Source of the DNA: Halomonas sp.
GTDB lineage: Bacteria; Pseudomonadota; Gammaproteobacteria; Pseudomonadales; Halomonadaceae
DNA: 64,000 bases
Assembly: GCF_017983445.1 (NCBI RefSeq)
Contig: NZ_JAGOBJ010000001.1
Span: 499,632 to 563,631 of the forward strand
Direction of reading: 5' to 3'
The notes beneath the pieces are model-generated. The model saw only the letters and a list, made by a program, of their open reading frames with translations. It did not search any database and was not told the DNA's origin. A program made the position numbers and the translations under genes. Each line of letters opens with the position of its first letter. Positions within the stretch are counted from its first letter, which is position 1. Shown one piece after another: positions 1 to 64,000 of the stretch.

Positions 1-353
1 TGGTCATGCACCATCGTATGGTTGCGAATACGTGCAGCGAAATCCGCATACTGCTCATCGTTAGGCAGCTCGCCAAACAGCAGGGTGTAGCTTAGCTCAA
101 CAAAATTGGACTCTTTCGCCAGTTGATCAATGGGGTAACCGCGGTGCAGCAGTACGCCCTTGCCGCCATCAATATAAGTAATGGCAGATTGGCAGGAAGA
201 GGTGGCCATAAAGCCGGGGTCGTAGGTAAACAGGCCTTCAGCACCTAATCCACGAACGTCAATAACGTCAGGGCCAAGTGTGCCGGAATACATGGGTAGC
301 TCGATCGATTTATCGAGACCGTCTACCGTCAATGTTGCTTTCCTGTCAGCCAT
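1..353 (-). CDS. gltA: Citrate synthase, N-terminal part (cut by window edge)
   Basis: The minus strand reads [20 protein letters not shown] and onward for 117 residues until the window ends, so only the N-terminal quarter is present. The opening beta-sheet domain with 'GLDKSIELP', '[17 protein letters not shown]' and '[20 protein letters not shown]' is typical of the hexameric, NADH-sensitive type I citrate synthase of Gram-negative bacteria, which condenses acetyl-CoA and oxaloacetate at the entry of the TCA cycle. The ATG at 353 follows an AAGGAGG ribosome site. The gene is transcribed away from sdhC, and a good promoter lies about 70 bases upstream. No fault is visible in the part that can be read. 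Confidence 0.93.
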
Positions 354-427
354 GCTGGCCTCCTTTCGGATTCGGGTTGGACGTAAAGTCATTGTTTCGC
401 ATACCGCGCCGGCGAAAAGGCTTGCCC

Positions 428-455
428 ACTATAGAAGCGTGCGACATTTTGTCAA
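428..455 (-). promoter_or_regulatory. Predicted sigma-70 promoter of gltA
   Basis: On the minus strand TTGACA (455-450) and TATAGT (433-428) are separated by 16 bases, close to the consensus. Transcription would begin near 421, giving a leader of about 70 nt before the gltA ATG at 353. Identified by eye only. Confidence 0.65.
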
Positions 456-728
456 TTAGTCAAAACGCTAGGCGTCGTCGCTGCAAAACGTCATATGAAA
501 ATTTCATACATATCAAGCTTACAAACATAGTTGTGCAAAATTATTATTGTGAACAATACTTGTATATAGTTGCTGCCCGGTATATTAGCGAAGTGTCAGA
601 GATTTGACGACTCCTTAACAGGCTTATCAAAACATCACAGCTCTGTCACTATATCGATGCTGCAACGCAAAATCGACTCGGGTTGATAGCTTTTTTTGCT
701 CAATAGCCGAGTTAGGTCCGAGTTCGGT

Positions 729-757
729 TTGTCAGCAGGGGCGAAGGTTCTTATAAT
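729..757 (+). promoter_or_regulatory. Predicted sigma-70 promoter of the sdh-suc cluster
   Basis: TTGTCA at 729-734 and TATAAT at 752-757 are separated by exactly 17 bases. A start near 764 would leave a leader of about 125 nt before the GTG of sdhC, containing the stem-loop at 831-868. Identified by eye only. Confidence 0.65.
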
Positions 758-830
758 CCTCGGCGCGCGACCGGCAGGTAGGTGGTCGTGCCAGACTTGG
801 CAAACGGCCGAGCCCCTTCCAGCAACCACT

Positions 831-868
831 GCCCGCTCGGGCTATGCCCGACCTGTCGCAGAGCGGGC
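831..868 (+). promoter_or_regulatory. Stem-loop in the sdhC leader
   Basis: GCCCGCTC (831-838) can pair with GAGCGGGC (861-868), and inside it CGGGC/GCCCG (838-842/846-850) can form a second small hairpin. The structure ends 20 bases upstream of the sdhC GTG, close enough to affect ribosome access or transcript stability. Function not known. Confidence 0.4.
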
Positions 869-888
869 CAAGAGAGTGTGTATAAGCC

Positions 889-1266
889 GTGAATAGCAAA
901 CGACCCGTAAATCTAGATCTAACAACGATACACTTCCCACTTCCGGCTCTGACGTCGATTACCCACCGTGTTACGGGGGTTATTCTGTTCGTGGGCCTGA
1001 TTTTCGCTTTTTGGGCGCTGGGTAAGTCACTGTCATCACCGGCAGGCTTCGATGCTGTCAGCAATGCGCTGGCCAATAACGTATTGGCCAAATTTATTGC
1101 TTGGGGTCTGCTATCTGCTCTGGCGTTCCATTTCGTGGCGGGTGTCAAGCACCTGTTAATGGATGCAGATATTGGCGTGACGCTAGAAGGTAGCGTGCAA
1201 AAAGCACAGATCACCGTAGTGGTCAGTGCGGTTCTGATTATTCTGGCAGGAGTTTGGGTATGGTAA
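889..1266 (+). CDS. sdhC: Succinate dehydrogenase cytochrome b556 subunit
   Basis: A 125-residue membrane anchor of respiratory complex II, with three predicted transmembrane helices. The early motif 'SITHRVTGVILF' holds the conserved Ser and Arg near the quinone site, and 'FHFVAGVKHLLMD' matches the family signature FHxxxGxxHLxxD with the heme b ligand His. With SdhD it binds heme and ubiquinone and anchors SdhAB to the inner membrane. The start is a GTG at 889, which gives the normal family length. The 3' end overlaps sdhD by seven bases (ATGGTAA), which suggests translational coupling. First gene of the sdhCDAB-suc cluster. Confidence 0.95.
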   Translation: MNSKRPVNLDLTTIHFPLPALTSITHRVTGVILFVGLIFAFWALGKSLSSPAGFDAVSNALANNVLAKFIAWGLLSALAFHFVAGVKHLLMDADIGVTLEGSVQKAQITVVVSAVLIILAGVWVW

Positions 1267-1607
1267 CCAATATCACAAGTTTTGGCCGCAGCGGGCTGTC
1301 TGACTGGCTGATGCAGCGCGTTTCCGCTGTTGTGCTGGCCGTTTATACGGTCTTTATGGTGGCCTACCTTCTGTTGCACCCAGACCTTGACTACTACACC
1401 TGGAGCGGTCTGTTTAACCAAACGTGGATGCGGATCTTCTCGCTGTTAGCCTTTATCTCTATCGCAGCGCACGCCTGGATTGGCCTGTGGACCGTAACCA
1501 CCGATTACCTCAAGTCCACTCTACTGCGCGTGGGTGCCCAGACGCTGATCATTCTGGCCATCTTCGTATACCTGGTGTGGGGCATTCAAATTCTGTGGGG
1601 AGCTTGA
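1260..1607 (+). CDS. sdhD: Succinate dehydrogenase membrane anchor subunit
   Basis: A 115-residue second membrane anchor of complex II. It has three hydrophobic segments. The motif 'AHAWIGLWTVTTDYLK' carries the His that ligates heme b and the conserved Asp-Tyr near the quinone pocket. The opening 'SGLSDWLMQRVSAVVL' is also typical. I start it at the ATG at 1260, which overlaps the sdhC stop codon. An in-frame TTG at 1254 is possible but unnecessary. Only three bases separate it from sdhA, so both are surely on one transcript. Confidence 0.94.
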   Translation: MVTNITSFGRSGLSDWLMQRVSAVVLAVYTVFMVAYLLLHPDLDYYTWSGLFNQTWMRIFSLLAFISIAAHAWIGLWTVTTDYLKSTLLRVGAQTLIILAIFVYLVWGIQILWGA

Positions 1608-1610
1608 TCC

Positions 1611-3383
1611 ATGTCTAACCTTCGTAGCCTGACGTTTGACGCCATTATCATCGGTGGCGGTGGCGCTGGCCTGCGTGCTGCTTTGGAACTGGCGAAGTCC
1701 GGTAAAAAAACAGCCGTTTTGTCTAAAGTGTTCCCGACACGCTCCCACACTGTTTCTGCTCAGGGTGGTATTACCTGTGCTATCGCATCATCCGATCCAG
1801 ATGATGACTGGCGCTGGCACATGTACGACACCGTTAAAGGCGGCGACTATATCGCTGACCAGGACGCGTCAGAGTACATGTGTTCTGAAGGTCCTAAAGC
1901 CGTATTTGAGCTTGAGCACATGGGTTTGCCGTTCTCACGCTTTGATAATGGCCGTATCTATCAGCGTCCGTTCGGTGGCCAGTCCAAGAACTTTGGTGAA
2001 GGCGGTCAGGCAGCACGTACCTGTGCGGCGGCTGACCGTACCGGCCATGCACTGCTGCACACGCTTTACCAGAACAACCTTAAGAACAACACGACGTTCT
2101 TGAATGAGTGGTACGCGGTTGATCTGGTTAAGAATGCCAGCGGTGATGTGGTTGGCTGTATCGCCATGTGTATTGAAACTGGTGAAGTCGTCCACGTTAA
2201 ATCGAAAGCGACCGTGCTGGCGACGGGTGGTGCAGGTCGTATCTACGCCTCTACTACCAACGCGCTGATCAATACGGGTGACGGTATCGGTATGGCACTG
2301 CGTGCTGGCTTCCCGATGCAGGATATGGAAATGTGGCAGTTCCACCCGACCGGTATTTACGGTGCGGGCACGCTGGTCACCGAAGGGTGCCGTGGTGAAG
2401 GTGGCTACCTGATCAATAAAGACGGCGAGCGCTTTATGGAACGTTATGCGCCCAACGCGAAAGACCTGGCGGGTCGTGACGTTGTTGCGCGGTCCATGGT
2501 TATGGAAATTCTCGAAGGCCGCGGCTGTGGTGAGAAGGGCGATCACGTCTTCCTGAAGCTTGATCACCTGGGCGAAGAAGTCCTGAGCAAGCGCCTGCCG
2601 GGTATCGTGGAGCTTTCCAAGACCTTCGCCCACGTTGATCCGGCGAAAGATCCAATTCCGGTCGTACCGACCTGCCACTATATGATGGGCGGTATTCCGA
2701 CCAACATTCATGGTCAGGCGATTCTTCAGGACGAAAGTGGCAACGACCAGATCATCAACGGTCTGTTCGCCTGTGGCGAAGCAGCGTGTGTATCGGTTCA
2801 CGGTGCTAACCGCCTGGGCGGGAACTCTTTGCTTGATCTGGTGGTCTTTGGACGTGCGGCCGGCATGTTTATTGAAGGCGCGCTAAACGAAGGTATTGAG
2901 TACCTGGATGCTTCCGAGTCTGATATCCAATCAGCCATGAAGCGCATCACCCGTTGGAACGAGTCTGAAGGTGGTGAGAGCATTCCTGCGCTGAAAGCGG
3001 AGCTTCAGGACATCATGCAGAACTCTTTCGGTGTATTCCGTGAAGAGAAAAACATGGTTGAGGGCGTTCAAAAGCTTGCCGACCTGCGCGGTCGTATCGC
3101 CAATGCTCACCTGCCTGACAAATCCAACGCTTTCAACACCGCTCGTGTAGAAGCGTTAGAGCTTGATAACCTAATGGAAGTGGCCGAAGCGACGGCAATT
3201 GCTGCCCTTGAGCGTAAAGAGAGCCGCGGTGCCCACTCGCGTTACGACTACCCGGACCGTGATGACGTTAACTGGCTGAAACATTCGCTCTACTTCCCGC
3301 TCACCAAAGAGTTGAAGCAGCGCGACGTTAACTTTAAGCCAAAAACAGTTGATACGTTCGAACCCAAGGTTCGTACCTACTAA
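1611..3383 (+). CDS. sdhA: Succinate dehydrogenase flavoprotein subunit
   Basis: The 590-residue catalytic subunit of complex II oxidises succinate to fumarate and passes electrons to SdhB. The N-terminal FAD site '[17 protein letters not shown]' is followed by '[10 protein letters not shown]', whose His46 is the expected covalent FAD attachment point. The active-site loop '[13 protein letters not shown]', the substrate His in 'HYMMGGIPT' and the FAD-binding '[19 protein letters not shown]' are all intact. Length and motifs match the E. coli type. It is preceded by sdhD with a 3-base gap and followed by sdhB after 27 bases, with a GAGAGGGAG site before sdhB. Confidence 0.98.
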
Positions 3384-3410
3384 GCTCCGTATTGACGAGA
3401 GGGAGTTACA

Positions 3411-4121
3411 ATGTCCAATCTTCAGGTATCCGTATACCGTTATAATCCGGAAACCGACTCCGCACCTTATATGCAGGAGTTTCAAGTTGATACCAAAGGG
3501 CGCGACGTCATGGTGCTGGATGTGCTGCACCTGATGAAAGAGCAGGATAGCGGCCTGGCATTCCGTCGTAGCTGCCGTGAAGGTGTTTGCGGCTCTGATG
3601 GCATGAACATGAATGGCAAAAACGGCCTGGCGTGCATTACGCCGTTGTCAGACGTTGTGAAAAACAACAAGCTGACACTGCGTCCGCTGCCTGGTCTGCC
3701 GGTTATCCGTGATATGGTCGTGGATATGGGTATTTTCTATAAGCAGTACGAGCGTATTCAGCCGTACCTGCAAAATGAAACGCCAGCACCCGCCATCGAG
3801 CGTCTGCAGTCACCCGAAGACCGTGAAAAGCTGGACGGCCTGTACGAGTGTATCTTGTGCGCCTGCTGTTCGACCTCGTGCCCATCGTTCTGGTGGAACC
3901 CGGATAAGTTTGTGGGTCCTGCCGGTCTGCTGCAGTCTTACCGCTTCCTGGCAGATTCACGTGATACCGCAACCCGTGAGCGTTTAACTGACCTGGAAGA
4001 TCCGTTCTCGGTGTTTCGCTGCCGTGGCATCATGAACTGCGTAGCAGTTTGCCCGAAAGGCTTAAACCCGACGCGCGCCATCGGTAAAATTCGTGAAATG
4101 CTGCTTGCGGATGCAACGTAA
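3411..4121 (+). CDS. sdhB: Succinate dehydrogenase iron-sulfur subunit
   Basis: This 236-residue subunit carries electrons from SdhA flavin to the quinone. The N-terminal plant-type ferredoxin domain binds [2Fe-2S] through Cys55, Cys60 and Cys75, with Asp63 replacing the third Cys as in E. coli. The C-terminal domain holds 'CILCACCSTSCP' and 'CRGIMNCVAVCPKGLNP', the ligands of the [4Fe-4S] and [3Fe-4S] clusters. All are intact. The stop at 4121 is followed by a 323-base gap with two stem-loops before sucA, so sdh and suc expression may be partly separated here. Confidence 0.98.
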   Translation: MSNLQVSVYRYNPETDSAPYMQEFQVDTKGRDVMVLDVLHLMKEQDSGLAFRRSCREGVCGSDGMNMNGKNGLACITPLSDVVKNNKLTLRPLPGLPVIRDMVVDMGIFYKQYERIQPYLQNETPAPAIERLQSPEDREKLDGLYECILCACCSTSCPSFWWNPDKFVGPAGLLQSYRFLADSRDTATRERLTDLEDPFSVFRCRGIMNCVAVCPKGLNPTRAIGKIREMLLADAT

Positions 4122-4444
4122 GTACCCTTTGAGCAAATAAAATGCGATTGCCACGCAACTTGTATCGCTTTGCTACTTAAATCGTGGCGCTTCGCTTGTT
4201 ATCATAGGGTTTGTCATAAGGTGCGGCGACGCGTCGCAGCTTATGACCAGACACGTTTAAAAGCCGGTGCTGTACGTACCGGCTTTTGAGCATGAACTGA
4301 TTAAGAAACACTAGATAAGTAGGGCTTCCGGCCTTGAGCCGACGCCGCCGGCAAATGTTCCGCCCCGCCGGCAGGGCAATAGCGATGTCGTTGCGTTTTT
4401 GCAGCGATGCCGATACCACCCCATCAGTGCAGGGTGACCGAGAG
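4122..4444 (+). other. sdhB-sucA intergenic region with two stem-loops
   Basis: No gene is visible. At 4213-4247 GTCATAAG pairs with CTTATGAC, and the stem continues inward through TGCG/CGCA and GAC/GTC. At 4259-4287 AAAAGCCGGT pairs with ACCGGCTTTT; this looks like a terminator but has only four T residues, already part of the stem. The pair may attenuate, process or protect the sdhCDAB message ahead of sucA. The stretch 4334-4444 is open in the sucA frame but is unlike SucA N-termini. Confidence 0.5.
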
Positions 4445-7279
4445 ATGCAACAAGGCATAATGGAGTTAATGTGGCGTTCCTCTCACGTTAGTGGTGGCAA
4501 TGTCCACTACGTGGAAGCGCTTTACGAGCAGTACCTCGCCGATCCTGATGCTGTTCCTGAGGAATGGCGTAGCTATTTTGACCAGCTACCCAGCTCCGAA
4601 GGCAGTGCCTCCCACGATGTTCCACTAAGCCCCGTTCGTGATCAGTTCTACCAGTTAGGCCGCGAAAGTCGTCCTGGACGGGTAGTCGCCGCAGCTGATA
4701 GCGGTGAGAATAAAAAGCAGGTTAAAGTCCTGCAGCTGATCAATGCGTATCGCTTTCGTGGCCATCAGAAGGCCGATATCGATCCGCTAGGACTGCGCAA
4801 TCCCACCCCCGTCCCTGACCTCGATTTGTCATTTCATCAGCTGACGAAAGCTGATCTCGACACCGAGTTTCAGACCGGTTCGTTTTTCCTGGGTATTGAT
4901 AAAGCCCCGCTGCGTGACATCGTAGAGGCGCTGGAGCTAACTTACTGTCGCTCCATCGGCTGCGAGATCATGCACATTGTGGACACCGAAGAGAAACGCT
5001 GGCTGCAGCGTCGCTTCGAATCAGTACGCAGTGCTCCCAAGTTTAGTGACGATGTTCGCAAGCATGTGCTTGAGCGTCTGACCGCTGCGGAAGGTTTGGA
5101 AACGTATCTGGCTTCTAAGTACCCGGGTACCAAACGCTTCGGTCTTGAAGGTGGTGAAGTCTTTGTACCGATGATGGACGAGCTTATTCAGCGTGCTGGC
5201 GGTTATGGCACGAAAGAAGTCGTTATCGGTATGGCGCACCGCGGTCGCCTTAACCTGTTGGTCAACATCCTGGGTAAAAACCCTGCCGATCTGATTGACG
5301 AGTTCGATGGTAAAAAGGTGATCGAGCGCGGTTCTGGTGATGTGAAGTATCATCAGGGCTTTAGCTCCAACGTCATGTCGCCGGGCGGTGAAGTCCACCT
5401 GGCCATGTCGTTCAACCCGTCGCACCTGGAAATCGTCGCACCCGTGGTTGAAGGATCGGTGCGTGCGCGTCAAGACCGCCGTAAAGATCCCGCTGGCGAT
5501 AAAGTCTTACCCATCAATATTCATGGTGATGCTGCCTTTGCTGGTCAGGGTGTAGTCATGGAGACATTCCAGATGTCTCAGACTCGCGCTTACAAGACCG
5601 GCGGCACGATTCATATCGTCATCAATAACCAGGTGGGCTTTACGACGTCCAACCCGCAGGATGCTCGTTCAACCGAGTACTGTACTGACATTGCCAAGAT
5701 GGTGCAGGCGCCCATCTTCCATGTCAACGGTGATGATCCTGACGCCGTTATCCATGCCACTCAAGTGGCGCTGGACTACCGTCAGCAGTTCAAAAAAGAC
5801 GTCGTCATCGATCTGGTCTGCTACCGTCGCCGCGGTCATAACGAAGCCGATGAGCCGTCCGGTACGCAGCCGCTGATGTACGCCAAGATCAAGGACCACG
5901 CCTCAACGCGCACGGTCTATGCCAAGCGTTTGGTTGAGCAGGGTGTTTTGTCTGAAGACGACGCCAAGGCGATGATGGAAACCTATCGTGACGATCTGGT
6001 TGCGGGTAACCACGTTGCCAATGCACTGGTTCAAGAGCCCAATAAATCCCTGTTTGTGGATTGGGCACCGTACCTGGGGCATGAGTGGACTGGCGATGCC
6101 GATACTTCATTTGACATGAAGCGTCTGCAGCAGCTCGCCGCGAAAATGTGCGAGATCCCCGATGGGGTCGAAGTACAGCGTCAGGTTGCCAAGATCTACG
6201 AAGACCGCCGTAAAATGCAGGCGGGCGGTATGGCGATGAACTGGGGCTTTGCTGAAACGCTGGCCTATGCAACGCTGCTTGACCAGGGCCATCCAATACG
6301 GATTACCGGCCAGGATGTGGGCCGCGGTACGTTCTCGCATCGCCATGCGGTCGTGCATAACCAGAAAGATGCGTCGACCTATGTGCCGCTGCAAAATATG
6401 GCCGATGGTCAGCCGACGTTCACGATTCATGACTCTTACCTTTCGGAAGAGGCCGTGCTGGCGTTTGAATACGGCTATTCGACCACTGCGCCTAACGACC
6501 TGGTTATTTGGGAAGCCCAGTTTGGTGACTTCTTCAACGGTGCCCAGGTAGTGGTTGACCAGTTTATTTCATCTGGTGAAACCAAGTGGGGCCGCCTGTG
6601 TGGTTTAACCATGCTGCTACCTCACGGCTATGAAGGCCAGGGCCCAGAGCACTCCTCTGCCCGTCTGGAGCGTTTCCTGCAAATGTGTGCTGAGCACAAC
6701 ATGCAGGTGTGCGTACCGACAACGCCCGCACAGATTTATCACCTGCTGCGTCGCCAGGTTATTCGCCCGCTGCGTAAGCCGTTGATCGTCATGTCACCTA
6801 AGTCGCTTCTGCGTCATAAGGAAGCGGTATCCAGCCTTGAAGATCTTGCCCATGGCAAGTTTCAGATGGTACTGCCGGATCAAGCGGATCTGGTCGGTGA
6901 AGAGGTAACGCGTGTGATTCTGTGTTCAGGCAAGGTCTACTATGACCTGGCGGCTTGGCGCACAGAAAATGAGCGTAACGATACGGCGATTATTCGTCTT
7001 GAGCAGCTCTACCCCTTCCCGAAAGAAGAGCTTCTGGAAGTGCTCCAGGCGTATGCCAATGTGGAAGATATTGTCTGGTGTCAGGAAGAGCCATTGAATC
7101 AAGGCGCCTGGTATTCAAGTCAACACCACATGCGTACAGTGGCCGATATGCTTAAAGATGGCCTAGGACGCGAGTTGAAATTTGCAGGACGTCCTGCCTC
7201 TGCCGCACCGGCAGCGGGCTATATGTCCGTTCATACTGAACAGCAGCGCCAGCTGGTGGAAGACGCTTTTAACCTATAA
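4445..7279 (+). CDS. sucA: 2-oxoglutarate dehydrogenase E1 component
   Basis: A 944-residue thiamine-diphosphate enzyme that decarboxylates 2-oxoglutarate and succinylates the lipoyl groups of SucB. The N-terminal 'HYVEALYEQYLADPDAVP' segment is the E2-binding arm typical of OGDH E1. 'GMAHRGRLNLLVNILGK', 'HGDAAFAGQGVVMETFQMS' and 'HIVINNQVGFTT' form the ThDP/Mg site, and the transketolase-like C-terminal half ('HRHAVVHNQ', 'SSARLERFLQ') is complete. The open frame extends upstream to 4334, but the start at 4445 (MQQGIMELMWRSS) fits known N-termini; ATG 4460 is the alternative. Forty bases precede sucB. Confidence 0.97.
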   Translation: MQQGIMELMWRSSHVSGGNVHYVEALYEQYLADPDAVPEEWRSYFDQLPSSEGSASHDVPLSPVRDQFYQLGRESRPGRVVAAADSGENKKQVKVLQLINAYRFRGHQKADIDPLGLRNPTPVPDLDLSFHQLTKADLDTEFQTGSFFLGIDKAPLRDIVEALELTYCRSIGCEIMHIVDTEEKRWLQRRFESVRSAPKFSDDVRKHVLERLTAAEGLETYLASKYPGTKRFGLEGGEVFVPMMDELIQRAGGYGTKEVVIGMAHRGRLNLLVNILGKNPADLIDEFDGKKVIERGSGDVKYHQGFSSNVMSPGGEVHLAMSFNPSHLEIVAPVVEGSVRARQDRRKDPAGDKVLPINIHGDAAFAGQGVVMETFQMSQTRAYKTGGTIHIVINNQVGFTTSNPQDARSTEYCTDIAKMVQAPIFHVNGDDPDAVIHATQVALDYRQQFKKDVVIDLVCYRRRGHNEADEPSGTQPLMYAKIKDHASTRTVYAKRLVEQGVLSEDDAKAMMETYRDDLVAGNHVANALVQEPNKSLFVDWAPYLGHEWTGDADTSFDMKRLQQLAAKMCEIPDGVEVQRQVAKIYEDRRKMQAGGMAMNWGFAETLAYATLLDQGHPIRITGQDVGRGTFSHRHAVVHNQKDASTYVPLQNMADGQPTFTIHDSYLSEEAVLAFEYGYSTTAPNDLVIWEAQFGDFFNGAQVVVDQFISSGETKWGRLCGLTMLLPHGYEGQGPEHSSARLERFLQMCAEHNMQVCVPTTPAQIYHLLRRQVIRPLRKPLIVMSPKSLLRHKEAVSSLEDLAHGKFQMVLPDQADLVGEEVTRVILCSGKVYYDLAAWRTENERNDTAIIRLEQLYPFPKEELLEVLQAYANVEDIVWCQEEPLNQGAWYSSQHHMRTVADMLKDGLGRELKFAGRPASAAPAAGYMSVHTEQQRQLVEDAFNL

Positions 7280-7318
7280 AGCGCCCACCGGATTTAGAGA
7301 ACACATAAGGGAAACGAC

Positions 7319-10452
<3,134 letters not shown>

Positions 10453-10597
10453 TAAGTTCAGTAGTAACAACCAAGCGCCACCATAAGGTGGCGCATCACT
10501 TTCGGGCATGTTGTAAAATAGCGCGCGAAAGTACGGGGATGGCCCGTTTTTAAAACGGGTTATCGTTCGAGTCACATGCAACCAATGGCATGAATCG
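10453..10597 (+). other. lpd-sucC spacer with two dyads
   Basis: GCGCCACC (10475-10482) and GGTGGCGC (10487-10494) make a perfect 8-bp hairpin with an ATAA loop and no T-run. Further on, CCCGTTTT (10543-10550) and AAAACGGG (10552-10559) form a nearly gapless palindrome 38 bases before the sucC ATG, more like a protein-binding dyad than an RNA hairpin. No gene lies here. Confidence 0.4.
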
Positions 10598-11764
10598 ATG
10601 AACCTTCACGAGTATCAAGGCAAACAGCTGTTTGCTGATTATGGTCTGCCAGTGTCCAAGGGCTTTGCCGTGGACACTCCCGAAGAAGCAGTAGAAGCGT
10701 GTAAAAAAATCGGCGGCGACATGTGGGTGGTTAAAGCCCAGGTTCACGCTGGTGGCCGCGGTAAAGCGGGCGGCGTCAAGCTGATCAAAGACCCCGCTGA
10801 AGCAAAGGCATTTGCTGAGCAGTGGCTGGGCAAAAACCTGGTGACTTTCCAGACTGACGAAAAAGGTCAGCCGGTTGCCAAGATTCTGGTTGAAACCTGC
10901 ACCAATATTGCTGATGAGCTGTATCTGGGCGCCGTTGTCGATCGTACTACCCGTCGCGTGGTCTTCATGGCCTCGACTGAAGGTGGTGTAGAGATCGAAA
11001 CCGTTGCAGAAGAAACACCGGAAAAGATTCTTAAAGCCGAAATCGATCCGCTGGTCGGCGCACAGCCGTACCAGGCGCGTGAACTGGCGTTTGCTCTGGG
11101 CCTGAAAGGCGACCAGGTCAAACAGTTCACCAAGATTTTTCTGGGCCTCTCCAAGCTGTTCCATGATAAGGATCTGGCACTTTTAGAGATCAACCCGCTG
11201 GTTATTACTGACGAAGGCAATCTTCACTGCCTCGACGCCAAACTGGGCCTCGACAGCAACGCGCTGTACCGTCACCCGGACCTGCAGGCCATGCGCGATC
11301 CTTCTCAGGAAGATTCACGTGAAGCCGACGCGGCGAAGTGGGAACTGAACTACGTTGCTCTCGACGGCAACATTGGTTGCATGGTTAACGGCGCAGGCCT
11401 TGCCATGGGTACCATGGACATCGTCAACCTGAGCGGCGGCAAGCCGGCTAACTTCCTGGACGTTGGCGGCGGCGCGACCAAAGAGCGCGTTGCAGAAGCG
11501 TTCAAGATCATCCTGTCTGACGACAATGTCAAAGCCGTTCTGGTTAACATCTTCGGCGGTATCGTTCGTTGTGACATGATTGCTGAAGGCATTATTGGTG
11601 CCGTTGAGCAAGTGGGTGTCAACGTACCGGTTGTCGTTCGCCTGGAAGGTAACAATGCCGAGCTGGGTGCTGAGAAACTGGCATCTAGCGGTCTGAACAT
11701 CATCGCTGCTACCAGTCTGACCGATGCGGCTCAGCAGGTCGTTAAAGCGGCGGAGGGCAAGTAA
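10598..11764 (+). CDS. sucC: Succinyl-CoA synthetase beta subunit
   Basis: The 388-residue ATP-grasp subunit of ADP-forming succinyl-CoA synthetase, which makes ATP or GTP from succinyl-CoA. It opens with '[19 protein letters not shown]', the usual N-terminus, and has the ATP-grasp '[19 protein letters not shown]', the Mg-binding '[10 protein letters not shown]' and the subunit interface '[17 protein letters not shown]'. Length equals that of E. coli SucC. Its stop codon overlaps the sucD start (TAATG), coupling equal synthesis of both subunits. It follows lpd after 145 bases containing two dyads. Confidence 0.98.
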
Positions 11765-12636
11765 TGAGTATCCTGATCGATAAGAACACCAAGGTCATCT
11801 GCCAAGGTTTCACCGGTGGCCAGGGCACGTTCCACTCCGAGCAGGCAATTGCCTATGGAACGCAGATGGTCGGCGGTGTAACGCCGGGCAAAGGCGGCCA
11901 GGAGCACTTGGGTCTGCCGGTTTTCAACACCGTTAAAGAAGCGGTTGAGAAAACAGGCGCGGAAGCCAGCGTTATCTACGTCCCGGCACCGTTTTGTAAA
12001 GACTCGATCCTTGAAGCTGCAAATGCAGGCATCAAGCTGATCGTGTGCATCACCGAAGGAATTGCCACGCTTGATATGCTCGAAGCAAAAGTAAAATGCG
12101 ACGAGCTGGGCGTACGTCTGATCGGCCCGAACTGCCCGGGTGTCATCACCCCAGGCGAATGCAAAATCGGCATCATGCCGGGTCATATCCACCAGCCGGG
12201 CCGCGTAGGTATCGTATCGCGTTCAGGCACTCTGACCTATGAAGCCGTCAAGCAGACCACTGATCACGGTTTCGGTCAGTCTACCTGTGTAGGTATCGGC
12301 GGTGACCCGATTCCGGGTTCCAACTTTATCGACATCCTGGAGATGTTCGAGAAAGATCCGAAAACCGAAGCGATCGTCATGATCGGTGAGATCGGCGGCA
12401 CAGCGGAAGAAGAAGCAGCGGCTTACATCAAGGCCAACGTTTCCAAGCCTGTGGTATCCTACATTGCCGGTGTTACTGCACCTCCTGGCAAGCGTATGGG
12501 CCACGCGGGCGCGATCATCTCTGGCGGTAAAGGCACTGCTGATGAGAAGTTTGCTGCCCTGGAAGACGCCGGTGTTAAAACCGTTCGCTCTTTGGCGGAA
12601 ATCGGCGATGCGCTGAAAGAAGTGACTGGCTGGTAA
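11764..12636 (+). CDS. sucD: Succinyl-CoA synthetase alpha subunit
   Basis: A 290-residue CoA-binding subunit carrying the phosphohistidine intermediate. The N-terminal Rossmann domain includes '[18 protein letters not shown]', and '[20 protein letters not shown]' is strictly conserved. The catalytic His247 lies in '[15 protein letters not shown]'. The protein has the normal family length. It is the last gene of the TCA cluster and is followed 22 bases later by a strong hairpin terminator. The start ATG overlaps the sucC TAA by one base. Confidence 0.98.
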
Positions 12637-12657
12637 GTCGCGTTCAATCTTGCACGT

Positions 12658-12686
12658 CAAAAAAGCACCCTTCGGGGTGCTTTTTA
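12658..12686. terminator. Bidirectional intrinsic terminator after sucD
   Basis: AGCACCC (12664-12670) and GGGTGCT (12675-12681) form a stem around a TTCG tetraloop. T residues follow on the plus strand and a run of A precedes it, so it can stop both the suc transcript and minus-strand transcription from the flippase-like gene at 12738. Confidence 0.88.
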
Positions 12687-12737
12687 TTGCCTTGTATTTA
12701 TTGGCCCAAACAATAATTAGCCGATTAATAAGGCGTT

Positions 12738-13775
12738 TTATCTAAAGCGGTTTAGTTTGGCCTCATGTGGTGAAGCCTGCAGACGCTTAAAGCCGAACCA
12801 GAGCAGAACAGGAGCACCTGCCAGTATGTATAGGTGGTACGACACCAGCCGCCATATCAATACCGCCGCGCCTATTTGAGCGGTGGTTAAAAACGGCATT
12901 AACAGCGCGCCGACGCCTACCTCGGCAGTACCTGCGCCCCCTGGCAGAAAGCTGAATTGGCTGGCGGCCATGCCTAGCATCTGAGTAAAGAATGTCCAGA
13001 GCCAATCGATATTGCCCCCCACGCCCATTACCGCTAAATACAGCAGGCTGTAGCGAGCACACCAGTGCATTACCGTGAGCACCCATACGGCCCCCAGTAT
13101 CCGTTTTGGAAGTTTGAGCGTGCGTAAGAATGCCTGACGACAACGCAACGAACGGCGAAGCAGCGTGCGTTGCCATGTGCGCCCAACAAAACGGCTGTTG
13201 GTAAATGCACCAAGCCGCCAGCGCGGAAACGTCCACAGACCCAGCGACACCAGAACGATAACCGTGAGTAGCCCTAACAGGGACCACTGAATCAAGGTCT
13301 GATAGGGCCAGCCGGTATCGACGCTCAAAGTATAAATCGTCAAGCCACTCAATAAGCTGATGAAAAATAGCGAGTCGAACCCCTGGTCGATCAAAAAGAC
13401 ACCGGCCCCTTTGGCGGGTGAGAGGTCACGCCTTGCCAGCAGCGTAAGCAAAACGGCAGGACCTCCGCTCCCTCCTGGCGTGGCGCAAAGTGCACACTTG
13501 GTGGCTAGTTCAATACCTAAAGCGCTACGTTGATTCATGGGGCCTGCACGCCCATTGAGTAAAAGGCGCAGCCTCAAGGCATTTAAATTCCAGCACAGCA
13601 CAGCTAGCGCCAGCATGCCCAGAAATATTGAGAAAGGAAACGCTGCCAGCTCTTTCCAGGCGGCATCACCGCCTATCCAATGGGTGAGTAGTAACGGTGC
13701 TGACAATGCCAAAGTAATGAAAAGTAGATGAAGCAACCACTTGGACTGGATAAGGTGTTTAACCGTTTTTGGCAT
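12738..13775 (-). CDS. YbhN/AglD-type integral membrane protein (flippase-like family)
   Basis: A 345-residue, very hydrophobic protein with about eight membrane segments. 'WNLNALRLRLLLNGRAG', 'CALCATPGGSGGPAVLL' and 'FSFLPGGAGTAEVGVGALL' match the membrane region of lysylphosphatidylglycerol synthases (COG0392/UPF0104), but no aminoacyl transferase domain follows, so this is the stand-alone form. Such proteins are often next to glycosyltransferases and are proposed to move or modify glycolipids; the substrate is not known. It overlaps the upstream glycosyltransferase by 17 bases, so the two are translated from one message. The ATG at 13775 lies inside that gene. Confidence 0.75.
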   Translation of the reverse strand: MPKTVKHLIQSKWLLHLLFITLALSAPLLLTHWIGGDAAWKELAAFPFSIFLGMLALAVLCWNLNALRLRLLLNGRAGPMNQRSALGIELATKCALCATPGGSGGPAVLLTLLARRDLSPAKGAGVFLIDQGFDSLFFISLLSGLTIYTLSVDTGWPYQTLIQWSLLGLLTVIVLVSLGLWTFPRWRLGAFTNSRFVGRTWQRTLLRRSLRCRQAFLRTLKLPKRILGAVWVLTVMHWCARYSLLYLAVMGVGGNIDWLWTFFTQMLGMAASQFSFLPGGAGTAEVGVGALLMPFLTTAQIGAAVLIWRLVSYHLYILAGAPVLLWFGFKRLQASPHEAKLNRFR

Positions 13776-14877
13776 GAAGCTGCTGCGTTTCGGGTTGATG
13801 GAGCGCCTGATAATGCTTCAAAAGATCAAGAATAACCTTATCCCAGTTAAAGTGGCGTTCAACATGGCGGCGAGCATAGCGCCCACTTGCCGCAATATCA
13901 CGGTTGAAAAGCGCATTGCAGGCATCTGCCATCGCATCAGGGTCAAGAGGTTTACAAAGAACACCGCCCCCCAGTGGCACGTTTTCAGCCAGGGCGCCGG
14001 TATTGGCAGCGATAACCGGCAGGCCGCACGCCATCGCCTCCTGTGCGACTAGCCCGAACGTTTCCCGGGTGCCTGCATGAAGCAGTGCGTCGCTGCTGGC
14101 TAACGCCGTGGCAACCTCATGAGCGTTACAGCAGCGATCCACCACCGATACATTGCCGGGAACCTGGCGCGGCATGCCTGGCCCGATTAACAGAAGATGA
14201 TACTGGCTACCCAGCTTGCGCATGGTCGCAAGCAGCACATCGATATTTTTTTCGCGTGAATAGCGTCCAACGAAAATCAGCAGCCGCTTGTCAGGTGTGA
14301 TACCCAGCGTGCTGCGCAGATGCGGGTCGCGGGCACTGGGATGAAAACGCTCAAGATCAACGCCCAGCGGCTGTAGGCGCACGTTAGGCACACCCCATTC
14401 AAGTAGTCGATCAGCTATCGTCTGAGACGGGGCTAAAACACTATCGAAGCGCGAATAAAGATCTACCACATAACGCTCAAGACGCTTGCACACCCGTTTG
14501 CCGAAACGATCGCCCATCAGGCGCGGCAAGTCAGAATGATAAAAGCCGGATACCGGCACTCCCAGCTTTTGCCCAGCGGAAAGAGCCGCCCAGGCCGTCA
14601 CATACGGGTCGCCTGCTTCGATAACATCCGGGTTTAAATCTATCAATCTTTGCCGCCAGGGCGCACTGCGCACGGGAAAACGGTAGCCCTGACCCAGCGG
14701 CAATCGTGGCGCGGGCAGTGTATGCAGGTCGCCAAGACTATCGCGCTCGGCGCCAGGCACAAGCAGGCTAGCGCGAAAGTCGGGGTAACGACCCATGACG
14801 CGGTGCTTGGCCTGCAAATAGGTGCGTACACCGCCGCTGGCGGGCGCATGAAACATGGTTACATCAGCAATATGCAA
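13759..14877 (-). CDS. GT4-family glycosyltransferase
   Basis: A 372-residue retaining glycosyltransferase with the GT-B fold. The N-terminal acceptor domain begins 'MHIADVTMFHAPASGGVRTY', and the C-terminal nucleotide-sugar domain contains 'LLIFVGRYSREKNIDVLL' and the E(x7)E signature in 'GTRETFGLVAQEAMACGLP'. It resembles GDP-mannose-dependent mannosyltransferases of the MgtA/PimB type, but donor and acceptor cannot be told from sequence. The start is a TTG at 14877 behind GGAGG with a 5-base spacer. Paired with the membrane protein downstream, it probably glycosylates a lipid at the inner membrane (inference). No signal peptide. Confidence 0.82.
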   Translation of the reverse strand: MHIADVTMFHAPASGGVRTYLQAKHRVMGRYPDFRASLLVPGAERDSLGDLHTLPAPRLPLGQGYRFPVRSAPWRQRLIDLNPDVIEAGDPYVTAWAALSAGQKLGVPVSGFYHSDLPRLMGDRFGKRVCKRLERYVVDLYSRFDSVLAPSQTIADRLLEWGVPNVRLQPLGVDLERFHPSARDPHLRSTLGITPDKRLLIFVGRYSREKNIDVLLATMRKLGSQYHLLLIGPGMPRQVPGNVSVVDRCCNAHEVATALASSDALLHAGTRETFGLVAQEAMACGLPVIAANTGALAENVPLGGGVLCKPLDPDAMADACNALFNRDIAASGRYARRHVERHFNWDKVILDLLKHYQALHQPETQQLHAKNG

Positions 14878-15220
14878 GGCAACCTCCGAGCCATCAAAGT
14901 GTCATCGGTTTATCATAATGCGCAGATAAGACAGTTATACGACAGTTATCGCCAGCTGACCAGTTTGGCCAGTTCAGACTATCCGAGTGTTCAGTGCCTA
15001 CCTGTGCTTTAGCCATATTAAGTCCCCTTGTGCTGGTGATGTTCTTGGAATTCCCACCTTTGTTAAAACTTTCTGTTATAGGCCCTTATCTTGACCTACC
15101 GCCTTGACTATAACGGCGCTTAATTTATTCTACCATCCATTTGGATGGTAACTGGATTCCATTTAGATGGCTATATTGGCTTCTGCCAAATATAGCGGTA
15201 AGACCACTGAGGAAGACAAC
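14878..15220. other. Divergent intergenic region, glycosyltransferase / RHH gene
   Basis: A 343-base gap without a convincing gene. It holds an 11-base direct duplication (GACAGTTAT at 14930 and 14941), an AT-rich stretch around 15040-15130 that may contain the promoter of the plus-strand pair, and two similar palindromic boxes at 15131-15170 described separately. Open frames crossing it lack ribosome sites. Confidence 0.5.
15131..15170. promoter_or_regulatory. Duplicated palindromic box, probable operator
   Basis: A perfect palindrome TACCATCCA-TT-TGGATGGTA occupies 15131-15150. The 12-mer CCATTTGGATGG (15137-15148) recurs with one change as CCATTTAGATGG (15159-15170), exactly 22 bases on, which is two helical turns. 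The site is 50 bases ahead of a gene for a protein of ribbon-helix-helix appearance. Such proteins often bind paired, phased half-sites, so autoregulation is the simplest reading (inference). Confidence 0.55.
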
Positions 15221-15637
15221 ATGAGCGTGCATGAATTGCGCCGCAAGCCTGGCGACTCCAGCGAAAAGATCACCATTAACTTGGGGGTCGTCGATCTGGG
15301 GCAGATCGATCTACTGGTTCAAGAGGGGTTTTACTCCAACCGAACCGATTTGATTCGTACGGCTATTCGTAATCAGTTGGCAACCCACGCCGAGGTGGTT
15401 AGAGAAACCGTATCGCGTAAATCTTTCGTACTCGGACTTGAACACTACAGTCGCTCGGATTTAGAAGCCGTTCAAGCGGCAGGCGAGATGCTGCAGATCC
15501 AGGTTCTGGGCATGGCCAGCATTGCTGATGACGTATCCCCTGATCTTGCCCGAGCCACTATTGAATCGGTGGTCGTGCTAGGCGCTTTAAATGCCAGCAC
15601 CGCGGTGAAAGCTGCGTTGGCAGACCGCACCCACTGA
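15221..15637 (+). CDS. Small protein with a ribbon-helix-helix-like N-terminus, upstream of a PHB-depolymerase-like gene
   Basis: A 138-residue protein starting at ATG 15221 behind GAGGAAG. The segment 'KITINLGVVDLGQIDLLVQEGFYSNRTDLIRTAIRNQL' has the strand-helix-helix pattern of CopG/MetJ-like DNA-binding proteins: an alternating beta strand, a helix, then 'YSNRTDLIRTAIR', the usual dimer helix. The C-terminal 70 residues ('FVLGLEHYSRSDLEAVQAAGEMLQIQVLGMA') could be a sensor or oligomerisation domain; I do not recognise it. It precedes the esterase gene by 21 bases and has a duplicated palindrome upstream, so it probably regulates this pair. Confidence 0.7.
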   Translation: MSVHELRRKPGDSSEKITINLGVVDLGQIDLLVQEGFYSNRTDLIRTAIRNQLATHAEVVRETVSRKSFVLGLEHYSRSDLEAVQAAGEMLQIQVLGMASIADDVSPDLARATIESVVVLGALNASTAVKAALADRTH

Positions 15638-15658
15638 ACCCTTGAAGAGGCCTTGATA

Positions 15659-16882
15659 ATGATCGACGCCACCATGACCCAACGAATGCAAGAAGCGACG
15701 CGACTTACCCGCGCCGGAAAACTGAGTGAGGCCATGGCGTTGCTTCAGGGCGGTGGGGATGACGCCAAAAGCCAGCAGGCTTCAAAACACGCTTCTCAAC
15801 CGGGTAACGTGTATGAAAGTACCTGCCAGGTTGTGGAGGAAGAGTTTTCAACTGTAAAACCCGAGGCAGCATCCTCTGGGCGTACCCATAACCAGGAGAC
15901 ACCTGACTGGCGCGGCAAATGGGCTGGCTTTCAAGGCGGCATGGCGCAGCCTGATCATAAACCCGGTCGTTCTGAAGAAGCCAGACCCGGCGCCTTTACC
16001 GCAGGCAGTTTCAGCAACAGAGCGGGCTCGCGGAATTACAAACTTTATCTGCCGAGTAGCTATCACGGTCAGGCGATACCTTTGGTAGTCATGCTGCATG
16101 GCTGTACCCAGAGCCCTGATGACTTCGCGGCCGGAACTAATATGAATCAAATGGCCGAAGATCAGTCGTTCTGTGTGCTTTACCCGGCCCAGCCAATAAG
16201 TGCCAACAGCTCTAAATGCTGGAACTGGTTCAAGGCTGAAGACCAGCTGCGTGAAGGCGGAGAGCCGGAAATTCTGGCAGGCATGGCCCGGCAGGTTGTA
16301 CAAACTCATGGGCTTGATGCCTCACGGGTTTATGTAGCGGGACTCTCTGCCGGGGGCGCCATGGCGACGACGCTTGCGATGACGTACCCGGATCTTTTTG
16401 CAGCAGTGGGCGTTCACTCAGGCCTGCCCCATGGCGTAGCGAAAAGCCTTCCCGATGCGTTGGGGGCAATGCAAGGCGGTACGCCAACGTTTGGAGGGCG
16501 GGGGAGTGGCTTTGCATCAGCGGTACCCGCCATTATCTTGCATGGCGACCGCGACACGACCGTTCATCCAAGCAATGCGGATCGCGTAGCCGCTCAGTAC
16601 ACGGCTTCGCAACCAGCGGCCAGTGCCGCCAAGGCGGGCGCACAACATGCCGGTGTTTACGTAGAGCAGGGGCGGGTAACCAATGGACATGGCTATACGC
16701 GTACTAGCCATCATAACCCTGAAGGCAAGTCGTGCCTGGAACAGTGGCAGATACACGGCGCTGGTCATGCCTGGTCCGGTGGAAGCACCAAAGGCACCTA
16801 TACCGACCCTAAAGGGCCGGATGCGACGAAGGAAATGCTGCGCTTTTTTCTGCAGCATAGCCTGAAGATCGTTGGGCCTTGA
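15659..16882 (+). CDS. PHB-depolymerase-family esterase (alpha/beta hydrolase)
   Basis: A 407-residue hydrolase of the short-chain polyhydroxyalkanoate depolymerase/feruloyl esterase family (Esterase_PHB). The N-terminal 'MTQRMQEATRLTRAGKLSEAMALLQ' is the helix often found in intracellular members; there is no signal peptide. After a variable linker, the core has 'PLVVMLHGCTQSPDDFAAGT' (oxyanion hole), the nucleophile Ser230 in GLSAGG, an Asp in 'ILHGDRDTTVHPSNAD' and a His in 'GAGHAWSGG'. The natural substrate may be PHA oligomers or another ester. ATG 15659 is preferred to TTG 15653. The gene lies 21 bases after the RHH-like gene and ends before a bidirectional terminator. Confidence 0.82.
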   Translation: MIDATMTQRMQEATRLTRAGKLSEAMALLQGGGDDAKSQQASKHASQPGNVYESTCQVVEEEFSTVKPEAASSGRTHNQETPDWRGKWAGFQGGMAQPDHKPGRSEEARPGAFTAGSFSNRAGSRNYKLYLPSSYHGQAIPLVVMLHGCTQSPDDFAAGTNMNQMAEDQSFCVLYPAQPISANSSKCWNWFKAEDQLREGGEPEILAGMARQVVQTHGLDASRVYVAGLSAGGAMATTLAMTYPDLFAAVGVHSGLPHGVAKSLPDALGAMQGGTPTFGGRGSGFASAVPAIILHGDRDTTVHPSNADRVAAQYTASQPAASAAKAGAQHAGVYVEQGRVTNGHGYTRTSHHNPEGKSCLEQWQIHGAGHAWSGGSTKGTYTDPKGPDATKEMLRFFLQHSLKIVGP

Positions 16883-16910
16883 CCAAGGTCGAAGTCAGAT
16901 AGAAACCGCA

Positions 16911-16943
16911 TAAAAAAGCGGCGCCTCTGGGGCGCCGCTTTTA
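16911..16943. terminator. Bidirectional terminator between the esterase and rnb
   Basis: AGCGGCGCC (16917-16925) pairs with GGCGCCGCT (16931-16939) around a 5-base loop, flanked by an A-run before and T residues after. It serves two convergent genes. Confidence 0.85.
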
Positions 16944-16971
16944 TTGCCTAACTGCTTATATCGTTTATGTC

Positions 16972-18912
16972 TTACTCAGCAGGCTTGGCTACCAAGGACC
17001 GGGTCTCTTCGCGTGCTTCCACGAGCGCTACGCGCAGGCTATCGCCCAGCTTATAGCGTTCTTCACCTTCGATCTGAATGCGGCCTTCTTTGTCGTCGAT
17101 CACGACTTTGTCGCGATCGCTGTGCATCAAGGGCGCTGGAACGAACGCGGTGGCACCATTCGCTAACAGACGTACGCGCATACCGCCACGGTTGATGGCC
17201 ATGATATCGGCATCAAACGTGTCCTGATTTTGCGCAGCTGGGGTTAAAAAGCGCACGTAGAGCCAGTCTTTTACATCACGCTCGGCCATACGGTTCAAGC
17301 GGCGACGCTCGGTGAGCTGCTCGGTGAGCTGTTGGCTTGCTTCCGCGGGTGCCTGCTCGCTTTTTAGCACACGCTTGATCAAACGGTGGTTGACCATATC
17401 GCCGTACTTACGAATCGGCGAGGTCCAGGTGGCGTAGGCGGGTAACCCAAGGCCAAAGTGCGGGCCAGGCTGAGCGGACATGCTGGTAAAGCCCTGGAAG
17501 CGGCGCAGGCGGGCATCAAGCCAGGCGTCGTCACGGCTCTCGAGCGCGCGTTTGAGCTCTTTATAGTGGGCAAGCTCGGTCAGTGCTTCGCGATTAACGG
17601 TGATTTCCTGGCTAGCCAGGAAATCTTGTGCCGCTTCGGCTTTTTCCGGTTCAAAGGCACGGTGCACGTTAAAGATACCGTGACCGATATGGCTTGCCAG
17701 GAAGTCCGCACAGCAGGCGTTAGCTGCAATCATCGATTCTTCGATCATGCGGTTGGCAATACGCCGCTCTTCGGTATTGATCGCCAGGACATTGCCTGCC
17801 GCATCCAGCTCAAAAACGTAATCCGGGCGGTCTTTAAACACCAGAGCGTGCTCGTTACGCCAAGCGGTACGCGCCTCAGTCATGTCGCGTAGGGCCACCA
17901 GCTGTTCGGCAATATTCTCTGCCGGTGCCCAATCGCCCTGATCTTCAATCCAGTCAGAAACGCGATCATAAGCCAGCTTGGCATGGGATTTGACGTTGGC
18001 CGCGAAGAAGCGATAGTCACCCAGGCTGCCGTCAGCGTTGATATTCAGCGTGCAGGCCAGGGCCGGGCGCTCTTGGCCTTCCCAGAGAGAACACAGATCA
18101 TCGGCCAGCTGCTCGGGCAGCATGGTGACGTTCTGGCCCGGCAGGTAAACCGTAAACGCGCGAGTGCGGGCTTCCAGATCCGCCGCATGACCTTCTTCCA
18201 CATAGGCCGTGGGGTCGGCAATCGCCACACTCATCTGCCAGCCGCCTTCCGCGCGGGCACTTACGTGCAGCGCGTCATCCATATCGCGGGTTTTTTCACC
18301 GTCGATAGTAAAGAAGGGCTGTTGGGTAAGATCTTCGCGCGTCAGGCCTTCATCGTGCAGCGGCCATTCGGTACCGGCATCGGGGCAGTCCTGTTCCAGC
18401 GCATGACGGGCAAGCGTTACGCGCCAAGGCACGGCAGGATCATCCGCTTTGGCGACCAGCTCATCAATCTGGGCAAAAAAGCCGCGATCGTTCTCTTTGA
18501 GCGGGTGGCGAACCAGGCGGGCAACGACCCAATCGCCATCGGCAATGCTGGCTTCGTCCAGGCTGTTCTTGATCCGCGACTTGAGTACATTGCGGATAGA
18601 AGGGTGGTCGGGCACCACGGCTAAACGGTCTTCGCGCTTTTGCACGCGAGCCACAAAGCGGTCAAGACCCGCTTCGATCAGCTTTTCAGGCTCGACCGAT
18701 TTTTTATCACCGTTTTCGTGAATCACTGCTTCCACGCGGTCACCGTGAATCACCTGCTTCATCGCGGGTGGCGGCACGAAGTAGGATTCACCGTTGTCGG
18801 TTTCGAGAAAGCCAAAGCCCTTCTCGGTAGCTTTAATCACCCCTTCAGCGCGCGGGGTGGTATCACGAATTTGTTGCTTGAGCTGAGCAAGCATAGAATT
18901 ATTCTGAAGCAT
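16972..18912 (-). CDS. rnb: Exoribonuclease II
   Basis: A 646-residue 3'-5' exoribonuclease that degrades single-stranded RNA. The start at 18912 gives 'MLQNNSMLAQLKQQIRDTTP', which aligns well with the E. coli N-terminus; the frame is open 20 codons further upstream. Cold-shock domains ('GVIKATEKGFGFLETDNGESYF') precede the RNB catalytic domain, whose Asp-rich site appears as 'DGEKTRDMDDALHVSA'. 'YATWTSPIRKYGDMVNHRLIKR' is the conserved C-terminal part of RNB, and an S1 domain closes the protein. Length matches the family (about 644). It stands alone and ends at a shared terminator. Confidence 0.93.
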   Translation of the reverse strand: MLQNNSMLAQLKQQIRDTTPRAEGVIKATEKGFGFLETDNGESYFVPPPAMKQVIHGDRVEAVIHENGDKKSVEPEKLIEAGLDRFVARVQKREDRLAVVPDHPSIRNVLKSRIKNSLDEASIADGDWVVARLVRHPLKENDRGFFAQIDELVAKADDPAVPWRVTLARHALEQDCPDAGTEWPLHDEGLTREDLTQQPFFTIDGEKTRDMDDALHVSARAEGGWQMSVAIADPTAYVEEGHAADLEARTRAFTVYLPGQNVTMLPEQLADDLCSLWEGQERPALACTLNINADGSLGDYRFFAANVKSHAKLAYDRVSDWIEDQGDWAPAENIAEQLVALRDMTEARTAWRNEHALVFKDRPDYVFELDAAGNVLAINTEERRIANRMIEESMIAANACCADFLASHIGHGIFNVHRAFEPEKAEAAQDFLASQEITVNREALTELAHYKELKRALESRDDAWLDARLRRFQGFTSMSAQPGPHFGLGLPAYATWTSPIRKYGDMVNHRLIKRVLKSEQAPAEASQQLTEQLTERRRLNRMAERDVKDWLYVRFLTPAAQNQDTFDADIMAINRGGMRVRLLANGATAFVPAPLMHSDRDKVVIDDKEGRIQIEGEERYKLGDSLRVALVEAREETRSLVAKPAE

Positions 18913-19072
18913 GAGGTCAATCAGTTGGCGAGAGTAGCTTGCCACTATACGGATTCCCGAAGGCCGCGCCAATTATCCGGTGTGGAAGTTGATATTGGTT
19001 ATTCATGATCAGCGCTTTACATCGCCTGAGAGGGATCGGTTAAGCTAGCGTTTCATTGACAGGGAGTATGCT

Positions 19073-19882
19073 ATGACACCGCGGCTGATTGTTTCTGATC
19101 TGGATGGCACGTTGTTGGGGCGCGACCATCGCTTACACGCAGACACCATCGACGTATTGAGAACGTTGGTGAATCAGGGCCATCACCTGGTGTTGGCATC
19201 CGGCAGACACTATGCCGATATGCGTGTCTTTAGAGACCAGCTCGATGTGCCTATCCACCTGATCAGCAGTAACGGTGCTTATACTCACGACCCTGAGGAT
19301 CAGCTGCTGGATGCCAACCATGTTGCTCCCCAGCAAGCCGCCACCCTCATTCAGCTGCCACGCCCGGAAAGCGTTCGCCTGAGCCTTTATCTGGATGACG
19401 CCTGGTATATCGATGCAGAGTCGCCTCGCCACCTGGAAATGCATGCTGCAACCGGCTTTGTTTATCAGGTCGTTCCGCCTGACCAAATGCCCACCAAAGG
19501 CATTGGCAAGATACTTTATGGTGGAGCGCCTGAGGAACTGAGCAAGATCGAAGCCCTGATTCGTGAGAGCTGTGACGACTCGCTGCATGTCACCTACTCG
19601 ACAAGTGATTCGCTGGAAATCATGGCTGGAGGCGTCAACAAGGGCGTAGCGCTCTCGGCGCTGCTCAAGCGGATATCCATCGCGCCCGAAAACTGTCTGG
19701 CCTTCGGCGATAACCTGAACGATGTCGAAATGCTCAGCCTCGTTGGCGAGCCACACTTTATGGTCAACTCGCACCCGGAGATGGCGGGCAGGCTGAGTGC
19801 TGCGAAGCAGATAGGCCACCATGGTGAAGCGGCGGTGGCCGTACTGCTGCGCGAGCGGTTTGGTCTGCCGGTCAGCGCTTAG
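19073..19882 (+). CDS. HAD-superfamily phosphatase, Cof/YidA type
   Basis: A 269-residue hydrolase with all HAD motifs. 'VSDLDGTLL' holds the nucleophile Asp9 and the acid Asp11; 'VLASGRHYADM' is motif II; 'GVNKGVALSALL' has the motif III Lys; 'AFGDNLNDVEMLSLVG' is motif IV. The type IIB cap between motifs II and III places it with Cof-like sugar-phosphate phosphatases. The substrate cannot be deduced. A GGGAG site precedes the ATG at 19073. It is not in an obvious operon: rnb is divergent and ycjF is convergent, 16 bases away, without a clear terminator. Confidence 0.88.
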   Translation: MTPRLIVSDLDGTLLGRDHRLHADTIDVLRTLVNQGHHLVLASGRHYADMRVFRDQLDVPIHLISSNGAYTHDPEDQLLDANHVAPQQAATLIQLPRPESVRLSLYLDDAWYIDAESPRHLEMHAATGFVYQVVPPDQMPTKGIGKILYGGAPEELSKIEALIRESCDDSLHVTYSTSDSLEIMAGGVNKGVALSALLKRISIAPENCLAFGDNLNDVEMLSLVGEPHFMVNSHPEMAGRLSAAKQIGHHGEAAVAVLLRERFGLPVSA

Positions 19883-19898
19883 GTTGGGTTAGATTAAA

Positions 19899-20951
19899 TT
19901 AGCGCTCTTGATGAGGTCGTGCAGCAGGCGCGGCCTCTTTATCCAGGCGTTTGATCTGCCGCCACAAGTCCTGGCGCAAATCAGCCAGTTTAGGCTGCTC
20001 TTCAGGCGTAAACGCCACTGGGCGACACAGCCGCTGGGCACGCAGCCCTAAGCGGGCGCTCAATAACCCGGTGGCAAGCCCTTGGCCCGCCCGGGCCGAA
20101 AGCCTGCCGGCTAAATGTAGCGATAGCATATCCATACTGGCATCAGTGGCAAGCTCACTGGCACCGGCAAAGGCCATATTGCGCAGCACGTTGCGGAAAA
20201 GACGCAGGCGGCTGGCATAGCCAAGCTCCAGCCCGTACAGGCGACATAACCTATCCACCATCACAAGGCTGCGCCAAGCCACCAGCGCCATGTCGACCAG
20301 CGTCAACGGGCTGATCGCCACCATAATCGCGGTTTCTCCCGACATACGTGTCACTAGACGCTGGGCTTCGCGGTCGCGTGGTGCCAACAAATGATGACGC
20401 AGCAGCGTTTGAATTTCTTCACCGTTATGGTGCGGTTGGCAGGCGCGCTGAAAGGCCTGCCAATGCGGGTCGTCGTCTGAGAGTTTAAGCTGTTGGCGTA
20501 GCTGTTCGGCCATTTTTCTGGCTTGGCGGGGCGAGCCTTGTGGCAGTTCAGCCAGGTCGCTGCGCAGCCGGTCATGGCGCTTTAAGCGGCCGAGCCGGCC
20601 GAGCTCTTTGAGCACTGAAATGCCGCCAATACCAATCAGGCCGATACCAAACAGCTGCCACGCCATGGTCATCCACTGGGATTGGGAAAGCGCCTCGGGA
20701 ATACCGGTGACTAACTCGATAGTGCCAAGCGTTGCGCCCCCCGCTAAGGCAAACATCAACCCCCAGCGTCGCTTGCGCGGCGTTCCCAGGCTCGTTGTGG
20801 GCAGAGCCTGCTCTTCGGCTGCGGTGATTAGCGGCTGATGGGCGTCAGTTGCCTCAAAACGCTGGCGCTGGCGCAGGCTGGCTTCCTGTTCGACTAGGTC
20901 TTCAGGCGTATCATTAAGGCGGAAGTTACGCCGTGGCTGAGGGTCGGTCAT
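19899..20951 (-). CDS. ycjF: YcjF-family (TIGR01620/DUF697) inner-membrane protein
   Basis: A 350-residue protein. A charged N-terminal segment is followed by two close transmembrane helices ('GLMFALAGGATLGTIELVTG' and 'LFGIGLIGIGGISVL', about residues 66-115). A cytoplasmic DUF697 domain follows ('GETAIMVAISPLTLVDMALV', 'MAFAGASELATDASMDM'). The family (UPF0283) is nearly always encoded with YcjX. In E. coli the pair belongs to the phage-shock regulon, but I see no sigma-54 promoter here. The start overlaps the ycjX stop (ATGA). The molecular role is not established. Confidence 0.87.
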   Translation of the reverse strand: MTDPQPRRNFRLNDTPEDLVEQEASLRQRQRFEATDAHQPLITAAEEQALPTTSLGTPRKRRWGLMFALAGGATLGTIELVTGIPEALSQSQWMTMAWQLFGIGLIGIGGISVLKELGRLGRLKRHDRLRSDLAELPQGSPRQARKMAEQLRQQLKLSDDDPHWQAFQRACQPHHNGEEIQTLLRHHLLAPRDREAQRLVTRMSGETAIMVAISPLTLVDMALVAWRSLVMVDRLCRLYGLELGYASRLRLFRNVLRNMAFAGASELATDASMDMLSLHLAGRLSARAGQGLATGLLSARLGLRAQRLCRPVAFTPEEQPKLADLRQDLWRQIKRLDKEAAPAARPHQER

Positions 20952-22336
20952 ACGAGCTTATCTCCAATCAGCCAGTCAATGGCGGCATCCATTCGGATAT
21001 GGGTCAACGCATCTGAAGTGGCGGGCATGGGTCGGAAGCCGGGGAAATCGAATCCCTGATGTTTCCAGAAATCGGCGTTGGGTAAACGGCTCGGTACGTC
21101 GCCGGGGTAAACCAGCGCCTCTTCGCCCTCAAGCGTTGTGCCGCGCAGTGCGGCGGAGCGTTTACCATCGTGGAGCACTTCGCGCGCCTCGGTGGCGCGG
21201 ATGGCAGCGATCGAGAGCGCTTTTACCGGCACGTTGGCAAAGCGCAGGTCTTTAAGCGGCTCGGCCAAGAGCGTTTCAAGTAGCTGAACCACATTGCCAT
21301 GTTGATCCGGAGTGACATGGTCTGCTTTCGTGGCCGCAATTGCCAAGCGGTCTATTTTAGGCGCAAACAGCCGCGACAGCAGGCTGCGTTTGCCGTAATC
21401 AAAGCTTTGCATCAGCTGGCGCAGCGCGCGGGATAGATCCTCAAACCGTTCGGGCCCGGCATTGAGCGCGCCAAGCACATCGACCAGCACAATCTGGCGG
21501 TCAAAGCGACGAAAGTGATCCCGGTAGAAAGGCCGTACCACCTGCTGCTGATAGTAGCGAAAGCGCGCTGCTAGCGTGGCATAAAGGCTGCTGTCAGGCA
21601 GGGTGTCGAGCATCTCTTTGGGCGTATCAAGATGAGGCAGCGGGAAAAACTGCAGCACCGGCGCCCCATCAAGCTCCCCGGGGAGTAAAAAGCGCCCTGG
21701 CTGAAGGTCTGAAAAGCCCGCCTGCTTGGCACGGCGAAGCCCCTGGGCGTAGGCCTCAGCCAAGTGGGCCAGCTGCGCTTCATCGGCTTCAGACGTCGGG
21801 TCCAGCGTTTTAACGGCGTCCAGCCATTCACTAAACAGGGCGCGCCGCTGTTCGCCTTCAAGCAAAGGCTGGGCATGGCACCAGCTGTAAAAATCGTGCT
21901 GAAGAAGCGGCAGATCAAGCAGCCATTCGCCGGGGTAGTCGAACAAATCCAGCGTTAAGTGGGCTATATCCGGTGCAAACCAGCCGGTTTGGGCCGGGCG
22001 GTAGCGCAGCTGCAGGCGCAGCTCGCTGATGCCGCGCGTAGGTTCCGGCCAGCGCGGCGGCGTATCGCGCAGCGCCGCCATACCGGGGTCATAGGGAAAG
22101 CGCGGGATGCCCAAGTCCGGTTGATTAAGCCGCTGAGCGCCCAGTAAGCGGCCTTCACGGGCCGCGGGCAAAAGATCCAGCTGCGCCTCCACACCCGCGT
22201 GGCGCAACTGGTTCACCAGCGAGGTTAAAAACGCTGTTTTACCCGCTTGTGATAGCCCCGTTACCGCTAAGCGCAGCTGACGATCCCGGCCTCGCTCCAG
22301 TAGATTACTCAGTTCGCGGCTTAACGGCTGGCGCAT
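20948..22336 (-). CDS. ycjX: YcjX-family GTPase-like protein
   Basis: A 462-residue protein of the DUF463 family, equal in length to E. coli YcjX. The nucleotide-binding P-loop is 'LAVTGLSQAGKTAFLTSL' near residue 35. 'LDLFDYPGEWLLDLPLL' and 'IVLVDVLGALNAG' are family blocks, and 'LAIAATKADHV' resembles the NKxD guanine-specificity motif. The start at 22336 follows AGGGAA; the frame stays open far upstream, but that extension is low in similarity and overlaps the gap to the mutarotase gene. It forms an overlapping pair with ycjF and is thought to act in envelope stress. Confidence 0.9.
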   Translation of the reverse strand: MRQPLSRELSNLLERGRDRQLRLAVTGLSQAGKTAFLTSLVNQLRHAGVEAQLDLLPAAREGRLLGAQRLNQPDLGIPRFPYDPGMAALRDTPPRWPEPTRGISELRLQLRYRPAQTGWFAPDIAHLTLDLFDYPGEWLLDLPLLQHDFYSWCHAQPLLEGEQRRALFSEWLDAVKTLDPTSEADEAQLAHLAEAYAQGLRRAKQAGFSDLQPGRFLLPGELDGAPVLQFFPLPHLDTPKEMLDTLPDSSLYATLAARFRYYQQQVVRPFYRDHFRRFDRQIVLVDVLGALNAGPERFEDLSRALRQLMQSFDYGKRSLLSRLFAPKIDRLAIAATKADHVTPDQHGNVVQLLETLLAEPLKDLRFANVPVKALSIAAIRATEAREVLHDGKRSAALRGTTLEGEEALVYPGDVPSRLPNADFWKHQGFDFPGFRPMPATSDALTHIRMDAAIDWLIGDKLV

Positions 22337-22418
22337 CTGGCATTCCCTTTGTCTGATTATTAAGCCGTAAAGTGGCTTGCCTAGTGAACAGCATAGCGAA
22401 GGGTTAATGAACCGTGCA

Positions 22419-23288
22419 TTAACCGCGACTAAGCGTTGTCCCCAACAGGTGCTGCGCGCCAGGTACCAGCCATACCGGGTCAAGGCGCGTATTGGCTGAC
22501 TCGATACACACAAAATGGCGTGCCGCATCGGCTGGCGTGTCGCTGGGTAGTTCGGTATTCGGGTGCCATACGACCGTTGAGTCGCTTGACTGCTTGGCAA
22601 CGCGCAGGCTACGTACGCCATCTTTAAGCGTCACTGCTTCATTACTATGATAAATCCGGTCGATGGCGCCGTGTATGGCAAGCGTACCTTGCTGTTCGGA
22701 TTCGGCAAAGTCACGCAGTTTATCTAGGTAGCGTGCTCCCGCCAGCCCCTCCAGTCGACAGTCATGAATGTCGTTAACGGCTAAATAGGTGTGCAGCGCA
22801 CCGCTGGTTTTTACCGGTGCATCGCCGATGTTTTCACTGATCAGCTCAACGTTCAGGCGCTGGGCGTTCGCCTGAATGACCACGCGTGCGGTGAGCTGGC
22901 TGTGTAAGGCTTGCACCGGGGAAAGGTGTACTTCGATGCCCTCCGCGTGCTCGTCAACCGCATCGAGGCGCCACGCAGCCTGGCGGGCCAGGCCGTGGAA
23001 CGGGCCGTTACGCTCAGGGCTTTCATCAGCATAACGCTCGTCGGCAAACCAGGGCCAGCAGAGTGGGATACCCCCACGTATCACATCGGGCAAGGGCTGC
23101 GATGTCGGGGTTACCCACAGCCAGCCGCTGTCGTTCGCTGGACGAAAATGCAGCACCTGAGCGCCTTGCAGGCTGATCGCAAGCTCACCCCAGGGCATAT
23201 TGAAAAGCGCTACGTCACGCCCTTCCCAGTTAGCCGTTTGCTGGCCTTCTACTTGGGCAATGAGGTTAACAAGAGAATCAGGGGTCAT
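22419..23288 (-). CDS. D-hexose-6-phosphate mutarotase (YeaD family)
   Basis: A 289-residue protein of the aldose 1-epimerase superfamily, YeaD/YMR099c branch, which interconverts anomers of hexose 6-phosphates. 'GGIPLCWPWFADERYADESPERNGPFHGLAR' spans the first active-site His region. 'LHTYLAVNDIHDCRLEGLAG' carries the catalytic His, and 'TVVWHPNTEL' and 'FVCIESANTRLDPV' hold the late His and Glu. All key positions appear intact. The ATG at 23288 follows a weak AAGGAACG site. Just upstream lies a 15-base tandem duplication. It is separated from ycjX by 82 bases. Confidence 0.87.
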   Translation of the reverse strand: MTPDSLVNLIAQVEGQQTANWEGRDVALFNMPWGELAISLQGAQVLHFRPANDSGWLWVTPTSQPLPDVIRGGIPLCWPWFADERYADESPERNGPFHGLARQAAWRLDAVDEHAEGIEVHLSPVQALHSQLTARVVIQANAQRLNVELISENIGDAPVKTSGALHTYLAVNDIHDCRLEGLAGARYLDKLRDFAESEQQGTLAIHGAIDRIYHSNEAVTLKDGVRSLRVAKQSSDSTVVWHPNTELPSDTPADAARHFVCIESANTRLDPVWLVPGAQHLLGTTLSRG

Positions 23289-23299
23289 CGACGTTCCTT

Positions 23300-23329
23300 A
23301 AAAGAGTTTGCATCAAAAGGGTTTGCATC
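23300..23329. repeat. 15-bp direct tandem duplication
   Basis: Two adjacent 15-base units, 23300-23314 and 23315-23329, share AAAAG-GGTTTGCATC with one difference (A/G at the sixth base). A third partial unit (AAAG) follows. It lies 12 bases upstream of the mutarotase start and between divergent genes. Confidence 0.85.
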
Positions 23330-23432
23330 AAAGTAGGCAGAATTGTCGCGCTGTGTGCTATGGTAGGACAAGCAAGACTTGTAGGTAAAACACGTACGTA
23401 AAACCCTGGCAAGTGGATATCAAGGAGGCACT

Positions 23433-23675
23433 ATGGGCTTTATTGCTTGGTTAATCATTGGTGGTTTAGCTGGCTGGATTGCTGGCAACATCATGCGCGG
23501 CGGCGGTTTCGGCATTCTAGGTAACATCGGCGTAGGTATTGTCGGTGCTGTGCTCGGTGGCTTCATGTTCAGTTTGTTAGGTCTGCAGGCGGGCGGTTTT
23601 ATTGGCTCACTGGTCACCGCGACGGTAGGGGCGGTAGTGCTGCTCTGGGTTATTAGTAAGGTTAGAAAAGCTTAG
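23433..23675 (+). CDS. GlsB/YeaQ/YmgE-family small membrane protein
   Basis: An 80-residue protein made of three hydrophobic segments linked by Gly-rich turns ('MGFIAWLIIGGLAGWIAGNI', 'GILGNIGVGIVGAVLGGFMF', 'GSLVTATVGAVVLLWVISKV') with a basic tail. This is the transglycosylase-associated protein family, seen in many bacteria as stress-induced inner-membrane proteins; their biochemical role is unclear despite the name. AAGGAGG lies 7 bases before the ATG. A hairpin follows the stop, so it is probably monocistronic. Confidence 0.9.
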   Translation: MGFIAWLIIGGLAGWIAGNIMRGGGFGILGNIGVGIVGAVLGGFMFSLLGLQAGGFIGSLVTATVGAVVLLWVISKVRKA

Positions 23676-23700
23676 CATCGACTAGCTTACATGGTTATTG

Positions 23701-23732
23701 CTGCCCGGCCCTGTGCCGGGCAGCGTCGTTTT
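23701..23732 (+). terminator. Terminator after the GlsB-type gene
   Basis: CTGCCCGGC (23701-23709) pairs with GCCGGGCAG (23715-23723) around a CCTGT loop. CGTCGTTTT follows, so the T-run is short. Confidence 0.65.
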
Positions 23733-23735
23733 GGG

Positions 23736-23780
23736 CCAATAGGTTTTAGACCAATAGGTTTTACGACAATAGATAGGTTT
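23736..23780. repeat. 15-bp tandem repeat, three units
   Basis: Units start at 23736, 23751 and 23766. The first two share CCAATAGGTTTTA and differ in the last two bases; the third (ACAATAGATAGGTTT) is degenerate. The array sits between the terminator of the GlsB-type gene and the DUF1266-type gene at 23868. Confidence 0.8.
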
Positions 23781-23867
23781 AGCTATCGGTCTTGGTACCA
23801 CTTTCCGTTACACTAAGGCGCTTTGCTCTAGCGCATTGCTGGTAGATTTTTGCTTTCGAGGTGTCTC

Positions 23868-26333
23868 TTGGTCGACGCGTTAAACGCCTGGTGGGCCCAA
23901 CAGTTGGTGCTCTGTGATTGGGCATTTACTCCGCATCCGCTCTCGGTGGATACGCAAGCGGCAGAGCAGCGCTTGCTGCAATTGGGGATTACCAGCCGTA
24001 ATGAGCTGGCGGAACAGCTCTTTCATGCGTTAGGCGCCTCGACAGGGCAAGCCGACCGCTTGCTGGGTGCGTTGGAATGGTCGGCGCTTGCCGGAGCGGC
24101 AGGCTGGCTTGAGGCCGAACAGGCAAGAACGTGGGCGCACCATGTCATTCGCCGCATTACCGCTGACTACAGCGATTTACGCGCCTGGCTTTCAGAGCTA
24201 CGCCGTGTACTGGGGGCCAAAGGGTGGGAAATAGGCGCTGACGACCGTTTTATCGATGCCTGTCAGGCGCTTTCTTCACTCGAAAACGAAGGTGAAGGTA
24301 TCACCTGGGAAATGCTTGAGCAGGCGCTGGCACAGCTGTCGGCGCCGGCCTCGGTATGGCCTACGGCACCTGAAGCCCAGGTATGGCGCTTAGGCGCGCT
24401 GTTTCGTCCGGTGATCAGCTATCCGGCAAGCCAGACTGACTGGCCGGACGCCGACCAATGGCTTGAGCGCATTTGGCAGATCAACGACCGTGAGCAGCTG
24501 TTGGAAGTAGCGCTATGGCTGAGCGCGCAGGGTGAACGTCAGCGCTGGGACATTGAAGCCCGTGAGCTGCTGGCGATGGATAATGCCCAGCGTCTTGCCT
24601 GGCAGCACGATGAAATCGAAGACTCGCCCTATGCCGCCGTACTCAATGCGTTTGTAAGCCAGGGCGAGCCGCTCGAATGGGCCGCGTGGGATTGGCTGCG
24701 GCTAGTGGAAATTGCCTGGGCGGGCGCCTGCTGCGGCTGGTTAACCCAGGCCGAAGCGGATGATCTGGCGTGCCACGCGGCAGATCTTATCAGTCACCGC
24801 TACCATGACTGGCACGCCATACTGAAAGCCTATATGCGCGGGCAGAGCCTCTTTGAAGGTGTTGATCGGCGTAATATGACGCCCAATGCACATCACGTGC
24901 TGCTGATCAACGCCCCGCATAGCCCATGGAAGCGGCCACCCACGACGCTGCTTAACGACTCGACTCGCCAAGCCTCTCAGCAGCGCATTAAGCAGTGGCG
25001 CAATACGCCGCATCACTGGCTGTTGGCGCTTGCTGGAGTACGCGAACCCGACGTCATGCTGCGCCAGCTAAATCCAGGCGCCCCTATCGATGAGCAGCGC
25101 CGCGCTGACGCTGCCCTTTATCTGCAGGAATCGCTTAGCCTGCATGCCGATGAAGGACCGCAGGTATTGGCCCGCTATTGGCTGCCTGCTCAGGCCCACC
25201 ACCTTAATCAATTGGCGGCCGATGCGGTGCATAGCGTATGGCCACCTTCGCAAACCCTGTTTGGCCAGCCCACGCCAGATGAGCTGAAGCAGCGTAATGC
25301 TGTAAAAGGCGTTAGCCGCCATGCGGCGACCATTCATATGGCGGAAAAATTCGCCTTTTACCTGCACATGGCTCTGGATAGCGATCTGTTTGAACGCGAG
25401 CCGCTGTTGGCTTACGCCAGCGCGCTGCGCAGCTGCCTGTGCCGCTTTTACCCCAATCCCAAGCGGCTGCTGGAAGCTTGGTTTGCTTGGGAAAGCTGCC
25501 TGCCCGAGCCTGAACACGACTCGTTGATCAATGAAATCGCCTGGCACCTGGATGATCCGGGCAGCCTGTTTTACTGGCTTGACTGGCAGCATGATGCCTG
25601 GTGTGAGCCGGGTGGACGCCCGACCCTGACGCACTTTACCGCTATGTCGCTGGTCGGGCCGCTTAATAGCGCCGTATGGTGCGAGCCCCAGCTTGAAAGC
25701 CCGCGCGAGTGTGACGATATTCGCGAATGGGTCGAGAGTCATTATCACCTGACCAGCGCCGCCGATATGCAAGAGTTCCTGACGTTTATGCTCGATGCCG
25801 GCGATCGCCAGGAATACCAGATCAACTACGCGCCTTACACGCTGAACCCGGAGCGCCTAAAAGCTGAAATTGCCATTTTAGAGTCGGGTGACTGCGCTGA
25901 AGAGGAGCGTCATCACCTGCTGCGCTTGCGCCGCGTGCAGGCAAACGAAGATAATTGTAATGATGTTGACATGGCCGCGTGGGATATTGCCCAGCTGGTT
26001 GATTTGGCCATTGCTGCCCGGCAGCTGGGCTGGTTGGAACGTCAGGGATTTGCTGAGGTATTGGATCGTGCGTATCAGCTAGCGGCCGATCACTACGCCG
26101 GCTGGCAAGAGTATGCTGCAGGTATGTATGCTGGGTTTTCATTTTTTATGGGTGAAACGCCGGAACGCGAGAGTTTTCTAGCGGGATTTCGTCAAGCCAT
26201 GGTGGCCTGGGTTTGTGGGGCACCGATTCTTGCCGGGCCCTGGGCCAGCCTCGATTTCCCGGGCAATAAGCCGCGCCATTTTGCGCCATTACACATTGAC
26301 ACCTTGCCGGGTGATCAGCGAACACTACATTGA
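23868..26333 (+). CDS. Large DUF1266-type protein with repeated module
   Basis: An 821-residue acidic, Trp-rich protein without signal peptide or membrane helix, so probably cytoplasmic. The C-terminal 110 residues ('AAWDIAQLVDLAIAARQLGW' through 'ADHYAGWQEYAAGMYAGFSFF') match the pattern of DUF1266. A second copy lies near residues 270-330 ('AAWDWLRLVEIAWAGACCGW', then 'YHDWHAILKAYMRGQSLFEG'), aligning without gaps, and a weaker third near 80-130. No catalytic motif is recognised. The start is TTG 23868, chosen because GAGG lies 6 bases before it; TTG 23850 is in frame too. DUF1266 proteins have no established function. The gene appears alone on its transcript. Confidence 0.8.
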   Translation: MVDALNAWWAQQLVLCDWAFTPHPLSVDTQAAEQRLLQLGITSRNELAEQLFHALGASTGQADRLLGALEWSALAGAAGWLEAEQARTWAHHVIRRITADYSDLRAWLSELRRVLGAKGWEIGADDRFIDACQALSSLENEGEGITWEMLEQALAQLSAPASVWPTAPEAQVWRLGALFRPVISYPASQTDWPDADQWLERIWQINDREQLLEVALWLSAQGERQRWDIEARELLAMDNAQRLAWQHDEIEDSPYAAVLNAFVSQGEPLEWAAWDWLRLVEIAWAGACCGWLTQAEADDLACHAADLISHRYHDWHAILKAYMRGQSLFEGVDRRNMTPNAHHVLLINAPHSPWKRPPTTLLNDSTRQASQQRIKQWRNTPHHWLLALAGVREPDVMLRQLNPGAPIDEQRRADAALYLQESLSLHADEGPQVLARYWLPAQAHHLNQLAADAVHSVWPPSQTLFGQPTPDELKQRNAVKGVSRHAATIHMAEKFAFYLHMALDSDLFEREPLLAYASALRSCLCRFYPNPKRLLEAWFAWESCLPEPEHDSLINEIAWHLDDPGSLFYWLDWQHDAWCEPGGRPTLTHFTAMSLVGPLNSAVWCEPQLESPRECDDIREWVESHYHLTSAADMQEFLTFMLDAGDRQEYQINYAPYTLNPERLKAEIAILESGDCAEEERHHLLRLRRVQANEDNCNDVDMAAWDIAQLVDLAIAARQLGWLERQGFAEVLDRAYQLAADHYAGWQEYAAGMYAGFSFFMGETPERESFLAGFRQAMVAWVCGAPILAGPWASLDFPGNKPRHFAPLHIDTLPGDQRTLH

Positions 26334-26418
26334 GGCTCGCCAACCATGTACGACCTAGCTTATAGTCTACCGCGTGTTATTACTTATACCCTTTCCATAA
26401 TAGTACGAGGTTAATCGC

Positions 26419-27051
26419 ATGGTTGCGTTGCCACACCCCGCTGTGACCGCTGTCCGTGTTGTAAGTGTTTGTGTTGTCGTTGCTTATCTTTCTGGTTGTG
26501 CAGGCTCTTCACGTCAATCCATTGAGCCCCCTGAAGATTACTTCGCGATGACACTGCCAGGGATGACAAAAGGTTCTACCCCACAAATGTCACCCATTAA
26601 TAATTCTGTTGCACAGTTACGTAGTTTTCAGACACCTCCACCTACGTTTGTACGCCAAGCGCTAATGGAGCAACACCAGCGATGGGCCGGGACGCCTTAC
26701 CGCATCGGTGGGACTTCAGCGGGAGGCATCGACTGTTCAGCGTTGGTACGCAATGTTTTTCGCGATACGTTTGGTCTAGAATTACCCCGTTCGACTTACG
26801 ATCAGGTACATGAGGGACGCTCGATCGACCGCCAAGAGCTGCAGGCGGGCGATCTGGTGTTCTTCCGTCCCCCCGGCAACAACCATGTGGGGATTTATGT
26901 AGGCGATGGTTACTTTTTACATGCGTCTACATCGCAAGGGGTGATTATTTCCAGTCTGGATAACAGTTACTGGCAGCGTTATTACTGGCAGTCACGGCGA
27001 GCACTGGAGCCAACCAATCTGGCTTATCTGGGCAGTAACTTTACGCCGTGA
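26419..27051 (+). CDS. NlpC/P60-family lipoprotein (cell-wall endopeptidase)
   Basis: A 210-residue secreted lipoprotein. A signal peptide ends in the lipobox LSGC (Cys27), followed by a linker rich in Ser, Pro and Thr to about residue 75. The papain-like NlpC/P60 domain has Cys106 in 'GGIDCSALVRNVF', His156 in 'NNHVGIYVGDGYFLHAST' and a third polar position at His168, the Cys-His-His triad of gamma-D-glutamyl-diaminopimelate endopeptidases such as Spr/MepS and NlpC. The residue after the lipid Cys is Ala, so it should be sorted to the outer membrane. It lies 36 bases before the MFS gene. Cleavage specificity is an inference. Confidence 0.9.
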   Translation: MVALPHPAVTAVRVVSVCVVVAYLSGCAGSSRQSIEPPEDYFAMTLPGMTKGSTPQMSPINNSVAQLRSFQTPPPTFVRQALMEQHQRWAGTPYRIGGTSAGGIDCSALVRNVFRDTFGLELPRSTYDQVHEGRSIDRQELQAGDLVFFRPPGNNHVGIYVGDGYFLHASTSQGVIISSLDNSYWQRYYWQSRRALEPTNLAYLGSNFTP

Positions 27052-27087
27052 GGTTGGTTGATCACGCTGCTTACGCTTAGGGATGGC

Positions 27088-28275
27088 ATGATTGCAGATA
27101 AAACACCGGCTTGGTGGCGAGCAACGATGGCCCTATGTTTAGGGTCATTTCTTGTTTTTATTAACCTGTACGTTCCCCAGCCATTACTGCCTGAGCTTAA
27201 AACCGCCTACGAGGTATCGACGCTAGGCGTTAGCCTGTTGATGTCGGTCGCTACCTTGTCGCTGGCGTTTGCCCTTTTAGTGTTTGGGCCGCTTTCCGAT
27301 GCGATAGGCCGTGAAGGTATTATGCGAATTACGCTGCTGCTGGCCGGTGGCTGTTCGCTGCTTTTGGCATTTGCACCGAACTTTGAAAGCCTGCTTGCGC
27401 TGCGCCTGATTCAGGGGTTTGTCCTGGGCGGTTTGCCCGCCGTTGCGATTGCCTGGATGGGCGACGCCTTTGAGAAACCCGCGCTGCTCAGTGCGGTGGG
27501 GCTGTATATTGGCGCCAATACCTTGGGCGGCATTAGTGGGCGGATTGTCGGTGGTGCAGCGGCAGAAGTGGGCGGGTCTTCCGCTGCGTTTATTGCGGTA
27601 GGGGCGATGACCCTGGTGGGCTGCGCTATTTTCTGGCGCCTGCTGCCCAATAGTCGTGCGTTTACTCCCAAGCGGTTTCAACTGCGCCGTGCCCTGACCG
27701 ATATAGCCGGGCATCTGCGCACCCCAGTGTTGCTCGCCGCCTATTGCCTGGGTGGCATCAACTTCCTGATTTTTATCAATCAATATAGCTATATCACTTT
27801 TCGCCTGGCTGTCGAGCCGTACCAGTTGGCTGCCAGTGGGCTAGGGCTGATTTTCTTAACCTACCTGGGCGGTACATTTGCGTCGACCATTTCAGGGCGC
27901 TTGGCTCAGCGTTATTCCCCCGCTAGCTGCATGATGGCTGGCGTGGTGATTTTAATGCTAGGTACCGCCGTTACCCTGAATGATTCGCTGGTGCTGATTA
28001 TTCTAGGCCTCACTATAAACGCGTTTGGGTTTTTCCTGGCTCACTCACTTGCCTCCAGCTGGGTGGGCCGTTACGCCCAGGGGGCGCGAGGCAGCGCTTC
28101 GGCTCTGTATCTGGTGTTTTACTATGTGGGTGCAAGCCTAGGCGGTTTCTGGCTGGAGCCTTTCTGGCAGGGCGCCGGTTGGACAGGCATCGCGTGGGGG
28201 TCGTGGATACTGCTAAGCGTCACCCTGATGATTACGCTGGGTATGCGCCGCTTCGAGCGCCGCTGCAGACTTTGA
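27088..28275 (+). CDS. MFS transporter, YnfM-like
   Basis: A 395-residue major-facilitator protein with 12 predicted membrane helices. 'VPQPLLPELKTAYEVS' in helix 1 and 'FGPLSDAIGREGIMR' (the loop 2-3 motif GxLsDxxGRr) are typical of the DHA1 drug/sugar efflux branch, close to E. coli YnfM by the 'INLYVPQPLLPEL' pattern. The substrate is unknown. The start ATG 27088 follows TAGGGAT; a TTG at 27058 in frame is an alternative. The gene follows the lipoprotein by 36 bases and may share its message. It converges on the nik operon with only 17 bases between stop codons and no clear terminator. Confidence 0.83.
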   Translation: MIADKTPAWWRATMALCLGSFLVFINLYVPQPLLPELKTAYEVSTLGVSLLMSVATLSLAFALLVFGPLSDAIGREGIMRITLLLAGGCSLLLAFAPNFESLLALRLIQGFVLGGLPAVAIAWMGDAFEKPALLSAVGLYIGANTLGGISGRIVGGAAAEVGGSSAAFIAVGAMTLVGCAIFWRLLPNSRAFTPKRFQLRRALTDIAGHLRTPVLLAAYCLGGINFLIFINQYSYITFRLAVEPYQLAASGLGLIFLTYLGGTFASTISGRLAQRYSPASCMMAGVVILMLGTAVTLNDSLVLIILGLTINAFGFFLAHSLASSWVGRYAQGARGSASALYLVFYYVGASLGGFWLEPFWQGAGWTGIAWGSWILLSVTLMITLGMRRFERRCRL

Positions 28276-28292
28276 ATCCGGTCTTAAATATC

Positions 28293-28907
28293 TCAGCTGA
28301 CCTCTAATTGACCGCTCTTGAGATGATAATGGCGGTTGCAAAGCCGCTTGATCAAGGCTTTATCATGGCTGATGACCAAAACACCAAGCTTTCGCGTTTG
28401 CGCCTCGTCTTTTAACGCTTGCCAAAGCTCTACCTGGGTAATCGGGTCAAGCATCGTTGAGATTTCATCGGCAATCAAATAGCGCACTCCAGGTGCTAAA
28501 GCCCGCAGTACGCAGATACGCTGCAGTTCGCCGCCGGAAAGCGTTCCAGGCAGGCGCTTTAACCAGTCCGGCTTGATGCCGAAAGCACGGCACAGCGTAT
28601 CAGGCGGCGACCACGCCTCGTTCAGCACGCGACCTACTCGCCAACGCGGGTTAACCGCAAGCTCCGGCGATTGGGGCAACCACTGCACCGGCTTTAAGCC
28701 GCGGGCTGGCAGCTTTTCACCATCCACTACAATACGCCCACTGCGGGGTGCATAATAGCCCGCAAGCAACTGGCCGAGCGTGGATTTTCCCGCGCCTGAA
28801 TCGCCGCTGAGCCCCACCCATTCGCCAGCGTTTACACCCATTGAAAGGCTTTTCAACAGCAGTGGCTGTGCCTTGAAAGCAAGGCTTATCTGGCAGGCTT
28901 CAAGCAA
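28293..28907 (-). CDS. nikE: Nickel ABC transporter ATPase (NikE-like), short form
   Basis: A 204-residue ATPase of the dipeptide/nickel importer type. It has Walker A 'GDSGAGKSTLGQLLAG', the signature 'LSGGELQRICVLRALA', Walker B 'YLIADEIST' and a switch His in 'LGVLVISHDK'. It is shorter than E. coli NikE (about 268) because it ends soon after the switch region and lacks the usual C-terminal oligopeptide-transporter tail. The start is a TTG at 28907, behind AAGGAGG with 8 bases of overlap with nikD; upstream in-frame ATG codons lie deep inside nikD. Last gene of the operon. The nickel assignment rests on nikR context. Confidence 0.8.
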   Translation of the reverse strand: MLEACQISLAFKAQPLLLKSLSMGVNAGEWVGLSGDSGAGKSTLGQLLAGYYAPRSGRIVVDGEKLPARGLKPVQWLPQSPELAVNPRWRVGRVLNEAWSPPDTLCRAFGIKPDWLKRLPGTLSGGELQRICVLRALAPGVRYLIADEISTMLDPITQVELWQALKDEAQTRKLGVLVISHDKALIKRLCNRHYHLKSGQLEVS

Positions 28908-29721
28908 CGCTCTCCTCCTTCTTGTGCAGTATTTCTGAAGTGCTAAAGGCATTGTCCGGCAGGGCCTGCCAAAGTGCCTGTGCGTAAGCGCTTTTAAGGG
29001 TTTCACCCATACCGGTAAAGGCGTTGGCGGGGGCTGTTTCAACACTGCGGCCCTGATGCATGATAGTTACGTGATCGGCGATGGGCAGCACATGGCGTAA
29101 ATCGTGGGTAATCAAGATCACCGCCTTGCCTTGATGGGTAAGTGAACGTAGCGCGCTGAGCACTCGATCGCGTTGAGCGGGGTCCAGGCCAACGGTGGGT
29201 TCGTCGGCGATAATAAGAGACGCTTGGCCGACATGAGCCATGGCCGTGAGCACTCGACGCGCCATTCCGCCCGATAGTTCGTGGGGGTAGGCGCGGCCTG
29301 CGCGATCATTAAGCTGGTAGTGGTCCAGCGCTTGCCCGGCGGCCTGCCAGGCGGCCTTTTGGCCAAGACCCGCGCGGTTTGCCGCCCAGCTGACCTGACG
29401 TTGGGTACGTACCAGCGGGTCGAGCGCGTTTAAGGACTGAGGTATTAGCGCAAGATGACGGCCACGCAAGTGCCGCTGGCGCTTGGCATCCAGCAGCATC
29501 TCCTGATAAAAGCACTGGCCGCTTAGCCGCGCATCGGCAGGTAGTAACCCCATGATGGTATGCGCCAGCAGACTTTTACCCGCCCCTGATGCGCCAACTA
29601 CCGCGTGTAGACTGCCCGCCATCGCCCTAAACGAAAGCTGATCCAGGTGCGTTGCAAAGCGGCGCTGCCACCAGCGTGGATAGTAGGGAAGCTCTAGGGT
29701 TAACTGCTCAATGCGTAACAT
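28900..29721 (-). CDS. nikD: Nickel ABC transporter ATPase (NikD-like)
   Basis: A 273-residue nucleotide-binding subunit. Walker A is 'VVGASGAGKSLLAHTIMGLL', the signature is 'LSGGMARRVLTAMA', Walker B is 'LIIADEPTVGLDP', and 'VILITHDLRHVLPIAD' holds the switch His. It would pair with NikE to drive import through NikBC. The ATG at 29721 follows AAAGGAACG. That ribosome site is itself the last unit of a 16-bp tandem array filling the 74-base gap after nikC, an unusual arrangement inside an operon. The open frame extends upstream through the array but has no family resemblance there. Confidence 0.84.
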   Translation of the reverse strand: MLRIEQLTLELPYYPRWWQRRFATHLDQLSFRAMAGSLHAVVGASGAGKSLLAHTIMGLLPADARLSGQCFYQEMLLDAKRQRHLRGRHLALIPQSLNALDPLVRTQRQVSWAANRAGLGQKAAWQAAGQALDHYQLNDRAGRAYPHELSGGMARRVLTAMAHVGQASLIIADEPTVGLDPAQRDRVLSALRSLTHQGKAVILITHDLRHVLPIADHVTIMHQGRSVETAPANAFTGMGETLKSAYAQALWQALPDNAFSTSEILHKKEESVA

Positions 29722-29723
29722 GT

Positions 29724-29804
29724 AGCGTTCCTTTGGTGAAAAGACCCTATGGCGAGGAAGTTCCTGTGGTGAGAAGTTCTGATGGAGAGAAGTTCTTATG
29801 GTGA
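29724..29804. repeat. 16-bp degenerate tandem array between nikC and nikD
   Basis: Five imperfect units begin at 29724, 29740, 29757, 29773 and 29789; consensus GAAGTTCCTATGGTGA on the plus strand. Read in the sense direction (minus strand) each unit carries an AGGAAC-like core resembling a ribosome site, and the unit nearest nikD supplies its actual site. A single extra base separates the second and third units. The array overlaps the last bases of nikC (stop at 29796). Confidence 0.8.
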
Positions 29805-30605
29805 GAGCGCGCGATGTAGCAGCGTTGCCGTGCGCTCTATGCTGAGCACCATCAGCAGTAGTCCCAGCCCAGGGAAAACACCCAGCCACCAGTAGCCGCC
29901 ACTTAGGTAGCGCATGGCATCGGCCAGCAAAATGCCAATGGCTGGCTGGCTAGGACTTAACCCGACGCCCAGAAACGTCAGCGCGGCCTCGTGCAGAATC
30001 GCATGCGGAAACAGCAGCAGCGCACCAACCAGGCAATGCGGCAGCGCATGAGGCAAGAAGTGATTCAGCACGATAAAGCCCTGGGATTTGCCCAGCGCGC
30101 GTGAAATACCGATATAGGGCGCATGGCGCAGCTGTAGTAACTCAGCGCGCAACACCCGTGCAAGACTGGGCCAGTGAGTGGTCGCTACCGCGATAATAAC
30201 CGCATGCATACCGCCGCCAAGCGCAAAAGCAATCAGCAGCAATAAGATAAGATGAGGCACGCTCAGCAGCGTATCGATCAATAGCTGCACCAGGGCATCC
30301 AGGCGGGGGGAAAGCATTGCCAATATGGCGAGGCTTAGCGCAATGGCCGTACCCAATAGAGCTGCCAGGCAGCCCACCCAAAAACTCAAGCCAAGCCCGG
30401 CAAGCGTACGTGCCCAAAGTTCACGCCCCAGTGCGTCCGTTCCCAGCCAGTGTGCGGCACTTGGGGGTAGAAGGCGTGCCTCAAACTGCATATGGCTCGC
30501 CAGCTTTGCAGCCCACCAATGGTTTGAAAGCAGTACTATCAAGAGTAGCGCCGCAATACCCGCGTACGCGATAGCATGCAGGCGTAAATGGTGGGAAGCC
30601 TTCAT
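29796..30605 (-). CDS. nikC: Nickel ABC transporter permease (NikC-like)
   Basis: A 269-residue permease of the DppC/NikC family with about six membrane segments. 'AHWLGTDALGRELWARTLAG' is the family's N-terminal block, and the cytoplasmic loop 'ALPHCLVGALLLFPHAILHEAALTFLGVG' contains the EAA-type coupling helix. Its start overlaps the nikB stop (ATGA). The 3' end runs into the 16-bp tandem array. With NikB it should form the membrane channel. Substrate specificity is inferred from the adjacent nikR and its operator. Confidence 0.85.
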   Translation of the reverse strand: MKASHHLRLHAIAYAGIAALLLIVLLSNHWWAAKLASHMQFEARLLPPSAAHWLGTDALGRELWARTLAGLGLSFWVGCLAALLGTAIALSLAILAMLSPRLDALVQLLIDTLLSVPHLILLLLIAFALGGGMHAVIIAVATTHWPSLARVLRAELLQLRHAPYIGISRALGKSQGFIVLNHFLPHALPHCLVGALLLFPHAILHEAALTFLGVGLSPSQPAIGILLADAMRYLSGGYWWLGVFPGLGLLLMVLSIERTATLLHRALSP

Positions 30606-31582
30606 ACGCGCCTCCGGCGCATGCGCGGGTCAATCAGCTGGTAAAGACTGTCCGCCAGCATATTGCCCGTGCAAACAAATACCGCAGTAAAAAGTGCAAT
30701 GCCTAATAACAGCGGCACATCGCTACGTAGTCCGGCCTCTACCGTAGCCTGGCCAAGGCCTGGGTAGGCAAACACCTGCTCGATTAAAATCGAGCCGCCG
30801 AATAGCTCACCCAGCGATGCCAAGGCCAGTGTCAGTGCTGGCAGGCTTGCATGACGCACGCCGTGCCGCCAAGCGATATCCACCCGGCTAGCGCCTTGGG
30901 CAAAGGCGTGGGTGGCAATCTCTGAGCGCATCAGCTCAAGCATGCGCGTCCGGGTATGCAGCGTGATAGAGGCCGTGCCTAGCAGCGTCAACGTAATAAC
31001 CGGCAGAGCCAAATGGTGAGCTCGTGTGAGAAGGTCTAGCTCATTACTCAACACCCCTGTAGGACCTGCGCAGCAAACCGGTGTCCAGCCTAAATACACA
31101 GAAAAAAGCATAACGCTGAGAATGGCGAGCCAGAAGGTGGGCGTTGAGGCGGTAATATAGGCGTAGGTACTAATCACCTTATCAAGCGGTGAGCGTTCTT
31201 TAGCCCCGGCGATAACGCCCAGAGTGAAGCCTAGCAGGGTGGACAGTAACCAGGCGCTGCCCAGTAAGGCGATTGAGCGCGTAAAGCGTTGGCTGATGAC
31301 CTCACTCACTGGCTGGTTATAGATATGGCTAACCCCCAGATTGCCGCTGGCCAATTGTTGAAGCCAGCGGCCGAACTGCAAGGGGGCAGGGTCGTTAAAT
31401 CCCCAGCGTTGGGCGATCAGTTCGCGCTGCTCAGGGCTAACCTGAGCCATTTGCGGCCCAAGGTAGGCATCAACCGGGTCTACCGGGGAAGCCATCATAA
31501 GGCTAAAGGACACTGCCGCCACGCAGAGCAGCACAAGCCCCAGGCGAAGCAGGCGCCGTGCGATGAGCAGGCCTAATGGCAC
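30602..31582 (-). CDS. nikB: Nickel ABC transporter permease (NikB-like)
   Basis: A 326-residue permease of the DppB/NikB family. It has an N-terminal helix 'RLLRLGLVLLCVAAVSFSLM', 'SPVDPVDAYLGPQ', a periplasmic stretch and five further helices. The EAA loop reads 'GASRVDIAWRHGVRHASLPAL' and the family C-terminal block is 'IEQVFAYPGLGQATVEAGL'. The start is a GTG at 31582 that overlaps the end of nikA by ten bases. Its stop overlaps nikC (ATGA). Complete and of typical length. Confidence 0.86.
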   Translation of the reverse strand: MPLGLLIARRLLRLGLVLLCVAAVSFSLMMASPVDPVDAYLGPQMAQVSPEQRELIAQRWGFNDPAPLQFGRWLQQLASGNLGVSHIYNQPVSEVISQRFTRSIALLGSAWLLSTLLGFTLGVIAGAKERSPLDKVISTYAYITASTPTFWLAILSVMLFSVYLGWTPVCCAGPTGVLSNELDLLTRAHHLALPVITLTLLGTASITLHTRTRMLELMRSEIATHAFAQGASRVDIAWRHGVRHASLPALTLALASLGELFGGSILIEQVFAYPGLGQATVEAGLRSDVPLLLGIALFTAVFVCTGNMLADSLYQLIDPRMRRRRV

Positions 31583-33162
31583 GTCCAGCGCCAGTCAAGC
31601 AGGTTGGCCGTAACCGGCCATCCATGGCCGTGGGGAGCGATGCCTAATTCACCCATGTCGAGGCACGTGTCGGCGGCATAAACGTGAGAAAGATTGATCA
31701 TCCAGGCCCAACTGACGTCGCCGCGAGAGCCGTAACCGGTTTCACCATCCCACTGGGCTGCCTGCCAGAAATGATGGGCTTCTTCAGCGCTGGCCGCCGT
31801 CTGAGCGCCTTCCAGGTGGCTGTCAACCGCGGCGTTGGCGTAATAGCCGCTGTTATAAAAGCCGTTACCCGCATGCTGGCTGTGATACAGGTAATAAACC
31901 TCTTGGGGGCTTTGGCTGCCAAACCCCATGACGACCGCATCCTGGTGCAAAGCCTGGCGCTGAATCTCGTCCCAGGAGCGCCCTGTAGGCTGCATATCGA
32001 TACCCAAGGGGCGCACCATTTCGGCACTTACTTCTGCCAGTAGCTGCCGGGTACTATCACTTGATGGGTAGGTAAGTCGAAAGCGGGCGGGCTGGCCATC
32101 TTTATAGCGCAGGCCGTCGTCACGGCGTTGCCAACCAGCTGCCTCCAGAATGTTGGCGGCCTGTTCAAGATCCGGGCCGTCAATATATTCGTCATTGCGG
32201 CTCCAGGGCAGCCCATCCGCCGGGCCGAATGCCGGACGGCCGTATCCATGTAGCGCCACATCGACCAGGGTTTGACGATCAAGCGCCAGGTTCACTGCCT
32301 GGCGAATGGCAAGGTCGGCGGTTACGTTATTGCCAATGGAAGCGCCGGAGGGCGCGCGGTCACCCTGGGCAGGCTGCATGGGAAACATGATGCCCCGGTT
32401 ATCGACGCTTTGCATAACAACAGGCTGCATATGCGAAGGCAGGTTAGCCGCCAGCGCAGGAGGTAGCGCAGCGATATCGACGCCGCCCGCATGGGCGGCA
32501 CTTAGCGTGGTGTCTTCGCCGGTAAATAGAAAAACCAGCTGCTCAAACGTAGGCGCTTGCCCGTAAAAGTAGGGATTACGTTTGACGATAAGCTGCTCGC
32601 CTTCTTGCCACTCTACTAATTGGTAAGGGCCTGAGCCAACCGGATGCCGACCATAGCTATCCGTATAGCCGTTTTCGCGTTCAGCATTGGGCACGATGCC
32701 TAAGGTAAGGAGCTGATCGATAAACGTGATGCGTGGCTTGTGCAAGGTCAGTGTTACGGTGTGATCATCAATCGCCGCAGCAGTCTGTAACGCGCTCAGA
32801 TCCGCGCGGCCCCCGGCAAGAGCCGCTCTATTGAAAGTGAATGCAACATCTTCGGCGGTGAGCGCGGAGCCATCTGAAAAGCGCGCATCGTCGCGCAGCG
32901 TAATGGTCCACGTTAGGTGGTCGTCTGAAAGTGACCGCTCGGTTGCAAGTTCGGGCTGTAATGAAAGGTCTGTGCCGCGCGAAAGCAGGGTCGATTGAAA
33001 AAGTGGGTTACCGTATTGCCCCCAGCCTAGTAGCGGATCAAACCCCTGCTCAGGCTCGCCACTGATGGCTAGCACCAACTGCTCTTTGGCACTGGCCGTG
33101 CTAATCATCAAGCTACTAAGTAGTATGCCGAGTAAAATAGTGCCATAGGTAGGCTTATGCAT
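31573..33162 (-). CDS. nikA: Nickel ABC transporter substrate-binding protein (NikA-like)
   Basis: A 529-residue periplasmic binding protein of the SBP_bac_5 (peptide/nickel) family. A signal peptide (to about Ala25, 'STASA') precedes 'LVLAISGEPEQGFDPLLGWG'. 'TWTITLRDDARFSDGSALTAEDVAFTFNRA' and 'GRHPVGSGPYQLVEWQ' are family blocks. It is not close to E. coli NikA in the regions I can compare, so it may bind nickel alone or a nickel-chelator complex. First gene of nikABCDE, immediately downstream of a NikR box. The ATG at 33162 has only a weak ribosome site. Nickel specificity rests on operator and nikR. Confidence 0.8.
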   Translation of the reverse strand: MHKPTYGTILLGILLSSLMISTASAKEQLVLAISGEPEQGFDPLLGWGQYGNPLFQSTLLSRGTDLSLQPELATERSLSDDHLTWTITLRDDARFSDGSALTAEDVAFTFNRAALAGGRADLSALQTAAAIDDHTVTLTLHKPRITFIDQLLTLGIVPNAERENGYTDSYGRHPVGSGPYQLVEWQEGEQLIVKRNPYFYGQAPTFEQLVFLFTGEDTTLSAAHAGGVDIAALPPALAANLPSHMQPVVMQSVDNRGIMFPMQPAQGDRAPSGASIGNNVTADLAIRQAVNLALDRQTLVDVALHGYGRPAFGPADGLPWSRNDEYIDGPDLEQAANILEAAGWQRRDDGLRYKDGQPARFRLTYPSSDSTRQLLAEVSAEMVRPLGIDMQPTGRSWDEIQRQALHQDAVVMGFGSQSPQEVYYLYHSQHAGNGFYNSGYYANAAVDSHLEGAQTAASAEEAHHFWQAAQWDGETGYGSRGDVSWAWMINLSHVYAADTCLDMGELGIAPHGHGWPVTANLLDWRWTCH

Positions 33163-33186
33163 TGCAAGGGGTCCGCTTAGGAAAGA

Positions 33187-33214
33187 GTATGATGTTTTTA
33201 CAATAACATCATAC
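33187..33214. promoter_or_regulatory. NikR operator between nikA and nikR
   Basis: GTATGA (33187-33192) and TCATAC (33209-33214) are separated by exactly 16 bases, the E. coli NikR consensus. The symmetry extends to GTATGATGT / ACATCATAC. It lies between the divergent nikA and nikR starts and overlaps a minus-strand promoter candidate (TTGACG at 33226-33221), so nickel-loaded NikR should block nikABCDE and probably its own gene. Confidence 0.92.
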
Positions 33215-33264
33215 AGGGCTCGTCAAAAGCGGATAGCTGAAAGCCACGATCAAGGAGAAGATAT

Positions 33265-33666
33265 ATGCAACGCGTTACGATAACGCTGGATGAAGAGCTG
33301 CTAGAAGAGGTCGATGCATTGATGCGCGAGCGTGGTTACCAGAACCGCTCGGAAGCCATTCGTGATTTAACGCGTAGCGGTCTTAAACAGGTGAAGGAGG
33401 AGGCTGTGCCTGAAGCGCTCTGCATGGGCGCGCTTGTGTACGTGTATGACCATGCGGCGCGCGATCTTTCAAAGCGCCTGACGCGTCACTCTCACGATCA
33501 TCACAGTCTTACGCTTTCGACACTGCACGTGCATATCGATCACGATAGCTGTCTGGAAGTCGCTTTATTAAAAGGGCAGGGGCGTGAGCTCAAGCAGTTT
33601 GCAGATGAAGTCACGTCATCACGCAGCGTGCGCCATGGCCAACTGGTGCTGATTCCTGAGGTTTGA
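33265..33666 (+). CDS. nikR: Nickel-responsive transcriptional repressor
   Basis: A 133-residue NikR. The N-terminal ribbon-helix-helix 'MQRVTITLDEELLEEVDALM' to 'NRSEAIRDLTRSGL' binds DNA; the C-terminal ACT-like domain binds nickel. The square-planar ligands of E. coli NikR (His76, His87, His89, Cys95) correspond to His77, His88, His90 and Cys96 here, all present in 'HSHDHH', 'LHVHID' and 'DSCLEV'. AAGGAGA precedes the ATG at 33265. It is divergent from nikABCDE with its operator between, and is followed by a bidirectional terminator shared with slyD. Confidence 0.96.
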   Translation: MQRVTITLDEELLEEVDALMRERGYQNRSEAIRDLTRSGLKQVKEEAVPEALCMGALVYVYDHAARDLSKRLTRHSHDHHSLTLSTLHVHIDHDSCLEVALLKGQGRELKQFADEVTSSRSVRHGQLVLIPEV

Positions 33667-33692
33667 AAGGGTCACTGCATAATGAGCATTCA

Positions 33693-33724
33693 CAAAAAAG
33701 GCGGCCTGCAGGCCGCCTTTTTTC
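33693..33724. terminator. Bidirectional terminator between nikR and slyD
   Basis: GGCGGCCTGCAGGCCGCC forms a perfect stem with almost no loop base to spare, flanked by A residues before and a long T-run after. It serves the convergent nikR and slyD genes. Confidence 0.88.
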
Positions 33725-33739
33725 AGCAAACGTGAGCCA

Positions 33740-34222
33740 TTAGTGCTCAACGCCGCCTTCTCCGTGCACGTGGCCGTGCTCGGTTTCTTCCTGGCTTGCT
33801 TCACGAACGGATGCAATCTCGACATCAAAGTTAAGATGCACGCCTGCCAGAGGATGGTTGCCATCAACGATAACGGTGTCGCCTTCGATGTTCTTGACCG
33901 TTACCATCAGCGGGCCACCTTGAGTCTGGGCTTGGAACTGCATGCCCGGCTCAATGTTTTCGACGCCTTGGAAAGCATCACGCGGTACTTCTTGTACCAG
34001 CTGTTCTTGAACTTCGCCGTAACCCTCTTCCGGAGTTACTTTGACGTTCAGCTTGTCACCCGCTGCGCGGCCTTCAAGCTCTTTCTCCAGACCCGGGATA
34101 ATGTTGCCCGCGCCATGAAGATACGTCAGAGGCTCACGGCCTTCGGAACTGTCTAGCACTTCACCTGCATCATTAGTCAGGGTGTAGTGAAACGCGACAA
34201 CCGAGTTTTGCGCAATTTGCAT
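33740..34222 (-). CDS. slyD: FKBP-type prolyl isomerase / metallochaperone SlyD
   Basis: A 160-residue protein of the SlyD family: an FKBP prolyl isomerase domain ('VVAFHYTLTNDAGEVLDSS', 'PLTYLHGAGNIIPGLEKEL') interrupted by the chaperone 'insert-in-flap' domain ('GEVQEQLVQEVPRDAFQG'), then a tail. In E. coli SlyD has a long His/Cys-rich tail and delivers nickel for hydrogenase assembly. Here the tail is short (HGHVHGEGGVEH), with four His and no Cys. Position next to nikR fits a nickel role, although SlyD is also a general folding helper. Convergent with nikR. Confidence 0.9.
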   Translation of the reverse strand: MQIAQNSVVAFHYTLTNDAGEVLDSSEGREPLTYLHGAGNIIPGLEKELEGRAAGDKLNVKVTPEEGYGEVQEQLVQEVPRDAFQGVENIEPGMQFQAQTQGGPLMVTVKNIEGDTVIVDGNHPLAGVHLNFDVEIASVREASQEETEHGHVHGEGGVEH

Positions 34223-34404
34223 TGATTAGCCTTTCGGTGAGTGCATGTCCCAACATGGTAACGCGTGAGACACGGCTTGTCAGGGGGGTAGACCAGGTTT
34301 TTACGCCCACCCGACCATCACGGTATTGCGCCACACGGTGACCGGGGATACCCTAAGTCGACAACTTTTGGCTTTTTTTTGAATTCCATTCATCGGAGTT
34401 TGCT

Positions 34405-34683
34405 ATGACGACTTTCCTTATCTGGCTTATCGCCTTTGGCGTAATTGCCTATTTTGTCAATGAGAAATGGAACAGCGGCGTCAGCCGAGGTCTGGATCGA
34501 ATGCTGCCCAGCGTAATGAAAAGTCACGGCTCAAACCGCTATTTATGGGTAGGAACCCTGGCTGTATTAGGTGCAACTGCGCTGGTACGTCCGGTCGAGG
34601 TTCTTCTGGTGGCTATCCTGCTGGTGCTTGTTGGCCTGGTCATCATGAAGTTGGCCGAGTGGGCGAGCAGTATGTCGCACTGA
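34405..34683 (+). CDS. Small membrane protein of unknown function
   Basis: A 92-residue protein I do not recognise. An N-terminal helix ('TTFLIWLIAFGVIAYFVNEK') is followed by a short basic loop and one or two more hydrophobic segments ('WVGTLAVLGATALV', 'EVLLVAILLVLVGLVIM'), so it probably spans the inner membrane two or three times. 'TCGGAG' lies before the ATG at 34405. It has its own terminator at 34703-34741 and no operon partner. No motif suggests a function. Confidence 0.65.
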   Translation: MTTFLIWLIAFGVIAYFVNEKWNSGVSRGLDRMLPSVMKSHGSNRYLWVGTLAVLGATALVRPVEVLLVAILLVLVGLVIMKLAEWASSMSH

Positions 34684-34702
34684 TTTATAATCACGCTTTA
34701 AT

Positions 34703-34741
34703 AAAAAACGCCCGACCATTCAAAAATGGTCGGGCGTTTTT
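34703..34741 (+). terminator. Intrinsic terminator after the small membrane protein
   Basis: AACGCCCGACCATT pairs with AATGGTCGGGCGTT around a short A-rich loop, followed by a T-run. An A-run before the stem makes it usable from the other strand too, for the lipoprotein gene at 34846. Confidence 0.9.
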
Positions 34742-34845
34742 CATATAACGGTTAACAACGTATCCAAGCGACTGCGGTAGTGTATAAAGCGGTCGATTTG
34801 CTCATTGCCCGCCATCAATAACGATAATGAGCGAGCGGCAAATGA

Positions 34846-35313
34846 TTAGTAAGGGGCGACGCTAAGGTTGCCACCGCTACCAATCAAACGTACCCGCTGG
34901 CCTGCCTGATACTGATGGTCAGCACGCTGTACAACGACTACATCGGTACCGTCATCGCGGCGAATTTCCATTTCCAGGGCGGCAACGCGGTTAGCACGAT
35001 CTTCGGCTGCAGAACCGGCAACGGAACCACCCAGAGCACCGGCAACGGTAGCTAGCTGACGACCGGAACCGCCACCCACCTGGCTACCTAGAAGACCACC
35101 AATAATCGCGCCGCCACCAGTACCTAACAGGCCTCCAGCACGGCTATCGGCCTGAATCTGTACCGGACGAATGGCAACAATCGTACCGTAAGCAACGCTT
35201 TGGCCTGTCTGTGCTTGGTTGCCGCGGTATACATCGCCTGAATAAGGTGAGGTGTTAGCACACCCAGCTAAGGTCAGGATGCTTAATGCAGCAACAGGTA
35301 GTAAACGTTTCAT
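34846..35313 (-). CDS. Glycine-zipper outer-membrane lipoprotein (SlyB/Pcp type)
   Basis: A 155-residue lipoprotein. The signal peptide 'MKRLLPVAALSILTLAGC' ends at lipid Cys18 (lipobox LAGC), with Ala at the next position, which suggests outer-membrane sorting. The centre has the glycine-zipper 2TM motif ('GGGAIIGGLLGSQVGGGSGR', then 'GALGGSVAGSAAEDRAN'), followed by a small beta domain ('EIRRDDGTDVVVVQRADH'). This matches the SlyB/Pcp family, Mg-stress lipoproteins that interact with outer-membrane proteins in E. coli. The start at 35313 follows GGAGG; the frame is open nine codons upstream without support. Confidence 0.88.
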   Translation of the reverse strand: MKRLLPVAALSILTLAGCANTSPYSGDVYRGNQAQTGQSVAYGTIVAIRPVQIQADSRAGGLLGTGGGAIIGGLLGSQVGGGSGRQLATVAGALGGSVAGSAAEDRANRVAALEMEIRRDDGTDVVVVQRADHQYQAGQRVRLIGSGGNLSVAPY

Positions 35314-35484
35314 TAAAACCTCCAAGGTGTTGCAGCTCAAATGGCAATATCAAGGTACTTCAATTATGAAACAGTGTTCGTTAAAAGATAACTGAAGCCG
35401 TTCGCTTTGACCACTGATCATTCAAAAAGATCATAAATCTCAGTGTAGACAGTGAATAAGAAAACAGTGTGCAGATATGACGAT

Positions 35485-35513
35485 AAAAAACCAGGAGTCT
35501 TGAGGTCTCCTGG
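35485..35513 (-). terminator. Terminator of aceA
   Basis: CCAGGAG (35491-35497) pairs with CTCCTGG (35507-35513). The A-run at 35485-35490 becomes a T-run on the minus strand, downstream of the aceA stop at 35552. Confidence 0.8.
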
Positions 35514-35551
35514 TTTACCAGTGTTTCAATGAATGAGGATGATAAGACTCA

Positions 35552-37150
35552 TTAACCAAACTGGTTCATCGTATTATCCTTGCCGCCCGCTTTAAGTGCA
35601 GCATCGCCGTGGAAGAACTCCTTATGGTCATCGCCAATATTGGAGCCTGCCATATCTTGGTGTTTTACCGTGGCAATTCCCTGGCGAATCTCTTCACGCT
35701 GAACGCCTTTTACGTAGGCAAGCATGCCTTCCTTGCCGAAATAGCCCTTGGCCAAGGTGTCGGTTGAGAGCGCAGCGGTGTGGTAGGTGGGCAGAGTAAT
35801 CAGATGATGAAAAATACCCGCATCGCGAGAGGAATCGCGTTGAAAATTGCGCGTCCATTCATCTGCCAATTGACCAAGCTCGGTATCGTCATATTCAACA
35901 CTCATCAGCTTGTCGCGCTGGTAGGCGGCCACATCCTTGCCGTCTTTTTCCCAAGCATCGAATACCTGCTGGCGGAAGTTGAGCGTCCAGTTGAACGAGG
36001 GCGAGTTGTTGTAAACCAGCTTGGCATCCGGCACAACGTCGCGGATACGGTTGACCATGTTAGCAATTTGACCAACATGGGGTTTTTCAGTTTCGATCCA
36101 TAAAAGGTCGGCGCCATTCTGTAAACTGGTGATGCAGTCTAGAATGACGCGATCTTCGCCTGAGCCCGGTTTGAACTGGTAAAGACCGGACGGTAAACGC
36201 TTGGGTTTTACCAGCTGGCCGTTTTGTTTGATCACTACATCGCCGTTATTGATATCGGAGGCGTTCTCGATAGCGTCGCCATCCAGGAAACTGTTGTACT
36301 GATCACCCAGGTCGCCGGGCTTGTTGGTAACGGCAATCTTCTGAGTCAGACCTGCGCCTAGAGAGTCGGTGCGCGCCACAATCACGCCATCCTCCACGCC
36401 GAGTTCTAAAAACGCGTAACGAACGGCGTTAATCTTGGCCAGGAAATCCTCGTGAGGAACGGTCACTTTGCCGTCCTGATGGCCGCACTGTTTCTCATCG
36501 GAGACCTGGTTTTCCAGCTGAATGCAGCAGGCACCTGCCTGAATAAACTTTTTGGCCAGCAGGTAAGTCGCTTCTGCGTTGCCAAACCCCGCGTCGATAT
36601 CGGCAATGATCGGCACAATATGGGTTTCATAATTATCGATACTGCTAATGATTTCCTGCTCTTTGGTTCTGTCGCCAGCAGCTTTGGCGTCGTCCAAGGC
36701 ACGAAAAAGATGGTTAAGCTCCCAGGAATCAGCCTGTTTTAAAAAGGTATATAGCTCTTCAATTAAATTGGCGACCGAGGTTTTCTCATGCATGGACTGG
36801 TCGGGCAGAGGTCCAAACTCAGAGCGTAGCGCGGCCACCATCCAGCCGGAAAGGTACAGGTAGCGGCGTGTAGTGGTGCCGAAGTGCTTTTTAATCGAGA
36901 TCAGCTTCTGCTGGCCAATAAAACCGTGCCAGCAGCCCAGCGACTGCGTGTACTGCGAAGTGTCTGCGTCGTAAGCAGCCATATCGTTACGCATGATCTT
37001 GGCGGTATAGCGGGCGATGTCGAGGCCTGTGTGAAAGCGGTTCTGGGTACGCATACGCGCAGCGTATTCAGGCTTGATGGCATCCCACTTGCCGCGTTGG
37101 GCTTCGCGTAATTGAGCCATGGCTTTAATATCGTTAAGCAGTCCAGTCAT
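35552..37150 (-). CDS. aceA: Isocitrate lyase, long form
   Basis: A 532-residue isocitrate lyase that splits isocitrate into glyoxylate and succinate, the first step of the glyoxylate shunt used on acetate, fatty acids and PHB. It is the roughly 530-residue form found in Pseudomonas and relatives rather than the 434-residue enterobacterial one. The catalytic Cys motif appears as 'SDEKQCGHQDGK', and 'IIADIDAGFGNAEATYLLAK' and 'LVYNNSPSFNWTLNF' are conserved blocks. GGAGGAATC precedes the ATG at 37150. Malate synthase is not in the window. A 13-bp tandem array lies 25-90 bases upstream. Confidence 0.95.
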   Translation of the reverse strand: MTGLLNDIKAMAQLREAQRGKWDAIKPEYAARMRTQNRFHTGLDIARYTAKIMRNDMAAYDADTSQYTQSLGCWHGFIGQQKLISIKKHFGTTTRRYLYLSGWMVAALRSEFGPLPDQSMHEKTSVANLIEELYTFLKQADSWELNHLFRALDDAKAAGDRTKEQEIISSIDNYETHIVPIIADIDAGFGNAEATYLLAKKFIQAGACCIQLENQVSDEKQCGHQDGKVTVPHEDFLAKINAVRYAFLELGVEDGVIVARTDSLGAGLTQKIAVTNKPGDLGDQYNSFLDGDAIENASDINNGDVVIKQNGQLVKPKRLPSGLYQFKPGSGEDRVILDCITSLQNGADLLWIETEKPHVGQIANMVNRIRDVVPDAKLVYNNSPSFNWTLNFRQQVFDAWEKDGKDVAAYQRDKLMSVEYDDTELGQLADEWTRNFQRDSSRDAGIFHHLITLPTYHTAALSTDTLAKGYFGKEGMLAYVKGVQREEIRQGIATVKHQDMAGSNIGDDHKEFFHGDAALKAGGKDNTMNQFG

Positions 37151-37174
37151 GAGTGATTCCTCCAGGGTCGTATG

Positions 37175-37239
37175 AGTGCTTCGCAGGAGTACTTCTCAAA
37201 AGTACTTCTCAAAAGTACTTAGCAAGAGCACTTGGTAAG
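37175..37239. repeat. 13-bp tandem array upstream of aceA
   Basis: Five units start at 37175, 37188, 37201, 37214 and 37227. Units two and three are identical (AGTACTTCTCAAA), four and five diverge after AGTACTT/AGCACTT, and the first reads AGTGCTTCGCAGG. The next bases (TTGCTTTATAGCT) may be a further decayed unit. The array lies in the promoter or leader of aceA, and shares its AGTACTT core and period with the array at 56539-56668. Confidence 0.85.
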
Positions 37240-37537
37240 TTGCTTTATAGCTTTGCTGCGCTTGCGAATACGTTTCCAGCTGCTTACCGGCAAAGGTCGA
37301 TAGCCAGTGGGTGGCTGGGCAGGCTTGATAGCGCTGCAGTGCAATAACTATTGACGACAAAGGAGGATCCAACAATTGACACTTGGAGGCAGGCCGGGTT
37401 GTAACTTGACGACAGTGGGTTAGCAAAACGCCGCATTTATGTAGTCGTTTTTTGTCAGGAAGGTAAACCGAAGGCAAAAAAAGCGCCGCTTGGGGGCGGC
37501 GCTCTGACACATTTAATTGCTGGGTCGATAAATATGA
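37240..37537. other. aceA-roxA intergenic region
   Basis: No gene is visible between the 13-bp array and the roxA stop. TTGAC recurs at 37351, 37376 and 37406 (as TTGACGACA at the first and third), which may be regulator sites for aceA. The roxA terminator at 37475-37504 closes the region. Confidence 0.4.
37475..37504 (-). terminator. Terminator of the rluE-roxA run
   Basis: AGCGCCGC (37482-37489) pairs with GCGGCGCT (37496-37503); an A-run at 37476-37482 gives a T-run on the minus strand, 34 bases after the roxA stop. Confidence 0.85.
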
Positions 37538-38716
37538 TTACTCTTCTTCGTCTTCACCCATAAAGCCCAAACTACCCGCGTTAACCAGTTGAGTGAGCAG
37601 CGGTACAGCTCCTTCAATCTCCAGTATGTCTTCGTACATGGGGGCTGGGTTAGCTAAGCGCTTGGCAAGCGCTTCTGAGCAGATGTGAGCATCGCCATCG
37701 ACAAACAGCGTGACGCTGCCTGCATCCTTGCGCCAGGCAAAACGTGAGCCGGGCATATGCAGAAGCGGTTCGCCTTCCTGCAGGTGTGCCGCCAGCGCTG
37801 CTTCATCCATCGGTTCTTCAAGCGGAGCGACTTGATCGACGTATTTGGGCTGCGTCATTACTCGGCCAAACCACTGAGCGATTTGCGCGGGATTATCCAG
37901 CGTTTTGAGCATGAATTGGCGCATGCGCTCGACGGCCGCGTCGTCCAGCTCACCGACCTGACTGGCAGGAACCATGCCCGCATCGCTGTAGCGTTGCGAG
38001 GCGGGCAGCTGCTCGCCCAGGTAGTCAGCGTAAGAGGTAATCGACTCATCGGCAGACGGCGCCCGAAAGCCGACTGAAATGGTCATGCAGTCATCGGTCT
38101 GGCTGACACCGTGGTGTGCCCAGCCGGGCGGTAAATAAAGCATATCGCCGGGTGCCAGGGTCCAGTCAGAATCCGGCTCGACTTCAAAGGTTTCCAGAAT
38201 GCGCAGATCAACGCCCTGTATAATCGGCGCATCTTCTGCCTGCTTGCCACCCAGCTGCCAGCGACGGTGGCCGCTTGCCTGTAGTAAAAAGACATCGTAT
38301 TGATCGACGTGCGGACCCACGCTTCCGCCGGGAGGTGCGTAGCTGATCATGATATCGTCTAACCGCCAGCGGGGCAGAAAGTCGAATTCATCCATCAGCG
38401 CCGCGACAGACGGCACGTAGTGATCCGCTGCCTGAACCAAAAGACTCCAGTGGCCTTCAGGCAGACGCTCAAACGTTGTCTCATCGAAGGGGCCGTGAGA
38501 CACCTGCCAGGCACCCTCAGGGCCGTCTTCTTCAACCAGGCGCGCTTCCACGCCCGGCTCGCAGGCAAGGCCTGCAAGCTCATCGGGGTCGATCGGGCTG
38601 ATGAAGTCGGGGATAGCGCCACGAATCAGCAGCGGTTTCTGTTGCCAGTAGTTGGCCAAAAAATCTGCCGGTGTTAAATCGCCCAGCAGGGTGAGTGGCT
38701 TATCGTGTTGGCTCAT
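37538..38716 (-). CDS. roxA: Ribosomal oxygenase RoxA (L16 arginine hydroxylase, YcfD)
   Basis: A 392-residue Fe(II)/2-oxoglutarate oxygenase of the JmjC/cupin_4 family. The iron triad is His136 and Asp138 in 'SVGPHVDQYDVFLL' and His201 in 'PPGWAHHGVS'. 'LLQASGHRRWQLGG' is the conserved strand that follows. The C-terminal winged-helix part is shorter in signal but present. E. coli YcfD (373 residues) hydroxylates Arg81 of ribosomal protein L16. It lies 30 bases after purB, is last in the minus-strand run and is followed by a good terminator. Confidence 0.9.
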   Translation of the reverse strand: MSQHDKPLTLLGDLTPADFLANYWQQKPLLIRGAIPDFISPIDPDELAGLACEPGVEARLVEEDGPEGAWQVSHGPFDETTFERLPEGHWSLLVQAADHYVPSVAALMDEFDFLPRWRLDDIMISYAPPGGSVGPHVDQYDVFLLQASGHRRWQLGGKQAEDAPIIQGVDLRILETFEVEPDSDWTLAPGDMLYLPPGWAHHGVSQTDDCMTISVGFRAPSADESITSYADYLGEQLPASQRYSDAGMVPASQVGELDDAAVERMRQFMLKTLDNPAQIAQWFGRVMTQPKYVDQVAPLEEPMDEAALAAHLQEGEPLLHMPGSRFAWRKDAGSVTLFVDGDAHICSEALAKRLANPAPMYEDILEIEGAVPLLTQLVNAGSLGFMGEDEEE

Positions 38717-38746
38717 AGCGGTATCCTAGGTGAGTGGCCGCAGCGC

Positions 38747-40192
<1,446 letters not shown>

Positions 40193-40210
40193 CTATCATC
40201 AGGCAAAGTT

Positions 40211-40852
40211 CTAGCCGAGGCTATCCAGCGCGCGGCGCAGCGCTTTACGCTGGAATACCAGCTTCCAGCGGCGCCCACCTTGCTGATGCCATAAAAGCCC
40301 AAAGCGAATGCCTGACAATAAGCAGGCCCGCACGCGCTCGGGCATCATGCGGCTTTGCAGTAGCGATGGGTCGCCCTGCACCACAATGCGTGTTTTAAAG
40401 GTGGAGATCGTCTCTTGGTAGGCTTCGCCCAAGCTTGCGATAACGTTTTCATGCGTTGGGCTAAAGTGCTCGGCCTGACCCTGGATACGGGTAAGGTGCT
40501 GGCCCAGGGAATCCATCATGTCGTTATTGGTACGCAGCTTGTTCATGACCAACAGGATCGTAAAGCCATAGCGCAGCACCACCGGGTTGGCCTGCTTGCG
40601 GCCAACGAGGGCCTCAAGCGTTTCAAGGCCACGCCGCAGATTATTCGGGTGGCCGCCATAAATGGCTTCAAAGCTTTCCGGGTTGGTATCCACGGTCGCT
40701 TCAATCAGGGTATCCCAGGCGCGGTTATCAACCTGGCCGGTGCGGGCTAGCTCATCGACCAGGCTGGCGGCTTGAAACACCCCCGCCAAGGCCAGCGCCT
40801 GGCGCACCGACGGCGAGTCGGGTGCGCGGTGTATGGGCGTTGTGTTACTCAT
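40211..40852 (-). CDS. hflD: High frequency lysogenization protein HflD homolog
   Basis: A 213-residue mostly helical protein of the HflD/YcfC family. '[22 protein letters not shown]' is the conserved N-terminal block and '[14 protein letters not shown]' and '[21 protein letters not shown]' follow. In E. coli HflD is a peripheral membrane protein that binds lambda CII; its host role is unclear. The position between mnmA (ATGA overlap) and purB is conserved across gammaproteobacteria and supports the call. Confidence 0.93.
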
Positions 40853-42006
40853 TCGGGAGTCTCCGAGGCGTTCCAGATGGCGCGAATAACGCCGCCGCCC
40901 AAGCAGATATCACCATCGTAAAGCACCAGCGATTGGCCGGGCGTGACCGCCCACTGTGGGTCATCGAACGTCACTTCAACGCCGCCATCGGGCAGAGTGC
41001 GCATTTCGCAGCCACAGTCGCTTTGCCGATAGCGGGTTTTGGCGGTAAACCGGCCTTGTTGAGCCGGCGGCTCACCCGCGACCCAGTCCATGGCTTCAGT
41101 CGCCAGAGTGTCCGAGAAAAGCAGCGGATGATGCTTGCCCTGAACCACGATCAGCACGTTGCGCTCCAGATCTTTTGCCGCCACGTACCAAGGCTCTTCC
41201 GAGTAGTTGGCAAGCCCGCCAATCCCCAGCCCCTGGCGCTGGCCCAAGGTGTAATACATCAATCCCATGTGATCACCGATCACATCGCCTTCAGGCGTTT
41301 CGATCTTGCCGGGCTGGGCGGGAAGATACTGTTGTAGAAAATCGCGAAAACGCCGCTCGCCTATAAAACAGATACCGGTAGAGTCTTTTTTCTTGGCCGT
41401 GATCAGGTCGTGCTCTTCGGCAAGCGCGCGAACAGCGGGTTTTTCCAGCTCGCCCACCGGGAACAGCGTGCGGGCGATAGCCGCTTCGGGCACCGCGTGC
41501 AGGAAGTAGCTCTGATCCTTGTTGCCGTCCAGCCCTTTAAGCAGGCGCGGGCGAACATCGCTAGTGCCTTGGCGGACTTGTCCTTCACGAACATAGTGGC
41601 CGGTAGCAATCTTCTCGGCGCCCAGCATCTCAGCGTATTCAAGAAATACCTTAAACTTGATCTCTCGATTACACAGAATGTCTGGGTTAGGGGTGCGTCC
41701 AGCCTTGTATTCTTCAAGGAAATGCTCGAAGACGTTATCCCAGTACTCTGCCGCGAAATTCGCCGTATGTAACTTGATGCCCAGCTTGGCGCACACTGCT
41801 TCGGCGTCGGCAAGATCTTCCTTCGCCGTGCAGTATTCAGTGCCGTCGTCTTCGTCCCAGTTCTTCATGAACAGGCCTTCCACCTCGTACCCCTGCTGAA
41901 GCAGAAGCAAGGCAGAAACGGACGAATCGACGCCACCTGACATGCCGACAATTACTTTGCCTGCAGCGGATGTCTCGGTGGTGGGTGTGCCATTGGTGGA
42001 TGTCAT
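40849..42006 (-). CDS. mnmA: tRNA 2-thiouridylase MnmA
   Basis: A 385-residue enzyme that puts sulfur on U34 of Lys, Glu and Gln tRNAs using the sulfur relay. The PP-loop '[18 protein letters not shown]' activates the uridine with ATP. The two catalytic cysteines lie in '[12 protein letters not shown]' and '[12 protein letters not shown]'. '[13 protein letters not shown]' is a conserved tRNA-binding stretch. Of two close ATGs (42012 and 42006) I prefer 42006, which leaves six bases after GAGG. The extra 16-residue N-terminus before the PP-loop is Thr/Ser-rich and probably disordered. The stop overlaps hflD. Confidence 0.95.
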
Positions 42007-42079
42007 TGGCATCCTCGGTTGAAGTGGTATGCAATTGGGCAACGATTATACACGATAGGGGGTTGCTGCTTCGAGCGCT

Positions 42080-42535
42080 TCACTCCTGAATGACGCTTAA
42101 TGGATAGCAGCGTTCGCTGACGGCGTCTTCAATGCGCTTGAGTACCAGCGGACTTCGTAACCGCTGTTGTGCGTTTAAGGCACGGATTTCAGTAAGCGTG
42201 AGCCAGTGTGTCGCGATAATGTCAGTGTCCAGCGGCGTATCGAGAAACGCGTCGGGCTTTGCGATAAACCCATGGCTATGAAAGGTTTGGCCGTCACCGG
42301 TGTGAAAGACATAAAGTCCCAGGTAGCCGCTTAGCGTGACACGCCAGGCGGTCTCTTCCTGCACTTCACGTAAAATCGCCGCCATAGGCCCTTCGCCCGA
42401 CTCAATGTGACCAGCCGGCTGGTTGAATACCGTAAAGGGACCGCCCTTGGCTTCTTCAACCAGCAAAAAGCGATTGTCGCGCTGAATAACGCAGGCGGCG
42501 GTGCTGCGAATGGCGCTGGTTCGAATAGCGCTCAT
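42080..42535 (-). CDS. nudJ: Nudix hydrolase NudJ
   Basis: A 151-residue Nudix phosphatase. The Nudix box is 'GHIESGEGPMAAILREVQEETAW', with all the Glu ligands for Mg but Ala where the late Gly is usual. In E. coli NudJ hydrolyses HMP-PP and nucleoside di- and triphosphates. Its place between rluE (ATGA overlap) and mnmA is the same as in E. coli, which supports the name over other Nudix proteins. A 73-base gap separates it from mnmA. Confidence 0.88.
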   Translation of the reverse strand: MSAIRTSAIRSTAACVIQRDNRFLLVEEAKGGPFTVFNQPAGHIESGEGPMAAILREVQEETAWRVTLSGYLGLYVFHTGDGQTFHSHGFIAKPDAFLDTPLDTDIIATHWLTLTEIRALNAQQRLRSPLVLKRIEDAVSERCYPLSVIQE

Positions 42536-43140
42536 GAGGGTTTTCTACGCGAAGTTGTCGGCTTGCGTGAGCGCTTGGACGCCTGGGCCGGGCGCGGGGC
42601 ATGCAGGGTTTCCTTGCGCCATTCTCCAGGCTGCAGGTCACCCAATTGCCATGAGCCAATCGAGGCGCGAATCAATCTCAGCGTGGGAAACCCTACGTGG
42701 GCGGTCATCCGGCGTACCTGACGGTTGCGCCCTTCGCTAATGGTCAATTCCAGCCAGCTTGTGGAAGGGTGACGCTTGGGATCAATGGCCGGCTCGCGTG
42801 GCGCCAGGGGCGGGGCGGAAATCAAGCGGGCCTTGGCCGGGCGGGTAGGGCCATCTTTCAAAGTAATCCCCATACGCAGCGCGTTAAGGGCAGTGTCGTC
42901 TATCTGACCTTCAAGCTGCACCCAGTAGGTTTTAGGCTGCTTATGGCGCGGATGAGCAATGCGATGGATAAGTGCCCCGTCATCGCTGAGCAACAAAAGC
43001 CCTTCAGAATCGTAATCAAGCCGGCCAGCGGCGTAAACGCCAGGCACTTCGATAACGTTGGCGAGGGTCGCCCGGCCTTCACTATCGGTGAACTGGGAGA
43101 GCATACGGTAGGGTTTATGCAGTAAATATAGGCTGCTCAT
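42532..43140 (-). CDS. rluE: 23S rRNA pseudouridine synthase RluE
   Basis: A 202-residue RsuA-family pseudouridine synthase without the usual N-terminal S4 domain, as in E. coli RluE, which modifies U2457 of 23S rRNA. The catalytic Asp lies in 'YAAGRLDYDSEGLLLLSDDG', and 'KTYWVQLEGQ' and 'EGRNRQVRRMTAHVGFPTLRL' are family motifs. A basic tail (Arg/Lys/Ser-rich, last 20 residues) may bind RNA. First gene of the minus-strand run, divergent from icd by 234 bases. Its stop overlaps nudJ. Confidence 0.92.
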   Translation of the reverse strand: MSSLYLLHKPYRMLSQFTDSEGRATLANVIEVPGVYAAGRLDYDSEGLLLLSDDGALIHRIAHPRHKQPKTYWVQLEGQIDDTALNALRMGITLKDGPTRPAKARLISAPPLAPREPAIDPKRHPSTSWLELTISEGRNRQVRRMTAHVGFPTLRLIRASIGSWQLGDLQPGEWRKETLHAPRPAQASKRSRKPTTSRRKPS

Positions 43141-43332
43141 AAAGTCTCTTACATCTTACGCCTGATTTGTCGACAATCTCTCATGCGGTTAAAGTGCAGC
43201 GCTGGTATACTCCTGCGAGACCGCTGGAGTCGTCGTCAACACCACCGAAGTGATAGTAAAGCAGCAAGGTTGATACGCTGCCCCCGCGCGCTTCGCGGCA
43301 CGGTCTATCGTCGAATGAGCCGCGTAGCTTAG

Positions 43333-45609
<2,277 letters not shown>

Positions 45610-45645
45610 TGCTGAATCGCCCTGACTCTACGGGCGTGTAGCAAA

Positions 45646-45677
45646 ACCCTCGCCCCGCTTGTGGGCGGGGGTTTTTA
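45646..45677 (+). terminator. Terminator of icd
   Basis: CCCTCGCCC and GGGCGGGGG pair with one mismatch or wobble, followed by five T residues. A TATAAT at 45688-45693 just downstream may belong to the clpS promoter, though no good -35 is visible. Confidence 0.75.
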
Positions 45678-45826
45678 GCTTTTGCGGTATAATATTTTTA
45701 ATGCCATGTGAACCCTTGTAGAACTTGAGCGTCATAGCTATTGACTGGTCACTGTTGCGGGTTGCAATTGTTGATTAGCGCTGGCTAGGTCATTCATGAG
45801 TCTTGAGATAACCAACAGTGCAATCT

Positions 45827-46198
45827 ATGCCTAATCTAGTGTTTGATACGACAAAAGCGTTATGGGTAATGGCCGGTATGACACGACCCGAAATGCCTGA
45901 CGAGGGAGATGTTGCTGTTCAGTCTGCTGAACCGGCGCTGGCACAGCCACCTCTGTACAAGGTTGTGTTGCATAACGATGACTACACGCCAATGGATTTT
46001 GTCATTGAAGTACTGCAGGAGTTTTTTAATATGGACAGCGAGAAGGCTGTTCAGATAATGCTTGCTGTACACACCCAGGGAAAAGCTACCTGTGGTGTCT
46101 TTACTCGAGACATTGCAGAGACCAAATGTCATCAGGTTAACGAGTATGCGCGTGAGTGCGAACACCCGCTAATGAGTGATATTGAAGCCGCAAATTGA
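45827..46198 (+). CDS. clpS: ATP-dependent Clp protease adaptor ClpS
   Basis: A 123-residue adaptor that binds proteins with N-end destabilising residues and hands them to ClpAP. The core '[27 protein letters not shown]' holds the substrate-pocket Asn-Asp and the Met-Asp gate, and '[31 protein letters not shown]' is the conserved end. The start is uncertain: ATG 45827 gives a length near that of Pseudomonas ClpS, but GTG 45818 and ATGs at 45869 and 45878 are possible and no ribosome site decides. ClpA follows after 139 bases. Confidence 0.93.
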
Positions 46199-46292
46199 GT
46201 ACGTTGATAAAAATTTGTCGGTGAGGCTTGCAACCCTGCCATTTGTACCCGATGTTGAAAGTGCCGGTCGACTAAATTGATCCGACGCAAGT

Positions 46293-46315
46293 CCTAGGTG
46301 GCGATACGCCCTAGG
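46293..46315 (+). promoter_or_regulatory. Stem-loop upstream of clpA
   Basis: CCTAGG-T-GGCG (46293-46303) pairs with CGCC-CTAGG (46307-46315) around an ATA loop with one bulged T. It ends 22 bases before the clpA ATG, next to the AAAAGGGG ribosome site. Function not known. Confidence 0.4.
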
Positions 46316-46337
46316 TAGTAGCGAAAAGGGGACTGCC

Positions 46338-48614
46338 ATGCTTAGCAAAGAACTTGAACTGACCCTGAACACGGCCTTTACCGTGGCCCGCTCAAAGCGC
46401 CACGAATTCATGACCGTCGAACACCTGCTGCTAGCGTTGCTGGACAATGCCTCAGCAGTCGATGTTTTAAAGGCGTGTGGGGCAAACCTCGACAAGCTGC
46501 GGTCCGATCTGCAGGATTTTATCAATTCAACTACGCCGCTTATTCCTGAAGGTCACGGAGACCGTGAAACGCAGCCGACGCTAGGTTTTCAGCGTGTGCT
46601 GCAGCGCGCGGTTTTCCACGTTCAATCGTCGGGCAAAAGTGAAGTGACGGGCGCCAACGTGCTGGTGGCCATTTTCTCTGAACAGGAAAGCCAGGCGGTT
46701 TACTTTCTTAAGCAGCAAAACGTTGCCCGTGTCGATGCGGTCAACTATATCGCCCATGGTATTTCCAAGGTGGCGGGACACGGCCCTTCACCTTCCGGCG
46801 CTTCGCAAGAAGGTGAAGACGTGGAAGAGGGTGCCTCAGAAGGCGGTACTCATCCACTGACCGGGTACGCGACTAACCTTAACGAGCAGGCTCGGCTAGG
46901 CAAGATTGATCCACTGATTGGTCGTGATCATGAGCTTGAGCGTGTTGTACAGATTCTGGCGCGTCGGCGTAAGAACAACCCGCTGCTGGTGGGTGAAGCT
47001 GGCGTGGGTAAAACCGCTGTAGCCGAAGGCCTTGCCAAACGTATTGTTGAAGAAGACGTACCTGACGTTATCGCCGACGCGGTCGTGTACTCGTTGGATA
47101 TGGGAGCGCTGCTCGCCGGTACCAAATACCGCGGCGATTTTGAAAAGCGCCTAAAAAGCCTGTTGGGTGAGCTACGCAAGCAGCCTAATGCCGTATTGTT
47201 CATCGACGAGATCCATACGGTCATTGGTGCGGGTGCCGCCTCCGGTGGTGTCATGGATGCCTCTAACCTGCTCAAGCCGCTGTTATCGTCGGGTGAGTTG
47301 CGCTGCATTGGCTCAACCACTTTCCAGGAATTCCGCGGTATTTTCGAAAAAGACCGCGCCTTGGCGCGCCGTTTCCAGAAGGTTGATGTGCTGGCGCCTT
47401 CGGTTGACGACACCATCAAGATTCTCAAGGGGCTGCGCTCGCGCTTTGAGGAGCACCACGAAATCAAGTACACCGATGGCGCGCTGGAAAGCGCCGCACG
47501 GTTGGCCGACCGCTATATCAACGACCGTTATCTGCCTGACAAGGCCATTGACGTCATTGACGAAGCCGGGGCACATCAGCGTTTGCTGCCGCCAGAGGCG
47601 CGTAAGGGAACGATTGATGTCGAGCAGGTCGAAGCGATCGTCGCTTCCATTGCCCGCATTCCGCCGAAGAGTGTTTCAAGCTCGGATCGTAAACTGCTTG
47701 AAAAACTTGATCGCGACCTGAAAATGCTGGTGTTTGGTCAGGATGAGGCAATTGATACGCTCTCAGCCGCCATCAAGCTTTCCAGGGCCGGTCTAAAGTC
47801 GCCGGATAAGCCCGTCGGCAGCTTCCTGTTTGCAGGGCCTACGGGTGTTGGTAAAACTGAAGTTGCCAAGCAGCTTGCCCATATCATGGGTATCGAGCTT
47901 GTGCGCTTTGATATGTCGGAGTACATGGAGCGCCACACCGTATCGCGTCTGATCGGTGCGCCTCCCGGCTATGTCGGGTATGACCAGGGTGGCCTGCTGA
48001 CTGAAGCCGTTACCAAGCAGCCGCACTGCGTATTGTTGCTGGATGAAATCGAGAAAGCGCACCCTGAAGTCTTCAACCTGTTATTGCAGGTAATGGATCA
48101 CGGCCGCTTGACCGATAACAACGGGCGTGAAGCTGATTTCCGCCACGTGATCGTTATCATGACCTCCAACGCCGGGGCCGAGCAGGCGTCACGCCGCTCT
48201 ATCGGTTTCCAGCATCAGGATCACTCAACCGATGCCATGGAAGTCATCCGGCGTACGTTCTCGCCTGAATTCCGTAACCGGTTGGACGGCATTATTCAGT
48301 TCCACGCCTTGCAGGCATCCGTGGTACGCAACGTGGTCGACAAGTTCCTGATCGAACTGCAGGCGCAGCTAGACGAGAAACGTGTGCAGCTGGAAGTAGA
48401 TGATGTGGCGCGCAATTGGCTGGCTGAAAAAGGCTATGACCCGGATATGGGTGCCCGTCCCATGGCACGTCTGATTCAGGAGAAACTGAAGAAACCACTT
48501 GCCGAAATGATTCTGTTTGGCGAGTTGGCAGAGCATGGCGGTATTGTGCATGTCAGCCTGGAGGAGGGCGAGCTTCATCTCTCCACCGAGACTGAAATGG
48601 CGGATGCGCCCTGA
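46338..48614 (+). CDS. clpA: ClpA, AAA+ unfoldase of ClpAP
   Basis: A 758-residue unfoldase with an N-domain that docks ClpS ('[36 protein letters not shown]') and two AAA+ modules. Walker A sites are '[18 protein letters not shown]' and '[16 protein letters not shown]'; Walker B sites are '[14 protein letters not shown]' and '[15 protein letters not shown]'. Length equals E. coli ClpA (758). An acidic linker (about 150-170) separates the N-domain from AAA1. It works with ClpP, not in this window. Follows clpS, and ends before a hairpin shared with convergent infA. Confidence 0.97.
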
Positions 48615-48670
48615 AAAGGGCGCTAAGATAGCCTTAGTGCGTAGCGCCTAATCATGCCGTAGAAATGCAC

Positions 48671-48700
48671 AGCGCCCTGTCTTCGACGGGGCGTTGTCGT
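48671..48700. terminator. Hairpin between convergent clpA and infA
   Basis: An 11-pair stem (AGCGCCCTGTC with GACGGGGCGTT, two G-T pairs) with a TTC loop at 48671-48695. There is no strong T-run on either side, so termination efficiency is uncertain. Confidence 0.5.
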
Positions 48701-48752
48701 ATACAGGTAGCGGCGCCGTACTGCGTGCTGGCTGAAAAGGCGTTATAAAGGC

Positions 48753-48971
48753 TTAGCGCGAACGGTAGACAATGCGGCCTTTGGAAAGATCGTACGGTGT
48801 CAGTTCCACTTTCACTTTGTCGCCCGTCAGAATGCGGATATAGTTTTTACGCATTTTGCCGGAGATATGAGCAGTTACAACGTGGCCGTTTTCCAGTTCA
48901 ACACGGAACATGGTGTTAGGAAGCGTATCAACGATAACGCCTTCCATTTCAATATGATCTTCGCGTGCCAT
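48753..48971 (-). CDS. infA: Translation initiation factor IF-1
   Basis: A 72-residue OB-fold protein that binds the ribosomal A site during initiation. '[20 protein letters not shown]', '[20 protein letters not shown]' and '[19 protein letters not shown]' are almost invariant in the family. It has its own upstream region of about 160 bases toward bpt, and is encoded on the strand opposite clpA, as in Pseudomonas. Confidence 0.98.
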
Positions 48972-49130
48972 ATAGGCAGATCCTCACTTATTTAACGTAG
49001 TTTATTACGTAGTTAACAAACCAAAAACCGTTTCAGATTTAAGGGCCAGAGAGCTGGCACTTAAGAAACAGCGCTATATTGTGCCGTAAGCCCGTCGTCA
49101 AGGCAAAAAAGCTGGGTTAATTTGTATGCT

Positions 49131-49865
49131 TTAACAAATTAGTGGCCGCCAATGGCGCCCATCCAGCCGCTCGATTGGGGAAAAATCCTGCTTGTAACGC
49201 ATTTTACGACACTCTGCGATCCAGTACCCTAAATATAGATGGGGCAGGGCTTTTTTATGGCTCAGCTCAATCAGCTTTAAAATGGCAAGCGTGCCCAACG
49301 AGCGCCTGTCGAGTTCGTCGCCAACGCCAAAAAAGGTATAGATCGCTGAAAGCCCGTGCTCCAGCTGGTCAAACGCCGAGACGCCCACCAGCTCCTCACC
49401 CAGGTACATTTCGAGCAAGTACGCGTAAGGCTCTTCCAGGGTTAAAAACGTGCGGTACTGTTCACTGCTGGGAGGGTACATGTCACCATCGGCATGGCGC
49501 TTTCGAATATAATTTGCGTAAAGCTCATAATGGCGTGCTTTATAGCTCGCCGGTACCACGCGAGTGGTAATATCAGCGTTGCGACGCCACACCTTACGCT
49601 GGGAACGGTTGGCCGCAAACTGTTCGACCGGAATACGCACCGACTGGCAGGCGTTACAGTTTTCGCAGTGAGGACGGTATAAATGCCGTCCGCTGCGCCG
49701 AAAGCCAAGCAGTGAAAGCGAGTCATAAACCTCCGTGACAGGAGATTCAAGCGGATCAAGAAAAAGTGTCGTCGCCTCTTTAGTGGGTAAATAGCTGCAA
49801 GTATGGGGCACGGTAAGAAAGAAGCGCAGATCCTGTACCGGCTGACGCGGAGTATTACTACTCAC
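49131..49865 (-). CDS. bpt: Aspartate/glutamate leucyltransferase (Bpt)
   Basis: A 244-residue aminoacyl-tRNA-protein transferase of the Ate1 fold. It attaches Leu to N-terminal Asp or Glu, making them ClpS substrates. The N-terminal 'HTCSYLPTKEATTLFLDP' and 'PHCENCNACQSVRIPV' hold the conserved Cys residues, and 'GYWIAECRKMRYKQDFSPIE' closes the domain. The length and bacterial context favour Bpt over a eukaryotic-type arginyltransferase. The start is a GTG at 49865 after AAGGAGG with six bases between; the frame is open 11 codons upstream. Next to aat, 55 bases away, and near clpS/clpA. Confidence 0.93.
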   Translation of the reverse strand: MSSNTPRQPVQDLRFFLTVPHTCSYLPTKEATTLFLDPLESPVTEVYDSLSLLGFRRSGRHLYRPHCENCNACQSVRIPVEQFAANRSQRKVWRRNADITTRVVPASYKARHYELYANYIRKRHADGDMYPPSSEQYRTFLTLEEPYAYLLEMYLGEELVGVSAFDQLEHGLSAIYTFFGVGDELDRRSLGTLAILKLIELSHKKALPHLYLGYWIAECRKMRYKQDFSPIERLDGRHWRPLIC

Positions 49866-49920
49866 AGCTTGCCTCCTTGGCAAATGTTCTGTTGGCAAAT
49901 AGACCTAGGCTTTGCCAGCA

Positions 49921-50667
49921 TTATGAATCGCCGTGGCCTGCTATCGACTGAAGCCATGGAGATGCAGGCACCGATGGTGCCCCAGCAAACGACGATGAGA
50001 CGCTAAAAGCCGTTTCGGGCAGCCACTGTTCAAGATAGTTGATGAACGTCTCACGGGCGACTGTTGTTGCTCCCAGACTTTCAAGGTGCGGCGTATGCAT
50101 TTGGCAGTCAATCAGCTTGCCGCCATGGGCTTGCATGGCACCTGCCAGACGGGCAAGCGCTATCTTGGAGGCATCAGGCGCGTTGGAGAACATGGATTCA
50201 CCGAAAAACACGGGCCCCATCGCCAAACCATACAGGCCGCCCACCAATTGTCCCGCTTGATGTACCTCGATACTGTGCGCAATCCCTAGACGATGAAGCG
50301 TAACGTAGGCATTGTACATGTCGTCGGTGATCCAAGTGCCGGTATCTTCATCGCGTGGCGCGGCGCAGGCATTAATTACGTGCTCAAAATGTTGATTCAG
50401 GGTAACGTCAAACCCCCCATTGCGCAGCCGTTTTGCTAAGCTACGGCGCAGCTTGAATTGCTCAGGACGTAGTACCATGCGCGGATCGGGGCTCCACCAC
50501 AAAATGGGGTCCTCATCGCTGTACCATGGGAAGATGCCGCGACGGTACGCTTCTACCAGCCAATGCGGAGAAAGATCGCCGCCTGCGGCCAGCAGGCCAT
50601 TGGGCGATTCCAGCGCAATGGCGGTAGATGGAAATATTGGATATGGCGAAGAAAGCCAAGGTAGCAT
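49921..50667 (-). CDS. aat: Leucyl/phenylalanyl-tRNA-protein transferase
   Basis: A 248-residue enzyme that adds Leu or Phe to N-terminal Arg or Lys, creating type 2 N-degrons for ClpS. 'NGLLAAGGDLSPHWLVEAYRRGIFPWYSDEDPILWWSPDPRMVL' is the long N-terminal signature and 'GLYGLAMGPVFFGESMFS' and 'IDCQMHTPHLESLGA' the later blocks. All are intact. It lies upstream of bpt on the same strand and is divergent from ftsK (118 bases). Confidence 0.96.
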   Translation of the reverse strand: MLPWLSSPYPIFPSTAIALESPNGLLAAGGDLSPHWLVEAYRRGIFPWYSDEDPILWWSPDPRMVLRPEQFKLRRSLAKRLRNGGFDVTLNQHFEHVINACAAPRDEDTGTWITDDMYNAYVTLHRLGIAHSIEVHQAGQLVGGLYGLAMGPVFFGESMFSNAPDASKIALARLAGAMQAHGGKLIDCQMHTPHLESLGATTVARETFINYLEQWLPETAFSVSSSFAGAPSVPASPWLQSIAGHGDS

Positions 50668-50785
50668 TATTTGCTCCTGTTACTGAGCACTTGTCGAGAA
50701 GCTCTGTGACGGCAGAAGGATGCTCGGTATGATGCAAACTCGCAAGTGGATTAAAGACGCCATTGAGGTGTAAAGGGAGAATCGC

Positions 50786-53700
50786 TTGAAAGTGAATAAG
50801 GCGGTAGACAAGCGAACGCAGCGTAATTCGCGTCAAGCACCATCTTCAGCCTCTTCTGCGCGGGTTAAAGCCGCGAAAGATAAAGCTCGCCGGGTTGGCC
50901 TGCGTTTACAGGGCTCGGTGCGTGAAGGCGTAGTGGTAATAATGCTCGCGCTGTGTGTTTTTTTATTATTAGCACTGTTTAGCTACCAGCCGGAAGACCC
51001 GGGCTGGTCTTACCAGGGGCCGGAAACGGATGTTCGCAACTGGATGGGGCCGGTGGGTGCTTGGCTGGCTGATGTTCTTTATTCGCTCCTGGGGGCGAGT
51101 GCGCTCTGGTGGCCGGGCATGTTTGGCTTTGCTGCCTGGTGGCTGATGCGCTCGCGTCAGGTGCGCTTTGAATTAGATCCGGTTGCCATTGCTGTGCACG
51201 CCGGTGGCCTTGTGCTGCTGATGTTTGGCACTACCATGCTTGGCGCGCTGCATTTTTATCACCCGAGCAGTATTTTACCTTACGCCTCCGGCGGTATTTT
51301 GGGCGAAGGGCTGGTAGGTACGCTCAGGCCCCTGGTGGGCAGCGGCGGCGTGGGCCTGATTGCTGCGGCCTTGATTCTGATTGGATTCCCGCTGTTCAGC
51401 GGCATGTCGTGGCTGCAGGTGGCTGATGAAGTGGGGCGTCGCTTATGTCGGATAGGCGGGTGGTTTAGCTCGCGCCGGGAAAAGCGGCGTGAGAAACGTC
51501 GTGAACGTGCTGCGCTGCGTGCTTCTTTAAAACCCGCACCGAAAGCGGAAGAACCCCCGCGGGCGCCTAAGCCCAAGCGTGATTCGGGTCGTGAACGCAG
51601 AGAGCCTGGCTTCTCGGCAGACGTTGCAGATGATATCAGTCGCCAGAGCGAAACGCTTTCTGAGGCGAGAAAAGCTGAGTCAACCGATACGTCCATACCC
51701 TGGGAGGCAACTGCTTTTGCAGCGGCAGAGCCAGCGGTGAAAACACCAGCTAAGCCCGTCGTTGCCAGCACGCCAGAGCCAGCGTTAGCGCCTGAACCAG
51801 AGTTCAAGCCCCAGTCTGAGCCAGAGCCAGAGCCAGAGCTTAAGCCCGAGCCCGAGCCGAAGTTAACGCCTGAGATAGCCCCTGAGATAACTCAAGAGGT
51901 TCGCGAGCCGAGCGTATCGGTACCTAACGCACCTCGTGCGGATGCCTTCTCGGCTCGTACCCAGGAACCAGCTCCGACGCCTGTGCCTGCATTTTCTTCA
52001 CACGAGCATGAAGACGAGACTGCCGCTGAAGCGCCTACCGCCACTGTTGAGCCAGCGCGCGAGCAGGCCGAGCCATCAATGATGATGCGGGCTTCTCGCG
52101 AAGAAGACGCCGCTGTGCCCATTGCCAAGCACTTTTTTGCCCAGGAAGAGGCTGACGATACGCCAGAAGATGAGCAAAACGAACAGGATGAGCAGGACGA
52201 GAGCGACGACTATAACGACGAGTGGCAGCGTGGCGAGTGGCACAGCGAAGAACCTGCTGTGTCACGCCCTGTGGCAGCTCGCTCTGAACCTACGCTAAGC
52301 GATGCTGAACCGCTTGAAGAAGTCGTGCGCAGTGAGCCTTCACTGACAGCCGAGCCGCGTCGTGAGCGCGTGCCTGAAGTGGTGCCCGAGCCAGTATGGG
52401 AAGATGACGAAGACGATGTGATGCTGGCTGCAACGCCAACGCCAACGCCAACGCCAACGCCAACGCCAACGCCGCCAGCACCTGCGCCAATGCCGACAAG
52501 TGCTGCACGTCACGAGCCCACTTTCTCGGCTGACGACGTGGCAGGTGAGGTAGACAGCGGTCCAACGCTTTGGACGGTCGAGCATCTGCAGAGCCAGCGC
52601 CCAGCCTTTGAAACGTTGCCTGAGCCCGAAGGCGAGGTGCCCAGTCTTCAATTGCTGACGCCTGCTGAACCGCATCAGCCTAACTACACGGAAGAACAGC
52701 TTGCCGATATGGCTGAGCTTCTGGAAGTGCGGCTGCGTGAATATGGCGTCAAAGCAGAAGTGGTCGATACCTGGCCCGGTCCGGTTATCACCCGGTTTGA
52801 AATCAAGCCAGCGGCAGGCGTCAAGGCCTCCAAGATAAGTAACCTGGCCAAAGACCTGGCCCGCTCGCTGATGGTGAAAAGCGTACGCGTGGTTGAAGTC
52901 ATTCCTGGGCGGCCGACTGTCGGGATCGAGATTCCCAACCCGCATCGGGCAATGATACGCCTGCGAGAAGTCATCGATTCCGAGCGTTTTCAGCAGGAAA
53001 CCTCGCCGCTTACCATGGCGCTGGGCCAGGATATTGGCGGTGGCCCAGTGATTGCCAACCTGGGCAAAATGCCTCACTTGTTAGTGGCAGGCACAACCGG
53101 CTCGGGTAAATCGGTCGGCGTTAACGCAATGCTGATTTCCATGCTGCTCAAGGCCAAGCCCGATGAGCTGAAGCTCATCATGGTCGATCCCAAGATGCTG
53201 GAGCTTTCGGTATACGATGGTATTCCACACCTGCTGGCGCCGGTAGTGACGGATATGAAAGAAGCCGCCAACAGCCTGCGCTGGTGTGTGGCCGAAATGG
53301 AGCGTCGCTATAAGCTGATGGCGGCCATGGGTGTGCGTAATATTGCCGGTTTCAATGCGCGTCTGGATGAAGCAGAACGCGCGGGCGCTCAGGTAGCTGA
53401 CCCCTTATGGGAGCCACAGCCCTGGGAAATGCATCAGCCGCCGCCGGTACTTGCCAAGCTGCCTTATATTGTCGTCGTGATCGATGAGTTTGCCGACATG
53501 TTCATGATCGTCGGTAAAAAAGTCGAAGAGCTGATCGCCCGCCTGGCGCAAAAAGCCCGTGCTGCCGGTATTCACTTGATCCTGGCCACCCAGCGCCCCT
53601 CGGTGGACGTGGTAACGGGCCTGATCAAAGCGAATATTCCCTCGCGCATGGCGTTCCAGGTTTCCTCACGCATAGACTCGCGCACCATTCTCGATCAGGG

Positions 53701-54130
53701 CGGTGCTGAAAGCCTGCTGGGCCACGGCGATATGCTGTACTTGCCCGCCGGTTCCGGCCCGCCTAACCGCGTGCATGGCGCCTTTGTGGATGATGATGAA
53801 GTGCACCGCGTGGTGGATGACTGGAAACGTCGCGGAGAGCCTGAGTACATTGAGGAGATTCTTTCGGGCGGCGTTTCAGCCGATGCCTTGACCGGTCTTG
53901 AAGCCGAAGGCAGTGAAGGCGATGACGCTGAGCAGGATGCGCTTTATGACGAAGCCGTTCAGTTCGTGACTGAAACCCGTAAAGCGTCAATTTCAGCAGT
54001 GCAGCGGCGTTTTAAAATCGGCTATAACCGCGCCGCCCGGCTGGTTGATGCCATGGAAATGGCCGGTGTTGTTTCATCAATGGGAACCAACGGTGCCCGT
54101 GAAGTGCTGGCACCGGCGGCCGCGCGCTGA
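50786..54130 (+). CDS. ftsK: DNA translocase FtsK
   Basis: A 1114-residue septal DNA pump that aligns dif sites and activates XerCD. Four N-terminal membrane helices (about 45-210, beginning '[18 protein letters not shown]') anchor it at the septum. Residues 215-625 are a long acidic, Pro/Glu-rich linker with EPEP and PTPT repeats. The motor has Walker A '[15 protein letters not shown]' and '[16 protein letters not shown]'. The C-terminal gamma domain '[33 protein letters not shown]' reads KOPS sites. The start is TTG 50786 behind AAGGGAG; GTG 50792 is possible. A terminator follows. Confidence 0.96.
52432..52475 (+). repeat. In-frame hexanucleotide repeat in the ftsK linker
   Basis: About seven copies of CCAACG (Pro-Thr codons) run from 52432 to 52475, encoding alternating PT residues in the linker of FtsK. 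A second low-complexity run of Glu-Pro codons lies near 51813-51860. Copy-number change would lengthen or shorten the linker without breaking the frame. Confidence 0.85.
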
Positions 54131-54166
54131 TGATGCGCCGGGTAATCGTGCAATAAGCGTGAAAGT

Positions 54167-54198
54167 CGCGCCGTGGGTGAAACCCTGCGGCGCGTTTT
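54167..54198 (+). terminator. Terminator of ftsK
   Basis: CGCGCCG (54167-54173) pairs with CGGCGCG (54188-54194), with GGG/CCC pairing inside, followed by TTTT. It lies 36 bases after the ftsK stop. Confidence 0.7.
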
Positions 54199-54327
54199 GC
54201 GTCTGACTAACCACATGGACGTTGTTGACGGTCCTCAGCCTTATTTTTCAGTATGATTTTTAAGTACTGGTTCAATTCGGCAGCGTATGTCCATTGAATC
54301 TGACAACGTATGCCCAGGGAGATCTTT

Positions 54328-54981
54328 ATGCGCGATACGCAAACTCTGCTTTCTTCACCATTATCATTGGCGGCTGCCGCCCTTGGCTTAACGTTTGCTG
54401 CCCCGGCTGCCTGGGCGAACGATGCCGCTGAGCGCCTGACTGAACGGCTTGAGCCGTTGGAAAACTACCAAGCCACCTTCGATCAAAAAATTCTCGACGG
54501 TGCTGGCGAGCGTTTGCAGAATGCACGTGGTGAAATGTGGCTTTCACGCCCGGGCATGTTGCGCTGGGAAGTAGAAGCCCCTTACTCGCAGGTTGTGGTA
54601 TCCGACGGTAACGATGTTTATTTATACGACCCGGACCTTGAGCAGGTGACGGTGCAACCGATGGATGATCGTGTAACGCACACCCCGGCGCTACTGCTGT
54701 CTGGCAATGTCAGGGACCTGACCGAAAGCTACGATGTGGTATATGACCAGGAAGGCGGCGAAGACATTTTCACACTGGTGCCCAGCTCCGCAGATACGCT
54801 GTTTGAAGAGCTGAGCCTGGTGTTTGACAACGAAACCCTGACCGAGCTGTGGATGATGGACAGCACCGGGCAGAAAACCATGATTACTTTTAGCGATATT
54901 ACCCGTAACGGCTCTATTGATCGTAGCTTGTTTAACTTTGATATTCCTGAGGGAACCGACGTCATCCGTGAAGAATTTTAG
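54328..54981 (+). CDS. lolA: Outer-membrane lipoprotein carrier protein LolA
   Basis: A 217-residue periplasmic chaperone that carries lipoproteins from LolCDE to LolB. A signal peptide ends near 'APAAWA'. The mature part has 'LTERLEPLENYQATFDQKIL', 'GEMWLSRPGMLRWEVEAPYSQVVVSDG' and 'LYDPDLEQVTVQPM', the usual hydrophobic-cup strands with Trp and Arg residues. Length fits the family. I start it at ATG 54328, six bases after AGGGAG; ATG 54310 is in frame but lacks a site. It sits between ftsK and rarA, the order seen in E. coli and Pseudomonas, but rarA is convergent here. Confidence 0.93.
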   Translation: MRDTQTLLSSPLSLAAAALGLTFAAPAAWANDAAERLTERLEPLENYQATFDQKILDGAGERLQNARGEMWLSRPGMLRWEVEAPYSQVVVSDGNDVYLYDPDLEQVTVQPMDDRVTHTPALLLSGNVRDLTESYDVVYDQEGGEDIFTLVPSSADTLFEELSLVFDNETLTELWMMDSTGQKTMITFSDITRNGSIDRSLFNFDIPEGTDVIREEF

Positions 54982-54984
54982 TGG

Positions 54985-55019
54985 TGATTAGTGATTAGTG
55001 AGTTGTGAATAGTGATTGG
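54985..55019. repeat. 7-bp tandem array between lolA and rarA
   Basis: Five head-to-tail units of 7 bases start at 54985, 54992, 54999, 55006 and 55013: TGATTAG twice, then TGAGTTG, TGAATAG and TGATTGG. The array starts four bases after the lolA stop codon. Confidence 0.8.
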
Positions 55020-55030
55020 TAAGCAATAAC

Positions 55031-55056
55031 GATCAGGCGCCCTAGGGCGCCTGATC
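55031..55056. terminator. 26-bp perfect palindrome over the rarA stop
   Basis: GATCAGGCGCCC-TA-GGGCGCCTGATC. The centre includes the rarA stop codon (TAG at 55044-55042). It may act as a terminator for either convergent gene, but there is no T-run. Confidence 0.45.
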
Positions 55057-56376
55057 TGCTTCCTGGTCACGGCTTTCCCGCCACGCCATGATCTCGGCAA
55101 AGCGTTTTTCCTGGCCTAACGCGCTGGGTTCGAAAAAGCGTGCTTGGGGTAAGTCCTCAGGCCAGCAGTTATGCGCGCTGCCTGCTGGGTAGCCGTCCGG
55201 CTCGTTATGGGCATAGCGGTAGCCTTCGCCATGTCCTAGCCGTTCCATTAGCTTGGTAGGCGCGTTGCGCAAATAGGTGGGCACCTCTACCTGAGGCTGC
55301 TGGCTGACAAACTGCTTGGCGGCTTTCCAGGCACGATCAATCCGATTACTTTTCGGCGCCACGGCCAGATGAATGGCGGCATGAGCAATCGCACGCTGGC
55401 CTTCATAATCGCCCAAACGCAGATACGCATCCCAGGCGGCTATCACCAGCGGCAGCGCCCGCGGATCGGCATTGCCGACATCTTCCGAGGCAATCGCGGC
55501 AAGCCTTCGAACCACGTCCAGCGGGTCGCCACCACCCTGCATAAACCGCGCCATATAAAGCAAAGCGGCATCCGGGCGTGATGAGCGGATTGATTTATGA
55601 ATAGCTGAAAGCAAGTCGTAATAGGCATCACCCTGCTTATCAAACGCGCTTGCCTGATGACCGATAACATCTGTCAATACCGCCATGGGCAGCACTTCCT
55701 GGCCATTTTCCAGCTGAGTAAAATCACACGCGGTTTCCAGTAGGCCCAGTGCTCGCCGGGCGTCACCAGCACTTGCATGCGCCAGGGCTGCGAGGACTTC
55801 GTCATCAACATGGATATTACGCTTGCCAAGCCCGCGCTTGGCATCGCTAAGCGCCTGGCGCATCACGCTGATCAGTTCTTCTTGGTCGAGCGCTTTAAGC
55901 ACGTAAACCCGGGCGCGCGAGAGCAGGGCGGAGTTAACCTCGAACGAGGGGTTTTCCGTCGTTGCGCCGATCAGGGTTAATAGACCAGATTCCACATGGG
56001 GCAGCAGTGCATCCTGCTGGCTTTTGTTTAAACGGTGAATCTCATCCAAAAAGAGAATAACCGGCGAAGTGTGCTGCTGGGCACGTTCCACCGCCGCACG
56101 AATCTCTTTTACCCCAGCCATCACCGCGCTTAAATGCTCAAGCTGAGCATTGGAGGCATGAGCGAGCAGTTCGGCAAGCGTCGTTTTTCCAACACCGGGA
56201 GGGCCCCATAAAATCATTGAGCGCACAAGGCCCGCTTCAGCCATGCGGCGTAACGGTTTGCCGGGCCCCATCAGCGCCTGTTGGCCTACGTAGTCATCCA
56301 GCGTCTGCGGGCGCATCCGGTAGGCCAGGGGAGCGTCATCACTGGGCGCTGAGCGCTGAGAATCAAACAGGTCCAT
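55042..56376 (-). CDS. rarA: Replication-associated recombination protein RarA (MgsA)
   Basis: A 444-residue AAA+ ATPase of the clamp-loader family that acts at stalled replication forks and binds SSB. Walker A is '[18 protein letters not shown]', Walker B '[20 protein letters not shown]', sensor 1 '[24 protein letters not shown]', and the C-terminal tetramerisation part has '[22 protein letters not shown]'. Length equals E. coli RarA (447). The start ATG 56376 has a moderate ribosome site (GGAAG). The last codons lie in a 26-bp palindrome. Confidence 0.96.
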
Positions 56377-56538
56377 ATAAACTTCCGTTGTAAATCTAGA
56401 CGTTGAGCAGCAAAGTAACTACAAGTGTGTATGGTAAACGGCGTATTGTCAGACTACCTTTTGCATAGCTTTCGCTAAAAAATGATACGAACAATACGCT
56501 TGCTAGCGTAATGCCTTAAGTGCATGGTGAAGTTAGTC

Positions 56539-56668
56539 AGCGTACTTACTGGAAGGTGCTATGTGCAGTACTTTTTTGAAGAACTTGTTTGAAGAACTTG
56601 TTTGAAGTGCTTGTCTAAGGTACTCGCTAGAAGTATTTGGTTGAAGCACTAGGTTTGCGTACTTAGCC
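56539..56668. repeat. 13-bp degenerate tandem array, ten units
   Basis: Units start every 13 bases from 56539 (56552, 56565, 56578, 56591, 56604, 56617, 56630, 56643, 56656). Consensus GAAGTACTTGTTT; the units at 56578 and 56591 are identical (GAAGAACTTGTTT). The phase is held for 130 bases without a gap while bases vary, mostly around the AGTACTT core. The core and period match the array upstream of aceA. Confidence 0.88.
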
Positions 56669-56670
56669 AT

Positions 56671-56729
56671 CGGTATAGACATACCGTGTATAGACATATC
56701 GTGTATAGACATGTCTTGTATGGATATAG
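56671..56729. repeat. 15-bp tandem array, four units
   Basis: Units begin at 56671 (14 bases, one short), 56685, 56700 and 56715 with consensus CGTGTATAGACATAT. The last unit has decayed (CTTGTATGGATATAG). It directly follows the 13-bp array and ends 85 bases before the hemerythrin-like start. Confidence 0.85.
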
Positions 56730-56813
56730 TGTAGTGATACACGCTTATGATTGCGTGCCCCACGCCACTTAAGGGTTAGGCGGTCGGCATGACACAACCA
56801 AGGAGACGGCACG

Positions 56814-57359
56814 ATGTTAAACCAACTGCGTCTAGATCATGCCAACATGGCGCGAATGCTCCATGTATTGCAGCTTAAACAAAAAACGCTGGCCGTGGGT
56901 GAGCGGCCTAATTTTCAGCTGATGCGTGAAGTAGTGGATTACATTCTGGCCTACATGGAAGGCTTTGCCGCCCCGTTAGAGCGTATATGCGTTGAACGCT
57001 TGGAGACTAAAGCCCCTGAGCATCTGGCGCTGATGGAGCAGATGGCAAGTGATTACCTTAAGCTCAAGCCTCGGCTACAGCAGCTTTCGGACAATATCGA
57101 TATGATCCTGATGGATAATATTCTGCCCATGGATCGCTTTGCAGAGGATCTGGGCGATTATCTTGAAGCGCACCGGGCGTACCTTCGTCATGAGCGTGAA
57201 GGCCTGTTCCCACTGATTGATCAACATTTTACCCAAGAAGATATGCAGGAATTGCTGCAAGCCTTGCCTGAAGGCGCCGAGCAGGATCTTGAACGCCTGC
57301 AGCAGGCTTACCCGGAACTTTATGCTGAATTACGCGGCGCAGAAGTACCTCCGGTCTAG
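56814..57359 (+). CDS. Hemerythrin HHE-like protein with altered metal site
   Basis: A 181-residue four-helix protein of the hemerythrin HHE family. Helix 1 has His9 in 'MLNQLRLDHANMARML'. The helix 2 motif, normally HHPxE, reads AAPLE ('GFAAPLERICVERL'), so both His are Ala. Later 'LEAHRAYLRHEREGLFPLID' keeps the His-Glu pattern of the last helices. With two expected ligands gone it may bind iron weakly or not at all. The ATG at 56814 follows AAGGAGAC. No operon partner: murI starts 143 bases later with its own leader. Function unknown. Confidence 0.72.
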   Translation: MLNQLRLDHANMARMLHVLQLKQKTLAVGERPNFQLMREVVDYILAYMEGFAAPLERICVERLETKAPEHLALMEQMASDYLKLKPRLQQLSDNIDMILMDNILPMDRFAEDLGDYLEAHRAYLRHEREGLFPLIDQHFTQEDMQELLQALPEGAEQDLERLQQAYPELYAELRGAEVPPV

Positions 57360-57449
57360 CCAGAAAGCTTAGTCAAGAGAGCTTCCTTCAGCGGTTAGCG
57401 GGGCGTGTTAAACTAGCGCCCCGTGAATGAGCGGCTGAAGGAGAAGCAG

Positions 57450-57503
57450 GTGTATCTATTCAAACCAAAGGCTAAGGCCAAACAAGAGCCAAAGAGGCAG
57501 TAA
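57450..57503 (+). CDS. Possible 17-residue leader peptide of murI
   Basis: A GTG at 57450 follows AAGGAGAAGCAG and opens a short frame of 17 codons rich in Lys and Gln (MYLFKPKAKAKQEPKRQ). It ends in TAA that overlaps the murI ATG by one base (TAATG). The murI start itself has only AGAGGCAG before it. This could be a translational coupling device; alternatively it is a chance frame. No homolog can be judged at this length. Confidence 0.35.
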   Translation: MYLFKPKAKAKQEPKRQ

Positions 57504-58291
57504 TGGCTGGCCCCGTGCTGATTTTTGACTCCGGCGTGGGCGGGCTTTCCGTAGCTCGTTCGCTGCGCCACCATTATCCCGATACAGCCATGTGCTACGC
57601 CTGTGATAACGCCTGGATGCCTTATGGGCTGCGTGATGACATCACGCTCTCGGCTCGAATTGTGGCCGTTTGCCAGGCAGCTGTTCAGGCCTGCCAGCCT
57701 AGTGTTTTAGTGGTCGCCTGCAATACCGCCAGCACGCTCGCACTTGATGGCCTGCGTAAGGCTTTGACGATTCCCGTAGTTGGTACAGTACCCGCCATAA
57801 AACCTGCCGCGGCCATCAGCCAGACGCGTCATATTGGCCTGCTGGCCACACGGGCAACGGTGGGCAGGCCCTATACGCAAAAGCTTATCGAAAGTTTTGC
57901 CAGCGACTGCATTATTACCCGGGTCGCGGCAGATGCGCTGGTGCTTGAAGCCGAGGCGCTGCTTGGTGGGACTTCTCCCAACACTGAACGACTTCAGCAG
58001 GCCCTATTACCCCTTTGGCAAGCGACCGATACCCAGCCGCCCGTGGATACCGTTGTGCTGGGCTGCACTCACTTTCCTCTGCTCAAACCCTGGCTTGAAG
58101 CGCTGGCACCTACGCCTGTGAACTGGATTGATTCTGGAGATGCCATCGCCCGGCGCGTCGGTCAGATAGCCCCGGTGTTAAAAAAAGGGCAGGATGGGCG
58201 CTTTTTCACGAGTGCGTCAGCCGATGCGCTAGGCCAGGGCTTTGCCCAGTATGGTTTTTGTATTCCAGGCCGATTGGAATTAAGCGCCTAA
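57503..58291 (+). CDS. murI: Glutamate racemase
   Basis: A 262-residue racemase that makes D-glutamate for peptidoglycan. 'VLIFDSGVGGLSVARSLR' has the first catalytic Asp/Ser region. The two catalytic cysteines lie in 'VVACNTAST' and 'VLGCTHFPLL'. 'YACDNAWMPYGL' corresponds to the substrate-binding 'D...PYG' motif. Length and motifs are complete. The ATG overlaps the end of a possible leader frame. Followed by an AT-rich repeat region and trmA; likely separate or loosely linked. Confidence 0.94.
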   Translation: MAGPVLIFDSGVGGLSVARSLRHHYPDTAMCYACDNAWMPYGLRDDITLSARIVAVCQAAVQACQPSVLVVACNTASTLALDGLRKALTIPVVGTVPAIKPAAAISQTRHIGLLATRATVGRPYTQKLIESFASDCIITRVAADALVLEAEALLGGTSPNTERLQQALLPLWQATDTQPPVDTVVLGCTHFPLLKPWLEALAPTPVNWIDSGDAIARRVGQIAPVLKKGQDGRFFTSASADALGQGFAQYGFCIPGRLELSA

Positions 58292-58336
58292 GCCGCGTAT
58301 TTTCCAGCCTGAGCTGACACTACTACCAGTACTAGC

Positions 58337-58388
58337 ACGGTTATTAAAACCGTTATTAATAACTATTGTTAATAACCGTTATTGAACA
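58337..58388. repeat. 13-bp tandem array with dyad, upstream of trmA
   Basis: Four units start at 58337, 58350, 58363 and 58376: ACGGTTATTAAAA, CCGTTATTAATAA, CTATTGTTAATAA and CCGTTATTGAACA. The first and last also form an inverted repeat (CGGTTATTAA at 58338 with TTAATAACCG at 58369). It lies 15 bases upstream of the trmA start. Confidence 0.75.
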
Positions 58389-58402
58389 AAAGAGGCGCCG
58401 AC

Positions 58403-59527
58403 TTGGCTATCCCCGTGATACATCCCGAACGTTATGACGAGCAGCTCGCCGAGAAGCGTGCATACCTGGAAGACACTTTTGCGGTGTTTAACCCGCCCGC
58501 GCTTGAAGTGTTTGCCTCGCCGCCTAGCCATTACCGTCAGCGCTGCGAGTTTCGGATATGGCATGAAGGTAATGATCTTTTTTACGCCATGTTTGAGGTC
58601 GACCCTGCCGACCCAAAAAACAAGCGTGTGGTACGCCTTGATCAGTTTGATGTCGCAAGCGAGTCCATCAATGCGTTAATGCCGCGTTTACGCGAGGCTT
58701 TTTTAGCCAGCCATGAGCTGCGGCGTAAGCTTTTTCAGGTGGAGTTTCTCACCACGCTCTCAGGCGAAGCGCTCGTGACACTGGTTTATCACCGCCCGCT
58801 GGAAGAGTCCTGGGAGCAGGAAGCGCGCGCTCTGGAAGCCGAGCTTGGCATCATGATTATCGGCCGCTCGCGCAAGCAGCGTTTGGTGTTGACCCGCGAC
58901 CACGTATGGGAGCGCCTGACGGTTGATGGGCGAGCGCTCGATTATCAGCAGGTCGAGAATAGCTTTACCCAGCCAAACGCGCATATCTGCCAGAAAATGT
59001 TGGGCTGGGCACGGGAAGTGACCGCAGGCCGCCAGGCAGAAGATCTGGTGGAGCTTTATTGCGGCAATGGCAACTTTACCATTGCCCTGGCCGACAACTT
59101 TCGGCGCGTGCTGGCGACCGAGATCTCGCGCACGTCGGTGGCCAGTGCCAACGTCAATCTTGAAGCTAATAACATCACCAATGCGCATGTGGCGCGGATG
59201 TCGGCTGAAGAGTTTGCCCTGGCGCTCAAAGGTGAAAAAGGTGGTCGTCGTGTGGCCGAAATGGCGTTGGACGAATATCGCTTCTCCACTGTACTGGTTG
59301 ACCCGCCCCGTGCAGGCCTGGACGCGCAGAGCTGCGAGCAGATCAGCGAATATGACCAGATCGTCTATATTTCATGCAACCCGGCAACACTTGCCGATAA
59401 TCTAGCGCTGCTTACCAAAACGCATCAGATCGAGCGTTTTGCTTTATTTGACCAGTTTCCGTTCACCCACCACTGTGAATGTGGCGTATGGCTCACGCGG
59501 CGCGAGATTAATCAAGAGGATGTGTGA
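58403..59527 (+). CDS. trmA: tRNA (uracil-54-C5)-methyltransferase TrmA
   Basis: A 374-residue enzyme that makes ribothymidine at position 54 of tRNA. 'YDEQLAEKRAYLEDTF' begins the family N-terminus, 'QRCEFRIWHEGNDLFYAMFE' follows, 'LVELYCGNGNFTIALADNF' binds S-adenosylmethionine, 'VLVDPPRAGLD' is motif IV and the nucleophile Cys lies in 'IVYISCNPATLADNL'. Length matches E. coli (366). The start is TTG 58403 behind AGAGGCG; TTG 58382 is in frame but lies in the repeat array. Confidence 0.94.
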   Translation: MAIPVIHPERYDEQLAEKRAYLEDTFAVFNPPALEVFASPPSHYRQRCEFRIWHEGNDLFYAMFEVDPADPKNKRVVRLDQFDVASESINALMPRLREAFLASHELRRKLFQVEFLTTLSGEALVTLVYHRPLEESWEQEARALEAELGIMIIGRSRKQRLVLTRDHVWERLTVDGRALDYQQVENSFTQPNAHICQKMLGWAREVTAGRQAEDLVELYCGNGNFTIALADNFRRVLATEISRTSVASANVNLEANNITNAHVARMSAEEFALALKGEKGGRRVAEMALDEYRFSTVLVDPPRAGLDAQSCEQISEYDQIVYISCNPATLADNLALLTKTHQIERFALFDQFPFTHHCECGVWLTRREINQEDV

Positions 59528-59672
59528 TGCGAAAGTGGCATACACCATAATGAACATGTCAGAAGGATAGAGTGATGAACTTGGGTAGCGTAAGCTAGTG
59601 GTTATATTGGCCTAAAGGCCTATCGTTCTACGTTTTTTTGGCCAAGTGTGGCCCCGGCAGTCGAGGTGATGG

Positions 59673-62600
59673 ATGGATTACGTTGCGAGTGAAGAGAGTC
59701 GGCAAGACCTTTTGAAGCAGCTTTTTGAGCGCTTGGAAGCGCGGCTGGAACCGGACCGAGCAACGGCGATAGAAGCGTTTGCGCGACGATTTTACGCAAG
59801 CGTGCCGGTAGAGGATCTTGTCGATCGTCGTCTGGATGATCTGTACGGCGCCACGCTATCCATTTGGCAGTTTCTGCAGCACCATGATGCAAAGCATCCT
59901 AAAGTGCGCGTGTTTAACCCTGATTTCGAAGAAAACGGCTGGCAGTCGACCCATACGTTTGTGGCGGTGTTGCATGAAGACATGCCGTTCTTGGTCGACT
60001 CGGTACGCATTGAGCTGAATCGCCGCGGTCTCACCGTGCATGCGATTCAGAACTCCGTGTTTGCCGTTGCCCGCAATGAACAGAATCAGCTGCAAGCGCT
60101 GGCCTCACCCCGCGATGCCAACGCGCCTGACGCACGCGAGTCACTGATCGTGATCGAGGTAGATCGTCATACCGATCCTGAAGCGCTTTCGAATATCGAA
60201 AAGCAGCTGCATCAGGTATTACGCGATGTTCGCACGGCGGTTGATGACTACGATGCGATCTGTGGGCAAATCACTGCTACGATCCAGGAGCTGGAAAAAA
60301 ACTGCCCGCCGCAGATCGACCCCGATGACCATGAAGAAGCCATTGCCTTCCTGGAATGGCTGGTAAAAGATAACTTCACCTTCCTGGGGTATGACGAATA
60401 TCTGCTAGAAGGCAACGAGCTGCAGCGCGACCCCAATAGCCTGCTGGGCGTATTCCGCCTTGACGAGCCGCGTTACGATGAGCGCATTCGTGCCGAAGAA
60501 GGCGTTGATGAGCAGGGCAACTATGTGCTGGTGCCTCAACTGCTCTCTTTTGCCAAGAGCGCCCACCACTCACGGGTACATCGTCCTACCTATCCTGATT
60601 ACATCACCGTTGACCGTTATGACGACGACGGCAACGTGATCGGCGAGCGCCGCTTCTTTGGCCTGTTTACCTCGACGGTATACAACGAGTCGCCGCGCAA
60701 TATTCCGCTGTTGCGTCGCAGGCTCAAAGCGGTGATGGATATCGCCGGATTCAACCCGCAAGGCCATAACGGCAAGCAGCTTTTGCAGGTGCTTGAAGTC
60801 TATCCTCGTGATGATCTTTTCCAGATCAGTACGGATTCACTGGCGCATACCGCACTTGGCATTCTCGATATTCGCGAACGCCGTCAGGTGCGTCTGTTTA
60901 TTCGTGCCGACGTCAGCGGCAAGTTTTACTCGTGCCTGGTATTTGTGCCGCGCGATGTATTTTCGACCGACCTGCGCCAGCGTATTCAGAACCTGCTATG
61001 CGACGAGCTTGATGCCCACTTTGGCGATTTCAATACCTACCTGTCCGAGTCGGTACTGGCGCGCATCCAGCTGATTTTACGTTTCAACGGCAGCGCGCCA
61101 AGTCAGTTCGACCTTAAACGTCTGGAGAACAAGGTTGCCCGTCTCGCGCGTAGCTGGCGCGATGAACTGATGGCCGCCATGGTAGAAGGCTTTGGGGAAG
61201 AGAATGCCAATCATCAAATGGAGCATTTCCAGAGCGCATTCTCGGCAAGCTATCGTGAAGAGTTTACCGCGCGTACGGCAGTATTCGATGTCCAGCATCT
61301 GCTGACACTCAATAACGGCGATGACCTGTCGCTGTCGCTTTATCGGCCGCTGGAAGAAAAGGGCAGCGGGGTCAATCTCAAGCTGTATCACCGCGGTTCG
61401 CAGATTCCGCTTTCCGACGTGCTGCCAATGATGGAAAACTTGGGCCTGCGAGTGATTGGCGAGCGCCCGTATGAAATCAATGCCCCCGAACAGCGCTACT
61501 GGATCCACGACTTCGAGCTTGAACACGGTAATAAAGACGTTAACCTGGGCGAAATGCGGGAAACCTTCAGCGAAGCTTTCAAGCGTATCTGGGCGGGCGA
61601 GGCTGATAACGACACTTTCAACCGGCTGATCATTACCGCTGGACTGGACTGGCGCGAAGTGGCGATGCTGCGTGGCTACGCGCGCTATCTCAAGCAGATC
61701 CGTTTTGGCATGTCGCAGCACTACATCGCCGCGACACTGGCCAATTATCCGCAGATTACCCAGGAGCTGGTGGAAATGTTCCGCCTGCGCTTTGATCCGG
61801 CCCTTGATTCTCACGATACCGATGAGTGCGTGGCGCGGCTAAATGAGCACCTGGAAGCGGTTGCCAGTCTCAATGATGATCAGCTGTTGCGTCGCTTCAT
61901 GGAGCTTATCCAGGCAACGTTGCGTACCAACTACTACCAGCGTGCCGAGGATGGCCGCTTTAAAGACTATATCGCCTTTAAACTTGAGCCTTCCAAAGTC
62001 ACCGGCATGCCCAAGCCGCGGCCGATGTTCGAGATTTTCGTCTGCTCGCCGCGGGTGGAAGGTGTTCACCTGCGCGGCGGCAAGGTCGCCCGGGGTGGCC
62101 TGCGCTGGTCTGATCGCCATGAAGATTTCCGTACCGAAGTGCTCGGCCTGGTAAAAGCCCAGCAGGTTAAAAACGCGGTCATCGTGCCGGTCGGTGCCAA
62201 GGGCGGTTTCGTGTGTAAGCGGATGCCGGAAAACGCTGACCGCGAAACCCAGCAGAAAGAAGGTATCGCCTGCTATAAAATCTTTATCCGCGCGCTTTTG
62301 GATGTCACGGACAATTTGAACGGTAGCGACGTTGTGCCGCCTGAAAACGTCGTGCGTCATGATGAGGATGATGTCTATCTGGTCGTGGCAGCTGATAAAG
62401 GTACGGCGACGTTCTCGGATATCGCCAACAAAATTTCCATTGAGTATGGCCACTGGCTGGGGGATGCATTTGCCTCCGGCGGCGCTAACGGCTACGACCA
62501 CAAGAAAATGGGTATTACCGCCCGCGGTGCCTGGCAGTCGGTCAAGCGCCACTTCAAGAACCTGGGTATCGACACCCAGCAGGATCTGTTCAGCGTTGTA

Positions 62601-64000
62601 GGCGTGGGCGATATGGCCGGCGACGTGTTCGGTAACGGCATGCTGCTGTCTGACAAGATTCAGCTGGTCGGCGCCTTCAACCACCTGCATATCTTTGTGG
62701 ATCCGAATCCTGATGCCGAGGCGGCCTTTGCCGAGCGCAAGCGGCTGTTTGATCTGCCGCGCTCCAGCTGGGAAGACTACAGTGCCGAGCTGATTTCCCA
62801 GGGCGGCGGTATCTTTAGCCGCAGCGCCAAATCGATCGCGATTACTCCGGAAATGCAGCAGGTGTTCGGCATTCAGGAAGAGCGCCTGTCGCCCAATGAA
62901 CTGATTCGCGCCATGCTCCAGTCCAAGGTGGATTTGATCTGGAATGGCGGTATCGGCACCTATGTGAAAAGCTCGGATGAAACCGATGCCGATGTGGGCG
63001 ACAAGGCCAATGATGCGCTGCGCATTAACGGCGCTGATCTCAACTGCCGCGTGGTAGGTGAGGGCGGTAACCTGGGCCTTACCCAGCGTGGGCGTATGGA
63101 AGCCGCCGCCAAGGGCGTGCGCGTTTATACCGACTTTATCGATAATGCGGGCGGCGTGAACTGCTCTGACCACGAGGTCAATATCAAGATATTGATTGAT
63201 GACGTGGTCAAACGTGGTGACATGACCGACAAGCAGCGCAATGAACTGCTTGCCGAAATGACCGATGAAGTGGCCGATCTGGTGATTCTGGATAACTATC
63301 GCCAGGCGCAGGCGCTTGATCTCTCGGAGATTCTTTCTCTTCAGGGCATCGGGCCGTACCGTCGCTTTATCAGTGAGCTGGAAGCCGCTGGTCAGATCGA
63401 CCGTGAACTTGAGTTCCTGCCCACTGATGAGGTGCTAAAAGAGCGTGCCAGCAATCAGCAAGGGATGCGCTTACCTGAGCTCTCGGTGCTGATCTCCTAC
63501 GCCAAGAGTACGCTTAAGGGTGATCTGATTACCTCTGATGTGCCCGATGATACGTATATTCATCGCCATATCGAGCGGCTGTTCCCATCGGTATTGACCG
63601 AGCGCTATCAGCCGGAAATGTATGAGCACCGACTGAAGCGCGAGATCGTTGCCACGCAAGTCGCCAACGATCTGGTCGATCATATGGGCATCGTGTTTGT
63701 CCGCCGGTTAAGAGATTCCACCGGTGCAGGCCGGGCCGATATCGCGCGTAACTATGTGATTGCCCGTGACAGCTTCAACCTGCCCTCGCTTTGGTCGCAG
63801 ATCGAAGCGCTGGATAACCAAGTACCAAGCAAGGTACAGCACTCCATGATGCTGGATCTTATGCGCTTGATTCGCCGTTCGACCCGCTGGTTCCTGCGTC
63901 AGCATCTCGGACTTACCACGCAGGATACGATCGAGTATTTCGGTCCTCGCCTGGCCCAGTTGCAAGAAGACATGGGTGAGCTGTTAAGCGGTGAAGAGCT
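59673..64000 (+). CDS. gdhB: NAD-specific glutamate dehydrogenase, large type (cut by window edge)
   Basis: The frame starting at ATG 59673 (MDYVASEESRQDLLKQLFER) stays open to the window end, 1442 codons, without a stop. It matches the L-GDH180 class (about 1,600 residues), so some 150-180 residues are missing. The N-terminal part has ACT-like regulatory segments ('TFVAVLHEDMPFLVDSVRIELNRRGL', about 90-115). The catalytic domain includes 'LRWSDRHEDFRTEVLGLVKAQQVKNAVIVPVGAKGGFV' near 810-850 and 'GVGDMAGDVFGNGMLLS' near 980. It deaminates glutamate to 2-oxoglutarate, feeding the TCA cycle. GAGG lies before the start. Confidence 0.93.
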   Translation, partial: MDYVASEESRQDLLKQLFERLEARLEPDRATAIEAFARRFYASVPVEDLVDRRLDDLYGATLSIWQFLQHHDAKHPKVRVFNPDFEENGWQSTHTFVAVLHEDMPFLVDSVRIELNRRGLTVHAIQNSVFAVARNEQNQLQALASPRDANAPDARESLIVIEVDRHTDPEALSNIEKQLHQVLRDVRTAVDDYDAICGQITATIQELEKNCPPQIDPDDHEEAIAFLEWLVKDNFTFLGYDEYLLEGNELQRDPNSLLGVFRLDEPRYDERIRAEEGVDEQGNYVLVPQLLSFAKSAHHSRVHRPTYPDYITVDRYDDDGNVIGERRFFGLFTSTVYNESPRNIPLLRRRLKAVMDIAGFNPQGHNGKQLLQVLEVYPRDDLFQISTDSLAHTALGILDIRERRQVRLFIRADVSGKFYSCLVFVPRDVFSTDLRQRIQNLLCDELDAHFGDFNTYLSESVLARIQLILRFNGSAPSQFDLKRLENKVARLARSWRDELMAAMVEGFGEENANHQMEHFQSAFSASYREEFTARTAVFDVQHLLTLNNGDDLSLSLYRPLEEKGSGVNLKLYHRGSQIPLSDVLPMMENLGLRVIGERPYEINAPEQRYWIHDFELEHGNKDVNLGEMRETFSEAFKRIWAGEADNDTFNRLIITAGLDWREVAMLRGYARYLKQIRFGMSQHYIAATLANYPQITQELVEMFRLRFDPALDSHDTDECVARLNEHLEAVASLNDDQLLRRFMELIQATLRTNYYQRAEDGRFKDYIAFKLEPSKVTGMPKPRPMFEIFVCSPRVEGVHLRGGKVARGGLRWSDRHEDFRTEVLGLVKAQQVKNAVIVPVGAKGGFVCKRMPENADRETQQKEGIACYKIFIRALLDVTDNLNGSDVVPPENVVRHDEDDVYLVVAADKGTATFSDIANKISIEYGHWLGDAFASGGANGYDHKKMGITARGAWQSVKRHFKNLGIDTQQDLFSVVGVGDMAGDVFGNGMLLSDKIQLVGAFNHLHIFVDPNPDAEAAFAERKRLFDLPRSSWEDYSAELISQGGGIFSRSAKSIAITPEMQQVFGIQEERLSPNELIRAMLQSKVDLIWNGGIGTYVKSSDETDADVGDKANDALRINGADLNCRVVGEGGNLGLTQRGRMEAAAKGVRVYTDFIDNAGGVNCSDHEVNIKILIDDVVKRGDMTDKQRNELLAEMTDEVADLVILDNYRQAQALDLSEILSLQGIGPYRRFISELEAAGQIDRELEFLPTDEVLKERASNQQGMRLPELSVLISYAKSTLKGDLITSDVPDDTYIHRHIERLFPSVLTERYQPEMYEHRLKREIVATQVANDLVDHMGIVFVRRLRDSTGAGRADIARNYVIARDSFNLPSLWSQIEALDNQVPSKVQHSMMLDLMRLIRRSTRWFLRQHLGLTTQDTIEYFGPRLAQLQEDMGELLSGEE

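Follow-up and report, generated by a model that had tools for sequence, protein, structure and literature searches.

Short tandem-repeat arrays in the gene gaps of a Vreelandella genome, with AGTACTT as a recurring core

The 64-kb stretch of Halomonas sp. DNA analysed here (the window; its host belongs to the salt-loving Vreelandella) repeatedly carries short tandem repeats between its genes, which raises the question of what process produced them and whether they serve the genes beside them. An earlier note on this DNA had offered two answers, a tendency of replication or repair to duplicate units of about one helical turn, or a family of spaced regulatory arrays. The reading we prefer, to which we give a probability of roughly 0.7, is that these are minisatellites arising by ongoing local tandem duplication, mostly of 12-19 bp and mostly neutral, with the heptamer AGTACTT as a favoured core. 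The nine named arrays (also cited below by their approximate starts) and their neighbouring genes are as follows, arrays having no strand.

14926..14949: array, 11-bp unit x 2.2 (Tandem Repeats Finder; marginal, see below)
22419-23288, minus strand: aldose-1-epimerase-family gene, the 23300 array lying just upstream
23300..23332: array, 15-bp unit x 2.2 (Tandem Repeats Finder; shuffles)
23728..23772: array, 15-bp unit x 3 (Tandem Repeats Finder; shuffles)
23868-26333, plus strand: DUF1266 gene, downstream of the preceding array
28900-29721, minus strand: ABC ATPase gene, one neighbour of the next array
29727..29806: array, 16-bp unit x about 5 (Tandem Repeats Finder; shuffles)
29796-30605, minus strand: permease gene, the other neighbour, its 3' end overlapped for 11 bp by the array
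35552-37150, minus strand: isocitrate-lyase-family gene, the next array lying 17 bp upstream
37168..37239: array, 13-bp unit x 5, core AGTACTT/AGTGCTT/AGCACTT (shuffles)
54328-54981: gene that we take to be lolA, the next array following directly after its stop
54984..55020: array, 7-bp unit x about 5 (Tandem Repeats Finder; shuffles)
55042-56376, minus strand: MgsA/RarA-type AAA gene, convergent with the gene at 54328-54981
56541..56670: decayed 13-bp array of ten rows, core AGTACTT and variants (shuffles; layout)
56673..56727: array, 15-bp unit x 3.6 (Tandem Repeats Finder; shuffles)
56814-57359, plus strand: hemerythrin-domain gene, divergent from the AAA gene, with the 56541..56670 array between them
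57503-58291, plus strand: gene 5' of the next array, presumably murI
58319..58359: weak AT-rich array, 12-13 bp (shuffles, marginal)
58403-59527, plus strand: tRNA (uracil-5-)-methyltransferase gene, 3' neighbour of the preceding array

Several rows of the 56541..56670 array are much decayed, and, by eye, the Shine-Dalgarno-like AAGGAAC of the ABC ATPase gene lies inside the 29727..29806 array. When each gap was dinucleotide-shuffled 300 times, no shuffle matched the arrays at 23300, 23736, 29724, 37175, 54985, 56539 or 56671, while those at 14930 (matched by 2 of 300) and 58337 (by 1 of 300 or, at another mismatch cost, by 8) were marginal; the claim that the gaps hold tandem arrays was confirmed. 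Tandem Repeats Finder recovered eight, the exception being 58337, which had been described as four copies of 13 bp: its best period is 12 and its significance marginal, although the length of its gap does vary among relatives (111 bp here, 117 in V. zhanjiangensis, 79 in H. colorata and 80 in H. citrativorans).

The earlier note had also proposed a count against shuffled gaps, with an excess at 13-16 bp as support, and an excess over shuffles was found: the 97.5 kb of gaps in an 864-kb sample of the own genome (gene calls by our own script) contain 23 arrays against 0.2 per shuffle, seven of the 23 being contributed by the window itself, and the period is 13-19 bp in 21. As in minisatellites or VNTRs, the units stand head to tail, measure about 10 bp or more and exceed chance. 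None of these 23 has a period of 10, 11 or 21, and the idea of a unit of one helical turn was rejected on these periods, which run mainly from 12 to 19. Position near starts, presented as a feature in its own right, proved to be what chance gives, since 14 of the 23 arrays lie within 100 bp of a start codon and random placement in the same gaps gives a mean of 14.0. Arrays inside genes all have a period that is a multiple of three (19/19), against 7/23 in gaps. A CRISPR array was ruled out by the periods, mostly 12-19 bp, and by linkers that are repeated within each array, and a search of the window against Rfam 15 gave no match to a described RNA family above the gathering score.

The gaps were also compared with those of sister species. 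Among 76 gaps common with V. zhanjiangensis, 59 are equal in length within 3 bp, and when 30 gaps compared with H. colorata are added, 13 of 36 indels of at least 6 bp are of tandem type, some entries in the 36 being one event seen against both relatives. The clearest case is the 37168..37239 array, where the unit is present just once in both sister species, as AGCACTTCGC(A)AG or similar (AGCACTTCGCAAG, AGCACTTCGTAAG), and the alignment of the gap from 37151 shows a 52-bp insertion here, that is 4 x 13. The gap from 23289, with the 23300 array, has 15 bp here that V. zhanjiangensis lacks, that species having one copy fewer; H. colorata has two copies there. V. zhanjiangensis carries two 17-bp insertions, and one further array (L055) is missing in that species (genome G079). 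The gap with the 29727..29806 array measures 74 bp here, the two sister species having 41 and 32 bp, and that with the 54984..55020 array 60 bp against 39 in V. zhanjiangensis and 94 in H. colorata, whose counterpart carries a 14-bp unit. Other arrays have counterparts in relatives: 23728..23772 is common to both sister species, 56673..56727 is near-identical in V. zhanjiangensis and has 15- and 16-bp arrays as its counterpart in H. colorata, and 56541..56670 occupies the same place in V. zhanjiangensis and, by eye, in H. colorata, and could not be made out by eye in H. citrativorans. Arrays of sister species differ in the number of copies, in the sequence of the unit and in its period, and variation of copy number among related genomes, here between species, is a further mark of a minisatellite or VNTR. 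These alignments show recent local duplication. Because some sister gaps lack the array or its copies and arrays exceed shuffles, the replication or repair process proposed earlier is supported, without its unit of one helical turn.

Considering whether the arrays have anything in common, the earlier statement that their sequences differ is only partly right: linkers and periods do vary, but AGTACTT with its one-letter variants is the core of both 37175 and 56539, and many arrays elsewhere are also built around AGTACTT, each with its own period and linker. AGTACT is present in six of the 23 own gap arrays. Since AGTACTT was chosen on the basis of 464 kb of own-genome sequence, counts in the remainder of that genome and in the genus are an independent test; these counts are of close pairs, which are not arrays, as one array yields several hits and a core that is self-complementary may score on each strand. 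The own genome has 18 AGTACTT pair hits at 11 places and none for AGTGCTT, AGATCTT and three reversed controls, and AGTACTT is shown to recur as the core of many arrays, five other heptamers falling far short of it in the own genome. Its single copies show no enrichment in the own-genome gaps: the 864 kb hold 27 AGTACTT gap sites against 28 for AGTGCTT, 17 of the 27 within arrays and 10 outside, where 12.6 are expected in all. Of 58 gap sites with an AGTACT-containing 7-mer, 15 are in tandem pairs (10 of 46 if the window is left out), compared with 0.7% of all 7-mer sites; sampled stretches of V. zhanjiangensis gave 0 of 16, though 13 AGTACTT pair hits occur in that genome as a whole.

Across 82 genomes of the genus the contrast is weaker than in the own genome. 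AGTACTT pairs occur in 69 of them and those of its reversed control in 48, with 0 to 27 AGTACTT hits per genome (the maximum in G025). The 383 AGTACTT hits are 18.7 times chance, judged by site frequency; AGATCTT reaches 4.2 times chance with 38 hits, AGTGCTT 3.3 times with 193, and the control TTCTAGA 13.1 times with 43, on account of which AGTACTT may or may not be exceptional among the gap-rich heptamers of the genus. Expressed per 100 gap sites of an own-like genome, six heptamers range from 1.9 to 3.9 hits and AGTACTT has 3.8, rates that still include chance gene pairs and rest on gap counts of 3 to 8 except for AGTACTT and AGTGCTT. In the unbiased gap sample AGTACTT forms tandem pairs in three gaps, several 7-mers equal it and TTTTTAA does so in seven; a k-mer ranking from own-genome sequence only, with genes and gaps pooled, puts it fifth by z. 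Rankings with AGTACTT or fragments of it in or close to first place drew on stretches selected for an AGTACTT pair (from G001, G007, G009, G020, G146, G245, G204, G135 and G126; one G441 stretch also spans such a pair) and, being biased, were not relied on; stretches of the own genome, V. zhanjiangensis and E. coli K-12 were not so selected, although the window itself is where the finding was first made.

Some simpler accounts of the core were rejected. AGTGCTT is not its equal, having no own-genome pairs and 0 of 38 sites paired in the unbiased gap sample besides its low genus-wide excess. Being a palindrome is not a sufficient cause, as nine other six-letter palindromes, AGATCT included, have 0 or 1 copies in arrays, and AGATCTT pairs (38) do not exceed those of its reversed control (43). 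Nor is restriction avoidance in genes special to AGTACT (84 sites against 109.7 expected), AGATCT giving 76 against 114.3. Folded as single-stranded DNA, three of five AGTACT arrays are unusually stable (z -4.1, -3.7 and -6.5), two are not, and none of three core-less arrays is.

In the duplication reading the first copy would arise by strand slippage, a second copy would ease further slippage, selection would purge copies within genes unless in frame, and point mutation would let old arrays decay. Least sure is the place of AGTACTT, which may be favoured through hairpins between neighbouring self-complementary cores or, alternatively, because some protein stalls on or nicks the DNA there. The duplication step itself is inferred from the patterns of the arrays. 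Most arrays are probably neutral, and a small number may have gained a function, such as those upstream of lon or the Ser-Thr repeats at protein N-termini. A stronger proposal, which we consider unlikely, is that of a sequence-directed amplifier, a putative protein of Vreelandella and related genera that nicks, stalls replication or captures a strand at AGTACTT, so that such a site would trigger repeated 12-19 bp tandem duplication of whatever flanks it; if true, a motif-triggered minisatellite factory would be rewriting gaps, 5' leaders and protein ends across the genus. The normalised control counts led us to lower its probability.

Selection on the arrays offers a different explanation of the shared core, namely that each AGTACTT array is a homotypic cluster of sites through which a putative DNA-binding protein controls neighbouring genes. 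A single core recurring with unrelated linkers is what such clusters would give; G002 and G003 have an array at the same place with core kept and linkers changed, and in 28 of 30 loci read three GTAC sites stand in the gap upstream of lon, spaced 12 and 11-14 bp apart (the names lon and clpX come from translations of two loci judged by eye). These two cases look like constraint. Against this, single AGTACTT copies are not enriched in gaps, AGTACTT arrays occur at 5' ends as well as 3' ends, run over the ends of genes and lie within N-terminal codons, starts show no enrichment (over all 23 arrays, six with AGTACT), and the 37175 array is missing in both sister species. In the 56541 array, the one so compared, core and linker have changed at about the same rate, divergence from two relatives being 10.1% and 23.6% in the core, 13.3% and 26.5% in the linker, and 6.4% and 9.7% in the flank. 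Given the absent start enrichment, the 3'-end positions, the varied spacing and the core drift in that one array, spaced regulatory arrays are not supported for most of the set, and although a recognising protein stays conceivable given that a core is shared, we regard the selected-cluster explanation as improbable.

Dispersal by a mobile short repeat, REP- or BIME-like and moved by a RAYT, would account for AGTACTTGAAAC x n-like arrays at many sites in the genus, of which the longest have a similarity of 82-94% over 44-67 bp. It is very improbable, as the relatives compared show local copies of an existing unit rather than an inserted foreign block, and each array has its own linker and period. 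A RAYT/REP origin was rejected because array presence does not track the Y1 transposase PF01797, which is absent in G002, G003 and G079 (20, 16 and 13 pair hits) and has 21 matches in G039, a genome without pair hits. That the arrays are products of chance or assembly is almost certainly wrong: two of nine named arrays are marginal, but the census stands far above shuffles, arrays are found in named independent isolates, and AGTACTT pairs are widespread in the genus, even allowing for the reversed control.

Local tandem duplication also has parallels elsewhere. Borg elements have arrays that evolve fast and formed independently, in gaps and, kept in frame, within genes, flanked by partial repeats as here, and slippage is considered as their origin (PMC9879509); those repeats are perfect and A-enriched, whereas the present ones have diverged, mostly have periods of 12-19, and repeatedly use the core AGTACTT at different loci and in different species of one bacterial genus. 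Short-unit head-to-tail arrays likewise make up the bacterial satellites of Subirana and Messeguer (PMC6749651), some families of which, as in Chloroflexus aurantiacus, derive from one heptamer; here the core is shared and unit length and linker are not, and Table 1 of that paper (species with more than 20 satellites) has neither Halomonas nor Vreelandella. Candidatus Portiera, of a related lineage for which Halomonas elongata and Chromohalobacter serve as free-living relatives, has proliferating short intergenic tandem repeats, but it is an endosymbiont with an instability tied to dnaQ loss (PMC5322561, PMC7821994), unlike the free-living hosts here. A literature search covering few subscription journals returned no account of these Halomonas/Vreelandella arrays among the matches listed.

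To our knowledge, what starts a minisatellite is poorly known, and a genus with one core, varied linkers and periods and, in the genome sampled, no gap enrichment of single copies would be a natural system for studying it. The arrays could serve as length markers in strain typing, and where one lies upstream of the isocitrate-lyase or ABC ATPase gene (in the window) or of lon (in relatives), a change in its number of copies could affect translation or the spacing of a promoter. As a separate observation, a pattern AGTACTTACTAGGCTTAGTACTT, present in several genera, lies about 0.9 kb from a gene that by eye resembles a relaxase, and it may be part of a mobile element.

Eight of the nine arrays of head-to-tail repeats named in the earlier note also appear in the output of Tandem Repeats Finder. 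When each gap was shuffled 300 times with dinucleotides preserved, seven of the nine were equalled by 0 of 300 shuffles, so the observation of tandem arrays in the window's gaps holds; the array at 14930 had two shuffles as good, and that at 58337 one or eight, according to the mismatch cost. The gap holding the latter varies in length across relatives, at 111 and 117 bp in one pair of genomes and 79 and 80 bp in another. A wider excess was found in 864 kb of the source genome, assigned to Vreelandella (Halomonas group) from its best-matching relatives; this sample (the window plus 800 kb more) was surveyed with an autocorrelation detector and our own gene caller: 97.5 kb of gaps held 23 arrays, seven of them from the window, versus 0.2 per shuffle, with periods of 13–19 in 21 of the 23. 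Start codons are not favoured, as 14 of the 23 lie within 100 bp of one and the random mean is 14.0. The 19 arrays inside genes all have a period divisible by three, compared to 7/23 in gaps. One perfect coding run in the window, CAACGC x 7 at 52431–52472, encodes Thr-Pro repeats within a long gene (50792–54130) which we take to be ftsK; the run has three units in Vreelandella zhanjiangensis DSM 21076 and eight in Halomonas colorata FME66, the two sister species used for comparison.

Outside the family, 64 kb of gaps from stretches of E. coli K-12 and three other genomes (G441, G395 and G347), which differ in base composition, held one array with a 12–19 bp period, and five further arrays had periods of 20, 31 or 60. 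A CRISPR-like array with a period of about 60 bp was noted in G395 (L156:13397-13968). In stretches from other Halomonadaceae the density of arrays ranged from 2.1 to 10.6 per 10 kb of gaps, nine of these ten sets having been picked at pairs of the heptamer AGTACTT and the tenth, named Vreelandella, being a single homologous region; with AGTACT arrays excluded, eight AGTACTT-chosen sets retain 4, 7, 2, 4, 12, 10, 5 and 2 arrays.

Orthologous gaps point to ongoing duplication. Lengths in the source genome and V. zhanjiangensis agree within 3 bp in 59 of 76 gaps, and among the 36 indels of at least 6 bp found against the two sister species (76 gaps for V. zhanjiangensis, 30 for H. colorata, some events being counted against both) 13 are of tandem type; their units span 7 to 30 bp and fall between 12 and 17 bp in nine cases. 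One lies in the 37151 gap, where five 13-bp units stand in the source genome and one in each relative, the aligned insertion being exactly 52 bp. V. zhanjiangensis lacks one 15-bp copy in the 23289 gap and carries two 17-bp tandem-type insertions missing from the source genome; the 54982 gap measures 39, 60 or 94 bp across species, with a unit of 7 or 14 bp, and H. colorata has a 15-bp and a 16-bp array beside 56669. At locus L055, AGTACTTGAAAC units adjoin what by eye resembles a terminator hairpin, and the array is missing from V. zhanjiangensis, where the corresponding site reads AGTGCTTGGGATAGTTCTTTTCA. Of the two readings offered in the earlier note, a process that duplicates units is judged better than a family of spaced regulatory arrays. 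We class the arrays as a kind of bacterial minisatellite whose sequence preference is unexplained and has so far been normalised only in part.

That preference, which the earlier note missed, is for one heptamer that forms the core of many arrays, both in the source genome and across its genus; none of the open-access papers listed by the literature searches was seen to describe such arrays. AGTACTT heads the gap-enriched 7-mers by z (23 sites versus 5.9 in the first 464 kb sampled), and over 864 kb its gap excess sits in the arrays, since 17 sites lie inside them and 10 elsewhere, with 12.6 expected overall. AGTGCTT has as many gap sites there (28 versus 27 for AGTACTT). For 7-mers containing AGTACT, each occurrence of which contributes to two, 15/58 gap sites fall in tandem pairs versus 701/100,069 for all 7-mers, and 10/46 with the window left out. 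The pattern AGTACTT N(4-14) AGTACTT has 18 hits in the source genome, spread over 11 places of which eight lie outside the sampled stretches, versus none for its reversed pattern, for AGATCTT or AGTGCTT pairs, or for their reversed controls. On each strand a looser AGTACT pair pattern matched 16, 21, 20, 14 and 10 times in G000 (the source genome), G030, G067, G079 (V. zhanjiangensis) and G037, and its controls 3, 5, 2, 6 and 4 times.

An array was found at 48 of 51 loci (11 from the source genome, 40 from relatives, all chosen by the AGTACTT pair pattern), some being one locus in several species. Within the 11–21 bp that the pattern admits, the period is 12 in 14 arrays, 13 in 8, 14 in 5, 15 in 11, 16 in 4, 17 in 4 and 19 in 2. 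The linker completing each unit recurs inside one array and differs from array to array. Arrays occur at both gene ends; six run over the final 3–15 bases of a predicted gene, and those at L203, L212 and L235 lie inside predicted genes close to the N-terminus, where by eye they use the AGT ACT (Ser-Thr) frame. Candidates L042, L049 and L051 share this frame, with an in-frame ATG upstream of the predicted start (also by eye). At L165:19259-19281 stands AGTACTTACTAGGCTTAGTACTT, about 0.9 kb from a gene that by eye resembles a relaxase; the same letters are among the matches listed for G014, G245 and G169, and perhaps belong to a mobile element.

Across the genus AGTACTT pairs occur in 69 of 82 genomes and the reversed control in 48; a family sample gave 107/250 (by our own split, 65/75 within the genus and 42/175 outside), and the class 31/274, the source genome counted, mostly with one or two hits. 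Summed over the genus, AGTACTT gave 383 pair hits versus 91 for its control TTCATGA, AGTGCTT 193 versus 65 (TTCGTGA), and AGATCTT 38 versus 43 (TTCTAGA). Relative to a chance level derived from site frequency in the source genome, these are 18.7 times chance (control 1.6), 3.3 (1.7) and 4.2 (13.1), so AGTACTT leads all six heptamers in number and ratio, with the rare TTCTAGA close in ratio. Per 100 gap sites of an own-like genome the six give 1.9 to 3.9 hits, a rate that includes chance pairs within genes and for four of them uses small gap counts (3 to 8) from one AGTACTT-rich genome. In an unbiased gap sample AGTACTT pairs occur in three gaps, as do those of several other 7-mers, and TTTTTAA pairs in seven. 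Given these ratios and this sample, the contrast within the source genome is strong and uniqueness across the genus unproven. TTCTAGA, at 13 times chance over the 82 genomes, possibly forms the core of a further family of arrays. In G192, of another genus, the reversed control TTCATGA N(4-14) TTCATGA has 56 matches, which represent a repeat family of their own, and G380, of another family in the class, has 19 AGTACTT pair hits, with AGTACTT every 7 bp in most matches listed.

That a Vreelandella protein acting at AGTACTT triggers 12–19 bp tandem duplication of flanking sequence is unlikely, at a probability of about 0.2, lowered from 0.27 by the normalised control counts. The best hints of a candidate binding protein are two. 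In the gap upstream of lon (L271–L300, the best 30 of 80 genomes' matches, the query's own genome included) 28 of 30 loci have three GTAC sites, set 12 and 11–14 bp apart beside a conserved CATCCGATTT box, and these might form a real operator; an array common to G002 and G003 has kept its core and changed its linker. In an old 13-bp array of the window, core and linker diverge by 10.1% and 13.3% from V. zhanjiangensis and by 23.6% and 26.5% from H. colorata (the rest of the gap by 6.4% and 9.7%), small numbers which give the core no clear protection. Hairpin-assisted slippage may lie behind the AGTACT arrays, as three of five, folded as single-stranded DNA, are predicted to be far more stable than shuffles; the other two are not, nor did three core-less arrays fold far better than shuffles. 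Self-complementarity as the only cause is ruled out, since other palindromes are nearly missing from the arrays. One genus member, G039, has 21 matches to Y1 transposase (PF01797).
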